Shown piece by piece: positions 1-64,000 of a stretch of 64,000 nt of DNA. The position numbers and the translations under genes are program-made. The notes beneath the pieces are model-generated. The model saw nothing but the letters and a program-made list of their open reading frames with translations. It did no database searches and had not been told where the DNA came from. How positions within the stretch are numbered: the first letter of the stretch is position 1; each line of letters begins with the position of its first letter. The stretch spans positions 5,120,168 through 5,184,167 of the forward strand of contig OZ020522.1 of NCBI GenBank assembly GCA_963971425.1, in the 5' to 3' direction. Source of the stretch: Bryoerythrophyllum caledonicum. Its lineage: Eukaryota; Streptophyta; Bryopsida; Pottiales; Pottiaceae.

Positions 1-109
1 AGGGTGTATTACGTATACTTGTTTTAGTGTATGTTTTTTGTTTATTTGATATTGGTTAGGACTCTTGATCTATTGTAGTTATCGATTGTTCTTTACACAA
101 CACAAATGC

Positions 110-858
110 ATTTTCATACCAAAAACACTTCAAAACTGCTTGTTCTTGTGCAATGAGTAACGAAGTAATAAAAAACTTTTATTTCTACATACAAACTTAG
201 GATCTAAATAAAGACTTGTTCATTAACGTCCTCACAAAATTAGAACATATTGAAATATTATAGTGTTTGAAGTAGAGAAAACCGTTCATTTTCCTCCCTC
301 CTTTGAGTGGATGAGTATACGATGACTACACTTGGTGGAAATTTTTTGCACTACTCAAGGTCTGAAAACATTACCATCATGTTAATCATGATGTTATTTC
401 CATGTGCACAAATTTTTAGAGGTAGATAAAGGATGTAGCGTATTCAAAACAAATGTGCAAGGAGTGGAGGTTCATAATTGCTAATTCACGTTTTATTTTT
501 TTGTGAACTAAATATGTTTTAGATTGATAATCCAAATGGTCAATAAAAAGGTTTACATTATATCTTGTAGTTGAAAAAATAGAATGTAAGAAATATGAAG
601 ATCGCTAACTTTTACGTGGAAAAGAAGAAGTTTTTCCTCGTACCTTGCTGGTCAAAGTGTGACAAAGTGTGAAAATGTTTGACTTAGATTATTATGCTAT
701 TTTCCACTTAATTCAAGAGATTTTTTTTGATAACATGAATGAAAATGTCCATCTACAAGTGAAATTTCATAAAATAATGTTATAAATTGACACCATAGGA
801 ACGTACCCAAACCTTCAGAGTCTCCCGAGGGACCTCTGAAGGCCTTGAGGGGTTAAAA
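110..858 (-). repeat. Partial copy of a TAACCCC-ended MITE-like repeat
   Basis: This non-coding block is the reverse complement of the repeat seen at 47767-48714 and 49007-49950. Shared stretches include the segment near 113 (CCAAAAACACTTC), the block at 465-570 and the terminal block near 792-858 ending in GAGGGGTTA. The right end matches the inverted-repeat end of the fuller copies. The left end is diverged or lost. No coding capacity is seen. Confidence 0.65.
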
Positions 859-1389
859 CAAGTTAAACAGACTATAAAGTTCGGCGATGATTTGGTCATG
901 TTGTGGGGTTGCATGACATTCCACGGCCTAGGCATATTTTGTAGAATCGAAGGAAGAATGGATCAACATTAGTACAAAAAATTCTTGTAGAGAGGTTTAA
1001 TGTACAACATTATGGCATTTGATCTTTGATCCTTCGACTTTGATTTGTCAGCATGACAATGATTCCAAACATACAGCAAAAAGTGTTTGCCAATGGCTAA
1101 GATCTCAAAAGTTTGATGTTTTTAAGTGGCTTGCACAATCTCCTGATCTAAATCCAATTAAACATATCTAGGGAAGGCTAAAATGTCGTCTTAAACAGTA
1201 TAATAGTGCTCCAATAGGAATTTTAGAGTTGTGGAAACGTATTGAAGAGTGTTGGGCTTCTATAAAACCAGAGGAGTGTAGGAGGTTGTACTATACAAAA
1301 GCATGCAAGGACAAATCCAAGCTGTCTTAGCTGCCAAAGGTAAGTGGAAAAATATTAAATTGTTTTTTTTGTTGAGGATGCAAAACTGA
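858..1389 (+). pseudogene. Tc1-like (DD34E) transposase remnant
   Basis: Translation of the plus strand gives the core of a Tc1-family DDE transposase. The block VMLWGCM...GRMD starts near 893. A QHDNDSKHTAKSV block begins at 1049. It is followed by SPDLNPIKH, with 34 residues between the Asp of QHD and the position normally filled by the catalytic Glu, which here is Lys. Two or three stops interrupt the core. A frameshift near 1300 moves the tail (QAVLAAKGKW) into another frame, ending near 1389. The N-terminal DNA-binding half and recognisable terminal repeats are not visible, so this is a dead fragment. The motif style (WGCM, DLNPIEH-like) resembles fungal and animal Tc1 more than the DD39D mariners usual in plants. 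That comparison is from memory of the families. Confidence 0.85.
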
Positions 1390-2226
1390 GGCAAGAGATA
1401 CAATTTTCTTTGAATGTAATTTTCTTGTACACATTGATGCAAAAAGGACTTTCTTTTGCACCAAATTGTAGTCCACTGAAACTACTACCTTACATAATAT
1501 TTCATTTGTGCAAATCTATTGCCAATTTTCTTGCACTAGTAATTGAATTTCAAATTACAAGAATTTGACTGAGGTTTGCCAAACAATGTATATATGTGGG
1601 CCTAAGTGCCATGTCAACACCCAACCACATAGACTAAGAGCCATCTCAGCTCTGATCTACGTATACCCAAGCCACATTGACATAGACAAAGAGCCATCTC
1701 ATTGGCCAATACATCAATTATGCAAACACGGGAACCTAGCCCTACTATATATAAGATGACCCATTTTTACTTTTAGGAACTCTTCTAAGGATTTCACAAG
1801 AAGGGAGATGTGGACAAAATCCACCCTATTTTTATATGTAAGGGACTCTACTTTTACCAAGGTGGGGTCTCCAAACGTAAACTGAGACAATACGCCCTAA
1901 CTTGACAAAAAAAACATCTAGACCTCGAAATAAGAAAGCAAAAAAAACAAGGCCCACCTCCAAAATCTCCAAAATAACGATGTAGGGGTGACTCCGCATG
2001 TCACCCCTATTTTATAGTCTTAATCCCTAAAAGACCAAGACTATGTTTCCTAGGGGGACAATTTTTTTCACTTTGACTGCACAATATCTTTCAACCATAC
2101 GGTCAAAATGCACAATTTTTTTCCACATCATCTGATACAAGTTTAGAAGAACATCCTACATTTACATTTTCAAAAAGTTCATCTTGGCAATTTTAATCAG
2201 TGGAGTAGAGATGCCAAGATTCTAGA
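1390..2226. other. Non-coding AT-rich interval with one short hairpin
   Basis: No supported gene. A 9-bp stem hairpin (AGGGGTGAC, 7-nt loop, GTCACCCCT) lies at about 1985-2009 and is followed by T-rich DNA. It may be a structured repeat end. I see no evidence that it is a functional terminator. Confidence 0.4.
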
Positions 2227-2296
2227 CTTTGTCGTAAAAGGATTAAAAGTCAAGGCATTCTAGAATGCCTTGACTTTTAATATTCTTACGACAAAG
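2227..2296. repeat. Near-perfect 70-bp fold-back hairpin
   Basis: Positions 2242-2261 and 2262-2281 are exact reverse complements of each other, a 40-bp perfect palindrome with no loop. Outside a 4-nt mismatch, 2227-2237 (CTTTGTCGTAA) pairs with 2286-2296. The structure looks like a fold-back MITE or a very recent inverted duplication. A small-RNA precursor is possible but unsupported. Confidence 0.8.
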
Positions 2297-3234
2297 GAAC
2301 CAAAATGTGGTCGGTGAGACCAATTTTTTGGAGCCACAATTGATTGAACCATTGGATTGATTTGTGGTTGTGTGCTATGTTTTCCTCCAATCGATTGAGG
2401 CGATAACAAACTATGATGATTTCTCTGAAAAAAGTGAATAAGGAAATGTACTCCTCGTGTAGATTCATTGGTGTAGAATCTATTAAATTGTAAGAATTTT
2501 CAAGGCGGCTTTAAAGGCCTCGTTGTTAAAGGATTAACGGGTTAATAGTTGGGACAACATAGAGAGCGTGACTTGATTTGGGAAAGGAGTGGAGGAAATA
2601 CTAATCAAGTGCTTGTGAACTTGGGGTACAATGGAGAAACTTTAGCTTCCATTGGGGCAGAGAAAGCCGCCGATGCGTCCCGCGGAGTTGCTGGAGCCCA
2701 GCCCGGGGTGGGCCCAAGAGCATTCATTGCCATTACTATTCATGGTGTGTAAAAGAGGAGGCATGACATTCTTTCTTTCCGTAATCAAATCTCATCCTCC
2801 CTTTCTCTTTTCTTTCCTCTTTGGGAAGGACGTTCACTAATGTGCCTGATCACCTATCCCTTGAGTCTGGGAAGCAGCTCGTCACAAATTTGTTGCCATT
2901 TCGGCAACGTGATGGGTTTGTGAGAGGTGGATTTAGTTCACTGGAAGAAAAGGGAAGATTGTGAGGAGGTTGAGGAAACATGAGAGTCTTCTAGAAGGAC
3001 CATTGGAAGGAAAGTGATGGTTGTGAGGAGGTTGAGGAGAGATGAGAGTTTTTAGAACGTGAGACGTTTTGTGAGGAGGTGGACATTTCAGTGATGGTTG
3101 CGAGAACGTTGAGGCTATTGAGAGTTCTCTAGAACGTGAGAGACAAAGACGGCATATGGGTGAAATGGGCAGTCTAGGATTGTTGTGAGGAGGCCAGAGA
3201 TTTGGGTTGTGAGAGGGGGAAATTAGGGTTTACG
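2297..3234. other. Intergenic/leader DNA with degenerate tandem repeat
   Basis: No convincing gene. From about 2900 to 3190 a degenerate unit (GTGAGGAGGTTGAGGA...GAGAGTTT...TAGAACGTGAG) is repeated three to four times with insertions. It lies directly before the small gene at 3235 and probably forms its promoter or 5' leader. Confidence 0.5.
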
Positions 3235-3513
3235 ATGGGCGACAGCAACGCTTACGCGTTCGAGGATTTGTCGCTACACCATCTCCCCGAGTGGACGAAT
3301 CTGCGCGACCTGCTGGAGGCCATCGAGGAGCAGCTGGGGCGTGAGGTGCGCGAGCAGATCGAGGACGCGCTGGACCGCGACCCCAGCGAGCGCATTAACG
3401 TGCGCGAGCTCCTGGGCGACATCCAGAATGAGCTCGGCGGCTCCTACTTCGACTCCCTGCTGCAGGAAGACGACGGCGAGAGCGGCCTAACCAGCCAAGA
3501 CTCTCGAGGATAA
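3235..3513 (+). CDS. Small acidic protein of unknown function (92 aa)
   Basis: An open frame of 92 codons starts at the ATG at 3235 (context ACGATGGG). An in-frame extension upstream has no earlier ATG. Codon use is strongly GC-rich at third positions, unlike the surrounding DNA and like the acyl-CoA synthetase exons nearby, which argues for a real host gene. The product is acidic and mainly helical in character. It starts MGDSNAYAFEDLSLHHLPEW, has a central run rich in Glu, Arg and Leu (about residues 20-60) and ends with an acidic tail. No signal peptide, membrane segment or metal site is visible. I do not recognise the family. The transcript may extend past 4030, where a TCTTTTGCAG acceptor-like site lies. 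Confidence 0.6.
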   Translation: MGDSNAYAFEDLSLHHLPEWTNLRDLLEAIEEQLGREVREQIEDALDRDPSERINVRELLGDIQNELGGSYFDSLLQEDDGESGLTSQDSRG

Positions 3514-4701
3514 CCAATTGATCATGTCTCCAAGATGATGTGAGTTTTTGAGGTTAGAAATGGAGCAGCGAGAGGCTTGGTGCGTGGTTGCGCAAGTTTT
3601 TGACGGAGGTTCTTTACGATGGGTTCGTGGAGTAGCAGCAGCAGCTGCATATGCCGCCCAGAAACGAAATGGATTCTTCTTATGGTGATTTTTGAGGATG
3701 GGTTCCTGTCTGGCTTTGCTTTGCGCAGTTTTTTGAATCCTTAGCCGTGTTCAGGTTCATGTTGAGGAGTTTAGGAGTGTATATGGTCATGAGCATACTT
3801 CTGAAATTGTAGCCGTCTTCAGGTTCATGTTGATAGACTTCAGGGGTACGAGCATGCTTTTCAAACCCTAGTCATGTTAAGGTTAGGGTTCGCGGTTGTG
3901 TAAGATTATGCTCATGCATCTCAAGCCCTAACCACCTTGATGTTGATAGACTTCATGAGCTTGTTGATAAGAATGGTTGTTTGGTTTGGGCATAATTTAG
4001 AATTGGTTTGTCTGCATTCTCTTTTGCAGTGCGTGTTGCTGAGCGCCCTTCCGAAAGGCGAGCACGGACGTTGAGGAGATTCCGCACATTTGTAAGTTGA
4101 AGACTGGAGGTGCAAATACATTGTCGGTGGTAGTAACCCGTAGCTAGACTTCGAATTTGCAGAAATCACAAGTTTTGTAGTTTCGTAGAGAGAAATTCCA
4201 TGTGTCAAATTTGATGAGTATGATACATGTTGAACAACGCTATCTGGTTCGATATTTCACAGCCGGAGATGGCACCCTCATTTTCAATGAAAGCTAACAT
4301 ATCATTTATGGTTCCGAGTCATCTTTGCAAGCTCTTTCTTTGGTTTCATCCAGGCTCTCTTCATTTTTAAATCCGCGTCCTTCCGAATGTTGCTAGTTAG
4401 TAGTTACTTCGTGACGGGTTCGTGTATGCTACGCTTGTATTCGAGCCTCCCAAAGTAAAAGTGTTCTAAGTTCTGTGAGTGCAGGTGCAGCCTCAAAAGT
4501 GAACGGTCTGAGAAGCGTCTGCTCATACGAAGGTTTCTTCTCTGCTAGGATTGTAATTGAGCCTCCAAAAGATGTCTGTTTCAAGTTTTGTGAGCAGTTG
4601 AGGAACAGGCGCTTCATATCCGGTGCAGCCCCAGATTTGAACCCCGGTAACGTGGTCTGCTCACGCTTTGTCTTTGCATTTGGTTACGTGGTTAGTGATC
4701 A
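3514..4701. other. Intergenic region between convergent genes, with local duplications
   Basis: No coding evidence. Two degenerate direct-repeat areas are visible. One is at about 3740-3965, with repeated CAGGTTCATGTTGA...GAGCATGCTT-like units. The other is at about 4425-4620, where a roughly 125-bp block containing GAGCCTCC...AAGTTTTGTGAG occurs twice. Part of this is probably the 3' untranslated region of the gene at 3235. Confidence 0.45.
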
Positions 4702-7010
4702 TCACAACTTGCTCACCACTGCAGAGAGCCTCCCCAACGCCTTCGCCGTCTCCCGGAGCTTGAACTTTTGCACCTTCCCAGTGGACGTCTTGGAGATCTC
4801 CGAGAACACAACAGTCTTCGGCACAGAGAACCCAGGCAGATTCCTCCTACAAAACGCAATAATGGCGTCCGCCGTCACCCCTACCACGCCCTCCCTCAAC
4901 GTCACAAACGCGCACGGCGACTCGCCCCAGCGCTCGTCCGGGCGCGCCACCACCGCCACGTCCACCACATCCGGGTGTTGGAACAGCACCGCCTCCACCT
5001 CGATAGAGCTGATATTCTCTCCACCCGAGATGATGATATCCTTGGACCGATCCTTCACCTCAATGTATCCATCGGGATGGATAACCCCCAGGTCCCCCGT
5101 GTGGAACCATCCGCCTGCGAACGCTGCGCGCGTCGCGGCCTCGTCTTTGAAGTACCCCTTCATGAGGGTGCACCCGCGCACCATGATCTCGCCGATGGTC
5201 TTCCCGTCACGCGCCACAGGGTGCATGGATTGAGGATCCAAAACGTCCACGGATTGCAGCCCTATATGCTGCACGCCCTGGCGCGCCTTTATGCGAGCGC
5301 GTTCCTGTGGAGGGAGGTGATCCCACTCGCGTTTCCATGTGCACATCAGCGCTGGGCCGTAGGTTTCCGTGAGCCCGTACGAGTGCAGCACCGAGAAGCC
5401 CTGCGCTTCCATGGCGCTCAGTACGGACGGAGGCGGCGGAGCGCCGCCGGTGTAGGTTGCGACAGGGTGCTGCAGCGGCGGATAATGTGCGCTGGCGATC
5501 ATGTTGAGCACCACGGGTGCGCCACAGAGGTGCGTCACTTTGTGCTTCACGATGGAGGTGTAGATTGTTGTGACTTCCACGTTCCGGATGATGACGTTGG
5601 TGCCTGCCACTGCCGCCATGCCCCAGATGAATCCCCAGCCGTTGCAGTGGAACATGGGTACCGTCCACAGGTAGACTGACGCGTCCGTCACGCCCCAGCA
5701 CTGTACCTGGATCAGTGGCGTCAGAAACGCGCCCCTGAAATTTGCAGAGAATAGGTCAGCCCGTTAAACACTAGTAGAAAATTCGACTCTCGTCTTGTCC
5801 GAAACAACGTGCTTTTCACGAGTTGGTCATGAGTTGCAGTCAACATCCAAGAGTTGCAATCACGTTCAAGATTTGCTTCTGACAGATTGCAAAATCAAAA
5901 CTTTCGCAGAGGCTGAGCTTGTGCAAGTGTCGAGTTTAATCGGGTAACTCAGCCGTCAAACTGCTGAGGTGATCGAGCTTGTGAGCATACCTGTGGTGGT
6001 AGAGCACGCCTTTTGGACGCGACGTGGTGCCAGAGGTGTAGTTCAGGGCGATTGTTTCCCAGTCATCCTGAGGCCACTGAATCGGAAACGCAGGGTCCCC
6101 AGTCTGCAGGAGCTCCTCGTACTCAACGAGCGCTCCATAACCCGGAAGCTGGAAGTTCCGGAACTCAACTCTTCCGGAGTCCAAGGTGTCATTGATCACG
6201 ACAATGTGAGGGTGCGCGGGGGCTGAGGCGCCACTACTAGGGGTCGAGACTAGCCACATTCGGAGCGCCTCCTGCGCTGTATGCAGGTACTGTGAGTCCA
6301 CGAACAGGAGCTTCGTCTCGCTGTGGCTGAGCAACACCGAGATCGTGCGCGGATCCAGGCGCGAGTTAATGGAGTTCAGCACCGCTCTCGCCATCGGGAC
6401 CCCGAAGTTCACCTCGTAAGTTGCTGGACTGTTGGGCGACAAGATGGACACCTGCAAGAAATTATTGTAATCAATTCACAGTGCCAATTGTCCTATCTCT
6501 TTGACCACTTCTCTATCCATGTGACAAATCTAACATCGACATGATAGAGCCTAGAAAGCAGAAATAGTATCAAACCTAGCAAACTGTGGATTGCACTTCG
6601 AATTCAAACTTCTAGAGAGTATTGCACGAATATAACCCTAGATGAACAGTCACTAATTGTGGAGATTTCATTTTAATGCAAGATGGACATACTCTTAGGG
6701 CCCAAATTGTAGAGATCCGATCAAATAATGCAAGATGGACATAGTCAAAGCTCTAGACATGGAATGTTCTCTAGAGTCTACAAGGTTAGGGGGCGATGCA
6801 CAAAGATGTTACCGTTTGGCCGACGGAGACGAGCTGGGAGACTTTGGATGCGAGGCGCCGGCACCGCTCCATGGTTTGCGCCCACGTGAATCGACGCTCG
6901 CCATAGATAATCGAAGTGCGGTCGCCGAACACTGCTGCCGCGCGCTCCAGATATGTGATGGGCGTGAGAGGCACGTAGTTGGCTAAGTATTTTGGCGAGT
7001 CCGTCGCCAT
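4702..7010 (-). CDS. Peroxisomal acyl-activating enzyme / acyl-CoA synthetase (three exons)
   Basis: An AMP-binding enzyme predicted to activate a short-chain or aromatic carboxylic acid to its CoA thioester in peroxisomes. Exons on the minus strand are 7010-6813, 6451-5991 and 5734-4702. All introns are GT-AG (361 and 256 bp), and the phases join to 563 residues, the usual family length. The start is the ATG at 7010; an in-frame ATG further upstream is possible. Motifs seen are YTSGTTSRPKGV (ATP/AMP P-loop, end of exon 2), VPMFHCNGWGF, SYGLTETYGP, GWFHTGDLGVI, KDRSKDIIISGGENIS and KTSTGKVQKF, the last carrying the C-terminal catalytic Lys. The last three residues are SKL, a canonical PTS1. 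The closest relatives I recall are the plant AAE clade that includes acetate/butyrate-, benzoate- and cinnamate-CoA ligases. The exact substrate cannot be read from sequence. No disruption is seen, so it is probably functional. Confidence 0.93.
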
Positions 7011-8149
7011 ATCTGGAAGCTTGCCCTCTGCAACGCACAGCAAAGGACTCTTGGCTATGGTCTCAGGAACATGACGAACAAAGACTCCCAGCTCCGAAGT
7101 CTGAGAACATGATCAACGAGAAATTTGTGACCTTCCAACATTACTGACCGTGAGTACGACAGGTTGTGCGTGACAGCTGCAAAGCAACACTTTCTGAAAG
7201 TTTGTCGAGGTTTTGACGTTACTTTCTGAGACTCTAAGGTGAGAATTGGAGGACTGTAATACAACCAATCAGTTGTCTGAGAACTTCATAGTGAGTTGCA
7301 GCGACTTCAAACTTCTAGTGCATAAATATGAGCAGTCAATGATAGTGTTCTCTGGTCTGTAACTTTGTTGACTTCGTTGCGTAATTTTTTAATCTTCAAA
7401 TATGTGTAGTCAGGAAGTGTGGTTTCAGATTACACATATGTCTCCACATGAACTTTGATTCTGATGTTGGTCACTCTGTAGTGTTCGAATGCTGATCCTA
7501 TTTAGAAACTCATTTTTTTTCTAAAATTGGCACACACAAATTACTAGTTGGCAACTTGCGGTAGTCCTGTCAAATGAAGGGTCATTTACACTTGGGGCAG
7601 AAGGGGGTGCGGGTGCAAGAGGGTTTACCTTTTTTTAATCTCCAAGTTTGTAGGAGGGGGCGGCAAGCGGGTGCAAGAGTGGGTGCGGGTGCAATGAAGT
7701 GGGTGCGGTAAGGATGCGGGGACTCTTATTTACTACTCTCAATGGCAAGATTACTTTAAGCTCCATTTCAATTTTTTAAAATTCAATTATAATTTTGACT
7801 CTATGAGTTGCAAGTTTAAAAAAATACGACTGGAAAATTTGAAAGTTGCCTTACAGTAAAAAAGACACAATTACAACATGATAAGTCTTTTCAAGTTCAT
7901 ATTTTAATAATTTTATAAATTAAAAATACTAAGTAAAAGTTTTTTACTTTAAGATTAAATGGTCTAAATTAAAAGTAATAAATTTGAAATTCTAATTTTA
8001 TAAAGTAAATAGCAATTAAATATAAAATCGACTTTTGTACTTCTATGACCAATATAAATATTATAAATGTGCAATGTTATATTTGTTATATTCACTAAAT
8101 ATATTGAAAATTATTACTATTTTTATTAGAATCTAAAACATTTGCGGCA
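7011..8149. other. Upstream region of the synthetase gene and repeat-derived DNA
   Basis: The stretch next to 7010 should contain the synthetase promoter, but no clear TATA or initiator can be assigned. From about 7590 to 7720 a G-rich stretch repeats GGGTGCGGGTGCAA. This may be the end of the Harbinger-type element whose fragment lies downstream. The rest is AT-rich with no gene. Confidence 0.4.
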
Positions 8150-8335
8150 ATGGCAAGAATTAGTACACCTAAATTAAAACATTGCAAACAATTGATTAAT
8201 ATATGTTTGAGAGGAAGACAAAAAGAGTCTCAGATGACAATGATGAATTTTATGTGCTCATATTTCTCCTATTTTTACCTTCATTCTCATTTATTCCAAA
8301 ACAAAAAATATTATCTACCAAATAGAACTATGTGA

Positions 8336-8511
8336 TTGGACTATCGGCAAAAAGTATTCTGGGAAGAAATTTGCACGAAAGAGTGGATGCGTAGAAGGGA
8401 TCTTTTAGATAGCCGTTGGACAAAAGAGTTTAGAATGACTCATAGGCAATTTTATAAACTTGTCGAAATGTTGTCTCCATTTATCACTAAACAAAAGACA
8501 GCAATGAGGGA
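8336..8511 (+). pseudogene. PIF/Harbinger-type transposase N-terminal fragment
   Basis: About 58 residues read FWEEICTKEWMRRRDLL...RWTKEFRMTHRQFYKLVEMLSPFI. This pattern (F-x-x-x-x-RMT-x-x-x-F-x-x-L-x-x-x-L-x-P-x-I) is typical of the N-terminal helical region of Harbinger nuclease transposases. The frame is cut at about 8511, where hAT-derived sequence begins abruptly, so the DDE domain is absent. The call rests on motif memory only. Confidence 0.6.
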
Positions 8512-9680
8512 CCTTTTCAACGAAGTGTAGGCGTTGAGGGGATGGGTCTAAACACTTCCGCTACTACTACCAGAAATGGCAGACCCCCTTTGGCCGCTAC
8601 AAGGACGCCTCTTCATCCAATGGGTCAATATATACAACCGAGTGCAAGGACTAATGCTCGTGGAGGGTCTAGAGGCCGTGGAGCGACTAGAGGCCGTGAA
8701 GGAAGAAACAACGGCGAAGCATCCTCCTCAAGGCATCGTAGACGTCCCCTCCTTGGAATAGGGGCACGAGATCCGAACGTGGTTGTACAACTGTTTTTGG
8801 ACACGTATGTTCCAGGACGCTCTTCAACAACTCCGGCGTTTGTTGTTCCGAATCGAGAAATTCGTCCTACCAGCGGCCCAACCATAAATTCCGACGGCGA
8901 TGATCCTCACGTCCATCGACAAAAGAGATTCAGACGCTCGCGTTGCGATGGTGAAATAGTCGTAGAGCTTCGCAATGACAACTTTGAAATAGAGGGCTTT
9001 TGGACTACGGATGGTAGCAATGGAGAATTCTCAGATGAGAGCGGTGAAGGAGCTGATGATGACAACCGTCCAGATTGCGATGAGGCACCAGATGATGATG
9101 ATATCGTCCTTCAAGATGCGGTTATGGGTGGCCCGTCCATCGAAGGAGTGCGCAGATCGGGCCGTTTGAATAATTAAAGGACAAGAAAAGTAACTACATA
9201 TATATATGCGAAATCAAGAGAGTTGTGATAATTCATAGAAGAAGCTAGGAGAGAAAAAGGTTTCTTAGATAACTACAAGATATTACTTGGTTTGGAAGTA
9301 TGAGATTAGGGAATTGTTGTTTTATCGTGAAACTTTTAAATGTAATAAACAGATTTTGCTTCCAGACATTAAGGCCTATCCGCTCAATGATGCAAGGGCG
9401 TGGACGCCTACATGAGGGGCGGGGACATCCCCGCCCCATGGGAGGCGTCTCCGCCCCTCATGGTGACGTCCCCGCCCCTCATGGAGACGTCCCCGCCCTA
9501 GTGCTACGGTGGCGTGACACGTCCGTATGTGACGTGGCGATCACAGTAAAAATTACTTACTTGAAAAAAATTATTGGGCGCACTTCGGGCAATCCGTCCG
9601 AACCGTCCGTCCGTGCCGTCCGGACCGCCCGTCCAATTGTCCCGTCCGATCACCTCAACCCGTCCGTTATGACAACCCTG
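8512..9680 (+). mobile_element. One-ended truncated copy of the hAT element
   Basis: From GGACCTTTTCAACG (8512) to the terminal TATGACAACCCTG (9668-9680) this block is colinear with the reverse complement of about 34215-35390. It contains the C-terminal 211 codons of the hAT transposase (8542-9177, ending in GRLNN), with only a few differences, then the 3' flank, a GC-rich GACGTC array (about 9405-9500), the CCGTCCG-rich subterminal zone (9590-9667) and the terminal inverted repeat CAGGGTTGTCATA read inward. The 5' part of the element is missing. The left border falls inside a Harbinger fragment. High identity suggests a recent event. Confidence 0.88.
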
Positions 9681-10395
9681 CAGGCAGGATTGTATGCTTT
9701 TATTTGTCAACGGATTTGTCTTAATTTAACATGATCTATTTGTTCTACATGGTTAATACCTTATATCGTGTCTTTTGCTGAGGCATCTTCCCTCATTTTG
9801 CAGTCCTTTGGTCTCTTGAAATGTTGAGAATGTTGGATTGACTAGATATATTTTGACTATTTCTTTCATATGAGTGTAACATCTTTTGGAATCAATGTAT
9901 TATCTGAAAGATATGAAGCGCCATTCTAGGTATTTGCTTATTCACTGGCTAAAATTTACTTATTGAACTCCTTCAAGGTGCATGTTGTAGCATTCCTGCT
10001 AATTCTTATTATGAACTATGAATTGAACGTTGTATTGATTGGATTAATTAGCAACAAGGTACTTTTCATGCTTGGAATGTATGTCAAAGTTGAGAGTCAC
10101 TTGCTTTTTGATGGAAGAACATTTTGGATAAACTATATAGTGGGTAGATGCCAAGTGAGGTACCCCAAACCTCTATTTTATATTATAAAGTGTGAACTGA
10201 AATTCCCATTTCAGCTAGCAATTGCTAAAAAAGTGTACTCTTCAGCACTCTATGTAAGCCTACAATTGCATTTCCACATGTACATTGATGTTGAATCTAA
10301 GCCCTAAACCCCAAAATAGTATCAATCCTCAAATAGTGTATGTAAATGACACTAAGCCCTCAACTTCAAAATTAGTCTATGGATGATACTAACTT
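9681..10395. other. Non-coding interval
   Basis: AT-rich DNA between the truncated hAT copy and the decayed gene that starts at 10396. The open frame at 9963-10307 has no recognisable domain and codon use like random AT-rich DNA. I see no gene. Confidence 0.4.
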
Positions 10396-13300
10396 CTAAG
10401 TGATATCAGTGATAGAATCTATGCTAGTTTGGGACTCTGTCAGGGACTGGTTATCATCACATAGACTCCTATCAATGTTAACCTCATGATTGAAGTCACT
10501 ACATCCACTGCCAGTACTACCTATGGGCTCTTCTACTTCTGATGCTTCAACAACATATCTCTTGCCTTGTCGAGTACGTCCTATCCGCCACGCTTCACCA
10601 GCTTCTCGTGCCCCATACACATACCATGCTTCTCGCCTACGAGACGCGGCGGCAATGACCACTGGATCAGGTAATGTTTGCTCAGCTTCAAGAATTCGTT
10701 TCATCAACTTCGCGTCATATCTGTGTTGTATATTCCTATACCAAAACTCATACTGCTGCACAATAACACTAGTCCTCGCTTTTGTCCCTCCATGTTGTCC
10801 GTGGTATTGGCTTGATGCTTTGGCTGCATGGTGGGATTTCTCCATCCCTTGACAATTCCAAACAGACAAACTCCCATATTTCTCCACGAACCACGGTCCA
10901 TGCTTCACCAGTACATGCTGCAATTATTCAGTGTATGAGTGGAAATGGTATTATGCTTTCCCCATTGCAAAAAGTTTCTTGGATATCTGCTTTACCAACA
11001 ATCATTAGTCAAGGTCATAGAATTGACTTACAATGTAGTGTGTTACGTGACCCTCATCATGGGCAGCAATGAAAGCCCTTCCAAACGCTTCAACCAATAC
11101 TCTACAGTTCCTCCTCTGTTCATTTGTTAGAAGCAACCCTGTAAAGTATGGTTGCAGCGCTTCAAGGGTCTTCTATACTCTCCTGCGTTTCACCCTTGCC
11201 TGGCCATTCTCAAGGTTATTTGACTCCAAAGCAAGCACGTCCTTCCAGACCCGGTCATTCCCCGACCATGAACTTGGTCCAAACAACTTGCTTGCCAAGA
11301 CTCCACCAATGCTCTGCTTTTGGACTACATTCCATGTCTTACCAGACAATTGAGGATCGTGCTTCAGCACACAATTAGAACCCTCTACACCAATTGCACA
11401 CATACTTTTCTCCCTAGCATCTATTGCTCTCGATTTCCTCTCTTCATCTTGCATGTTCCAAATAAACATGAAGTGCAGATGGAGGACTTTCTCCGCTATA
11501 CGAACTAACACATTCAAAGTACAAATATGTGTCTGGCTAAGGGGAATTGGCAGAATTGGTTTCCATCGAGGATGTGTGTCGATGTGACACAGTGCACCTT
11601 GAATGCTGGGTGCAAACAGTCCTCCTTGCCAAGTTCCTTTTCCACGAGAGGATGATGTCCGTTCTGCTTCAGCTTCTCTACAAACCCTCAAACGTTCATG
11701 CTTTTGCTCGCAATATATGCAATTCATCTTGCATGCGGGTCCATGTTGTAGCCCGTACATATACTTTATCGTTTTCATATCTCCACTTAGATGCCACTCG
11801 ACTGGAAAACTCCCATAGCCCGGCACTTCTAGATGTTCCCCATCAGATTGTGCTGTAATAACCTCTGGAAACCTTGTTTGCTGAAACACCCAGTCCAAGA
11901 TATCATAGGACTCTTTCTCCACCTGAAAGCAACCTATTGGCCATATTTCTTACTCATATTGCATTGAAAAATACCTCTCATCATTTTTTTGAATCTTAGG
12001 ATCTAGAGCTCGATTCATGAGTGTCAGGCTCACTCGCTCAAACTTCTTCCTATGAAGCACTTCCGCCTCGTCCAGCTTCAGCACAAATATAAGCGGTCCA
12101 CCGTTGCATTCTGAAAGGAACCAAAGTTAGTGGGAAGCACTAAGCATCAAAGACATTAATGATATACCCTGTTGCAGCAAACTAGATCATAGAAGAAATC
12201 AGATTCAAACAATTTTTTCACTTACCTTCAACTATAATGTCATAAAACAACACCATTGACCGCAAGACAACTTTAATATCAGCAAAGAGGTTATTTTTGT
12301 CGTGGAGAATAACCTCTTTGGATTTCCTAACCACCTTCTTACCAACCTTGACTTCTGGAATGATTCGCCGTCCTTCTATGTGGTAATGATCTCCAATGAA
12401 CTGCGGAAGTTTACTATTCATTTTCCTTTGCAACTGTGCCACCCTTGCACTAGACGGCAAAAGACCTCCTTTCACTTCAGGTGCCACCGCAGTGACTCGA
12501 TGCTTTATAGCCTTGCATAGTGCATGGTATCCCCTGTGTGTTACATTGTTGCCATCACACACTCCCAACATTACTTTCTCACTCAACTCCCTTTGTATCT
12601 TCTTTAAGGTAGTCTTTGTTGCAATCGCATATGCCTGACTCATCCTAGGCTGCTCTCCCAACCTCAAAGCCTCACCAGCGGACATAACATTTGCAATAGC
12701 ATGTACTGTAGCAATATGAGAATCCCCAACCCCTCCCAATCTTTTCTTCTGTCCACGTGCTTTATTTGATTGCTGTAGGAGATTGACTAGTCGAGGTTGA
12801 ATCTGTGCCCTCAATACTGTCCGGCGCCGTTTGGCATTGCCTAAACCTGCCATGCAAATTGAAGTACCCTATTCAGATTCATAGATAGACTCGAGACCCA
12901 ACATGCAACAAAAGAGGATCAACGCTCAAACCTGGTGCAAGTTCATCTACGTTCTTCATGCTCCCGACGTGTACACGTTTACGGAGTCCCCTTGGAGTTT
13001 CTACCATATATTGAACATCAACTTGTAGCTTCTCGTATGATGCCTTGCATCTTGACAAATCCGCCTCCAAAGAATTCATTGTCTTCTAGTTTCTTTGAGC
13101 TGCTGTAGTGAGTGACATCATCAATTCTTCACATGTTGCTTCTAAAGTGTCCACTTTGCTTTGCAATCGATTGCGCTCCTCTACAAGCTCAGTTGTACTC
13201 TGTGACATACTTTCAACTATACCACGTTGGACCTCGTATTCTTGTTGAAGACGGCAAATATCTGCTTCATAAACTCGAATTGTTGACTGCAAGTCCATCA

Positions 13301-13625
13301 AGGTGCCATTCATGCCAGCACCTCGACTTAAGCGCTTTGTGTAGCCCAACATACCCCCTTCGCCATGGCATAAAAACTCTAAATATGTTTTTGTTGTGTT
13401 AAAGCATGGAGGAGAATTTGTAGCTGGATCCACTGGATAGAAGCCACCGTTAACCCAAAGATCAATGTGAGTTTCACCTGCTGCCCTCCTCGTTGCAAAA
13501 TTTGCACGACTATCCTGATTTTCTAAGAACACTCCTCTCTTGATAACTGGAGCATACTTAGAATTCAACGTCACCTGAGGAATATAACTACTATTGTTGG
13601 TATTTGTAACGTCCCTTAGTGCCAT
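10396..13625 (-). pseudogene. Decayed multi-exon gene of a mobile-element-associated family (QGMEKSHH type)
   Basis: Reading leftward, exon blocks lie at 13625-12931, 12846-12219, about 12109-11990, 11922-11060 and 10923-10396. Plausible GT-AG borders include a donor after 12931, an acceptor ending at 12847, a donor at the end of the 12219 block (GTAAGT) and an acceptor near 12110. Visible features are a coiled coil (about 13300-13090), a basic patch (KRRRTV), a block SGDMKTIKYMYG followed by CKMNCIYC, and a C-terminal block KYGSLSVWNCQGMEKSHHAAK...HGG. Similar combinations occur in transposase-like proteins of cnidarians and oomycetes as I remember them, but I cannot name the family. At least two in-frame TAG stops (around 13086 and 11173) interrupt otherwise continuous frames, so it is probably dead. 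Confidence 0.55.
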
Positions 13626-14924
13626 GTTGAAGGGACGTTACAAACCATGCACAACTAAAGCTCACAAGAAAGTTTCAATTGAAGAGTGAATCTAGGACAC
13701 ATAATACGACGTCTATATTTTAGGCCATTTACATTAAATGGTTCCTGATTCTTGGAGTTGAAGCAACTTGAAGAATTTCTTCATGGAAACCACCACTTAA
13801 CGCTTGTTCAGTTAGAAATGAAGTTGGAAGTGATGTTACTAAGTAGCAATCTAACGATTGAGGAAAGGAATTTTTGTCATGATTCAAGTAATTTGAATTC
13901 AACTCTTGAGTCTTAACTGATCTACTTAGCTTACTTAACTTAACTGATTTGGATGTAACCTCTGACTATACCATATAAAATTCTTCTTCAGGTTTTCAAT
14001 TAATTTTAGGAGAAAACTTCACTTAACACTACAATGCAAGAAGTGAATCACCAAGCAAAGCACTAGACTTGACCACAGACAGCGTGAAAACAAGAACTTT
14101 GATCGAAGCAAAAACTTTGCTGCAGCAGGAAAATTAAAGGCAATAATTTTGCAAGATGTAACCTCATTAGAAGTTCTCCGCAAACAACACATATGGTTTG
14201 TATCAACAATAAAGGTTACGGTGAAGGAATACAAGCAAACCCCTACATGACAGACAACGTGAAAATAAAACTTGCTTTGATCCATGCAAGGAGGCTGTGC
14301 TGCAGCAAGATTCAAGGAATAGACCGAAAGTTAAGGAATACTTGGGGCATCCAAAAACACGCCACATCCCACATATCACATGTCTTGCCGCCACTTCACA
14401 TTTCTCCTTCCCGCCCTACTAACATCTTGTTGGCATATTATACTAATATTTAATTTGTACACTAAGGCCTTGTCGGCTTATTTTACTAACATTCACTTAG
14501 TACACCTGTGCCTTGTTGGCATAATATACTACTATTTCTTTAGCGCGGTAGGTTGACTTTGAAGTTAAAAACTCATTTCGGCAAGTACAACTGCTGATCT
14601 TCTAATTATAATATTTTTTGAAATGACAACATGAATTCCAATCACAAATAAAATGGACTTAACTCACTGTTGCCACAATGGCCAACATGGCCTTGCCCCA
14701 AATGCCACGACATGTACATTGTTGTACCATGCATTGGTACATTGCGCCTGATAATGATGCCCATGAGGCTGCCCCGAGCTGAGTCAATGTTGCCCATGCG
14801 TCCTTGGCGCCGAATCTAACTTGCCCGACTTGGCCTTGCAGGGCCTTTTGGAGACCCCAAAACTTCTCTAATGCTTAGTCCAAGTAGTCCAACCATAATC
14901 CGCGAGCCCCAGCCACATCTTGGC
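13626..14924. repeat. Non-coding interval with short direct repeats
   Basis: No gene is seen. A roughly 100-bp block with AAAACTTTGCTGCAGCAGG (about 14050-14160) recurs in diverged form at about 14245-14330. At 14400-14540 a roughly 60-bp unit (CTTGTTGGCATAATATACTA-like) is repeated two to three times. This probably includes the 3' end of the LINE to the right. Confidence 0.5.
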
Positions 14925-15587
14925 TTAAGCCTTCTGATGATGCCACCGAACGTTGTAGAAGGCAACATCATTTCTCTCGATCCAGAGAGTCCAGATGATG
15001 ATGCCCCTTAAGAGTAACCAGATCTTGCTGAAAGGCTTGAACCTATTCTGAATACGATGCCCAAAAATGCCATGCTTCCACGTCAAAGCAGGGCTAGCCA
15101 TTCTAAGAGGGTCCGCAGCAACAGGGGTTTCGTAGTCTGAGGTCGCTGAAGGCCCAGAACCTTGAGTCTTGTTCATCTGCAGCCTTAAAGCATGCCCGAG
15201 CGTCTGCGGAGGAGTCGTGGTCACACACACCTGTCTCGAAGGGAGCATCCTCGCAATGAGCGTCGCGCCCCACTGCCACGTTAACTTCGCGGACTCACAA
15301 TCCCAGAACCTATGCATGACGGATTCCGGCATGCCACAGTTACATACCGGGCACTGAACGTCCAACGTCTCTTGGCACCTTCCCCTCTAAACGTTGACCG
15401 CCACAACTTTGTGCCAGAGAGACCACAGGAGACCAACCTCTTTCTGCATCCGATCAGGGTCCCTACACATTGAGCCACCGAAGTTTATACGTGCTAGGGA
15501 GAATCCTCCTTCATTTAGTCTCCACCATAGAAGGGACTGATTGCGACTACGCAGTAGGGAGCGTCCAAGTGCAGTGGTAAACTGCAT
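14925..15587 (-). pseudogene. LINE C-terminal zf-RVT domain
   Basis: The block CPVCNCGMPESVMHRFWDCE (C-x2-C...H-x4-C) followed by IWTLWIERNDVAFYN matches the zinc-binding reverse-transcriptase-associated domain at the end of plant LINE ORF2. The 146-residue piece up to 15365 is open. Further upstream sequence is in other frames. Confidence 0.75.
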
Positions 15588-15619
15588 GAGAGGAAAGCCG
15601 GTAGGGTAGAAGTCAGCTA

Positions 15620-16185
15620 GGGTTACTCACTTTTGAGCAAAAAGTATACACCTGAAAGTATATATTTTTGGACAAAAAAACTTGATTTTGCCCAATTTCA
15701 TGGAAAAAAAAGGTTTTTCTTCAGAAAAAAGTATGTTTCAAGATGGATCCATGCATGGTTTATCTAATTGGATAAGATATTAAAGCAAAAATCAACAATG
15801 ATTCCTATTTCAGGAGCCTTGAAGAAATATCTTATTTTTTAGCAATAAAAGTGAAAATATGTTTCCGATCTAGAATTTTCAATTATAATATATGAACACA
15901 TTATATCGTGAATGTGTTCCAAAACTTTTGAAGTATTTGACTTCGTAGAACACTCAAAATAAGTATATTTGGTAAATGTCATATACTTGTGACAAGTATA
16001 TACTGATGAAAGATATACCTATATTGGCCAAACCATAAGTCAGAACTCAACATTTTTGGTGTTTTTAGACTTTAAATCAAGGCGATTATCACATTCCATC
16101 AATAGAATTCCAAGATCGGTCCCACATTTGCACTATGCAGCAAAAGAAGGTCTGTGATTCTCTCCAAAACCATTTGTGACACTAT
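15620..16185. other. AT-rich insertion inside the LINE
   Basis: GC-rich LINE coding sequence stops near 15620 and resumes after about 16185. Between them is AT-rich DNA with repeated AAGTATATAC-like words (15640-15670 and 15995-16015). It has no coding capacity. It is probably an inserted non-autonomous element, but I could not identify matching ends. Confidence 0.45.
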
Positions 16186-17178
16186 AAATATACCACCTTA
16201 GAGGACTTTCACCCGGTACTCCACTGGAACCGCGCTGGATCCCATCTCAGTTGGTCAATCCTCCCCTAATAGAACTAGATAGCCGTCTTTTTCGGCCCAC
16301 GAGAGACTGCAAGGACGCGGACCCTTCTGATAACACCAACATGTCTCGTAACACGCTCTTCGCCTCTGTTGCCCCACACAACACTTCTAAAACGCGACTC
16401 CCAAGTGATCGGCTGCAAGCACGAGGATGCAGCACGGACCAAATACGTTTGAGAGCCTATCGGGATATCGACCACGCCCATTCCAATTTGTGGTCTAGAC
16501 CTTTCACCAGCTTAAAAAATCAGATCAGGAGCTTCTGCATTTACTGAGTTGAACAGGGTGATCCATTCACCGCAATTTGCTCGGTTGACAGTCTTTCCCA
16601 TGCACCCTGATCAGTATTTTGCAGTGAGAAGAGACATTGCGCTTCCGGAAAGTCCATAAAACCACCGTTCTTGTGTCAAGCGTCCGTGTGTCCACAAAGT
16701 CCTTTCTAGTACAAGGTGAGAGCGCGCGTTCTAGAAAACCCATTTCCAATGGTGTGAAGACTGGAATGGTGCCAAAAGCTACAATCAAATAAGTTACTCG
16801 TCTATGTTGCCAGGTTGAGGGGGCTCAAGTGACGGAAGGAGTAACTTCCATGCAGACGAAGCTTGGTTCCACATCTTTGACCCCCTCTTTGTTTGATGCT
16901 TGGACAGGGTGAAGAATTCCAAGCTGCTGGGCCACAATTCCGCCGTGTACAGTTGGTAAGACGCCAGTCTGAATCTGAGGAGAACCTACAGATTAGATGA
17001 TCCCGGTTCTAAGGCTTTCAGGATCCACTTGACCATAAGTACCATAGTAGCTTCTTCCAAATTAATCATAGAAAAAATCGTCTACGGATTGGGTAGAGAG
17101 GGACATGCCGAATGGCGCTCCTAGTAGCTTGCTTACCTCGACATTATCAGCCCATGTAATTCCCAAGTGCTCCGTCCA

Positions 17179-18268
17179 TCAATTGCGGCCGGGGCCATTC
17201 CAGTCCTGCCAATAGCCACTCGATTTGGCCCAGTTGATTACAAGGCCGGTGGCAACGTAGAAGAGGTCCAACATATGGACAAGACGTCTAACCAAGCTTT
17301 CGTGGCCAAGTAGAGTAAAGAAAGTATCATCCGCATATTGAACGAGAATCTGCTCTCTATCATTACATGGTAGTTGAATACCTTTAATCTGCCCATCTCT
17401 AGCTTCAATCTGTACCATGGTATTCAACGCTTCTGCAACAATTATGAAAAGGTATGGCGCAAGGGGACAACCTTGTCAAACGCCCCTCTCAATCTTAAAC
17501 ACAGGAGAAGAGACCCTATTAACTTTGACAGCAGAGGAAGCATCTTGAAAAAGAAGCGAAATCATGGACAGGAATTCATCTAGGAATTCATCTAGGAATC
17601 CAAATGCAGCGATAATCTTGAACAAGCAGCTCCAATCCACCATATCGTACGCCTTGGTGAAATCAAGTTTAAGGAATAAGAGTGGTTGATTTGGCTGTTT
17701 TGCCCACTCCATTGTTGTGTAGGTGAGGATCAAGTTGTCTAAGATAAATGTGAGAAGTAAGAACGCCGACTGTTCCGGACTAATGATGTCCATCAAGATG
17801 GGTTGGAGTCAAAGTTGCAAGGCTTTTGCATAAATCTTGTATGTCAGGTTAAGGAGCAAAATCAGACGCTAGTTGGTGAGGGCGCACCGGGGGCCTCCTT
17901 TGTGTAGTAGTGCCAACATACCATGAGTGACTCTAGGTGGAAGTCTGCCTAGGCTAATGCTATCCTGAATCATGCGGGTATATTCCATTCCAAGAAGATC
18001 CCAAAAGAAGCTATAGAATTCAAGCACAATCCCGTCCGGCCCCGGGGATTTTCCTTTTTTCATATCTTCTTGGGCCTTGTAGAGCTTGGGTTCCGTCACG
18101 TACCTGACCTTTGAGCAAGGTCTTCACTTGTAGAGAAAGCTTGTCTGACAGAAAATCGAGCACTTGCTGCTCCGCTAGAACCAATGTAGCTGATAGCATC
18201 CTCACAATATACAGTTCTTGATAGTAGGCTTGGCATGTACGCTCCAAGTCAATACGCGAAGTCTGCAT
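17179..18268 (-). pseudogene. LINE reverse transcriptase domain
   Basis: Canonical RT blocks appear in order on the minus strand: KKGKSPGPDGIVLEFYSFFW (about 18060), LALLHKGG (17900), LLFLKLDFTKAYDMVDW (about 17660, holding the first catalytic Asp) and VQYADDTFF (about 17330, the YADD catalytic box). Blocks fall in different frames and are separated by stops, so the enzyme is inactive as it stands. Confidence 0.9.
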
Positions 18269-18859
18269 TTGCCCATCCTTGTCTAGTAATTCAGAAATTT
18301 GTGACGTAGAGGACCTCGACTTGTAAGAGGTAAAAAATTCTCTAGAACATCAGTCACTTGTTTCCAGCCTTTTAAGTCGGCTTCTCAGGCGCTACCCCTC
18401 AATCTTCTTTTTCTCAAAGACTTGCAGCTAGTCTGTGATGTTGGCAAGTCGATCTAGGTGAACTTAGCTGCCTGGATCTAATTGCAACATTGTCAAGGCG
18501 GCCTCAAGGTCACCACGTAGCTACATTTCTTGCTTTTTGCTTTCCCGAGCCTTGCTTATGCACAATTCTTTGTAGAATTTTACCGCTTTCTGGATCTTGC
18601 CAAAGAATGCAAGGTGGGAATGATTGGACCATATTCTTCTCACACTTGCTTGCACCTCGGGGTCTTTCAGCCATGAAGCGTTCATAATGTAATGCGATTG
18701 CCGCGGTTGTTGTGGCTCCAGCCAAAGCTCGCGCCAAACCGGGAGGTGTTCAGAGTGCGCCAAATCACCAAGAATGCGGTAGGTGGCACTGGTGGCAGTG
18801 GGTTGCTGCCCCGGAAGGTGTACGTTCTATCGAGCCTAGGAAGGACCCTCCGCTTGTCC

Positions 18860-19451
18860 CTTCTCCTACTATCCCAAGAGAACCGCAGTCGGATGTTGCT
18901 TTAAAAATGACCTCTACTTCTAATGCATCCACTAGCTCGTGAAAGAGGTTCTTATCTTCTTCCGTTCTATATGACTCACAGAAGTTTGATTTGTCCGTAC
19001 TTGTTTCCACGAAGTTCCAGTCTCTAGTAAGTACCCACCGGCAGTCGTGCGGGAGGGCGCAGAGTAGCTCCCGTTAGAGTTGGCTCCTTTCATTCGGCGT
19101 GTGTGGGCAGTACACATTGAGAATGGCCAGATCTCCGCCCGGAAGCTGAGTCAAACGAACCCACTGAATATTACCTCGTTGTGAGTGGCCCTGTCCGGAT
19201 ATGAGGTGGTTTAACTCAGGCAAAATCCACATGGCAATCCCGCCGCTACCGGCTCTCTCAGCTCTATCTACATTATTGTATGCGACTTGCGCCTTGCAAC
19301 CAAAGAACCTCGCCTCGGGCCACAAGAAGTTGACAAGTGCTTGAAATCTCATACCTTGTAACTTTGTTTCTTGGTAGCAATCCACATTTAACTTCCCAAG
19401 TAGTTGGCGGTAGTAGTCCAGGATCACACCTATTTTGACAAGGTCGTTCAT
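18860..19451 (-). pseudogene. LINE APE-type endonuclease domain
   Basis: The frame at 19451-19074 contains QETKL (a catalytic metal-binding Glu motif of APE-like nucleases), GSGGIAMW and LAILNVYCPHTPNER. The following DWNFVET-like block continues near 19010 in another frame. The order and motifs fit the N-terminal endonuclease of L1 ORF2. Confidence 0.8.
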
Positions 19452-20347
19452 ACCTTGTACGTTTTGGCTAATGGTTGTTATCTTTATGAGGGTTGAAGGT
19501 GCGGGATGCGTAACTACTCACCTTGCTCTGCAAGATCTCTACCCGACGACTGAATAGACTTCCCAGACCTTCTCCTTGATGGCGACTAGATGCCCAGTCC
19601 AGGGGAGCCAGGTTTGGCTTGTTCCCTAAATCGGTGGGCTTGTCAATGTTTGGCAATGCGGGTCGACGCTCTGGTCTTCACCGGGGAGTGCGGGAAGTAA
19701 ACGTCATCGACGCCTTGTTCCTTCAACCATTCTTTTATTACTTGTACAAAGTATATAGGTATGCAATTCATCCGTGTTCTTTGGTTGTCTACTTGTTCGG
19801 CTTGCTCTCCTCCTTGAACAGACTGCAGTTAGTCTTGACTAAAACAGAGCTTGACTGTTTCAAAGGTTCGGCTTGTAAGTGGGGAGTTCCCGCCTTGATT
19901 GAGAACGAAGAGCTGATCATCCCTCGGACTCGGGCAAGGCGGCGTCGTGTCATCAGGCATCTCGACATTATCGATAGTCGGTAGAGCTCGTGAGCATGAT
20001 GACGTCTCGAACCTGGTGATAGTGTGAGCTGCCACCTCAATGTTCGCGGAGCTGGAAATCTCTCATGTAGAGGTCGAGGTTCCACAGTCCATGTTGTCTT
20101 CGTTTACGTGCGCCACCAGTCTGCCCTTCTCACTTTGTGTTTCCTGCCTTGTAGATGTGTTTGACGTGCTTGGGGTCAGGTCTGTATGAACCGCTAGGTT
20201 GGGTCGACCAACTACGCCGGCTGTCTCTATGTGTGAGTCAAGGCTTCACCGGAGCTCCCTTTCTTGGACGCTGCCGCTTTCTCTCGTGATTGACACGTCC
20301 TGCTTCGGTGTGGACGGTTGAGCTCGCTCTCTCCACTCCTTCCTCAC

Positions 20348-20881
20348 TCAATTGGCGTCATTCATTCCAGAGAATTTGGAGGCGTTAGGATCATATCCCC
20401 TTGCTTGTCCCCCGTATTTCCCCGCATTATACTTGAGCTCACGTCTAGGCCCTTGTGCTTCTGTGAATAAGAGCTGGTTTGGTACCTCTTGCGCACTCGG
20501 CGGTGGTGCCACTGCTTCAGTGGTGCCCAAAGGCTGCCTCCACATCAGTTGTGTGTCAACAAGGTGTGATGCTCCGGTCTCCACGTGTTTCAAAGAAGAT
20601 GGAGGCAGACTTGATTTTGATGTCAGACGACGCGAGTATTGAAAAATTTTACAGTCTTTGATCAGCTGAGACGTAGATAGGCAGAACCGACACCTTATCG
20701 GAGGGTTGTTGTAATCTACAACAACCGTTGTGGTGGCACAAGAAACGGGATTGACCATGTCGATGTTGACAATGAAGGGTTCCCCAGAGATGACGGTAAT
20801 ACAGAACCTTGCCCAGCTGTGTGCTATGTCTTGCCCACTACTACGGGGTTTGTCCGGTAAGGCTATTAGCGTAATCCACAC
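20348..20881 (-). pseudogene. LINE ORF1 C-terminal part with zinc knuckle
   Basis: 177 residues contain IRCRFCLSTSQLIKDC, close to the CCHC knuckle pattern of plant LINE ORF1, followed by a Pro/Ser-rich tail. The N-terminal RNA-binding part is not present in an open frame. The assignment to ORF1 follows from its position upstream of the endonuclease. Confidence 0.6.
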
Positions 20882-21053
20882 TGGGATTTAGGTGCGGTGT
20901 GCTAGTCCGATACAGCGACTCTCGGAGTTTTTCTCCAAGTGTGGCCTAGGTTGGATGGAAGGATGCGTGTTGGCCGAGGTGTGGCGTAGGTGCAACCAAT
21001 TCTAGCTCAATCCTCTTTTTATTCTTCAGTTCACTAGCATGCCACATTTAAGT

Positions 21054-21097
21054 AAATCTGGACTTTTGAAAGTCTAGATTGGTCAAAGTCCAGATTT
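21054..21097. repeat. 13-bp stem hairpin at the left margin of element 1
   Basis: AAATCTGGACTTT (21054-21066) is exactly inverted at 21085-21097 around an 18-nt loop. It lies between the LINE and the first GATC palindrome, so it may mark the left end of element 1. No mate can be looked for, because the right end is outside the window. Confidence 0.6.
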
Positions 21098-21135
21098 ATT
21101 CAAAGAAAATCTAACAAAATATGATATAGAGATGC

Positions 21136-21900
21136 TTCGTAAGATCCTATGATCTAACAAAGATGGTCATTAAATTTTGAAAGTTAGAAACTTCACAAGA
21201 GAAACAATTAATAAATTGTAGGAATGTGTGATGTAGCAAGTGACCTTGCAAGGATAGGAGAATCATAGTAGAAGTGACCTTGCATCACAGGATAGGAAGA
21301 TCCTACCATCACCATTTATTAGTACTATTAGAAGTGAGAAGAATAATGTATTTATTGCATCTACAGTGAGAAACAAACGTAGCATGTAAGCAGTTCCACT
21401 AGAAACAAAAGTATTTGAGGAGGGGTAATACATTATAAAGAAATTATGACATCGCCTAGGTTTATGTACATGTGAGCATCTTACATAGGCAGCTAGAAGA
21501 AGCAGGACCGTAGGATCCTGCTATCTCATTGGAAGAGTTTTAAGGAAATTACTAGATAATAGTACTGTTTAAATTGCATCAAATGGCAGGAAAGTAACGT
21601 AGCAGAGTAGGAGTTAACGGTAGGATCACAAGTATCTGAAAAGAGCTCATACATTGTCGACAATTAATGACAACGCCGAATTATATGCATTATAATTAAA
21701 ATAGATGTACACATTTATCATAGACAGCAAGGAGCAGCAGGATCGTAGGATCCTACTATCTTGCTAGAAGAGTTCAAGAAAAAGACGAGCGATGAGAAAA
21801 CTGTGCTATCTTGCTGGAAAACTTCTACGACATCACAAGTCGTGTTGTGGAAAGTCACAGCTGGATTTCGAGGAGGTCAAGGTCGCAGGATCCTACGATA
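21136..21900. repeat. GATC-palindrome copies, left flank of element 1
   Basis: Copies of a 20-bp palindrome with consensus GATCGTAGGATCCTACGATC occur at 21136-21155, 21505-21526, 21741-21760 and 21881-21900, with weaker matches near 21290 and 21620. The DNA between them is non-coding. They lie downstream of the DUF7869-type gene and upstream of nothing else, which suggests they belong to the element rather than to a gene promoter. Confidence 0.8.
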
Positions 21901-22165
21901 TTGCTAGAGAACCCTAATACCATCAAGGGTCCGCCACGTTTGCAGCTTCAAGATTAGCCAATGCTGCAATTCGGTCCCTCTTTGGAATCGTGCGGGTCTT
22001 AGGGTTCGTTCTACCTGACGCGGAGGCAAATACGACGGCATTAACATGAACTTGAAGTGGACGTCGTTTTTCCGGAATCCACGTTGCTGCCCAACAATCC
22101 TCATACTTCTTCTTGTGGTTTTTCAATTGATTTCTCGGCTCCCAGAATTGGATAATGAACTTCCA

Positions 22166-25100
22166 TTATTCCGCATGCCCTCTTTCACAATTGACTGCTG
22201 AACATGCTCTCCCTAACCAGACGGGATATATTTCGGGGTCAGAAGGACGGAGTAGGATCCATGATCTCACTCCGACATCTCGCCATGGATTCAAGGCGTC
22301 CTTCGGTCTCTCTTTCCTTGGGCCATAATAAAGTTCAGGTTCGTCATCTTCAGGTGTGACATCTCCACTGGTAATGAGGCACAATGGAGCTGGATCTGTG
22401 GCTCTCCAATCATGAATTGGCCAGAAGCCTTCTACCAAGACCGTAGGAGTGGGAGGAAGAGGTTTCTCTAGTTCTGCAAGTATTCCATTCCAGTACTCAA
22501 TATAAGGTGGAAAATCCTTACGAAAGCCCATACTTTCAAGCAACCCGCATTCCCAGAATTCTATATAACCTCGAATTCCACACTTGATGAACAACCTCTT
22601 ATCAAGGGCTTTGGAAACCTTCTCTCTTGCCTTCTCTGGATTGCCTGTGGAAGAAGGAACTTCATCGCCCCACAACCGCCTGAAAGGTATAGGATTTGGG
22701 AGCCCGGAAGGTAGCTTCGATTTTCCGTCAGCATCCTCCTTGCAAAGACGGATAGCAGGTTTGTCTCTGGGTAGCCAGTGCGCATGAACTTCAAGTTCCT
22801 TAAATCGCATGACGGGCCACCCTTCTTCATCTACGTAGAATTTAAAGAGGTGCATCTCTCCTAAGCCAACAAGTCTGTCAGCACCATCACGAATATAACC
22901 ATGGACGAAAGATTTGAAATCAACAACCTCTTGAACAAACTCGGGCATAAAACCCAAGTCCTGCGACTGCATGAAGGACATCATCAAATCCGCAACAATA
23001 TAAGTATTCTGGCTCTTCAAGGTCTTGGATAAGTGGCTAAAGTAAGCATCAATATCCTCATGCGTGTGCCCGACTAATAAGAAACCAACTTGGATTTCTT
23101 TGAACACCCTTCGATAAGTCAACATCGATAAGAACGCCATGAGAAACTGGTTCTTATTGTCCTTTGCAGAGTTGTCAAGCTGCAAATATAACTTTTTTGG
23201 AAGGGGGACGGGTACAGTCGAGTTATTCGTTATCGAAGGTAAGAGTTGAATACATCTGGACTTCCCTCTGAGCATAGCTTCAAAAAAAGAATTGGCCGGC
23301 TCATGGGGAAAAATTCTACCTGATTCACGAATGGGTGGTTCCTCGAGACGCCGAAGCAATCTCGCAAGGGAGGAGATAGTGTAATTAGAGTCTCCTGGCC
23401 ACAAGTCAGTGGAGTAGTGAGCATAGGCACCATCTCCATGATCGTGCGTGACCATACCGGTGACGTTCATTGGGAACTGACCCAAGGGTGATGTGAGTTT
23501 GGTAGAAACTTGCATACGAGGAATAGCTGTCTTGGCTGTATCCATTTTATCGTGGATAATACAAAGAATATCGCCCTTCTGCCGCTTCGACTCCTCTCTC
23601 CAGGTATGGTACACACGCCTACACGAAGCTTGGAGGTTGCAGTGGGTTTGTTTCTACTTCACGAACGAATTATATTTGGCGGAACCCTTAACTGATCTGT
23701 CGATGTACTGCAATAGCGTGTCACAGAGGGTGGACTTTGCAAATGAGCTCCTAACGGGTTTAATCGCAACATTGTTGAAGTGCTTCCTACTGATTCTACT
23801 AAGAGCGGATTGCGAAACCGCGGGCAACCCGCATTGTAGATTCGACCGCAAAAGAGTCAAAACATTGAGTGCATCAAGTAAGTGCCCAGTGAGAATTGAA
23901 CATAAATCAGATTGAGGATAACCACAGAATGGGAGGACTGTAAGATTATAGCATACCCTTGGCGATCGTAGGATCCTACCATGAACTAGATGTACAGAGC
24001 AAAGATAGAGGGTCTTTCACGACATTATCATAATCATGAGGTGCTTAAAGTACATGTGAATGCAGAAAAGTGGTTCATGTAGTGTACTATGTAGAGTAAT
24101 ACCTCTGTGGCGTCAGCCTGGATCTTCTTCCAACTATGTCCAGAGGGTAGAAACTTTAGAGTGTCCATCCGCCTTGGTACTGTCAACCTCATGTGATTGG
24201 GCATGTGATCAGCACTCTCATTGATGATAGCCGTAATCGTACCAAGTGCTTGCATGGTTCCAAGGCGGGGTCGTTTGACGTCTTTGTTCCCGTGCGTAGA
24301 GGAAACGATACCCTTCTTGTACTGGTCCATATATTTGTGAAACGTTGATTTCGGTATGCCATGGATTTTGTACCACGCTGTAGCGCAGATATCCTGACCT
24401 AGTAAAGTGACATACTTTCGTTTCCGATTGTTGCCCATATAGTGTAATTGTCCACCTACAGACCTTGCATAATCCCGGCATTCGTCAAAGTCCTTCAGCC
24501 AAAACTTCTGGCGAATGAAAAGGGTATCCTGGGGCCTGATTAAGCGCACGCATTCATCAGAACAAGATGATTGCGAACTCACTGCTTGAATTTCTTCCGG
24601 CATGTCTTCTTAGCGAATGCGTTGAGCTTCTCCTCAGTCCACTTTTTGCGACGAACAAACCGGTATGGTGCTTTTGGGCGGCCACCCAGGTGCGCATTCG
24701 CGTCCGGTGCGTCAAGCAGACGATTGAAATGGTCAAGCTTATCGCTAAGACTATGTCCTCTTTCGAATGCGCAGTCGGAAATGGGCCACCTCCGATGACT
24801 CATAATGTCACTAGGATCTCCGATGAAAACGTCCAATACTGTGACGCCAATGTTCCCCTCCCCCAAAGTACTATTTTCAAACGGCTCATCCGGACAGACG
24901 CAATTAATGCGACCAGAGGCCATAAGATCCCCATCACCGTTAAACTGCTTCACAACCTTCCCCACCCACTCTGCCTGAGGTACAAAAGGAGGAGTGTTTG
25001 TGGACCCAGAAGTTTCGCCTAAGTCCGAAGTCAGGACAAGGCTTGCTGTCTCCCAAAGAATTGTTCTACCAATCGATTCAGCCAAGACAGAGATGCCCTC

Positions 25101-25379
25101 CTACATTGGATGAATTAGTAGACTTCGCGCCCGTGCATGTATCTCAACAGGTCGAAGAAGAGTCAATTCCGCGAACGTGATATCAATGTCGACGCCAAGC
25201 CAACACCCAGTAGGAACAGCTTCAATGACAATGGCATGTCCAACAACGCCATGTCCAGGGTAGCAAAGTAAAACACTCATGCCCGGTTCATATCGGTTTC
25301 GCACGTCATTGGCATCAACATCGGGGTTAATGCTCGCAGAATCAGTAAACTCATCGTCCAGTCCGCAACTTGAAGACAT
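22166..25379 (-). pseudogene. DUF7869-type transposase-like gene of element 1
   Basis: The minus strand encodes a long protein in two main parts. The N-terminal part (from the ATG at 25379 to a GT donor just after 24103) has a small beta-rich segment (VLLCYPGHGVVGHA), a basic region, a CxxxF...CSDEC cysteine area and HGNKDVKRPR. The C-terminal part (about 23870-22166) has YLQLDNSAKDNKNQF and VGHTHEDIDAYF (near 23065), the hallmark blocks of the family labelled DUF7869, then a BAH-like tail ending at 22166. The family is found in mosses, protists and invertebrates. An RNase-H-fold DDE transposase role is my inference. A few breaks interrupt the frame, so it looks dead. It is divergent from the ParB-like gene at 29926. 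Confidence 0.65.
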
Positions 25380-25496
25380 CAAAGGCAATCGGAAAGAAAA
25401 GGATCCAATAAACCTTCGATCAGCCCTGGTCTTCGATCTCCTGATGAATAAAAAATCGTAAAAGAAAAATCAACAAATCAAGCCTGATGATACTAG

Positions 25497-25887
25497 ATCG
25501 TAAGATCCTACGATGAACCATCATCCCAAGCTCACCCCTGATTTCCAGGTTCTGTGATCACCCTAGAGTATCAACAAATCGGTCGTAAGATCCTACAATT
25601 GTTCGGTAACTCCTAAACGATCATAGGCGATAGTAAGATCCTACGATCATCCGAGATTATCTACAACATCCACATTCCTCGTTCGATGCCGAACCAATGA
25701 GATCGTAAGATCCTACGATCATTCCAGAACCCGAGTTCGATCCTCGATGATAGTAAGATCCTACGATCTTCCAGATTACTCGGATGCCCTCAAAGCCCGT
25801 TTTCATCTACCACGAAATAGATCGTAGGATCATACGATCTTAACATGACCCATGACAGATCATCAAGGATAGTACTATCCTACGATC
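25497..25887. repeat. Cluster of seven GATC palindromes upstream of the DUF7869-type gene
   Basis: Copies at 25497-25516, 25581-25600, 25629-25648, 25701-25720, 25749-25768, 25820-25839 and 25866-25887 are spaced 50-85 bp apart. The copy at 25701-25720 is GATCGTAAGATCCTACGATC, with three GATC words every 8 bp. The cluster sits immediately 5' of the minus-strand gene, in the position of its promoter. Confidence 0.9.
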
Positions 25888-26884
25888 ATTCGATATTATC
25901 ATACGACCACCGAAGATTGTACAATCATCATGACTGTACGGAAAGTACGTTTACAAACACAGTAATAGCTACTGAACTAGTTCATTTAAGCAATGGCAAA
26001 AGTCGATTCCACCACAAGTATGAGTAGTTTACAGAATATGATATAGACTAATTCAAAATAGCAAATACTTTACAAACCACCGCAGGATTCTCACGATTAG
26101 AATTAGTTTTGAATCTATGATTCTGACTCACTTACAACAGCATCAACTCTGAAAACCACGGCGGCACTTGCATTTTCAAAATATTTGAAAACCTTAATGC
26201 ATAGAAAGTGGAGGAAGGAGACAGTACCGTAGATTGTGATGGAACCGGAGAGAGATGGATCAATACTGGCAGCGGGGCAGCAATGAAGCGCTCGATCAAC
26301 TTGAGAAGCTCAGATCGACGTGATTGTGACGCTCACATTGACGTGAAGGTTAAGATGAGCTTACAGCTTATAGCTCGCTACCTAAACTTGACAGAACATA
26401 ACGAAGAGGTGTCGAAGTAGGTGAAGCCCAAGCTCGACTAAACACAAAGACGATACCGCATTTCTGACGCTCTAATACTCCAAGTTTCTTCAAAACACAA
26501 TGCTCTCAGTTCTTGGGCAAATACAACTCTCTCAGACTCTAACTCTGCTGGAAATGAACTCAAAATATTTGAACACTAAAAGCACAGCAACCTCTTCTTG
26601 ATCTAAAGAAAGCGGGAAGTTCATTTAGAACATGTTGAATCCTTGGCGGGGATAGAATCACAATCATTTTCAAGGACGTGGAGAGCTGTACGAGTGCCAC
26701 TTCGAATGTAATTATTTCCAAGACGGAAAATGACAACAACGGAGACAAGATAAAATATATTAGTGAAATTGTTCTTGAATTGTGGGAACGTCCAGTGATC
26801 ATGAAGAACACACGTGTTTCAGTAGTACTCATGAACTTACGAGAATTTGTCATGGTTACAATCATTAACCTGTTAGACTAGGTT
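25888..26884. other. Non-coding interior of element 1
   Basis: No gene or clear repeat is supported. Short open frames here have no recognisable domains. Confidence 0.4.
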
Positions 26885-27735
26885 AATAGTTCAGGGTTCT
26901 AGGTTCAGGGTTTAGAGTACAAGATAACAGACTCAAGCTCCCAGGTTTAGGGTTCTAGGTATAGGGTTTTAGGTTCGGGGTCACTATAAGAAACCCGTGT
27001 TTTTTGTGATGTCACCTAAAATCGTAAAACATTTACATTTTGAAAAGTGACATCTAGAAAAACATCAGAATTAACAGGATGTTGTAAAAAACATGGAGAT
27101 GTTAGTTGGGACACGTGGGCATGTTAGCTCCCAAACATGGGGATGTTAGCAAGGACACGCGTATATGTTGGCAAAGACGTTAACGTAAACATTGTCATGT
27201 TGACTGCAATTTTTGCCATGTTTTTGCATGTTTCGGTTGATCCAAATTTTAGGTGATGCTTTCATGGACATCATCCCTGTTTTTTTGACATTTTCTGCGT
27301 TTTTTGGAACATCACAAAAAACACGGGTTTCTTATAGTGGGTCTTAGCTTCAGTCTTTGGGGTTCAGGTTTCTAGGATTAGAGTTTCAGGTTTCGGATTT
27401 TTAGCCTCAGAGTTTGGGGTTCATGGTGGTTGGTTTGGGGTCCTAGGGTTCAGGGTCCTAGGGTTTGGGGTCCTAGGGTTTAGGGTCCTAGGGTTTGAGG
27501 TCCTAGGGTTTAGGGTCCTAGGGTTTAGGGTCCTAGGGTTTAGGGTCCTAGGATTTAGGGTCCTAGGGTTTGGGGTCCTAGGGTTTAGGGTCCTAGAATT
27601 TAGGGTCCTAGGGTTCAGGGTCCTAGGGTTTGGGGTCCTAGGGTTTAGGGTCCTAGGATTTGGGGTCTTAGAGTTTGGGGTCGTAGGGTTTAGGGTCCTA
27701 GGGTTTAGGGTTTAAGGTTCAGGTTTAGGGATTCT
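26885..27735. repeat. Degenerate telomere-like array, split by a MITE
   Basis: From about 27426 to 27730 a roughly 14-bp unit GGTCCTAGGGTTTA is repeated some 20 times. It contains the plant telomere word TTTAGGG. Looser TTCAGGGTTTAG/TTCTAGG units lie at 26890-26980 and 27345-27425, on either side of a CACTA MITE. This is an interstitial minisatellite and not a chromosome end, because genes and other elements lie on both sides. Confidence 0.85.
26982..27339. mobile_element. CACTA-type MITE, 358 bp
   Basis: The element starts CACTATAAGAAACCC and ends GGGTTTCTTATAGTG. The inverted repeats match for about 31 bp at each end. The flanking trinucleotide GGT is present on both sides (26979-26981 and 27340-27342), the 3-bp target duplication expected for CACTA/CMC elements. 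There is no coding capacity. It inserted into the telomere-like array. Confidence 0.95.
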
Positions 27736-27944
27736 TTGTTTAGGATATTGGACTAAAATTCAGGATATAGGATAATCCTTGAAACCCTTGTATAAATGAT
27801 TCGTTGAGCTTGGATAAAACATTCACATATTTTACACTAAACATACAATAAATGTACTAGAATATAGCAAGACATTCACCTTTGGATTGGAGATTCAACT
27901 AAAATCTTTCATTTGGGGGTCATTTCAATATCTAAAGCTTATCA

Positions 27945-29165
27945 TGCTTAAATAGAATAAAGAAATAGAATCAGAAAATAGAATAAAGAAATAGAATGAA
28001 AGATTGAATAGAAAGAAGTGGAATCCAAAAATAGAATAAGGAAATAGAATGCAAGATTGAATAGAATGAAGTGGAATCAATAAATAGAATAGAGAATAAG
28101 TCAAATGACAAATTGAATAGAAATAGGTGGAATCAAAAAATAGAAAGAATAAGTGTAATGGAAGATTGAATAGAAATATCTAGAATGAAAAAGAAAAATA
28201 AAGAAATAGATTGAAAGATTGAATAGAATGAAGTGGAATCAAAAAATAGAAAAAAGAAATAGAATGAAAGATTGAATAGAATGAAGTGGAATCAAAAAAT
28301 AGAATAAAGAAATAGAATGAAAGATTGAATAGAAATAGGTGGAATCAAAAAATAGAATAAAGAAATAGAATGAAAGATTGAATAGAATGAAGTGGAATCA
28401 AAAAATAGAATAAGGAAATAGAATGCAAGATTGAATAGAATGAAGTGGAATCAATAAATAGAATAAAGAATAAGTCAAATGAAAGATTGAATAGAAATAT
28501 CTAGAATGAAAAAGAAAAACAAAGAAATAGAATGAAAGATTGAATAGAAATAGGTGGAATCAAAAAATAGAAAGAATAAGTGTAATGGAAGATTGAATAG
28601 AAATATCTAGAATGAAAAAGAAAAATAAAGAAATAGAATGAAAGATTGAATAGAAATAGGTGGAATCAAAAAATAGAATAAAGAAGTAGAATGAAAGATT
28701 GAATAGAATGAAGTGGAATCAATAAATAGAATAAAGAAATAGAATGAAAGATTGAATAGAAATAGGTGGAATCAAAAAATAGAAAGAATAAGTGTAATGG
28801 AAGATTGAATAGAAATATCTAGAATGAAAAAGAAAAATTAAGAAATAGATTGAAAGATTGAATAGAATGAAGTGGAATCAAAAAATAGAAAAAAGAAATA
28901 GAATGAAAGATTGAATAGAAATATCTAGAATGAAAAAGAAAAATTAAGAAATAGATTGAAAGATTGAATAGAAAGAAGTGGAATCAAAAAATAGAATAAA
29001 GAAATAGAATGAAAGATTGAATAGAATGAAGTGGAATCAATAAATAGAATGAAGTGGAATAAAAAAATAGAATAAAGAATAAGTCAAATGAAAGATTGAA
29101 TAGAAATAGGTGGAATCAAAAAATAGAAAGAAGAAGTGTTATGAAAGATTGAATAGAATGAAGTG
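27945..29165. repeat. About 50-bp A-rich minisatellite
   Basis: Roughly 20 tandem units are built from AGAATAAAGAAATAGAATG, AAAGATTGAATAGAA and TGAAGTGGAATCAA blocks. Two variants alternate, one with AATAGGTGGAATC and one with ATATCTAGAATG, so higher-order units are present. It is non-coding. It lies between the divergent DUF7869-type and ParB-like genes. Confidence 0.95.
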
Positions 29166-29399
29166 GAATCCAAAAAATTGGTGTGTAGGGAACTAACCTC
29201 ATGCTTAAGACAATGTTAAGAGATTTAGAGCTTGTGTAGTGCAAGAATATCATACGAAGTGAAGTCTAAAGAACTTGTTATTTAATTCAATTTTCAGCTC
29301 CAAACTCTGAATTAAAGTAGAATTCTTGATTAGAGGTATTAGTCTTCACCGTATGGTAATGATGACTCGAAGCATCATTAGAGCTTGATGTAGACCGCA

Positions 29400-29925
29400 A
29401 CTTAGCCGTCGTGGAGGAGTTGTCCAACCATCAATGACAGTTTTCGTTGTCTCTCCCCCTCCCTCCTCCTCCCTCTTCCTTCTGGTTCTTGTTTTCGTCT
29501 CACTTTTGTTTTCATGTCAGTTTTCTTGTTTTGAGTCCGAATTTTGTTGTGATTTATTGTGATTACCGTGACTATATGCGCGTCTGTGAGTGTTGTGAGC
29601 GGTGGGAAAGTAGTGTGCGTGTGAGTGCGTTTCAACTGCAAATCGGTGCGATTGGCGGACACGACGTTACGAAAGAGTGCGGCGACTTGCAAGAAACAAT
29701 ACTTTGAGGTAGGAATTTTCTTCTTAGAAACTCTGATCAGTTGATATGTATTAGAAATTCTCTGTTTTTAGGGACTCTTTGTACAAGTGAGGATGTTCGT
29801 AAGGAGAATGAAGTTGTTCGGAGTTCTTCAACTGTCGATGTTTTTTAGACATTGAATAGGTGTTGTTGCTGTGACTCACGAGCTTCTAACAGGGTGTCTC
29901 ATCTAGTGTGTACCAATTCAGGAGG
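29400..29925 (+). promoter_or_regulatory. Probable core promoter and leader of the ParB-like gene
   Basis: A pyrimidine-rich tract (29448-29485, CCCCCTCCCTCCTCCTCCC) resembles plant Y-patch promoters. A possible leader intron runs from a GTAGG donor at about 29708 to CTTCTAACAG ending near 29891. The open frames across this segment on both strands lack domain features and are best read as untranslated DNA. Confidence 0.4.
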
Positions 29926-30014
29926 ATGACAGGCCTATCGGGCAATGCAAGCGACTGGAGTGACCCGTAAGTTTCTATCCTTTCAATGATGCTAAATTTT
30001 CCTTTTTCGCGTTC

Positions 30015-30640
30015 TGGTTTAGATGATTTGTAGTATGACATGAATGATTGTTAGATTCTGGTTTTCATGTTAGGTTTACAAGCTGCGTAGTATGTGATGA
30101 ATGATTGTCAGATTCAGGTGTTGGTGTTTGGTTTACAAGGTGCGTTGTATGTTATGAATGATTGTCTGAGTGAGGTTTTTATGTTAGGTTTACAAGGTGC
30201 GTTGAATGTTATGAATGATTGTTAGATTTAGGTTTCCATGTTCAGTTTTTAAGCTGCGTAGTATGTTATGAATGATTATTAGATTCAGGTGTTCGTGTTA
30301 GGTTTGCAAGGTGTGAATTATGTTATGAATGATTGTCAGATTGAGGTTTTCATGTTAGGTTTACAAGGTGCGTAGTATGTGCTGAATGTTTTCAGCTTTA
30401 GGATTCAGGTAAAGTTTGCTGGATCTGTACAATCTTTTGAATGATTTTCTATTAAGGCTTTCCATGTTCTGGTTTACAAGCTCTGTTGAATGGTTTACAA
30501 GGTGCATAGTATGTGTTGAATGTTTTCAGCTTTAGGATTCAGGTAAAGTTTGCTGGATGTGTACAATCTTTTGAATGATTATCTACTAAGCCTTTCCATG
30601 TTCTGCTTTACAAGCTCTGTTGAATGATGTGAATGGTATT
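30015..30640 (+). repeat. About 60-bp degenerate tandem repeat in intron 1
   Basis: About nine units of a 55-65-bp sequence with GAATGATTGTCAGATT, TTCATGTTAGGTTTACAAG and GTGCGTAGTATGTTAT blocks lie inside the first intron of the ParB-like gene. They are non-coding. Confidence 0.85.
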
Positions 30641-30888
30641 CTAGCTTTGGTACTCATACTCAGGTTTATAGGCTTTGTAGTATGTCATGAATGTCATAAC
30701 ACTCATCGAGTATTACTGAATCGTATGTTAACCCCTTGTAGTCTGATATGCAATTTAGGGTTATTGTGTATGGTATGCAAACTTTTCGCAATCGAATGTA
30801 GATCTATTGTACACTGTTTACACATAAAGTTATCATAAGTTGTACATTGGTGCTGAAGTGCACCTGAAGTTCATACGATCCTCGTAGA

Positions 30889-31376
30889 GATCGTAAGATC
30901 CTACTATCGTCATGAGGATGGTAGGATCTTACGATCCCTTTCAGGATCGTAAGATCTTACGATCTCTTTCAGGATCGTAAGATCTTTCGATACCCATGAG
31001 GATCGTAAGATCTTACGATCTCCATGAGGATCGTTAGATCCTACGATCCCTTTCAGGATTGTAAGATCATACGATTCTAGACAGCATCGTTAGATCTTAC
31101 TATCCCTTTCAGGATCGTAATATCTTATGATCCCGTTCAGGATCGTAAGATCTTATGGTCCCCTTGAGGGATCATATGATCTTTCGCAATCCCTCAGGTC
31201 TACTTGAACCAAAGATCCCCTCAAAGATAGTAAGATCCTATGATCCATTTCACAGAGTACTCTTGGTATCACAACTTCATCTATATCCATTGTAGAATGG
31301 GATCGTAAGATCTTACGATCCCCCAAAGGTTTGTATGAACTAACCGTGTCTTTTAAGATGGTAGGATCTTACGATC
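30889..31376. repeat. Cluster of about 14 GATC palindromes in intron 1
   Basis: Perfect GATCGTAAGATCTTACGATC copies are at 30945-30964, 31001-31020 and 31301-31320. Near copies are at 30889, 30917, 30973, 31029, 31057, 31085, 31113, 31141, 31171, 31226 and 31357. In the core, starts fall every 28 bp (30889, 30917, 30945, 30973, 31001, 31029, 31057, 31085, 31113, 31141), with spacers such as CCTTTCAG, so this is an ordered array. It ends just before exon 2. Confidence 0.93.
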
Positions 31377-32886
31377 TTTAGTTAGATGGTTTCCCGTGAT
31401 TTGAGAGGAAACCGTTGACACCTGAGTTTCTTATATGACTACTGAATTTATGCATTGTTTTGGTCAGGGAAAACATCATCGAACTCGAAGACGTGAACCC
31501 CGACTGGTGTCCTGTAAACCTCTATGATGCTGTTTCGTGTGGGCTGAGGAACATAGAATGTAATCTAGTTAGTGATCCTGAGCCCACCGCTTTTTTTATG
31601 GCCGACAAGGTTGTGGAATGGGGTCTTCATTGGACGCTTGACCGGAAGCAAAAAAACATTCTGATAGCGCCAGTGTTGGCTATTACAAATGCCGCAGCTC
31701 CTGGAGGTCCTTCATACAAATTATCAACAATGAATATGGAAGTACTAGAGTTACTGCACCTCACCGCCACCATTTTTGTAATTGTCATCTCCGAGTTTGT
31801 GGCGAGTTCGGGATGTTCCAGGGTATATGGCTTAGTCATTGACAAAGTAGGTTTGGTTCCTGCACTAAACGAATCGGTCAAGGACTGGGGATGTACTATA
31901 TCGAATTTTAATCCCGACGTTCGAAGGATTGTCCAAGGCTGGAAGGAGCTACGGGCGAATCGAGATTCGTATAATGGAGACCGACAGAAAGCGGCTCCGC
32001 CTACACCTCCTAAGAAGAAGCGGTTGTCTTCACTTCTTGTGGCGGAGGGGCCGCCAAAGAAGAAGTCGCAGACTCGGAAGAAGTCGGACCCCAAGGTGGA
32101 TAAACTCACACTTGCGAAGGCAGTGGGGATGACGAGCAAGACCGTTGCAGGAAAAACCGCAAAAGAGCTGCAGCTTGTGAGGACTCTATACGAAAGAGAG
32201 TTCTCGAAACTCCATATTTTTGGTAAGAAGCCAATGAAGGTGTCCCCACAAGACCCCGCTGATCTGGTAGTGGACATTGACCGCCTTCACCGAGCTCCAG
32301 CCGGTACTGTCGTTTATCGACCACTGGATAAGAAGCGAGTATTACAGCTCATTGACCAGAAGCGCACGATGCCATTTCAGGCATCACTGCAACATTTGTA
32401 CGTGATGCCAGTAAAGGGACATTATCCACTCCGGAAAGAAGATTTCAAGGACGTGCCGCGCGATGCATACGAGTTTTTCAAGGAGCAGCCAACACTGAAG
32501 GACATCGGCCCAAACACACACTATGTGGTTATAGGCGGGCAGCATTGCGTGGCTGCACACAGAGTCCTCATTGAGGAGGGAAGTCTCTCGGAAGAAGATG
32601 AGAGAGATGCCAAGAGCTTCATCATAACAGTTGTCTGGCAGGATCCCAAGGACTGGAACTTGATGCTATACTACTCAAGGGTCCTCAACCAAGATCTTGC
32701 TGGCGTTAGATTAGAGGGCAACTATCTAACCCTACTGGGTCTAGCGCGTAAGAGCTGGGTTTTAGCCGATAGTCGAGCTCCATCCAAGAATGGATTGGCA
32801 CACTCCAATGAGTTCAAGGTGAGTCACTGAAACATTATCCATCAAGTTAATGTTTGACTTACCGATTCATGTACAAGGTATAGACT

Positions 32887-32954
32887 GATCGTAGGATCTT
32901 ACGATCCTAACTCAAATTACCACATGGTCGTCAGGATTGTAGAATCCTACTATT
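32887..32954. repeat. Two GATC palindromes in intron 2 of the ParB-like gene
   Basis: 32887-32906 (GATCGTAGGATCTTACGATC) and a weaker copy at 32935-32954 fill most of a 180-bp intron. None lies in the adjoining exons. Confidence 0.9.
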
Positions 32955-34206
32955 TGAAAATTTATGTGTGTCAGTTCTCACTCTCCATATCCTTGCAGGC
33001 CTGGTCTGATAAACTTCCGGCACTGTTCTCCAACTCCGATTCAAAGATCGTTGAAGACAGCAACACAGGAATCCCAAAATATCCTCTTCTATTTGTTTCG
33101 GAGCCAATTTTCCAGATTTGGTTACAGATCCAGGAGAGCTGGGTACTTGGACTTCTTCCCGACGCATTCGGGGTAACTTCGAGCTTTGTCTCAGGTGTTG
33201 ACGAGGACTCTGCAAATGACGTCGAGGACAACGAGGATAGGTTGAGGAAGGAGCGTTTGAAGCAAAAGCGATTCCAGGCGAGGGCTCTAAAGCAGAACGA
33301 CTTCATGCCACTTTATTTCATGTGGGATAGTGATATCAAGAAGATGGCCAAGTTGGTGATGGCGAAGAAAGTCTCGGTGAAGTCGACGAAGTCGGCGAAG
33401 AAGGTGCCCGTCCTTCAAGGCCTCGAGAAGGCGTGTCAGACTGAGAAGAAGCATAGACTCATCAAGAATGAGCTCATGCACTAATTCTTTAAGAAGCCCC
33501 TGAGGTGTAAGACATTGAAAGAAGCTTCGTATTCTGAGGATGATTATGTTAAGGCTGCAGCAGAGTACAAGGTCACCGAAGCCACCATCGAAACGTGGTT
33601 TGAGAAGGTTATTAAGGACCCTGCTGGAGAGCGCTTCTTCTTGAAGTGAGGATCTACTTTAGCCCCCTCAAACAAGGAGGATGATTTTCCCACTATTCTG
33701 AAGATGCTCTTCGATCACCAGAAGGCCATCAAGGAGAATCGAGCAGAGAGCGCTCCAACCTCGTCCGCATCGTCGCTTTCTGCGAAATATAAATCCGCCT
33801 GGATGAACAGGAAATCTGGAGACCTGGCGAAGATTCTACGCTTGGGCAGTGACTAGATGCTTTAATGGACAAAGAAGGACGCCACGGTGGTTATGGTGTA
33901 CTGCTTTGTCAATCGCAAAGAGAAAAGAAAACCTGGTTTTTCAATCATGGAACAAGTTTTGCGTCCTCTGCAGGCCATGGAGCATAAGGATGATAACCAG
34001 TTCAGGAGGGTCTGATATCCAGGTGTGTTTATCACACATCGGGCAGGAATGGTGGATGTTGCCAACGCTGTAGGTGAGAGGGGCGCGGTCGCTACACAAA
34101 CGCTACCCTGGTTTCACACACCAACTTTATACATTACCCAGTGACGGAGGGCTTCGTCAATCCTTCATCACCTGAACCAACGTTGCCCCTGTACTCCAAC
34201 TTTGTG

Positions 34207-34340
34207 TATGGGAACACGGTTGTCATAACGGACGGGTTGAGGTGATCGGACGGGACAACCGGACGGGCGGTCCGGACGGCACGGACGGACGGTTCGGACG
34301 GATTGCTCGAAGTGCGCCCAGTAATTTTTTGCAAGTAAGA
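34207..34340. repeat. Left end of the giant hAT: target duplication, TIR, subterminal motifs
   Basis: TATGGGAA (34207-34214) is the target duplication. CACGGTTGTCATA (34215-34227) is the terminal inverted repeat. From 34229 to about 34310 the motif CGGACGG, or its CGGACGGG variants, occurs about eight times. Such subterminal repeats are typical transposase-binding zones of hAT elements. Confidence 0.9.
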
Positions 34341-34394
34341 AATTTTTACTGTGATCGCCACGTCACATACGGACGTGTCACGCCACCGTGGCAC

Positions 34395-34505
34395 TAGGGC
34401 GGGGACGTCTCCATGAAGGGGCGGGGACGTCACAATGAGGGGCGGAGACGCCTCCGCTGGGGCGGGGACGTCCCCGCCCTTCATGTAGGCGTCCACGCCC
34501 CTGCA
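34395..34505. repeat. GC-rich GACGTC array, left terminal
   Basis: Repeats of GGGGCGGGGACGTCCCCGCC-like units lie just inside the subterminal CGGACGG zone and 3' of the transposase gene. The same array is at 9405-9500 in the truncated copy, with about 95% identity by eye. Confidence 0.85.
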
Positions 34506-34718
34506 TCATTGAGCGGATAGGCCTTAATGTCTAGAAGCAAAATCTGTTTATTACATTTAAAAGTTTCACGATAAAACAACAATTCCCTAATCTCATACTT
34601 CCAAACCAAGTAATATCTTGTAGTTATCTAAGAAACCTTTTTCTCTCCTAGCTTCTTCTATGAATTATCACAACTCTCTTGATTTCGCATATATATATGT
34701 AGTTACTTTTCTTGTCCT

Positions 34719-37700
34719 TTAATTATTCAAACGGCCCGATCTGCGCACTCCTTCGATGGACGGGCCACCCATAACCGCATCTCGAAGGACGATATCATCA
34801 TCATCTGGTGCCTCATCGCAATCTGGACGGTTGTCATCATCAGCTCCTTCACCGCTCTCATCTGAGAATTCTCCATTGCTACCATCCGTAGTCCAAAAGC
34901 CCTCTATTTCAAAGTTGTCATTGCGAAGCTCTACGACTGTTTCACCATCACAACGCGAGCGTCTGAATCTCTTTTGTCGATGGACGTGAGGATCATCGCC
35001 GTCGGAATTTATGGTTGGGCCGCTGGTAGGACGAATTTCTCGATTCGGAACAACAAACGCCGGAGTTGTTGAAGAGCGTCCTGGAACATACGTGTCCAAA
35101 AATGGTTGTACAACCACGTTCGGATCTCGTGCCCCTATTCCAAGGAGGGGACGTCTACGATGCCTTGAGGAGGATGCTTCGCCGTTGTTTCTTCCTTCAC
35201 GGCCTCTAGTCGCTCCACGGCCTCTAGACCCTCCACGAGCATTAGTCCTTGCACTCGGTTGTATATATTGACCCATTGGATGAAGAGGCGTCCTTGTAGC
35301 GGCCAAAGGGGGTCTGCCATTTCTGGTAGTAGTAGCGGAAGTGTTTAGACCCATCCCCTCAACGCCTACACTTCGTTGAAAAGGTCCATACATGGCATTC
35401 GCCGTTCTAGGAGAAGAGGAATTCCGGGAAGGCGGCATTGGTACATTCTGGTCATTGATATCCGTAGGCAACACCACAACCGGAGATGGTTGTGGCTCAA
35501 GGTCCTCTGTGAATGCAAAAGCATCATCGGGGTCTACATATTCCGGGTCAAAACGCTTTCGCTGATTAACAACCCTTTCATTTCTTCGAGTCGTCCCTAC
35601 AATTGTTGTGTTTACAACATTTGCGTTAGAGTCTCCTTGAACGACTCCAGTGCTATGAAATGATGCACCCATTCCAATAGGGCTCTCTTGGCCATACCGG
35701 TTTTCAACCGATGCTTGGTTGTTTCGAGTCGCAGTATTTACTGCGTTCTCTCCCGCTCCGTTGTTGTCGCCATCTCCATTTCCACCACCATAGTCTGATG
35801 GGGAATTGTCCTCGTCGCGAACATTCCCGACATTGCCCCCCCCCATTTCAGGCTCTTCAAGGTTAGTCACATTTGGGATGTTGCTCTCTGAGGAAGTAGA
35901 CAAAGGTTGCACTTCATGAATGCCCTCATTTTGATGAAAATGAGGCGAAGGACTGCGACGAGGACTTTGATTCCAAGGTCCCCAACGACCTTGAGCCAAT
36001 TCTTCTTCCACGTCGTCATCATCTCCGTAATAGTTTCTCGTTTCCTCAAGATGATCGGCGCCTTCCGCCCAAAGATTAGGGTGTCCACGATACTCTAGCG
36101 GAGTGCGGGGAGCTGCCATATTGTGCTCCTCCTCTTCCTTGGCTATCAACACATCAAATTCACGATTAGGTTCACCCACCGGGACCGGCCCTAGGGCATC
36201 TGGGTCGGAATCCTCCGAGTGAATATTCGCATCGTACCATCGAACGGGATCGGCCCCCGGTCTTTGTTGAAGGCATCGGCTATTGGTATAAATATACACC
36301 AATGACGCAGCCTTTTCTGCCGCTAATCGATTTCGGCTCTTGTTGTGGACAAACGAGTACATAGTCCAATTTTGTTCGCAAGAGCTAGGTGAACACGTAA
36401 GGGCTAGAATACGAACAGCTATTTTAGACAATGCCTTGTCTGCGATCCTGGCCCACCATTGGTGGAGTTGAAGCTTTGTCTGGCGGATGTTAGATGCCTC
36501 GGTAGGGCCATATGGTCCTGTGCCCTCCTCGTACTGTGTTAACTCATATTGGACGTCCTCATATGAGACTTCCAATACCTCCATCATTTTGCGAACAACC
36601 CGATTCAATGCTCTTTGTGCGATTCCATCAGCCCTAAACGCCACATTATCCTTGAGGTACGGATTCAAAAGAGCCCGGCGTAGTGAACATCGATAAAAAC
36701 CATTTGCCACCGGGCATCAAAAGATTGCTCAAGAGTGGATGCTATGTCAGCTCGTAGAGTAAAGGGTGACTCTCTCAAAGAGTACACGTGTTCTCGCAAA
36801 TTATGCATCACGAGCCACGCACGACCCATGGCTGGTTCGCGGCCATCAAACACACGCAATGCCTTCAAAACATCCCCAGTCATGTGCACGTAATTCTGAC
36901 ATCGTTGCCAAAAGGCCACATCTTCGATGGTGAGCACCACATTACGCGCTGCGGTTGCTGCTTGCTCTCCATTTTGTTTGTTCCGTTGGATTGCAAAGTA
37001 GTTTACAACACGGGGGTGGTCTTTCAACTGCTCCAACACTCCTTTGAGTCTCACCAATCGATCCAACATAAGGAAATTACAAACAAAGCGGGTTTCAGTG
37101 GGCACTACAATATGCAGGTTTGGACTCAACTCACGAAGTGTCCCCATTGTCGAATGATGGTTTCTAATATATTTGCACAATTTCTTTGCCCTCTCTATTA
37201 AATCTTTAAATTCTTGGACCTTCGCCCAATCTTCCAACATGAGATCCAATGCATGTGCCATGCACCCCTGCTTGTGAATGTGCGGGTATGTGAGAATAAT
37301 ATCATCCATCGCTCCAAGCATGTTGGGAGCATTGTCTGTACAAATCTGTGTCATATTCTTAGAACCCACCTTCTCAATGTAAACTTTCACTTGGTCTGCT
37401 ATATACCACATGGACTTCTTCTCACCACTGGTGTCTATGCTCCCCAAGAATACGTCACCAGTGGGGCACGACATCATTAAATTCATGAGGGGCCTCCGAT
37501 GGACATCATCCCAACCATCCGTGCATATCGACACCCCATAATTCTTGATGGCAAAACCAACTTTGGCTTCAATCTCTTTCTCAATTTGCAACCTCTTAGG
37601 TTCAATCAATCTAGTCCTCAACTGGTGATATGTAGGAGTGTACTCAAACTTTGCCACAGATGTCGCCCTCACTGCATCGTTGAACGCTTGATTTCGCGCC

Positions 37701-38248
37701 ACATTAAAAGGCACATTCGCTTGATAGAAAAAAGTCGCCCACTTCTCATCAAGTTCCTTCCTCTTTGCAATGTTAAATGCATCAAGCATCCGTTGTTGAT
37801 GTAGTTTCCCAGATCTAGTGGAATTCGAGGCGGTAAGACCACCCGACACATGTTCGCGGTCATTTCCTTCATAGAGATTAGGCACTCCTTCCTGAGGCCC
37901 ACTTGTTACCCCACCCTCCACATTATTTTGAGCGTCGGATTGGTTTGAAGTGTCAATAGTTGGTGCCCTTGATGGACCACTCGGGCCTGAATCTCCGCCA
38001 TACATGTCCCCGCCCGTCATTCGTTGCGGAACAATGTTTCCACAATTGGCAAATCGACTTCGCACATAGGGAGGTAGGCTACGACAAATCGACCTCTCTG
38101 ACTTGGCGCCGTATCCAAAGTGAGCGAACGCACGCTCACGTTTGTAGCTAAAAGTGTAGTTACAGAAAACACAACTCACTTTGCCCCCGTTGTCACCAAA
38201 ATTGTACCAAGGTTCCCATTCCTTTGTTTGCTTCCTTTGACTTCCCAT
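34719..38248 (-). pseudogene. hAT transposase (BED finger, DUF659, hAT dimerisation), one frameshift
   Basis: The start is the ATG at 38248. The N-terminal BED-type finger has VSCVFC...AHFGYGA (about residues 20-45). The catalytic part has ICTDGWDDVHRRPLMN, ICTDNAPNML and GCMAHALDLML. The dimerisation region (about 36500-36270) has WWARIADKALSKIAVRIL and SSCEQNW...RNRLAAEKAASLVYIYTN. A long acidic, Asn-rich and Arg-rich tail ends in GRLNN at 34719. Total length is about 1,170 residues. One frameshift near 36680 separates the frame 38248-36665 from 36710-34719. Otherwise the gene is open, so it was active recently or is close to it. The DNA-cutting role comes from the family. Confidence 0.9.
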
Positions 38249-38499
38249 TGCATTCACGGCTTATGCCAAATAATGTGCAAGTCCCGTCTAAGCCAAAATA
38301 CGGAGCTAGTTATAGTATAGAATCAGGTGAAAATGTGAGGTCTGATAGCGCTGGTGCAATGCTTGAACCAATTTTTACATCACCTCAGCCGCACACCAGT
38401 GCCGCTTGCCACCCAAGTAGACTCGCAAGGAGCTCAAACTGAATTGAGGTCCAATGGATAGAGGCCAAGGTGACAAGCGTGAGGACGATCGGCCCTCCC

Positions 38500-38770
38500 C
38501 GAACCTTTTATACACGAGCCAAGAACGGGTGGGACCTGAAGTGCCAAGGACGGGGACGTCCCCGCCCTGCCCTGTTGTGGGCAGACGTCCCCGCCGCTGC
38601 CGGGTAAGGGCGGGGACGTCTCCGCCCCACTAGGGCAGGGCAGAGACGTCCCGGGCCTTACTTGGGCAGGGGTTGGGACGTCTCCCCAACCCAGGAGAAG
38701 GAGGCCTTTGGGGCATTTTGGGTGCTTAGGCACTCCTCCTCTCCATGAGAAGGGTGGAGGTTTTAATATA
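38500..38770 (-). promoter_or_regulatory. Promoter of the hAT transposase with GACGTC array
   Basis: On the minus strand a TATA-like TATAAAAG lies at about 38507-38514, 260 bp upstream of the start codon. Immediately upstream is a GC-rich array (38545-38690) of GGGGACGTCCCCGCC-type units. Beyond it a block shared with 54380-54590 begins (CACTCCTC...CTCCATGAG). Confidence 0.6.
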
Positions 38771-38924
38771 GGGTACCTTATTTTTGGTTCCGACAAGATT
38801 GCGACGCACTTAGAATTAGACGCAGGTTATGTCTACGAAGGAAGGCTTTCGGGAAAGTACTACTTTTGTCCTTTGACCGCATGCTCTCCAATAATGAACA
38901 CCTTTATTAGCTCCCTAATAAACC
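38771..38924. repeat. Block shared with the region after the RING paralogue
   Basis: TTATTTTTGGTTCCGACAAG through TTATTAGCTCCCTAATA matches 54430-54580 with moderate divergence. In both places it lies on the far side of a GACGTC array, so it is a repeated part of the hAT family structure. Confidence 0.75.
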
Positions 38925-40165
38925 AAGTAGTGGATAGCATGGGAGCTATGCAAGTCCCCATCCATAACGGGTAGTATAAGCCTCTAGTAGAATGTAATGT
39001 ACAAGTTCTCTAAATAAATAATTTAAACACAATTGCCCCACAAAAGATTAGGAATGTACCACATACCATGAAAGCAAAAAAATAAACCAAGTAGTGGATA
39101 GCATGGGAGCCATGCAAGTCCCCATCCACAACGGGTAGTATAAGCCTCTAGTAGAATGTAATGTGCAAGTTCTCTAAATAAATAATTTAAACACAATTGC
39201 CCCACAAAAGATTAGGAATGTACCACATACCATGAAAGCAAAAAAATAAACCAAGTAGTGGATAGCATGGGAGCCATGCAAGTCCCCATCCATAATGGGT
39301 TGTATAAGCCTCTAGTAGAATGTAATGTGCAAGTTTTCTAAATAAATAATTTAAACACAATTGCCCCACCAAAGACTAGGAATGTACCACATACCATGAA
39401 AGCAAAAAAATAAACCAAGTAGTGGATAGCATGGGAGCTATGCAAGTCCCCATCCATAACGGGTAGTATGAGCCTCTAGTAGAATGTAATGTGCAAGTTC
39501 TCTAAATAAATAATTTAAACACAATTGCCCCACCAAAGACTAGGAATGTACCACATACCATGAAAGCAAAAAAATAAACCAAGTAGTGGATAGCATGGGA
39601 GCTATGCAAGTCCCCATCCATAACGGGCAGTATAAGCCTCTAGTAGAATGTAATGTGCAAGTTCTCTAAATAAATAATTTAAACACAATTGCCCCACCAA
39701 AGACTAGGAATGTACCACATACCATGAAAGCAAAAAAATAAACCAAGTAGTGGATAGCATGGGAGCTATGCAAGTCCCCATCCATAATGGGTAGTATAAG
39801 CCTCTAGTAGAATGTAATGTGCAAGTTCTCTAAATAAATAATTTAAACACAATTGCCCCACCAAAGACTAGGAATGTACCACATACCATGAAAGCAAAAA
39901 AATAAACCAAGTAGTGGATAGCATGGGAGCTATGCAAGTCCCCATCCATAATGGGTAGTATAAGCCTCTAGTAGAATGTAATGTGCAAGTTCTCTAAATA
40001 AATAATTTAAACACAATTGCCCCACAAAAGATTAGGAATGTACCACATACCATGAAAGCAAAAAATTAAACCAAGTAGTGGATAGCATGGGAGCTATGCA
40101 AGTCCCCATCCATAATGGGTAGTATAAGCCTCTAGTAGAATGTAATGTGCAAGTTCTCTAAATAA
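38925..40165. repeat. 165-bp tandem array, about 7.5 copies
   Basis: Units beginning ACCAAGTAGTGGATAGCATG repeat at roughly 38927, 39088, 39252, 39416, 39581, 39746, 39910 and 40074 with very few differences, which indicates recent amplification. The short frames at 39023-39372 are produced by the repeat and are not genes. A fragment of the unit also occurs at about 55025-55060. Confidence 0.97.
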
Positions 40166-40246
40166 ATTGTACCATTACAAACAAAAAGGATATTTAAAAC
40201 CATATAAACACGCAATTAAGCAATTATGCACTTAGCCAAGTGCACT

Positions 40247-41044
40247 GGTTGTTGGTAGAAAGCCGCAAGTTATTTGCTCATAATTTTTTTTTAAATCAAA
40301 ATTTGGCAAAAGTTTAGTATGTTTTTTGTCAAATTTTTTGGGTGTTTGTCGTGTCATACATTGGCATCTTCATGTTCATATCAATAATATAATTTTTACA
40401 TTCGCTACCTTTTTTAAGAAAATATATGATTTCTAATCTAGTTTCCAAATCCTACTACAAAATTATGATCATGTGCCCAAAGAGATTATAAATGTGTTAT
40501 GAGTTATTATAGGATTTTAGAGTACTGCACTACAAATACAATGTGTAAGAGATACAAAAATATATATGCAATTTCCTAAGACAGTGTAAAGTACCTCACT
40601 GTATTTTATAATGCAAAAACATACATAATCAAGCAATTCCACACTATCACTGAGGAATTCTAAAATCAAACATATCATATGGACCATCCAATATATAAAT
40701 ATATACCACCCACCGAACGATAGACACATCTCAAACTGCATTATACTAACGTACTTGCCACCTAAACTACGTGCATGATCTACTATAGTATATAGCTCCA
40801 GGGCTCATAGCTCATCTTCTGGCGGAACGACTCCCTCCAAGTGTCCAATGGCGCTACCTACCATAGCGGACAGTTCATGATCCTACACTGGACGATCTCC
40901 CACATCTTCGATGCCAATAGACGCACACTCAACATATCGGTAATTGCTAGGAACACCCTCCCGCGTATGCCTTATCCTATCATCATTGTAGGAAAAGCCA
41001 TCCTCTGGATTGAAGGACATCTCTCGCTCTGACCACAAGGCCCC
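40247..41044. other. Subterminal non-coding DNA of element 2
   Basis: AT-rich DNA with no supported gene between the left inverted repeat and the end of the ParB-like gene. Confidence 0.4.
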
Positions 41045-44000
41045 CTAAAATGCAATGATGTCTTCGGATACGCTAGATCTTGGAACGGAAGGCAAATCTG
41101 GTCTGGTATCACTCTGAGTACCTCCGAACGTCTCTTGTATCTCCGATACAGGCTTTGATTGAGAAGGCATCGAAGGCTGTCGAATCCTCCTCTGCACCGA
41201 AAAAAATTCCAATGAATCCAATTCTTCTTCCTCCATCTCCAGCCTAGGACCATCAAATGTACGCCCCCCTCCTGCCCCTGCCGCCAAAACAACATCCACT
41301 ACACCGGTATCTTGCATCTTCTCTGTAGGTGATGTAGTCGTCTCCCGTGAAGTATATCCCACCGCCCGCTGCGTTGATGGAATCGTCTCTCTTGGAGGAG
41401 ACTGGTTCACTCCATCTTCATCGGCGTCTGAACCACTGCGAGATGAAAAATCTTCAGTCGTACCTGAACGTGGCAATCTCTCGTGTAAACCATCTCCATC
41501 CTCATTGTCGTCTTCATTCCTCACTCCACCAACCGCCTCTTCGGTCTCAGGTACGATGTTGCAACCAGTACTTGTTCCACCAGTCCTGACCAACAGTTGT
41601 CCTTGGAAATTGTCAGACAACTTATTGTACAGAAATGAAACTTTGTCTGTACAATCGTCAATGATGAAAACCTCAGATCCCTGGAAATCTCCTTCAAGGA
41701 TCGTGGGAATGGCCGTAGATATGTTACACGCCACTAAACCCCAACCACGGGGCAAATATGAGCCCACTAGTCTTGCCAGCTCTGATGGAGATCTCTCAAG
41801 TGAATCAACTTGAGAAGGTTGGCGTGCCTCACTCCAGTGATCCAAGAAAACAAGAGGAAGTGGAATGTCTCCAGAAAACTAGTTCGGGCCAGGAGATGTA
41901 TCCACAGGGTGCTGCATACAAATCACAACATCGCCAATCGGTTGTACTACTTGCTCCAGATGCCCATTCTCTGTAAAATCGAGAGCATAGGGATTAACCG
42001 AGTTCGGATCAAATGCCCAACATCCACGTCGCATAGTACATCCCTCAGGAAGCTTCACCTTCGTGAAAAAGTCTTCGTTGGCATACACGGCCGCTAGTAA
42101 CAAGAAGATGACGTTCCATCGTTCAATATTTGCCATCCATAATGTCAGCTGTGCAAAAGCTGTGGATAACTGGGCGTCTCCCCAATGACCATCTCCATGC
42201 CTCCCACCGCCACGTCGACAATCAATCACCCACAAACATGGTTTCCCCAACTCTATGTAGTTGGTGCGGAATAACCCTCTTCTACACCAAATCGGAATAA
42301 GATTCTCTGTGTCGCTCTGGCCTGGCCTCTTGACTTCCATCTGCCATTCCCAATTAGCAGTAGCTAGTCCTCCCACATCCACGGACAGTCCAATGTATCC
42401 ACGCCCTCCTGCTGCAATGTCACCATAATGAAACCTGATGGAAGGAGGGATGAGGTAGCCTATGTCTTCCAGCTTAGACACCTTCCCCCGCACAGGAGCA
42501 GTCCAAGTTTTTTTCGTGGCAGAATTCAAAATCTTCCCAAAGGTATCAAGTTGTGCGTTACTCCTCGGAAAATACTTCCCTACACGGATACGGAAGAACT
42601 CCTCCATGGAATCAGGTGTACTTTCCTTATTCTCCACCATCAATCAACGGATGGAATTGATCACAACTTCTCGTCTCTGATATCGGTCACAAACACCGAC
42701 AATCGTACGAGGATGTGGATTCTTGTCTTTTACACCGTCAAAGTAGTATGCTTGACGTGGTCTTACTCCATCCTCCGTCACCGGCTTCGCTGCAGCAGAC
42801 TTTGCCAACCGAAGATAATATGGAATTGGAACCCTACCTAACGGCCTCAACCAATTCTGGGTCATCTCCTTTCTTGTTGGTCATACGTCCACATTTGGAT
42901 CCAGCTCTTTCTTCCTCGCCATGTCCTTTCACTTCTCCTCTTCCTCCTTGCTGAAAAAGAGAATGCTATCTTCGTAGTCCTTGCATACTTGAATGATAGC
43001 TTCGAAGCAGTCATTGCTCGGATTCCATGCATGATTGGTCAGATCCTCCATGTTTTTGGCCAACCTCTTCACCGTGACAACTCCATCCCCCTTGGGCAAC
43101 TTATGCACTGCACTTGCCGCACTCACCAAAGCAACAGCCCTGCGTGCATCGTCTGCACGTAGTGTGCTATCAGGCCTCCCGTATAGATCCCAAATCTGAC
43201 GGATCTTCCTCAAATCCTCCCCCATGGTAGAATATGATTGTCTCTGGAACTCCGCCATGTTGATCCGCGCAGACTTCTCAATGTAAAAGCGACGATCATC
43301 ATACACTACAAAAGAAGCCTCCCGCCGCTCAAACGTGTCCAAATACTCGTTTAAAGGCATAGTACCATCTCTCCACTGCTGCTGTGCAAATTTACAAGCT
43401 ACTACTATGTGTTGCCCATCCACCGGTTCCAAAATGATATAATCTTGAAGCTAAGAATACTGGGATCCCATAGCACCCTCTGCAGAAGCACTCCCGTATG
43501 CAATGAACATGCGTTCAAACTCTCGTGCGGTACCTACCAACGGAAATGGCAGCTCTTCCTTCTCAACGACACCATCATCGGTGGTAGTATGCACGATGTA
43601 TCTGATCGGTCGAAGTACCAATCTACTCACCCGACTTGCAGATTCTGGGTCTCGTAAGCGGTTGAATACTTCTATGACCCTCTTCTGTGATAAAACCCGG
43701 TGGTTAGTTTCCGGATTCCTCACAAAGACAATGCGGTCTATGTGTGCCTTAAACACAAAATTCCCCCACACTGATCATTTTGCAATCTCCTCTGTTGTAG
43801 GCACTGGTGCTTTTAAATTCATTGGAGTTGGAAGATCCTGTGGTATCTCCGCATTGTCTTCAAAATCCTCTGGTATACTGTCTGGAAGGTTGTGAAAATC
43901 TTCTTCCTCCGGCGCCATGGCTGACAAATCAGCTAAATCTCCCGGTGTAGATGTAGGGACCCTACGATGACCATCAGACGTCCTGAGCCCCGACCTAGCA

Positions 44001-44770
44001 ATCCTGCCACCCGATCTTGCACTTCTCCCAATCAACATTCTCCCACTTGGATCCAAACTTGATAAGCCTTCTCTTGAACCTCAAGCTACATCACTCTCAA
44101 CACGCCGTGGCCTCTTCGTAGGACGTCTACTCGTTAATGGAGGATTCGGTAATGTCTGTACCTCAGAAGTTATGGTGGGAAATTGGCCTCCACTTCCTCT
44201 CCTCCCCTCCAGTGGTCGCCAATCCAGTTGCAACGGCTCAGCAAGAATTCGATAAACTTCTGTTTCTTCTGGTTCCGTTGGTGGGGCTTGAGTTGTCGCA
44301 CGTGATGGGTCCCTCTCCCGAAATGCTTCATATCTAATATGTTTCTCCATAATCTTCTTAGCCTTCAGCACCATCTCCGGTGATAACGCTAAACAGGCTA
44401 AGACGTTATTGTGTCTAGCAGTGCGAACCGCAAGAGAGATGTTCAACCAAAACGTCTGCAATGATTTGAGGAATTTCACCTGACCTGGATTTTGAAGAAG
44501 ATTCAAAGGGACAGGTGCCAAAAGTAACTTCTTCGAAAGAGAAGTCTTCACCTCTGATTGACCTGGACCCACTACGCAAGTAACGTATACCATATCATCA
44601 CGTCGAAGAGTGATTGCTTGGATTTTGCCAAAACTCTTCCCCAACGCCGATGTACGCTTTTCCAACTCAAAGGGATAATCCGTCACCCACAAGAAGGCGC
44701 TCGACTCATCCACTTCTGCGATCCACCAGCCGTGGCTCTCCCAGATTCTATCAATATTTGGTGGTGCCAT
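41045..44770 (-). pseudogene. ParB-like gene of element 2 (intronless, decayed)
   Basis: A single minus-strand frame of about 1,240 codons runs from the ATG at 44770 to 41045 and is interrupted by several in-frame stops. The ParB-like block lies at about 43770-43000: an IDRIVFVRNP strand, then PVDGQHIVVACKFAQQQW (the GQH box) and NMAEFQRQSYSTMGEDLRKI. Further on are a region with GGRGYIGLSVDVGG and a late segment (ARLVGSYLPRGWGLVACN) in the same relative place as the SAM-like segment of element 1's gene. An acidic, Ser-rich tail follows. It looks like a diverged homologue of that gene without introns and without the FCP1-like domain. The order ParB then methylase-like parallels bacterial and phage fusions, but the second part is uncertain. 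Confidence 0.55.
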
Positions 44771-44839
44771 AACGCAACACTCAAAAAACCTGTATATCAT
44801 TACAAAACGATAGTCACTATTAGTATGGAATAAGAATTT

Positions 44840-45800
44840 TTGAACCACCACTCATTGCACAATATTTTTGAACATGCAACACCCTTTGTCTACCTCTAAA
44901 AACTTTTGCACTACACAAGATCTAAATCCAATACCATCGTGTTAAGCATGTTGTTAGTTCTTTGGTGAAATACCATATTAATCCAAGTCAATTATTTTCA
45001 CACATTGTTACACATTTTCAGGGAGAGTACCAGAAAACTTCTATCTTTCCACATAAAACTTTGAGAACTTTGTACGATTTACTTTTGATTTTGCCTACAA
45101 CATTATGCAATGTAAAACTTCTTATTGACCATTTGGATTCTCATTTATAAAAATATCGAGTTCACAAAAAAACATAACGTGAATTGAGAAATTTTCGACC
45201 TCCACTCATTGCACATTTAAAAAAATATGCTACACCCCTTGTCTACCTCTAAAAACTTTTGCACTACACGAGATGTAAATCCAATACCATCGTGTTAAGC
45301 ATGTTGATAGTTCTTTGGTGAAAAAGCATATTAATCCAAGTCAATTATTTTCACACATTGTCACACATTTTCAAGGAGAGTACCAAAAAACTTCTACCTT
45401 TCCACATAAAACTTTGAGATCTTTGTATGATTCACTTTTGATTTTTTCTACGGCATTATGTGATGTAAACCTTCGTATTGACCATTTGGATTCTCATTTC
45501 AAACGATATTAAGTTCACAAAAAAACATAACGTGAATTGTGAATTTTTGAACCCCCACTCATTGCACAATTTTTTTGAATATGCTACACCCCTTTTCTTA
45601 CTCTAAAAATAGGTATATAGAAAATTAACATCATGCTTAACATTATGGTAATTAATTGAGACCTTTTATAGTGCAAAAATGTGACACCAATTGAAATCAA
45701 AGACTGCTGATCCAGAAAACGCAGGGAAGAAAATGAGCATTTTCACTACTTCAAACATTATAATCTTTCAATCCGTGCGGTGAAAATTTATGAAATTTTG
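44840..45800 (+). repeat. Tandem partial copies of the TAACCCC-ended repeat
   Basis: Two copies of about 345 bp (44850-45190 and 45195-45540), followed by a third partial unit, share CCACTCATTGCAC, ACTTTTGCACTACAC and TTATTGACCATTTGGATT. They match the interior of 47767-48714. The frames at 44962-45150 and 45315-45512 are repeat-derived. Confidence 0.85.
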
Positions 45801-46111
45801 TGAGCATATTACTTAATAAGTCATCATTGAGATCTTACGGTTAAAACTAAGAAAAAAACATTAATTGTAGAGGCTTTCTAATTTCACAAAAACAAGCAAT
45901 TTTTTAACGATATTTGGGTTAGATATTCTCTCCATTATTCATGGACCAAGGTACTCGGGGTATCAATATCTAGGGTATGACGACCAGGGTATGAGCTCCT
46001 TGGTACCACAAGCGGTTATCAACCGGTGTATCAAATTAGGGTTTGGATTAGGGTTTTGGTGTCCGGGTATCAATAAGGATATCAATCCTTTGCTCAAGTG
46101 GGTAGTCTAGG

Positions 46112-46135
46112 AGGGGTGTGCGCGCGCACACCCCT
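46112..46135. repeat. 24-bp perfect palindrome with alternating CG core
   Basis: The core TGTGCGCGCGCACA is flanked by AGGGG and CCCCT, giving a 24-bp perfect inverted repeat. The 14-bp core occurs again at about 46710-46723. The pair brackets the GA-rich stretch and assembly gap, so they may be ends of an inserted sequence. Alternating purine-pyrimidine DNA of this kind is Z-DNA prone. Confidence 0.7.
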
Positions 46136-46344
46136 GGTAGAAGTTGTGATGAGGCTGTGAGTGAGAGGGTAGGGTTAGGAGGAGAGAGACAATGAGTGGG
46201 AGGTGTGAGGAGATATGTGGGAGATGTGTGGGAGAGATGGGTTTATGTGGGCGGGGAAGGTGTGAGGGAGGAGAGGAAGTTGTGGGAGGTGTGAAGGAAG
46301 TTGTGCGCGGCAAGGGTTTAGGAGAGAGAAGGAGAGAGTGGGTG

Positions 46345-46544
46345 NNNNNNNNNNNNNNNNNNNNNNNNNNNNNNNNNNNNNNNNNNNNNNNNNNNNNNNN
46401 NNNNNNNNNNNNNNNNNNNNNNNNNNNNNNNNNNNNNNNNNNNNNNNNNNNNNNNNNNNNNNNNNNNNNNNNNNNNNNNNNNNNNNNNNNNNNNNNNNNN
46501 NNNNNNNNNNNNNNNNNNNNNNNNNNNNNNNNNNNNNNNNNNNN
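46345..46544. other. Assembly gap (200 N)
   Basis: 200 undetermined bases, a typical fixed-size scaffold gap. The true length is unknown. Flanks are G/A-rich low-complexity DNA. Any open frame across it is meaningless. Confidence 1.
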
Positions 46545-46749
46545 GTAGGATAGGAGGCCGCGGCAATGAAATGGGAAGGAGGCGTCGCACCTGTGAAGTC
46601 GCGCAACGAGGAGGTTGACTGCCACAGTTGATCGCGGAGGAAGCTATTGTTTTGATTTTCGCCTCGATGTGTTTGGATTAGCTTGGTGGAGGAGCACCAG
46701 CAGTAGGGGGTGTGCGCGCGCACAGCTCTAGCTCAAGGTTACTTTGGGA

Positions 46750-46950
46750 GGCGTCACGCGATTTCCACGTCACGCGAATATGTTGACTAGGGTTTGGATT
46801 CGTGGTTGTGGCGGCTAGGGTTTGATGGCGGCGGCTAGGTTTTGGCGGCGATGGCTAGGGTTTGGTGGTGGTGGCTAGGGTTTGGTGACGGCGGCTAGGG
46901 TTTTGGAACTAGGGTTTAGGTTCTTGTGTGTAGAGGCTAGGGTTTCAAGT
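46750..46950 (+). repeat. GGCTAGGGTTTGG minisatellite
   Basis: Six or seven tandem units of about 24 bp with GGCGGCTAGGGTTT/GGTGGTGGCTAGGGTTTG. It is non-coding and short. Confidence 0.8.
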
Positions 46951-47766
46951 AGTGCGCTGATGTGCCATATTGAGGATTTTGTGCAATACTACGAGCTGCT
47001 CTTTTGACCACTTTATGAGGTTTTGGTGTCATTTTTTCTGTATAACAATGCTTGCACTCTCTAGTTGTTGACTGCTATCATATTTTCTTGTTGAAATTGC
47101 AATTTTGTACATACTTTAGTTGGTGTTCTCATTTGTGAATTCAAACTTTGGTACTCACCTAACACTAACGTAATTCTGTCTGAACTTCAATCATCATGAA
47201 CATAACCCTTGAGTTCCTCACATTCAGAATTGAAACAAAGTTAGAAGCTTACCAAGTTCGCAAAAATCTCCTCGATGTGCAAATTTCCTCCAATCTACAC
47301 AGTATACAAATTTAACAGTAATTAGTGAATGAAGTAAAATTGCACATAGCCTTGAGGTTTTGATTGCAAGAGTGCCCACCATAGAAACTGCAAAGAGAAA
47401 TGACCTCTAGGTTTGCATAGAAACCTTTTATCCATGTTGGAACCTTGTGCCTCAAGTTTAGTAGTAAAAGTTTGACTTTAAGAACTTTGGACCTTTTGCT
47501 TTGTTTCTCCATATGTTAATTTTTTCAATATATTATAATAAAATTTCGGGCTATATGTAATACGAAGATACATATAAGATTTTTTATCACATAGTTTACC
47601 ATATAAACTTTATGCATGTGTTGCAGGTAAAGGGGGAAGGGTTGAGAAACATGTCGAACAACAACGACGGAATGGTGATATAATGTTGAACGCCATCAAG
47701 CATCAGTGCGTGTACTGCTAACACCTGCAACGTATCTTGAGGTAAACATTTATTTTTATACAAGTT
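46951..47766. other. Non-coding interior of element 2
   Basis: AT-rich DNA without a supported gene. A short TTGCAG|GTAAAG word near 47625 looks splice-like but leads into no coding block. Confidence 0.35.
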
Positions 47767-48714
47767 TAACCCCTAAGGTACCAAGTGTCCAAAAAGGGCT
47801 TTTTGAAAGTTCGGTCAGGTTCCTATGGTGTCAATTTCCAACATTCTTCTTTGAAATTTTTACAATAAAAAGACATTACCAAGACCTTAGTAGGAAAACA
47901 GTTTGTACCTAAATTGGACATTTGATGAAAAAGTTATAGGGTTTTGAATTTTAATGGGGAGAGCGGGCACCTCGGGCACCTCCAAAAACTTTTGATAGGA
48001 CACTCTATTGAAAGTGAGATTTTCATTACTTGCAAGTAATATTATTTCCCTTCATATTGTCCAAAAAAAATTCTTGTCTTTAGTGAAAAATAGCATTCCA
48101 ACCCAAGTCAAACATTTTCACACATTGTCACTCATTGTTGGGCAAGGTACCAAAAAAACTTCTTGTTTTCCAAATAAAACCTATATATTTTCATATTTTT
48201 CACTTTTTATTTTTTCCACATCAATATGTAATGTAAACCTTCATATTAACCATTCGGATTGTCAATCAAAAACATATTAAGTTAAAAAAAATTAAACTGT
48301 GAATTAACAAATTTCAAGCCTCCACTCCTTGCACACTTGTTTTGAATATGCTACACCCGGTTTCTACCTCTAAAAAATGGTGTGTAAGGAGCTCACATCA
48401 TGCTTAACAAGATGGTTATAGATTTAGACCTTTTGTAGTGAATTTTTTTGACACCAACTGAAGTCAACGTCTATTGATCCACTAAACGCAGGGAAGAAAA
48501 TGAACCATTTGGTTGACTTCAAACACTATAATTTTTTAATCCGTGGGGACAAAGTTTTTGAAATTTTGTACATGTATTACTTAATAAGCCTTTATTGAGA
48601 TCCTACAGTCAGAACTAAAAATCAAAGTTTTTGTTTCCTTCTTTATTCGTTGCACTAGAATCCATTTAGTTTGAAGTGTTTTTGGTGAAAACTGTCACGA
48701 TACCTAAGGGGTTA
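47767..48714. mobile_element. TAACCCC-ended MITE-like element, copy A (948 bp)
   Basis: The left end TAACCCCTAAGGTA is inverted at the right end as TACCTAAGGGGTTA (one mismatch). TA lies at both borders, consistent with a TA target site. It is non-coding and aligns throughout with 49007-49950 and, inverted, with 110-858. Confidence 0.8.
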
Positions 48715-49006
48715 AGATTGATTCTTGATTGATCTTTTGTACTATGTTGTTTGTAGAATAACCTTTATGTGGACGTACAAATCCATTATTTAATTAGCGA
48801 TTGTAACAAGTTCCAATGGTGTCAATAATAGCAAGTAGACAACATGGTTCATTTTCTTCCCTAGGTTCAGTGAATTCCCTTCGTTTCAGTTCACTTGGAT
48901 TCAAAAGATTGCATCACACATGATCTAGGTTCATTATCATCATGTGAAGATTGATTAGTTCCATTATTCACCAATGTTTAGGAATGCAAAAGAGGTGTAG
49001 CATATT

Positions 49007-49950
49007 TAACCCCTAATAGATAAAGTGTCAAAAATTGGCTTGTTGAATGTTTGGTCAGGTTTCTATGGTGTCAATGTCCAACATTCCTCTTTGTAAATTT
49101 TACTACAGAAAGGCATTACCAAAACCTTAGTGGGAAAATAATTTTTACGTAAATTGGACATTTGATCAAAATGTTATAGGGTTATAAATTTAAAATGGAG
49201 AGAGCAAACAAGTTGGGCACCTCCAAAAACTTTTGCTAGGACACTCTGTTGATTGTAAGATTTTTTGTACTCAAAAGTAAAATTATTTCCCTTGATGTTG
49301 TCAAAATAAGTTCTTGTCTTTATTGAAAAATAGCATACCAACCCAAATCAAACATTTTCACACATTGTCAGTCAGTGATGGGCAAGGTACCAAAAAAACT
49401 TCTTGTTTTCCAAATAAAACCTAGATATCTTTTTATTTTTCACTTTTTTTTTCCACTACAATATGTGGTGTAAACCTTCTTATTGACCATTTCAATTACC
49501 AGTCTAAAACATATTAAGTTCGCAAAAAATTACAGTGTGAATTAACAAATTCCGAACTTCGACTCTTTGCACAGTTGTTTTGAATATGCTACACCTTTTT
49601 TCTCCCTCTAAGAATTGGTGTACAAGGAACTAACATCATGCTTAACAAGATGGTTAAGGATTTAGACCTTCTGTAAAAAAAAAATTGACACGAAGTGAAG
49701 TCAAAGTCTGCTGATCCACTACACGCAGGGAAGTAAATGAACCAAAAGCTTCACTTCAAACACTATAATCTTTCAATCCGTGCGGTCAAAGTTTATGAAT
49801 GTTTTTTTAATTATTAATTAATAAGTCGTAATGAGAAACTACGGTGAAAACTAGAAATAAAAGTTTTTGTTTCATTTTTTGTTCGTTGCACTGGAATCCA
49901 ACAATTTAGAAGTGTTTTTGGTGTACACTATCATTGTACCTTCAGGGTTA
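49007..49950. mobile_element. TAACCCC-ended MITE-like element, copy B (944 bp)
   Basis: The left end TAACCCCTAAT and the right end CTTCAGGGTTA match copy A in layout. Shared interior blocks include GGTTTCTATGGTGTCAATG and GGCACCTCCAAAAACTTTTG. It is non-coding and lies just upstream of the DUF7869-like gene of element 2. Confidence 0.8.
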
Positions 49951-50169
49951 AAGACTCCGTGCAAAGAGTTCATGTTCTAAAAATTCTTAATTTTCTCATT
50001 TCAAAGCAGTTTTATCAAAAGGTACAATATCATCATCATATTTTGAACAGTAAATATGTGTTTAGAAACATACATTTTATCAGATGAATGGTGATTTGAA
50101 GGTTAACAATTAGTACATGTATTTAAACTAATGTGCAGCCATGATGTTCCTATTTTTTCAATAGTGAAA

Positions 50170-52778
50170 ATGGAGAGCCGTACGATTCAGACTCCTTTGA
50201 TACGGCCACACATCGAAAGGGACAATATGCCTTCTAATAGCTCTGTGGGGGCCCGATTAGTACGAGCAGCACGTGCTAGGCGAATTCAACAGAGATCTGT
50301 TGGGATCATGACTTCTGAATTGGAAAGGGCAGTAGAATTGCTTTCAGAAAGAGGAGATGTGGTGGGCTTAGCAACCAGGGAGCATGCATTCAAAAGTGGC
50401 ATGGAATTGAATGGATCGAAGTTGTTCCCATTCGAGGTGGCGGTGCGTATCATTAGGGTAGATGATGCATTGCATTGGACCGGAGAGATTGTAGGAGAAC
50501 GCCTTGGCATGTGTGTGGGCTTGATCATTCATTGGCATCAATCTTTGCTACGTGTAGTGGCTGTAGAACCTGATATCACAGGTGTCCATGGTGACGTTGG
50601 ATCACAGATAGCGCCTACAGAAGTGATGGCCCCAGAATTTGATTTTCCTGAGTTCATCAACACACCAGGATCCACCCAGAGGTCTCGACGCAGTAGTCAT
50701 GCTTCAAACGTCATAGATGAAAATTCGCCGTTTTCCCAATCTACTCCCTCAAATATCCAAGATTTGCCCCATGTAGATGGATTTGCTTATGTTAGACCAG
50801 CACGTCGTCCATATTCTATGCAAAATAGGAGAAGGAGAGATTCAAGGGAGCCATCATTGGCAGAAACTGCACCATCTAAGGTATCGCATAGAAGCGTGCA
50901 AATTGCAATGGCACAAGGAGGATGCAAACGCAATTGTTTGAGGGATGTTCCAGCAAGGTATCTATTAGACATGCGATATAATGCATGGGGTAGTGAGTTT
51001 TCAGTTCGAAGTACGTGGATGAGACAGATGTTGGTTTCTTTTTACACAAGGACGGAAGGAACTCGTCGAGAAAAGTTTGTAACGAAGTTAGATGGGAAAC
51101 AAGTTTGCAATGCTTGCTACGCTCTTGGGGTTGGATATTCACAGAGGCGCTTTAAGCAATTGAAGAAGGACTGTCTAATATATGGAAGAGTGACATCAAT
51201 TCACGGCAATACGCTTTCAGATCCGATAAGAGAGAGTACTAGAATGTCTGCAGCAGAGGCTTGCTTTAAATCGTTTGTCGATGAAGCTGGTTGTCCTCAA
51301 CCTCATCGTTGTATTCGCCGTAAGAGTGACAACGAAGTGGTGCCTCTCATTCTCCTTCCTATGAATACAGCCAAATTTTATGTATTCAATTACGTGAACG
51401 AGGAGGTCAAGAGAATTTGTATTGGAGAAACCATTTCTATGAGTTCGTTTCGGAGGATGTGGCGCATCAAGTATCCTCACGTTCAAGTACCTCCATTCTC
51501 GAGATTCTCAAAGTGTTATCATTGTTGGGAGTATAAATGTGCCATGGAGGGAACTACCAATGCGGATGTAAGGATAAAGATAAAGGAGTTGTTTATGTTG
51601 CATCTACAGAGAATGTATGGGATTGGAAATTGTTTATAACTCCTCACTTACTGACAGGTTAGGATTCATTGGTGGGCATAACATTTCCGCACCACATGCG
51701 ATTCTATATGGACAATCGAGAAGGAACTCGTGTGGTTCGAGTACAACACAAGCATTATTGCAAGGATCCATAGGGACCGGAGGCAGGGACGAAAACTTTG
51801 AGGTCGTTGCCAAGTGGGGATGAGCGACCAGCGTTTGCGGAAGTATTTGGAGCGGATGAACGGGAATTGAAGGCGTTGGAAGACTTCATTGTATGTAAAG
51901 AAAGGTGCATCCAAAGGTTGCAGCATGAGGACAAGAATCGTGAGGCAAAAATAGAGGCTGAAAGATTGAAACTCTATTTAGCTTAATTTCCACACAAAGA
52001 CCGTAGCAATGAGCATCGTTCCTCACCGTTTTGGCCTTCAGAGTTCTCCAACACCGGACCTACAGGGAGCGCATCTTTGGATGTAATGGATGGTGCAAGT
52101 GAAGAAAATCGCGAGATAGATGTTGTAGAGCAGGTAGTGGCCATGCTTCCAAATGCCGAGGCTCGAGGATACTTTGGCCCTCGTAGAGGAAGACCCTCTA
52201 ATCAAGCAGTGCGTAGGGCACAACGAATAGAGCGCAACTATGTTGAGGAACGCGCCGAAGAAGGAGCGATGTATGAAGGTAATCACGACCCATTTCCACC
52301 ATTTAATCCACAATCTGATATCCGTTGTGGACAGTTTGTAGCCTTGAGTGGTGATCAAGCAGAGATAGAAGGCGGTGTACCATTCTATGTGGGGAAAGTG
52401 ATTGAGGAAGGAAAAAACCGATGGAGACTTAAGATTAAGTTTTGTTGGTATTGGCCCATCATCCAAAGGGGGGTTGCTAATGGACATGGGTCTACTGCAC
52501 AACGGTATGCAAATTGCATGGATTCATTTTGGGAGCCATCTGGGGAGAGCCATAGTTGGGTAGAGAAAGATTCATGCATTTTTTCATGGGTAGACACACT
52601 GGAAAGAACCATGTCTGGGGCGAGCGGGTGGAGAAAGCGCAATGTATTTGGAGTGCAAGTTGAAGGCAGGATTCGCATTCTTCAATTGGCAAAGGCTCAC
52701 ATCCTACAATATATTGCAATGCAAACCGAAGCTATCGATGACGACCGTTTGCAAGCAGCCCTAAATTCTGTGGAGTAG
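50170..52778 (+). pseudogene. DUF7869-type gene of element 2, core apparently lost
   Basis: The open frame from the ATG at 50170 to 51639 has an Arg-rich N-terminus, a Cys block GGCKRNCLRDVP, VCNACYALGVGYSQRRF, a HGNT box, and SSFRRMWRIKYPHVQVPPFSRFSKCYHC. These are the N-terminal features expected before the DUF7869 core. After a break at 51639 the frame resumes with a short basic segment to 51986. A separate frame (52077-52778) then encodes a C-terminal BAH-like region (CGQFVALSGD, FYVGKVIEEGKNRW, KIKFCWYWP). The LDN...VGHTHEDID core seen in element 1's gene is not visible, so an internal deletion is likely. The gene is dead. Confidence 0.55.
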
Positions 52779-53420
52779 ATAGTGTGCCTTTATGAGAGTA
52801 TACTAGTTGTGTATGGTAATTGATATATAGTGTACGTGTAAGAGTAGTATATTCTAAGGGTGATGTAAGACGTTATGTCATTAATCCTATAGAGTAAAGG
52901 TAATTTTACTATTGGTGCTAAGTCCAGATGTAGAAGAATCTATATTTAATTTCCACCATTGTATGCATTATATACTACGTAGAATATCTTTTAATCAAGT
53001 GCCAACCCTTGCATAAACTATGTTTTTCTGTGATTACGCCGGTTTGTATACTACAATCCTTCAAATCTATCTTTGAAATATTGTGAAACTATATTAAATA
53101 CAGATTTATCTAGTATTAACGAGGGGCCACCAAAAATTAGTTGAAAATGCCAAAAAACCGCTTCCAATATTAACAACCATGATTGTACGTAATATTGTTG
53201 TAGAAGCTCAATTTTTTTTCTCTGGAAATCATTTTTTTTCATTGTTTTTTTTTTTTTTTGCAATTTTGCCACTTTTGTTCGCAATGGCCGCCGTTGTACC
53301 CAAGTGCACTTTTATATGGCCAAGTGCATAAATTGCTTAATTGCGTGTTTATAATGTTTAGAGCAAAAGTATTGTTCACAAAATTGATTTGCTACGTCCT
53401 AAACCTTTAAATACTCTTAG

Positions 53421-54097
53421 TCAATAGTAACGTTGGTGAAGGGCTCCTTCGGTCCTCCTCAGCCTACCAGGTGCTTGTGCCTTTTCGCTCGCGACTTGGA
53501 CGTGGGTTCCGTCGGAGTCATCATCTGAACTTGATGTGTTAGTATCATAGCTAGGTGTGTCGTCCATCACAGTCATGAACTTGCCCAATCCACCTTCCGG
53601 ATACTTACGCCATCCCATTGGAATTATTCCATTTTCAGGGCGAGGAATTTTTACCTTCCCCGGCATCGACTTCAAAGTGGACCAATCCACTATCTTGCCC
53701 AACTTCACCTCCGCATGAACACCCCGCGCAATGAAGAGATTTACTTCGTTGCGTTTGACGAATGGGACGTCATACAACACCTGGTAAACTTCGATGCATG
53801 GATTTTTAACGCCTCGTCGATGCAATGTTTCAAGTTTGCCTTGTGGAAGCGCCGGTGATAGTTGTGTCGTGCCTCTGGGAAAGCCTTGTCGATGTGGCAC
53901 CACTCGATGTAGTTCGCGCAATCATCAAAACTCCATGGCTCCACTACGTCCTCCCAACCTCGAAAAGCCAACTTCTCGGGATTTCGAAAAACCTGCAACC
54001 GCTTCCGATGGGCGTTCCCCGCTCTTGCACGGGTCTTGTCACGCTCCTCCTTGGCCAATTGTCCGGATGAAGACATGGTGTGCACGTGTGAATGCAA
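53421..54097 (-). pseudogene. Truncated paralogue of the RING-family gene (N-terminal part)
   Basis: The minus strand encodes KEERDKTRARAGNAHRKRL, NPEKLAFRGWEDVVEPWSFD and CHIDKAFPEARHNYHRRFHK, about 75% identical to the start of the gene at 57758. A frameshift between about 53920 and 53740 moves the continuation (CIEVYQVLYDVPFVKRNEVN) into another frame. The copy stops at 53421, before the coiled coil and RING finger. It lies directly beside the right end of element 2. Confidence 0.8.
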
Positions 54098-54214
54098 AAT
54101 TCTGGCGTGGATGGATGAATGAGACCTCGCACAACGCCCACATCCAGCTCAATGAAGAGATGGTGGATAGGAGTATGCGAGGTGGGGACAAATGAGGTCC
54201 CCCTCCATTAAAAT

Positions 54215-54305
54215 AAAAATCCGGTGTGGGCGGAGACGTCGCCGCCCCTGCCTCGGTAGGGGCGGAGACGTCCCCGCCCCACCAGGGCAGGGCGGGGACG
54301 TTTGC
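54215..54305. repeat. GC-rich GACGTC array upstream of the truncated paralogue
   Basis: GGGGCGGAGACGTCCCCGCC-type units lie 120 bp 5' of the minus-strand frame, the same relation as at 38545-38690 and 57930-58075. This supports a promoter-associated role. Confidence 0.8.
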
Positions 54306-54429
54306 TTGAAAATTGGGGGGGGGTTTGTCCCCACAAAACTTTCCAAGGAGGCGTTTGAGGCCGCTCTTGCTTGGCCGAGGCACTCCTCATCTCCATGAGG
54401 CGGGTGCACAATTAAATATGGGGTGATTT

Positions 54430-54590
54430 ATTTTTGGTTCCGACAAGATCCTAATGCACTTAAAATAACATGCAGATTATGTCTCTCCCTAGTTCTAGGG
54501 AGGAAGGCGAAATGGAAAGTACAACTGTTGTACTTTGACGGCATGCTCTCTAATAAGGAACACCTTTATTAGCTCCCTATTAGTTTTGGA
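54430..54590. repeat. Second copy of the GGTTCCGACAAG block
   Basis: It matches 38771-38924, including TTATTTTTGGTTCCGACAAG and CACCTTTATTAGCTCCCTA. Confidence 0.75.
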
Positions 54591-54599
54591 GCAAACATA

Positions 54600-55230
54600 A
54601 GAGTGTAGAAAATTATTTCCTTCCAAATTAAAAAAAAAATTCCTTGTCTTTAGTGGAAAATAATGCTTCAACTCAAATCAAAGATTTTCACATATTGCCA
54701 AAAATATAACGGGCAAGGTACCAAAAACAAAAACTTCTTACCACATAAAACTTAGAGATTTTAACTTTTTATACTTTTGATTTTTTCCACAACTATATGT
54801 GGTGTAGACCTTCATATTGACCATAAATATACATCAATCTAAAACATATCAAGTATCTAAAAACTAAAACGTTACTTGCCCATTTTTTAGCTTCCACTAC
54901 TAGCATAGTTGACTTGAATAAGGTACACCCTTTTTCTACCTCTAACAATTGGTGTATAAGGAACTAACATCATCCTAAACTACCATTAGTAATGGATTTA
55001 GGCCTTATCTAGTGCAAAAATTTGATACCAAGCAGTGAATAGCATGGGAGCTATGCAAGCCTTTCAATCCGTGTGGTTAAAATTTATGAAATTTTGTGGG
55101 GACATTAACAAAGAAGTATTTATTGTGATCCTACGGTTAGATGTAGAAATAAAAAGGTTTTGTCTCCATTCTTAGGCATTATACTATAGCCTCGCAGTTT
55201 TGAAGTGTTTTTGGTGCAAAAATGTTTAGA
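54600..55230 (+). repeat. Diverged copy of the TAACCCC-ended repeat with embedded satellite fragment
   Basis: The interior matches 48050-48640 and 49300-49900 (CTTCATATTGACCAT, CTTTTTCTACCTCTA, GAACTAACATCAT). At about 55025-55060 a piece of the 165-bp satellite (TGAATAGCATGGGAGCTATG) replaces part of it. That suggests recombination or template switching. Confidence 0.75.
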
Positions 55231-55472
55231 GGTTTAAAACTTGGTCCACACCATTTTTTTTTAATACAAACGCACAAATCCTTATGAGGCTTAAGCACAT
55301 CCATAATCACACGGATTAACACCACTATTATAAAGTAGAATGTAGACAATACTATTCATATTTTTTTTTAGTATCCATAATGTAATACGAAAATGGGAAA
55401 ATACATTAAACGCTAAAAGATGAAGCATTGTAAGAAAATTGTCTCTTGGCACCGCAAAAATAAAAAATACAC
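55231..55472. other. Non-coding AT-rich spacer
   Basis: Between the diverged repeat and the end of the RING gene. Probably 3' flank of the latter. Confidence 0.35.
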
Positions 55473-57758
55473 CTAGTCAATATTCATCAGGCTATTAGTA
55501 GTGCCACTCGCCCCTGCCTCGTTGTCGTGTGCCCCTACGTGCATAGGGAGGTCTTCATCTGAGCCCAATACAAGTCTACGAGACGCCGATCGTGTTCTCC
55601 TCGCTGGTCCATCTTCATCCAACACGGCCCTTAGGATTTGGGATTGCATGAGCTGGTCGAGCGCTTGCCGTGTCCCTGGACTGTGCACATCGAGCAAGAA
55701 GTCGATTCCGTCATTTCGGAAAATTTCTTTCTTCTCTGATTCCGATAATTGTCTTAGTTCTTGCGGGTCCGATTGGTCAACGTCGTGAGAAATGCGATCC
55801 CCGTTGTCGTCTGTGATGCGAACTCCGTCAACGGCCCACAACCATTGCTGTGGATGAGGTCCAAAACGAAATTGCTCCCCATTCTCATCCCAATGGCCAT
55901 TAAAGCATTGGTAGAAGAAATTTTGTTTTCCTTGACCGTATTTGTCCTTTAATGGGATCAAATTCTTGCACACCCGGACAATCTGCTCCGGGTCCCTTTC
56001 CCAAACCCACTCGTTTGAGAGGTGCATCTTATCCAACGAGTGCATCTTCAGTTTCCAGCTCCACACCAAATCTTTTCCTCACATATGTGATTGATCATGA
56101 GCGTTCGTCATATTGAACTCCCAATGCGGGGGCATGTATGGAACTAATCCAAAAAGTTCGTACAATCGCTCGTGAAAAGGGGCCTTGCACAATGAGCACC
56201 GCCGGCGTACAACCATCAAGCTAATCAAACAAAATGGATGGTACAAGTGCTCACAAGTGCCTAGATGCATCCCACCTTCTGGCCCAAATGGGTTTAGACA
56301 AATTGAGCAAGTCGTACCGTCGGATACGAAGCTCGAAGGTTGTGGCCACAATAACATGGGTTTGTCCCGATGATCGAGGGTAGATGAAACCTCCTTTTTG
56401 AAATCCCATTTGTAACGGGACCAATCGATGGTTGTTTGCCCACCAGCGGTTTTCACCATCGCCATTTCATCCATCTTGAAAAGATCATCTACGAGGGCCC
56501 ACGATGTCAAACCAAACACCCTCTCCTGGTTGTTTTCGGTATAGTTGTTGTCGATTTTTTGGAATTCCGCCACCAATTGTCGGGACCGATCGACCGTGAA
56601 GACGCATGCCAACTTCCATTGATAGTAATGTTCTACCAACACATCCAAGCGACTTTGTAGTCTTGAATTCTCTTCAAGCGCTTTAGCGAGCTCTTTGTCA
56701 CCGTCACCCCCCGCACCCTCTTCTTTGTCGACCATAGCTTTGTCCACGTTGGTAGGGGCCTCATCAAACGACAATGAATCGTCTTGGGTTGACACGTGTA
56801 CAAGCACTTCTTCCTCCCGTCGTGGATTCCGATCTTCTGTGGTCATTGTACTAGTTTGAAGGGCAAGTCGGAGCTCCTTCATATCACGTCGTTGCTGGTC
56901 AATAACAATGTTTTTATCATTGACTTCAACTCTCAACTTGCGAACCTCATCGCGCAATGACAATAGTTCTGTTGTCTTCCCTTCCAATTGGTTCAGCTAG
57001 GTTTGGATAGTGTTGGCAAAAATAGCACCAGTAGAGGCTTCTAACGTTCGATCAACAACCGCGGGGGATTGTACCTGAGCCCCAATTTCAATAACGGTAT
57101 TGTTAACGACTACGTTAACCGTTTGTTCCGCCCTCCTTCGTTTGGTGCGCGCTTCTGTCCTTTGGCTCCTTGTGATTGGAACGTGGGATCCGTTAGAGTC
57201 TGTATCCGTGTTTGAGGGATCGGTCTCGTACGTGTCGACCGGTTCAGTCTTCGCCATCGATTTGCCCAATCCACCTTCTAGATACCTCCGTGTCCCCATT
57301 GGAATCAATCCATTCGCCGGAGAAGGAACTCTTATGCTATCTCCCATGGCTTTCAAGGTGGACCAATCCACCCTCTTGCCCAACTTTACCTCCGCATGGA
57401 CACCTCGCACAAGGAAGAGATTTACTTCGTTGCGTTTGATATAAGGGATGTCGTACAAGACCTGGTATACTTCAATGCACCGATTTTTGAACGCCTCATC
57501 GGTGCACTTCCATAAACTTGCCTTGTGAAAGCGTCGGTGATAATTGTGTCGCTCCTCCGGGAAAGCCTTGTCGATATGGCACCACTCGATGAAGTTTGCG
57601 CAATCCTCGAAACTCCATGGCTCCGGAACTTCTTCCCAACCTTTAAATGCCAATTTAACAGGATTCCAAAGCACATGCAACCTCTTCTGCTGCTTGTTTT
57701 CCGATCGTAGTCCACTCTTGTCTCGTTCTTCTTTATTCATTTTTACCGGCGTGGCCAT
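55473..57758 (-). pseudogene. RING-finger/coiled-coil cargo gene of the hAT element
   Basis: One minus-strand frame of about 760 codons starts at the ATG at 57758 and is interrupted by a TAG at about 56997 and a TGA at about 56079. It otherwise stays in the same frame to 55473. Regions in order are an N-terminal conserved domain (GWEEVPEPWSFEDCANFIEW), a basic linker (TKRRRAEQ), a coiled coil (about 56980-56880), a RING-like finger CSICLNPF...GTCEHLYHPFC...CSLCKAPF (about 56310-56175), a C-terminal segment rich in Trp, and an Arg/Ser-rich tail. RING fingers usually confer ubiquitin-ligase activity. Its role in this element is unknown. It is divergent from the kinase gene across a shared promoter array. 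Confidence 0.7.
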
Positions 57759-57884
57759 GGGTGGGGAAAATCTGAATAATATATGTGATGCAAATGGATG
57801 AAGTCCTCACACGACGCCCACAACCAACTCAATTAAAAGGTGGATGAAGAGGGAGTATGTGAGGCGGGGACAATTAGGGGTGTG

Positions 57885-58110
57885 CACGGTATTATATAGC
57901 CGATAGATGAAGCACTGGTCTAGGGTCCCCAGGTAGGGGCGGGGACGTCTCCGCCCCTTACCGGGCAGGGGCGGAGACGTCCCCGCCTCCTACTGGATAG
58001 GGGCGGGGACGTCTCCGCCCCTTACCGGGCAGGGGTGGAGACGTCCCCGCCCTGTCCAGGTAGAGCGGGGACGTCTTCGCAAAAGGAACCCTACACCATA
58101 TAAATAGGGG
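57885..58110. promoter_or_regulatory. Bidirectional promoter with GACGTC array between two TATA boxes
   Basis: A GC-rich array of five GGGGCGGGGACGTCTCCGCC-like units (57930-58075) lies between TATTATATAG at about 57889 (TATA for the minus RING gene when read in reverse) and CATATAAATAGG at about 58098 (TATA for the plus kinase gene). The TATA boxes are about 130 and 195 bp from the respective start codons. ACGT cores of this type are bZIP-like sites in plants. Use as transposase (BED) sites is an alternative. Confidence 0.65.
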
Positions 58111-58295
58111 ACATTTTGTCCTTATTCTCTACAAAGTCCACTCTCTAGGCGTCACGTGTCACTTCGCTTTGCGGCCTGAAAGTGAGTTTGGTGGGTGATC
58201 GGGCTTGGCCCATTTATTGTACCCAGTCTCTTTGCGGTTTTTTTTAAAACCATCAACTTGGAATTTCGACCACGATAGGGAGTTGACAATCATAC

Positions 58296-59876
58296 ATGGC
58301 GGGAGAAGGAAGTAGGTCGATGGAGAAGCGCCTAGTATTTATGGACTTGGATGATGTTGATGAGACGGTTCTTCCGTCCACCAACACGGAGTTGACTTCG
58401 GGATCATTGAATCCGTCGTCATCGTGCGGGAAGAGGCGGAAGAAGTCACCAAATCCGGATATGCCCCCGCACGAATACATGGTTGAATGTAGAGGGATTG
58501 CCGTCGAGTTTTACAAGCGTCGGACGACAGGGGCGTTGACGAGGAGCTATTTGACCCACAACGAAGAGGGATACCACAAGTTGTTGGTTGACATGCGACA
58601 CGAATTAATGTCAAACCTTGATAAATCTGAGAAATTTAATAATTTCTCAGATTATTGGTTGCATTCGGAGTGGTTGGACACACAAGTGACCGCACTGACC
58701 ACCAATATCGTTGCGAACTGGTGTTACGTCACATGGAAGAAGGAGGATGAGAGCACCTGGAACTTGGAGGAGCGCGCACTAGTGGCGAAGATGAGGATGA
58801 TCCAGGGCTTCGTTCAACAATACTCTTCTTCCCATAAGAAGAAACTAGCTCCTTGGAAAGTGACTATTGAGGAACAAATTTTGGCTCACTGCGTTGGTGG
58901 AACTTTCAAGTGGCTTGAAAGTTGCGCTAAAGTGATTCCAATGCCAGGGCAGAGCGCGGTCGGTGGCTATGGGGCTGTACGGAAGGTGATGATAACCAAA
59001 TTGGAAAACATTCCAAGTAGGATTTACTTCGCCTGAAAGACTCTGACCAACACCAACGAGAGGGAGAAGCGCCGAAACATCATCAACGAGGCTAGAGGGT
59101 GTCCGGTTGTACATCCAGGGATCGTTAGACTTGCGTACATCCACCCGAAAACTATGGAAGGGTACACGCTCTGGTGGAATGGGGGATCTCTGGCTTCTTT
59201 TTGGTCCAAGTTTGACTCGAAAGTGGACGAAGCATTGCCATTTGAACGGATTGAGATGCATCCGAATATCGGGTTGTCAATCCAAGAGCTTCGGTGGGTA
59301 AAAACTTACCGCCAAAATCCAGTGAACCTCGCGCTATCATTGCTTGTCATTGTGGGAAAATGCCACGATGCAAATTATATACACAATGACATCTCTCCAT
59401 CGAATGTTTTGCTCCACTTTGATGAGTGGAAACCCGATACGGTGTACATCGGAATTTGCGATTGGGGGCTTTCTAGTCGGGTTGTAGAGAACGAGCCATC
59501 AAGGTTGGTTTTCAATTCAAGGAGGAGCTTCAACAAGAAAGAGAGCGGCGACGGTTTGTGGCACCAGAACTGTTCTATAATTTTGGGCCGCAGGACTCCA
59601 CCAATTCGCTTGAAGTCATGCAACGGTCACACCTCTACTCCAAGGCAGCAGATGCATTTGCGGTGGGTTGGATTTGTGAAAAAATTTGGAAAGAAGATTG
59701 GGACACTTCGTATTTCACCAGCAAAAACACGGAGCAATATATAAACCTAAAGCTAAAACTTACAGCGTTGCAAAAACAATTGCTCGAAGAACGGTCTTCT
59801 GTACTAGATGTTTTAGACACATTAATGAAACCCCCCCACAAGTGGACTATGCCTCTATGTTGTTACCGACAATAGT
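58296..59876 (+). pseudogene. Protein-kinase-like cargo gene of the hAT element
   Basis: From the ATG at 58296 the N-terminal 200 residues form a helical domain of unknown type. A kinase domain follows: GQSAVGGYGAVRKV (Gly loop), FA-x-KTL (putative VAIK Lys), YIHNDISPSNVLLHFD (catalytic loop, HRD changed to HND), ICDWGLSS (DFG changed to DWG), RFVAPELFYN (APE) and KAADAFAVGWICEKIW. One TGA at 59034 sits exactly where Trp or Arg would precede the KTL. A frameshift near 59500 moves the C-lobe into another frame. The gene is therefore broken twice. HND and DWG variants occur in some active plant-type kinases, so the ancestor could have been active. Stop at about 59874. Confidence 0.75.
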
Positions 59877-60284
59877 TTTTTGTTAATTAGCTGCATTAGT
59901 TTCGCATGTGGTGGTTAAATAGGCAATACGGCATCTTCGTAGAAGAATATGTGTAATTGGCAATTGCCATATGTTATATTTTAATCAAAATTGGATACGT
60001 CCAAATCTTAAATTCTAAATCCGAGATTTGCATTTGTTCAAGCACAAATAACAATTGATACACTATTGATACACTAAATGTGCACAAGTGAAAGAAATAA
60101 ATTTATTATTTCTACAAAAATTGATACATAGTGTAGTAAATGGCATTTAGTGTCCGGTTATCTCACTACACTAAGTGCCTCATTTGCAATTGGTGTATGG
60201 GTTCACATTTAGTGTATACTACAGTAAACATAAATTTTAGTTTACCAACATAGTGTCAATAGTTAAACACTATTAACTAACTCA
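59877..60284. other. Non-coding AT-rich 3' flank of the kinase gene
   Basis: Contains repeated TGATACA/TTTAGTGT words around 60050-60260 and no gene. Confidence 0.4.
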
Positions 60285-60345
60285 TGAAGGGGCGGAGACG
60301 TCCCCGCCCCACACGGGCAGGGGCGGGGACGTCTCCGCCCCACCG
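60285..60345. repeat. GC-rich GACGTC array, right terminal
   Basis: GGGGCGGAGACGTCCCCGCC and one inverted neighbour lie about 210 bp inside the right end, mirroring the array at 34395-34505. Confidence 0.85.
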
Positions 60346-60439
60346 CCCTCTTGCCATTAGTCCCCGATCCTACTCAAACATGACCCTCTCCTACGTGGCA
60401 GCTATGTGGTGCCAACATGGCTGCCACGTCGCATGTTTT

Positions 60440-60562
60440 TTACCTAGTGGGTAAGTCAACCCTCAGTTGACTTACCCGGACGGGCGAGAGCTCTACCGGA
60501 CGGGCGAATAGGACGGATGGGCGTACCGGACGTCCGTCTAGTATGACAACGCTGTATGGGAA
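60440..60562. repeat. Right end of the giant hAT: subterminal motifs, TIR, target duplication
   Basis: Four CCGGACGGGCG-type motifs (60475-60535) precede TATGACAACGCTG (60542-60554). TATGGGAA (60555-60562) repeats the left flank exactly. A 9-bp inverted word GTCAACCCTCAGTTGAC sits at about 60452-60468. Confidence 0.9.
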
Positions 60563-60801
60563 TGACTTCAATTCGGCTGAAGCACAATGCTTCCGAGCAC
60601 CTTTTGGGAATGAGATGCCGTTCCAGACAGTAATATCGGCAGCAGATTTTGAGGATGCTCCCAAGCAATGGGCCCAACATTCATATGCCAATTTCAATAT
60701 CGACGCGGTTAGCAAGTTGCTTGGCACATTAGGGGCTCCAAATAATCTTCTTGTCAACATCGGTGGGGGTCCTTCGATTACCTGGATTGGCCTGGTAAGA
60801 T

Positions 60802-60821
60802 GGCCGTAGGATCCTACGATC
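60802..60821. repeat. GATC palindrome in an intron after the insertion
   Basis: GGCCGTAGGATCCTACGATC begins 8 bp after a GT donor. The palindrome series resumes here, immediately outside the hAT insertion. Confidence 0.85.
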
Positions 60822-61654
60822 TCTTTACCTCATCCCTCAGTTTGTTCAAATTCTCTTTCCACGCTATCTTTGCATCGTATGAATCTGTTTCCTGTTATCT
60901 AATACACCTACTACTCTCTGTTGTAGACTAAAGGAGCACAAGTCATCGAAGTCGTCTTCTCCAGGGATGAAGTGACGAGAGCCGATGGGACAACGAAGGA
61001 TATCTGGGAAAGTGCTCAGACGCTGGCAATAGCGGTACCTGCCATGGCAGCCTTGAGTGTGAGCGAGAGGAAGAAAAAGAAGATCGCAAGAGGCAAGAAG
61101 AAGGTCATACCGGTATCCAGCTCTGAGAGTGACTCCTCCAGCGACTCGGATGAGGCACCCTCCGAGAAGGCGGAGGACGTGGAGGCGGAGGACATCAAAG
61201 AGGAGGATCCGCCTTTGGACGACAGGCGGTCGGGCAGTTCCAAGACTCATCGAAGATTGCAGTTGGATAACCAGGAGCAGATCAACTTGACTCCTCCCTC
61301 TTCTATACAAACTGGTGCCCATGAGGCGACCATTGTAAGATACACACGCTTTTTTTTATCTCTGTCAACGGACAAACTGTTCTAGGACAATTGTATATAA
61401 CAATAACCATATGAACTGATCAGCAATGCACTGTTGTTAATTTTCTCTTTGCATATTCGTTATATTCATCATCATATCCCCACTCCATACAGGGAACTGT
61501 GGAAGTACATGATTGGCATCTGCGTACTTCATCTTCTGAGCCGCCGGTATGAATGACATTGCTCCGCTTGTTGTTTATAGAACTTGGAATATATGTATCG
61601 ATGGATCCATCTTACTTGATATAGTCATCAGTTACTACTCGAAGACTGCTTTAG

Positions 61655-61674
61655 GATCGTAAGATCCTACTATC
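61655..61674. repeat. GATC palindrome in a later intron
   Basis: GATCGTAAGATCCTACTATC, intronic. Confidence 0.85.
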
Positions 61675-62733
61675 CCTGCTCGTCTTTCAATGTAGAGAAA
61701 TAATTTTACCAGGTTCTGATCATTGCAGTTATGCATAGATGCTTTGGTGTACAAAGCACTTTCACCTACACCCGCTTTCAGCCATCTTGATGTTCAGTTT
61801 TTCATTAGTAGTTCCTGACTGGGACAACAACTTGACTGACCTTATTTCATTGCCGCAGCTTTTCCAAATTTCGCATGACGATCATGTGCCGTCTACTTCA
61901 GCAGCGGCGGAGCATGTCTACGGCCATGGAGATTCTCTTAAGCATGATATCGACCATGTCAATGCCAGCACAATTTTTGAAGAAGAGGATAGCAGCCTTC
62001 ATGCTCTAGTTAACGACTTGCCCGATGAGTGCCATGAGGACCTGAGTTGTCGAGGAGGTGAACTTCTGGAGGTGAGTTCTGTTCCAGATCAGGAAAGGAC
62101 AAGAAGAGAAGAGGAGGCATCGTTGCTCGGAGAGGAAGAGTTACTTGCTCCGATCACCAGGATGACTGTCACGAATGTTCCACCTTTAAAGCCGAGAAGA
62201 TCGGACGTGCTTCATCCCCCGTCGTCTGGACCTACACCGATGGAGTTAGAACCATCGTCTCAGCCTTCCTCTAGCCAGGACATGGAGACTACGACGGATT
62301 ATGAGCAGCACTCTACTGCGAATACACTTGCTACGTTACAAGACATTGATTTGACTGTTTCTCCCCCAGTAAATAAAGCGCTGTTCGATAGGGAGCTTAT
62401 CATAGGCATATTCGAGGAGGCTAGTTAGTCACTACAGGCCTTCAGCCCTCCTAGGAACATTTTGAATACACCTATTGTTAAGGACTACTTGGATGACCCT
62501 TTGAATTTCAGTCAAGAAATTCAGCCAACAACCTTTAGGATCGTCCCAAGACCACATGTTGAGGCTGATGCTGCTGAAAAGGGTCCTCCATCCGCACAAC
62601 ATACCGATGCAGGACCCTCTGCAGAAGGTATGAGCTATTAAATTCTACCATGTTGTTGTTTTCTGTGTATCTTTTATGTTCTATGTTCACACTATTATCC
62701 TCAGGGGAATTCAGGATCGGCCATCCTTACGAC

Positions 62734-62833
62734 CATCGTAGGATCTTACGATCGCTTTGGGTAGTGGTCTTTTTCGTTCCTATTGGGATGGTAGGATCCT
62801 ACGATTCTAATGGGATGGTAGGATCCTACTATC
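62734..62833. repeat. Three GATC palindromes in one intron
   Basis: Copies at 62734-62753, 62787-62806 and 62814-62833 lie between the exon ending near 62628 and the exon starting near 62934. The last two are 27 bp apart, close to the 28-bp period of intron 1. Confidence 0.9.
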
Positions 62834-63780
62834 CTCCAGCACTTTTGTCTCAAATGGTGGAAATGTATAAGTATTCTAAATGGCTTTTCGGTCGTGTATT
62901 CTTCACTAATTACCTCTTTTTTTTGGGCAGTTGAGATGTCGGGGACTGCTCAACGTCGTGAAAAGGTTCCATTATCGGCGGCACATAAGGGCTCTGGTTC
63001 CTCTAGAGAAGGTATGATTCTAGACAATTCTACTGCTTATTATTAGTTTTCTGAATTGGAGACTCATGCTTGCAACGTTTGTTTTCTGCAGGAAAACTCA
63101 GTGCACCCGCCATTAAATCAGCCCCTAGATCAGCAAAGGTAAGGCAACCTCAGTACACTGTTGTGCTGGACTTGAATGGCTTTCTGATTCACAGATCATA
63201 CGATAAGGGGCGTAAAACTGTCGCTAGACCTGAGTGTGCAAATTTTCTGCAGGTGCTGACAAATAAGGCTACTGTCGTGGTATGGAGTTGCGCCATGAGG
63301 AAAAATGTCGATAGCATGTTACAGGTGGCTTGGGATAGTTCTACTGTAAAGCTAGATGACCTAACAGTTATGTCACAATCTGATATTACAGAGTCGAGCT
63401 TTCCGAGAGCGGGGAACAACGTTGAGAAGAAGTATATGCTCAAGGACCTCAGAAACGTCAGGAAATATGTTGACCACGTAGACCTCAGTCTGACATTGCT
63501 CATTGACGACAACCCGGAGAAGAACCTCATCAACGATGAGTTCAGTGCGATTCATCCTCAAACGTGGATAGGTGACCTGAAGGACAAGTTCCTCATGAAC
63601 ACTATGCTTCCATGGCTCGAGAATATGTTTTCCTCAAATCTCTCTGTGGCCGAATATGTCCGTAACCATCCCCTTCCTGGATGTCCGGTTCCTGGAGAAT
63701 TTAGGTCCGTTGCGTTGGCTCAGAACATCGTAATTGGGTGTTCCCGAAAATGGAATTCCAAAGTCGGGGCATTTCAATGA

Positions 63781-64000
63781 CTACTCACTCGTATCGGTGA
63801 TGTGTATATTTTGTATATTTTGTTTCAATATAAACTTGTAGGATGTACTTCTACTCTATCAGACACTCTTCAGTATTGAGGCCATCATCTTATTTTGAAT
63901 ATTATTAATCGCAATATCTCCCATGAATTATCCTTAGGGTGGTAGGATCCTACGACCTTGAAGAATGTAGTAGTTAAGGATACTATATGATTTTGGTGAT
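63781..64000. other. 3' flank of the ParB-like gene, with one GATC palindrome
   Basis: GGTGGTAGGATCCTACGACC at 63938-63957 shows that element 1 continues past the gene and probably beyond the window edge. Confidence 0.7.

Follow-up and report, generated by a model that had tools for sequence, protein, structure and literature searches.

Results

Organization of the locus

The window, that is, the whole analyzed stretch of 64,000 nt of DNA, contains two large transposon-like elements, each of which carries a DUF7869-type gene and a long second gene in divergent orientation. Element 2 sits within a hAT-type insertion, which is itself located within element 1 (Table 1).

Table 1. Features of the window.
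Feature	Position	Strand	Basis and remarks
Element 1, left part	21137..34206		Minimal bounds, first palindrome site to insertion; palindromes and target duplication
Element 1, DUF7869 gene region	21926..25469	-	Open frames and four collinear homology blocks with element 2
Element 1, DUF7869 gene, stop-free pieces	25104-25469, 24582-25100, 24037-24609, 23657-24016, 22169-23653, 21926-22165	-	
Element 1, DUF7869 core ORF	22166..23653	-	PF25273 match; motifs QLDN (residue 158) and GHTHEDID (residue 195)
Array of a 28-bp unit	30889..31183		10.5 copies, 10 palindrome sites; upstream of element 1 second gene; Tandem Repeats Finder, palindrome scan
Element 1, second gene, 5' part	31439..34206	+	Interrupted by insertion; stop counts, splice sites read from sequence
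Element 1, putative ParB-like domain	32207..32734	+	Motif GQHCVAA only; fails ParB profile test
Element 1, second gene, in-frame GT-AG intron	32819-32998	+	Two palindromes inside
Element 1, second gene, possible second GT-AG intron	34074-34141	+	Without palindrome
Left 8-bp target duplication	34207..34214		Perfect identity with 60555-60562
hAT-type insertion (26.3 kb)	34215..60554		Inside element 1 second gene; inverted repeats and 8-bp target duplication
DUF659 transposase ORF	36668-38260	-	Within hAT-type insertion; PF04937, E=1.2e-35
Element 2 (13.2-kb unit)	40197..53359		Terminal inverted repeats of about 43 bp, 40197-40238 / 53317-53359
Element 2, second gene	41048..44851	-	Single frame, 1,268 codons, 7 in-frame stops
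Element 2, putative ParB-like domain	43199..43774	-	Motif GQHIVVA only; fails ParB profile test
Element 2, repeat-rich spacer between divergent genes	44852..50106		353-bp and about 1.24-kb repeats
Element 2, DUF7869-type gene	50107..52775	+	Stretches 50107-51636, 51642-51989 (with stops), 51987-52775
Element 1, right part	60555..64000	+	3' exons of second gene and further ORFs; palindromes at 60804-63940
Element 1, second gene, 3' exons	60555 to 60794, then from 60927	+	Frame open across empty site and intron
Element 1, second gene, GT-AG intron	60795-60926	+	Palindrome-bearing
NIF/CTD-type HAD phosphatase ORF	63055..63777	+	PF03031, E=3.5e-16; probable element 1 cargo

Element 1 and the insertion that interrupts it

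The Pfam profile PF25273 (cut-off 26) recognized the core ORF of the element 1 DUF7869 gene at 147.6 bits, E=4.3e-43. As a search of PDB sequences with this gene returned no relative (best E 0.76), we infer the name transposase for it. The 5' part of its piece 23657-24016 was taken as an intron. The second gene lies head-to-head with it, starting about 6 kb away, and contains seven in-frame stops over 2.7 kb versus 26-52 in the other five frames. Further downstream, the phosphatase ORF, a probable cargo gene, matched CTDNEP1 (7e-4) and Tim50 (1.3e-3) in the PDB. The left end of element 1 was not located and its right end lies beyond the window; the only inverted repeats found were a 14-nt pair, in a search of the parts outside the right half (60555-64000).

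The hAT-type insertion is flanked on both sides by the target duplication TATGGGAA, and its hAT-like inverted repeats agree at 11/13 positions. When the empty site was restored in silico, one reading frame stayed open across the junction. Given the target duplication, the hAT-like repeats, this open frame and the presence of the same palindrome in both halves (see below), we conclude that element 1 resumes at 60555-64000. The insertion encodes a protein with DUF659, which we take to be a marker of hAT transposases. It also contains a 164-bp satellite, and is possibly a nest of insertions.

A GATC-centered palindrome confined to element 1

A scan of the window for the GATC-centered palindrome TCGTARGATCYTACGA yielded 34 sites, all of them in element 1 and none in the assigned coding intervals. 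The sites are restricted to 21.1-32.9 and 60.8-63.9 kb, that is, to both halves of the element, where they occupy spacers and several introns. No comparable palindrome family was found in element 2. This set of palindromes is a new observation.

Element 2

The preliminary description had proposed a bounded unit at 40203-53353, and this was borne out by terminal inverted repeats located just outside both genes, whose alignment score was 80 compared with a shuffle maximum of 36 (n=1,000). Reading of the flanks by eye revealed no perfect target-site duplication. The second gene is open in one frame (44851->41048), with 7 stops vs 33-75 in the other frames. Five of these stops are TGA and two are TAG; recoding is not favored, as two kinds of stop are involved and nonsense decay suffices. 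The spacer between the two genes includes a 200-N gap at 46345-46544.

The DUF7869-type gene of element 2 is defective. Neither QLDN nor GHTHED(I/V)D was found in it, and PF25273 did not match any of the segments 50107-51636, 51987-52775, 51663-51770 and 51774-51983 in the Pfam searches. Since the flanking blocks are homologous to those of element 1 while the core motifs and the profile match are missing, most of the DUF7869 core is absent, amounting to about 230 aa that include both motifs.

Relationship between the two DUF7869-type genes

Among 1,220 ORF pieces, phmmer paired the DUF7869-type genes of elements 1 and 2 with E=3.8e-4, and with 9.6e-5 in the reverse search. The score of the N-terminal block was reached by none of 1,000 shuffles, and those of three further collinear blocks by 9/2000, 1/2000 and 13/2000; wrong-frame controls for the 1/2000 block gave 1231/2,000 and 124/2,000. 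By these sequence comparisons the two genes are homologous, collinear in four blocks and highly diverged. As the DUF7869-type and second genes oppose each other in both elements, the divergent two-gene layout recurs. PF25273 gave no match in one bacterial genome or in 14 control genomes; it matched nowhere in them, hence this survey is uninformative.

The second genes and the ParB assignment

Both second genes had been described as ParB-like. In Pfam profile searches, neither protein gave a ParB match at E<=10, and nothing credible was retrieved from Pfam, NCBIfam, PHROGs or PDB: the best PHROG/PDB E-values were 0.27-0.69, to unrelated names, and a Pfam disordered-region model reached 0.09-0.39. 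We also built a profile from 48 ParB sequences of bacterial genomes and phage P1, which recovered 11/11 held-out divergent ParBs with scores of 35-131. With hhalign, the second-gene proteins of elements 1 and 2 scored 11.7 and 9.5 on this profile, the best of 100 shuffles of each being 19.2 and 21.5; of 91 chunks of the window, no fewer than 12 outscored both. A ParB_N / ParB-CTPase assignment (PF02195) is therefore not supported at the sequence level, as both proteins failed the profile test and the controls worked. Single-sequence AlphaFold2 models were uninformative (mean pLDDT 33.0 and 33.3).

What suggests ParB is a motif reading. Two sequences, GQHCVAA in element 1 and GQHIVVA in element 2, fit a Box II-type motif, G-x-[RH]-x3-A. 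This loose motif is found in 44/48 ParB rows, but the window pieces, 70,522 aa in total, also contain it 28 times. The narrower GQHxVxA, chosen after the fact, is present only in these two proteins among the 70,522 aa of six-frame pieces. A two-row alignment of both proteins placed the GQH motif out of register. On these sequence data, a ParB-like identity appears unsupported beyond the motif. By eye, both genes could also be read as encoding a methyltransferase domain after the ParB-like block, but this was rejected as unproven: no profile matched, and neither [DNS]PP[YFWH] nor FxGxG was found, although decay or divergence could hide such a domain.

Whether or not they are ParB-like, a relationship between the two second-gene proteins is possible. 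The similarity over the whole domain was marginal, its score being reached in 38/1,000 and 10-81/2,000 shuffles and equalled by 3 of 120 other window chunks. Block 1 (58-69 aa, picked after alignment) fared better, with 5-6/5,000 shuffles and 0/675 other window chunks reaching its score; block 2 was not significant (1551/5,000 and 2877/5,000). Searches of viral, phage and prokaryotic collections yielded no relatives; those among them that started from six exact peptide patterns detect close relatives only.

Discussion

In this work, we analyzed two nested elements that share a divergent arrangement of a DUF7869-type gene and a second gene. The preliminary description had read this arrangement as a DUF7869-type gene back to back with a ParB-like gene in both elements. 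The divergent layout stands in both, and so does DUF7869, by the PF25273 match in element 1 and by homology in element 2, whose core is absent; the ParB reading is not supported in either. Strong divergence between homologues, proposed for both pairs, holds for the DUF7869-type genes with their four collinear blocks, but the second-gene pair is not convincingly similar overall. Likewise, of the suggestion that the association is old and selected, the highly diverged, collinear DUF7869-type genes favor the age, whereas selection remains a conjecture: as elements 1 and 2 are relatives, the pair may represent one ancestral linkage.

The statement that no described eukaryotic element carries such a pair was too strong. 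According to PMC12477816, the 21.5 kb giant transposon Sola1-1_Ec32 of Ectocarpus has a ParB-like/DNA-methyltransferase accessory gene on the strand opposite to its transposase gene; the 1104-aa product is proposed to include a ParB-like DNA-binding domain. Thus, the divergent layout of a transposase-type gene and a second gene is already described in an algal transposon. The same paper presents pseudogenized transposases and nested insertions as frequent in such giant elements, and those with a pseudogenized transposase are presumed to be mobilized in trans. For ParB-like proteins carried by transposons of green and red algae, it jointly cites Iyer, Abhiman and Aravind 2011 and Petroll et al. 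2025 (on the red alga Bostrychia); the likeness to these proteins comes from that report, not from sequence. Elements 1 and 2 resemble Sola1-1_Ec32 in being giant and in having a large second gene opposite the DUF7869-type gene, taken as the transposase gene, and they resemble giants of that type in the defective transposase gene and the nested insertion. They differ in that DUF7869 is not Sola1 by name, no methyltransferase is detectable and ParB is unconfirmed. In the open-licence papers searched we found no description of the exact combination of DUF7869 with a ParB-like gene.

Other known systems offer partial parallels. Fusions of the ParB-CTPase fold to N6_N4 methyltransferases in phages, and orphan ParBs on mobile elements, are described in PMC12704722. 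Read by eye, motif-like features of the second-gene proteins follow an order like that in the bacterial fold presented there, but their profile scores fall within the shuffled range. The array at 30889-31183 adjoins a putative ParB-like gene, as parS lies beside parB in the par locus of phage P1; this is an analogy only, as element 1 differs in that no ParA was seen, no ParB is shown and the site sequence is another. Fungal Starships and the fish Teratorn (for the latter, PMC6431247) are also giant eukaryotic elements with accessory genes, but they use tyrosine recombinase or piggyBac-type enzymes and carry other accessory genes.

The interpretation that we favor, with confidence slightly better than even, is that elements 1 and 2 are ancient, diverged members of one giant DNA transposon family, endowed with a DUF7869 transposase and a divergent gene for a DNA-binding accessory protein. 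The DUF7869 protein would most likely be a transposase with an RNase H-fold, performing metal-dependent cut-and-paste on terminal inverted repeats. The second gene would most likely encode an element-borne accessory protein that binds DNA and might be very diverged kin of the ParB-like (/methyltransferase) accessory proteins of other algal transposons, for which a role in binding and marking the DNA of their own element has been proposed; for the element 1 protein, the GATC-centered palindrome in spacers and several introns is a plausible target. A hAT-type insertion has broken element 1, and element 2 now resides in that insertion. As it stands, having lost most of the DUF7869 core, element 2 could move only with transposase from another copy.

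The homology of the two second genes is an inferred part of this family hypothesis. A less probable but serious reading is that only the DUF7869 genes are related. The second genes would then be accessory or captured genes without relation to each other, divergent by chance and neither of them ParB-like. The missing ParB profile match, the marginal pairwise similarity and the non-significant block 2 are in line with it; nevertheless, block 1 is matched in only 5-6 of 5,000 shuffles, GQHxVxA is common to both proteins in the same order, and the divergent position is the same in both elements. At the opposite extreme, the second genes might be true fusions of a ParB fold and a DNA methyltransferase of the Sola1-1 type, with DUF7869 replacing, or identical to, the Sola1 transposase. 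The length (1,268 codons, compared with 1104 aa in Ectocarpus), the orientation against the transposase gene and the giant size of the element would suit such fusions, but we consider them unlikely, with neither [DNS]PP[YFWH] or FxGxG motif nor methyltransferase or ParB profile match in either protein. That the region consists of host gene fragments and unrelated repeats rather than coherent elements is barely credible: the many stops, the nested repeats and a list of window repeats in which neither element recurs fit that picture, but the terminal repeats of element 2, the element-specific palindrome and the target duplication with an open frame at the empty site argue against it.

Returning to the family hypothesis, it is tempting to speculate that element 1 possesses a self-marking, partition-like module in which a ParB-fold protein recognizes TCGTARGATCYTACGA, loads there and spreads over or modifies the element DNA. 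We regard this as improbable; if true, the combination of DUF7869 with a ParB-type protein would define a giant transposon lineage with a centromere-like system, following the logic of plasmids. The palindrome in the spacers and introns of element 1 provides a ready DNA target for binding tests with the second protein. Should the pair hold in whole genomes, DUF7869, whose function is not known, would be firmly placed as a transposase that giant elements use. Provided that DUF7869 is not itself Sola1, a ParB-type accessory gene would then be tied to another class of transposase besides the published Sola1 case, which would argue for its usefulness to the transposon.

Two nested giant transposons

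The window holds two related giant transposons, of which element 2 (40197-53359) is nested in an insertion in the other, element 1 (left part at least 21137-34206, right part at least 60555-64000). In each, a DUF7869-type gene is opposed to a second gene, and the collinear block homology detailed below upholds the recurrent divergent pair proposed in the preliminary description; we judge the pair to be real, recurrent and old. The DUF7869 gene of element 1 is secure on its match to PF25273, the Pfam profile of DUF7869, and has further pieces upstream, as far as 25469. Its partner starts near 31439 (+), about 6 kb away and head to head, in a frame interrupted by 7 stops over 2.7 kb, where the other frames have 26-52.

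The 8-bp word TATGGGAA is identical at 34207-34214 and 60555-60562, a perfect target duplication, and inverted repeats (11 of 13 positions matching) lie immediately inside both copies. With the intervening sequence removed, a single reading frame is open over the empty site and then continues via the intron of the right part. The 26.3-kb stretch is therefore a hAT-type insertion, or a nest of insertions, with a DUF659 transposase ORF (E=1.2e-35), a 164-bp satellite and all of element 2 inside it. The frame across the empty site differs from that upstream in the second gene, and the two would be joined by either a possible 68-bp GT-AG intron or a frameshift. In the right part of element 1 lie the 3' exons of its second gene, together with an ORF for a NIF/CTD-type phosphatase that is apparently cargo; since element 1 resumes there, the span first described reached 63780.

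Features of the two elements and of the surrounding window
Feature	Position	Strand	Evidence or remark
DUF7869 ORF, element 1	22166-23653	-	PF25273, E=4.3e-43 (Pfam profile search)
In-frame GT-AG intron, element 1 second gene	32819-32998	+	splice sites and frame
Possible GT-AG intron, element 1 second gene	34074-34141		68 bp
GT-AG intron, element 1 second gene, right part	60795-60926	+	open frame continues through
NIF/CTD-type HAD phosphatase ORF, right part of element 1	63055-63777	+	PF03031, E=3.5e-16
Inverted repeats of element 2, ~43 bp	40197-40238 / 53317-53359		alignment score 80; maximum 36 among 1,000 shuffles
Second gene, element 2	44851 to 41048	-	one frame, 1,268 codons, 7 stops (5 TGA, 2 TAG); other frames 33-75 stops
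DUF7869-type gene, element 2	50107-52775	+	homologous to element 1 gene, phmmer E=3.8e-4 and 9.6e-5 (1,220 ORF pieces)
Non-coding repeat family, ~60-91% similar	44834-45609, 47765-49863 (element 2 spacer); 54632-55161, 170-817 (outside)
164-bp satellite	38917-40167		7.6 copies, 98% matches; stops ~30 bp short of element 2 left end
Satellite fragment	55017-55059		86% over 43 nt
Partial inverted copy of hAT-type insertion end region	8509-9680		99% over 971 nt, 95% over 211 nt; an inverted-repeat end near 9668 resembles that of the insertion
Two diverged gene-block copies (within 53421-58080)	53574-54078 / 57255-57760		74-78% identical, 3.68 kb apart; GACGTC-centred palindromic repeats accompany them
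RING-type ORF adjoining the duplicated block	56082-56996		under curated cut-offs
Partial protein kinase ORF near the duplicated block	59037-59741		under cut-off
ORFs of another, probable mobile element	10396-13637	-	judged by eye; the one ORF scanned, 11176-11949, had no Pfam match

Together with the GT-AG introns and the hAT sequence, LINE-like ORFs recognised by eye give the window a eukaryotic appearance.

A palindrome confined to element 1

Allowing up to three mismatches, the GATC-centred palindrome TCGTARGATCYTACGA has 34 sites in the window, 7 of them perfect and 17 one mismatch away, against 0-1 per sequence in five Markov sequences. All 34 fall within the two halves of element 1 (21137-32952 and 60804-63955), in nine clusters, and thus mark it as one unit on both sides of the insertion; nothing resembling this family was found within element 2. 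None lies in the ten assigned coding intervals, which make up 47% of element 1 (chance about 0.003 by cluster), or one of 34 if the site at 23966 is counted as coding; that site falls in a stretch without stops (23657-24016), the 5' part of which was taken as intron. A tandem array of 28-bp units directly upstream of the second gene (30889-31183) contains ten of the sites, the two introns joining in-frame exons carry one or two each, the possible 68-bp intron carries none, and the rest occupy spacers or inter-ORF gaps. The palindrome is a candidate binding site.

The DUF7869-type gene of element 2

Between the DUF7869-type genes of the two elements, the score of the N-terminal block was reached by none of 1000 shuffles, and three further blocks in conserved order were equalled by 9, 1 and 13 of 2000. 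About 230 residues are absent from the element 2 gene between the second and third blocks, the region bearing both conserved DUF7869 motifs. A motif scan found neither motif in this gene, the only copy of GHTHED in the window at up to three mismatches is that of element 1, and none of the scanned pieces of the gene matched PF25273 in Pfam. Block homology together with the absent core therefore makes it DUF7869-type by descent, with most of the domain lost, so that the assignment first made for both elements stands whole for element 1 and in ancestry for element 2. As read from its sequence, element 2 in its present form is non-autonomous.

Identity of the second genes

The second genes had been described as ParB-like, and this label found no backing in the searches. 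Searched with pieces and read-through of both genes, Pfam gave no ParB hit up to E=10 (the sole match was an irrelevant disordered-region model). NCBIfam had no match, PHROGs no meaningful one, and a PDB sequence search showed no relative. By hhalign against our own profile of 48 ParB domains, canonical through very divergent, the proteins of elements 1 and 2 scored 11.7 and 9.5. The top score among 100 shuffles of each was higher (19.2 and 21.5), as were the scores of at least 12 of 91 chunks taken from window ORFs, while all 11 held-out members, phage P1 ParB included, were recovered with scores of 35-131. Their predicted structures have pLDDT of 33.0 and 33.3, too low for a fold comparison. 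On the other side, the motif GQHxVxA, chosen post hoc, occurs in both proteins and nowhere else among 70,522 aa of window pieces; read by eye, it stands where ParB box II would, and hhalign placed GGQH of element 1 against that box, without significance. The block preceding it, also chosen post hoc, was equalled between the elements by 5-6 of 5,000 shuffles and by none of 675 other window chunks. Over the whole domain, the score was reached by 38 of 1000 shuffles and, with four choices of scoring scheme, by 10, 55, 79 and 81 of 2,000. With one such scheme the score of element 2 was also equalled by 3 of 120 other chunks of the window, a total that leaves aside 3 of 123 because they belong to element 1's own ORF. 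On balance we hold the second genes somewhat more probably related to each other than not, and a ParB fold as possible, with the label unproven.

Relation to known elements

That no described element carries such a pair was too strong a claim. Sola1-1_Ec32 of Ectocarpus, a 21.5-kb transposon, encodes a 1104-aa ParB-like and DNA methyltransferase protein opposite its transposase (PMC12477816), which makes it the nearest precedent, with a large accessory gene placed as the second gene is here opposite the DUF7869-type gene. Its accessory protein has a methyltransferase domain, whereas in our second genes, searched on this precedent, no catalytic or SAM-binding motif and no profile match was detected. 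Its partner is called Sola1 and ours DUF7869; they are set apart by name and could be the same transposase. The same source reports that giant elements often have a pseudogenised transposase and nested insertions (PMC12477816). According to another, ParB-fold proteins occur on prokaryotic mobile elements, phages carry ParB-fold fusions to N6_N4 methyltransferases, and sulfiredoxin is the commonest eukaryotic member (PMC12704722). The arrangement is therefore of a known kind. The open-licence literature searched gave no match for DUF7869, nor for ParB in combination with Chara braunii. Within the reach of these searches, the DUF7869 partner, the copy with a deleted core and the palindrome are new.
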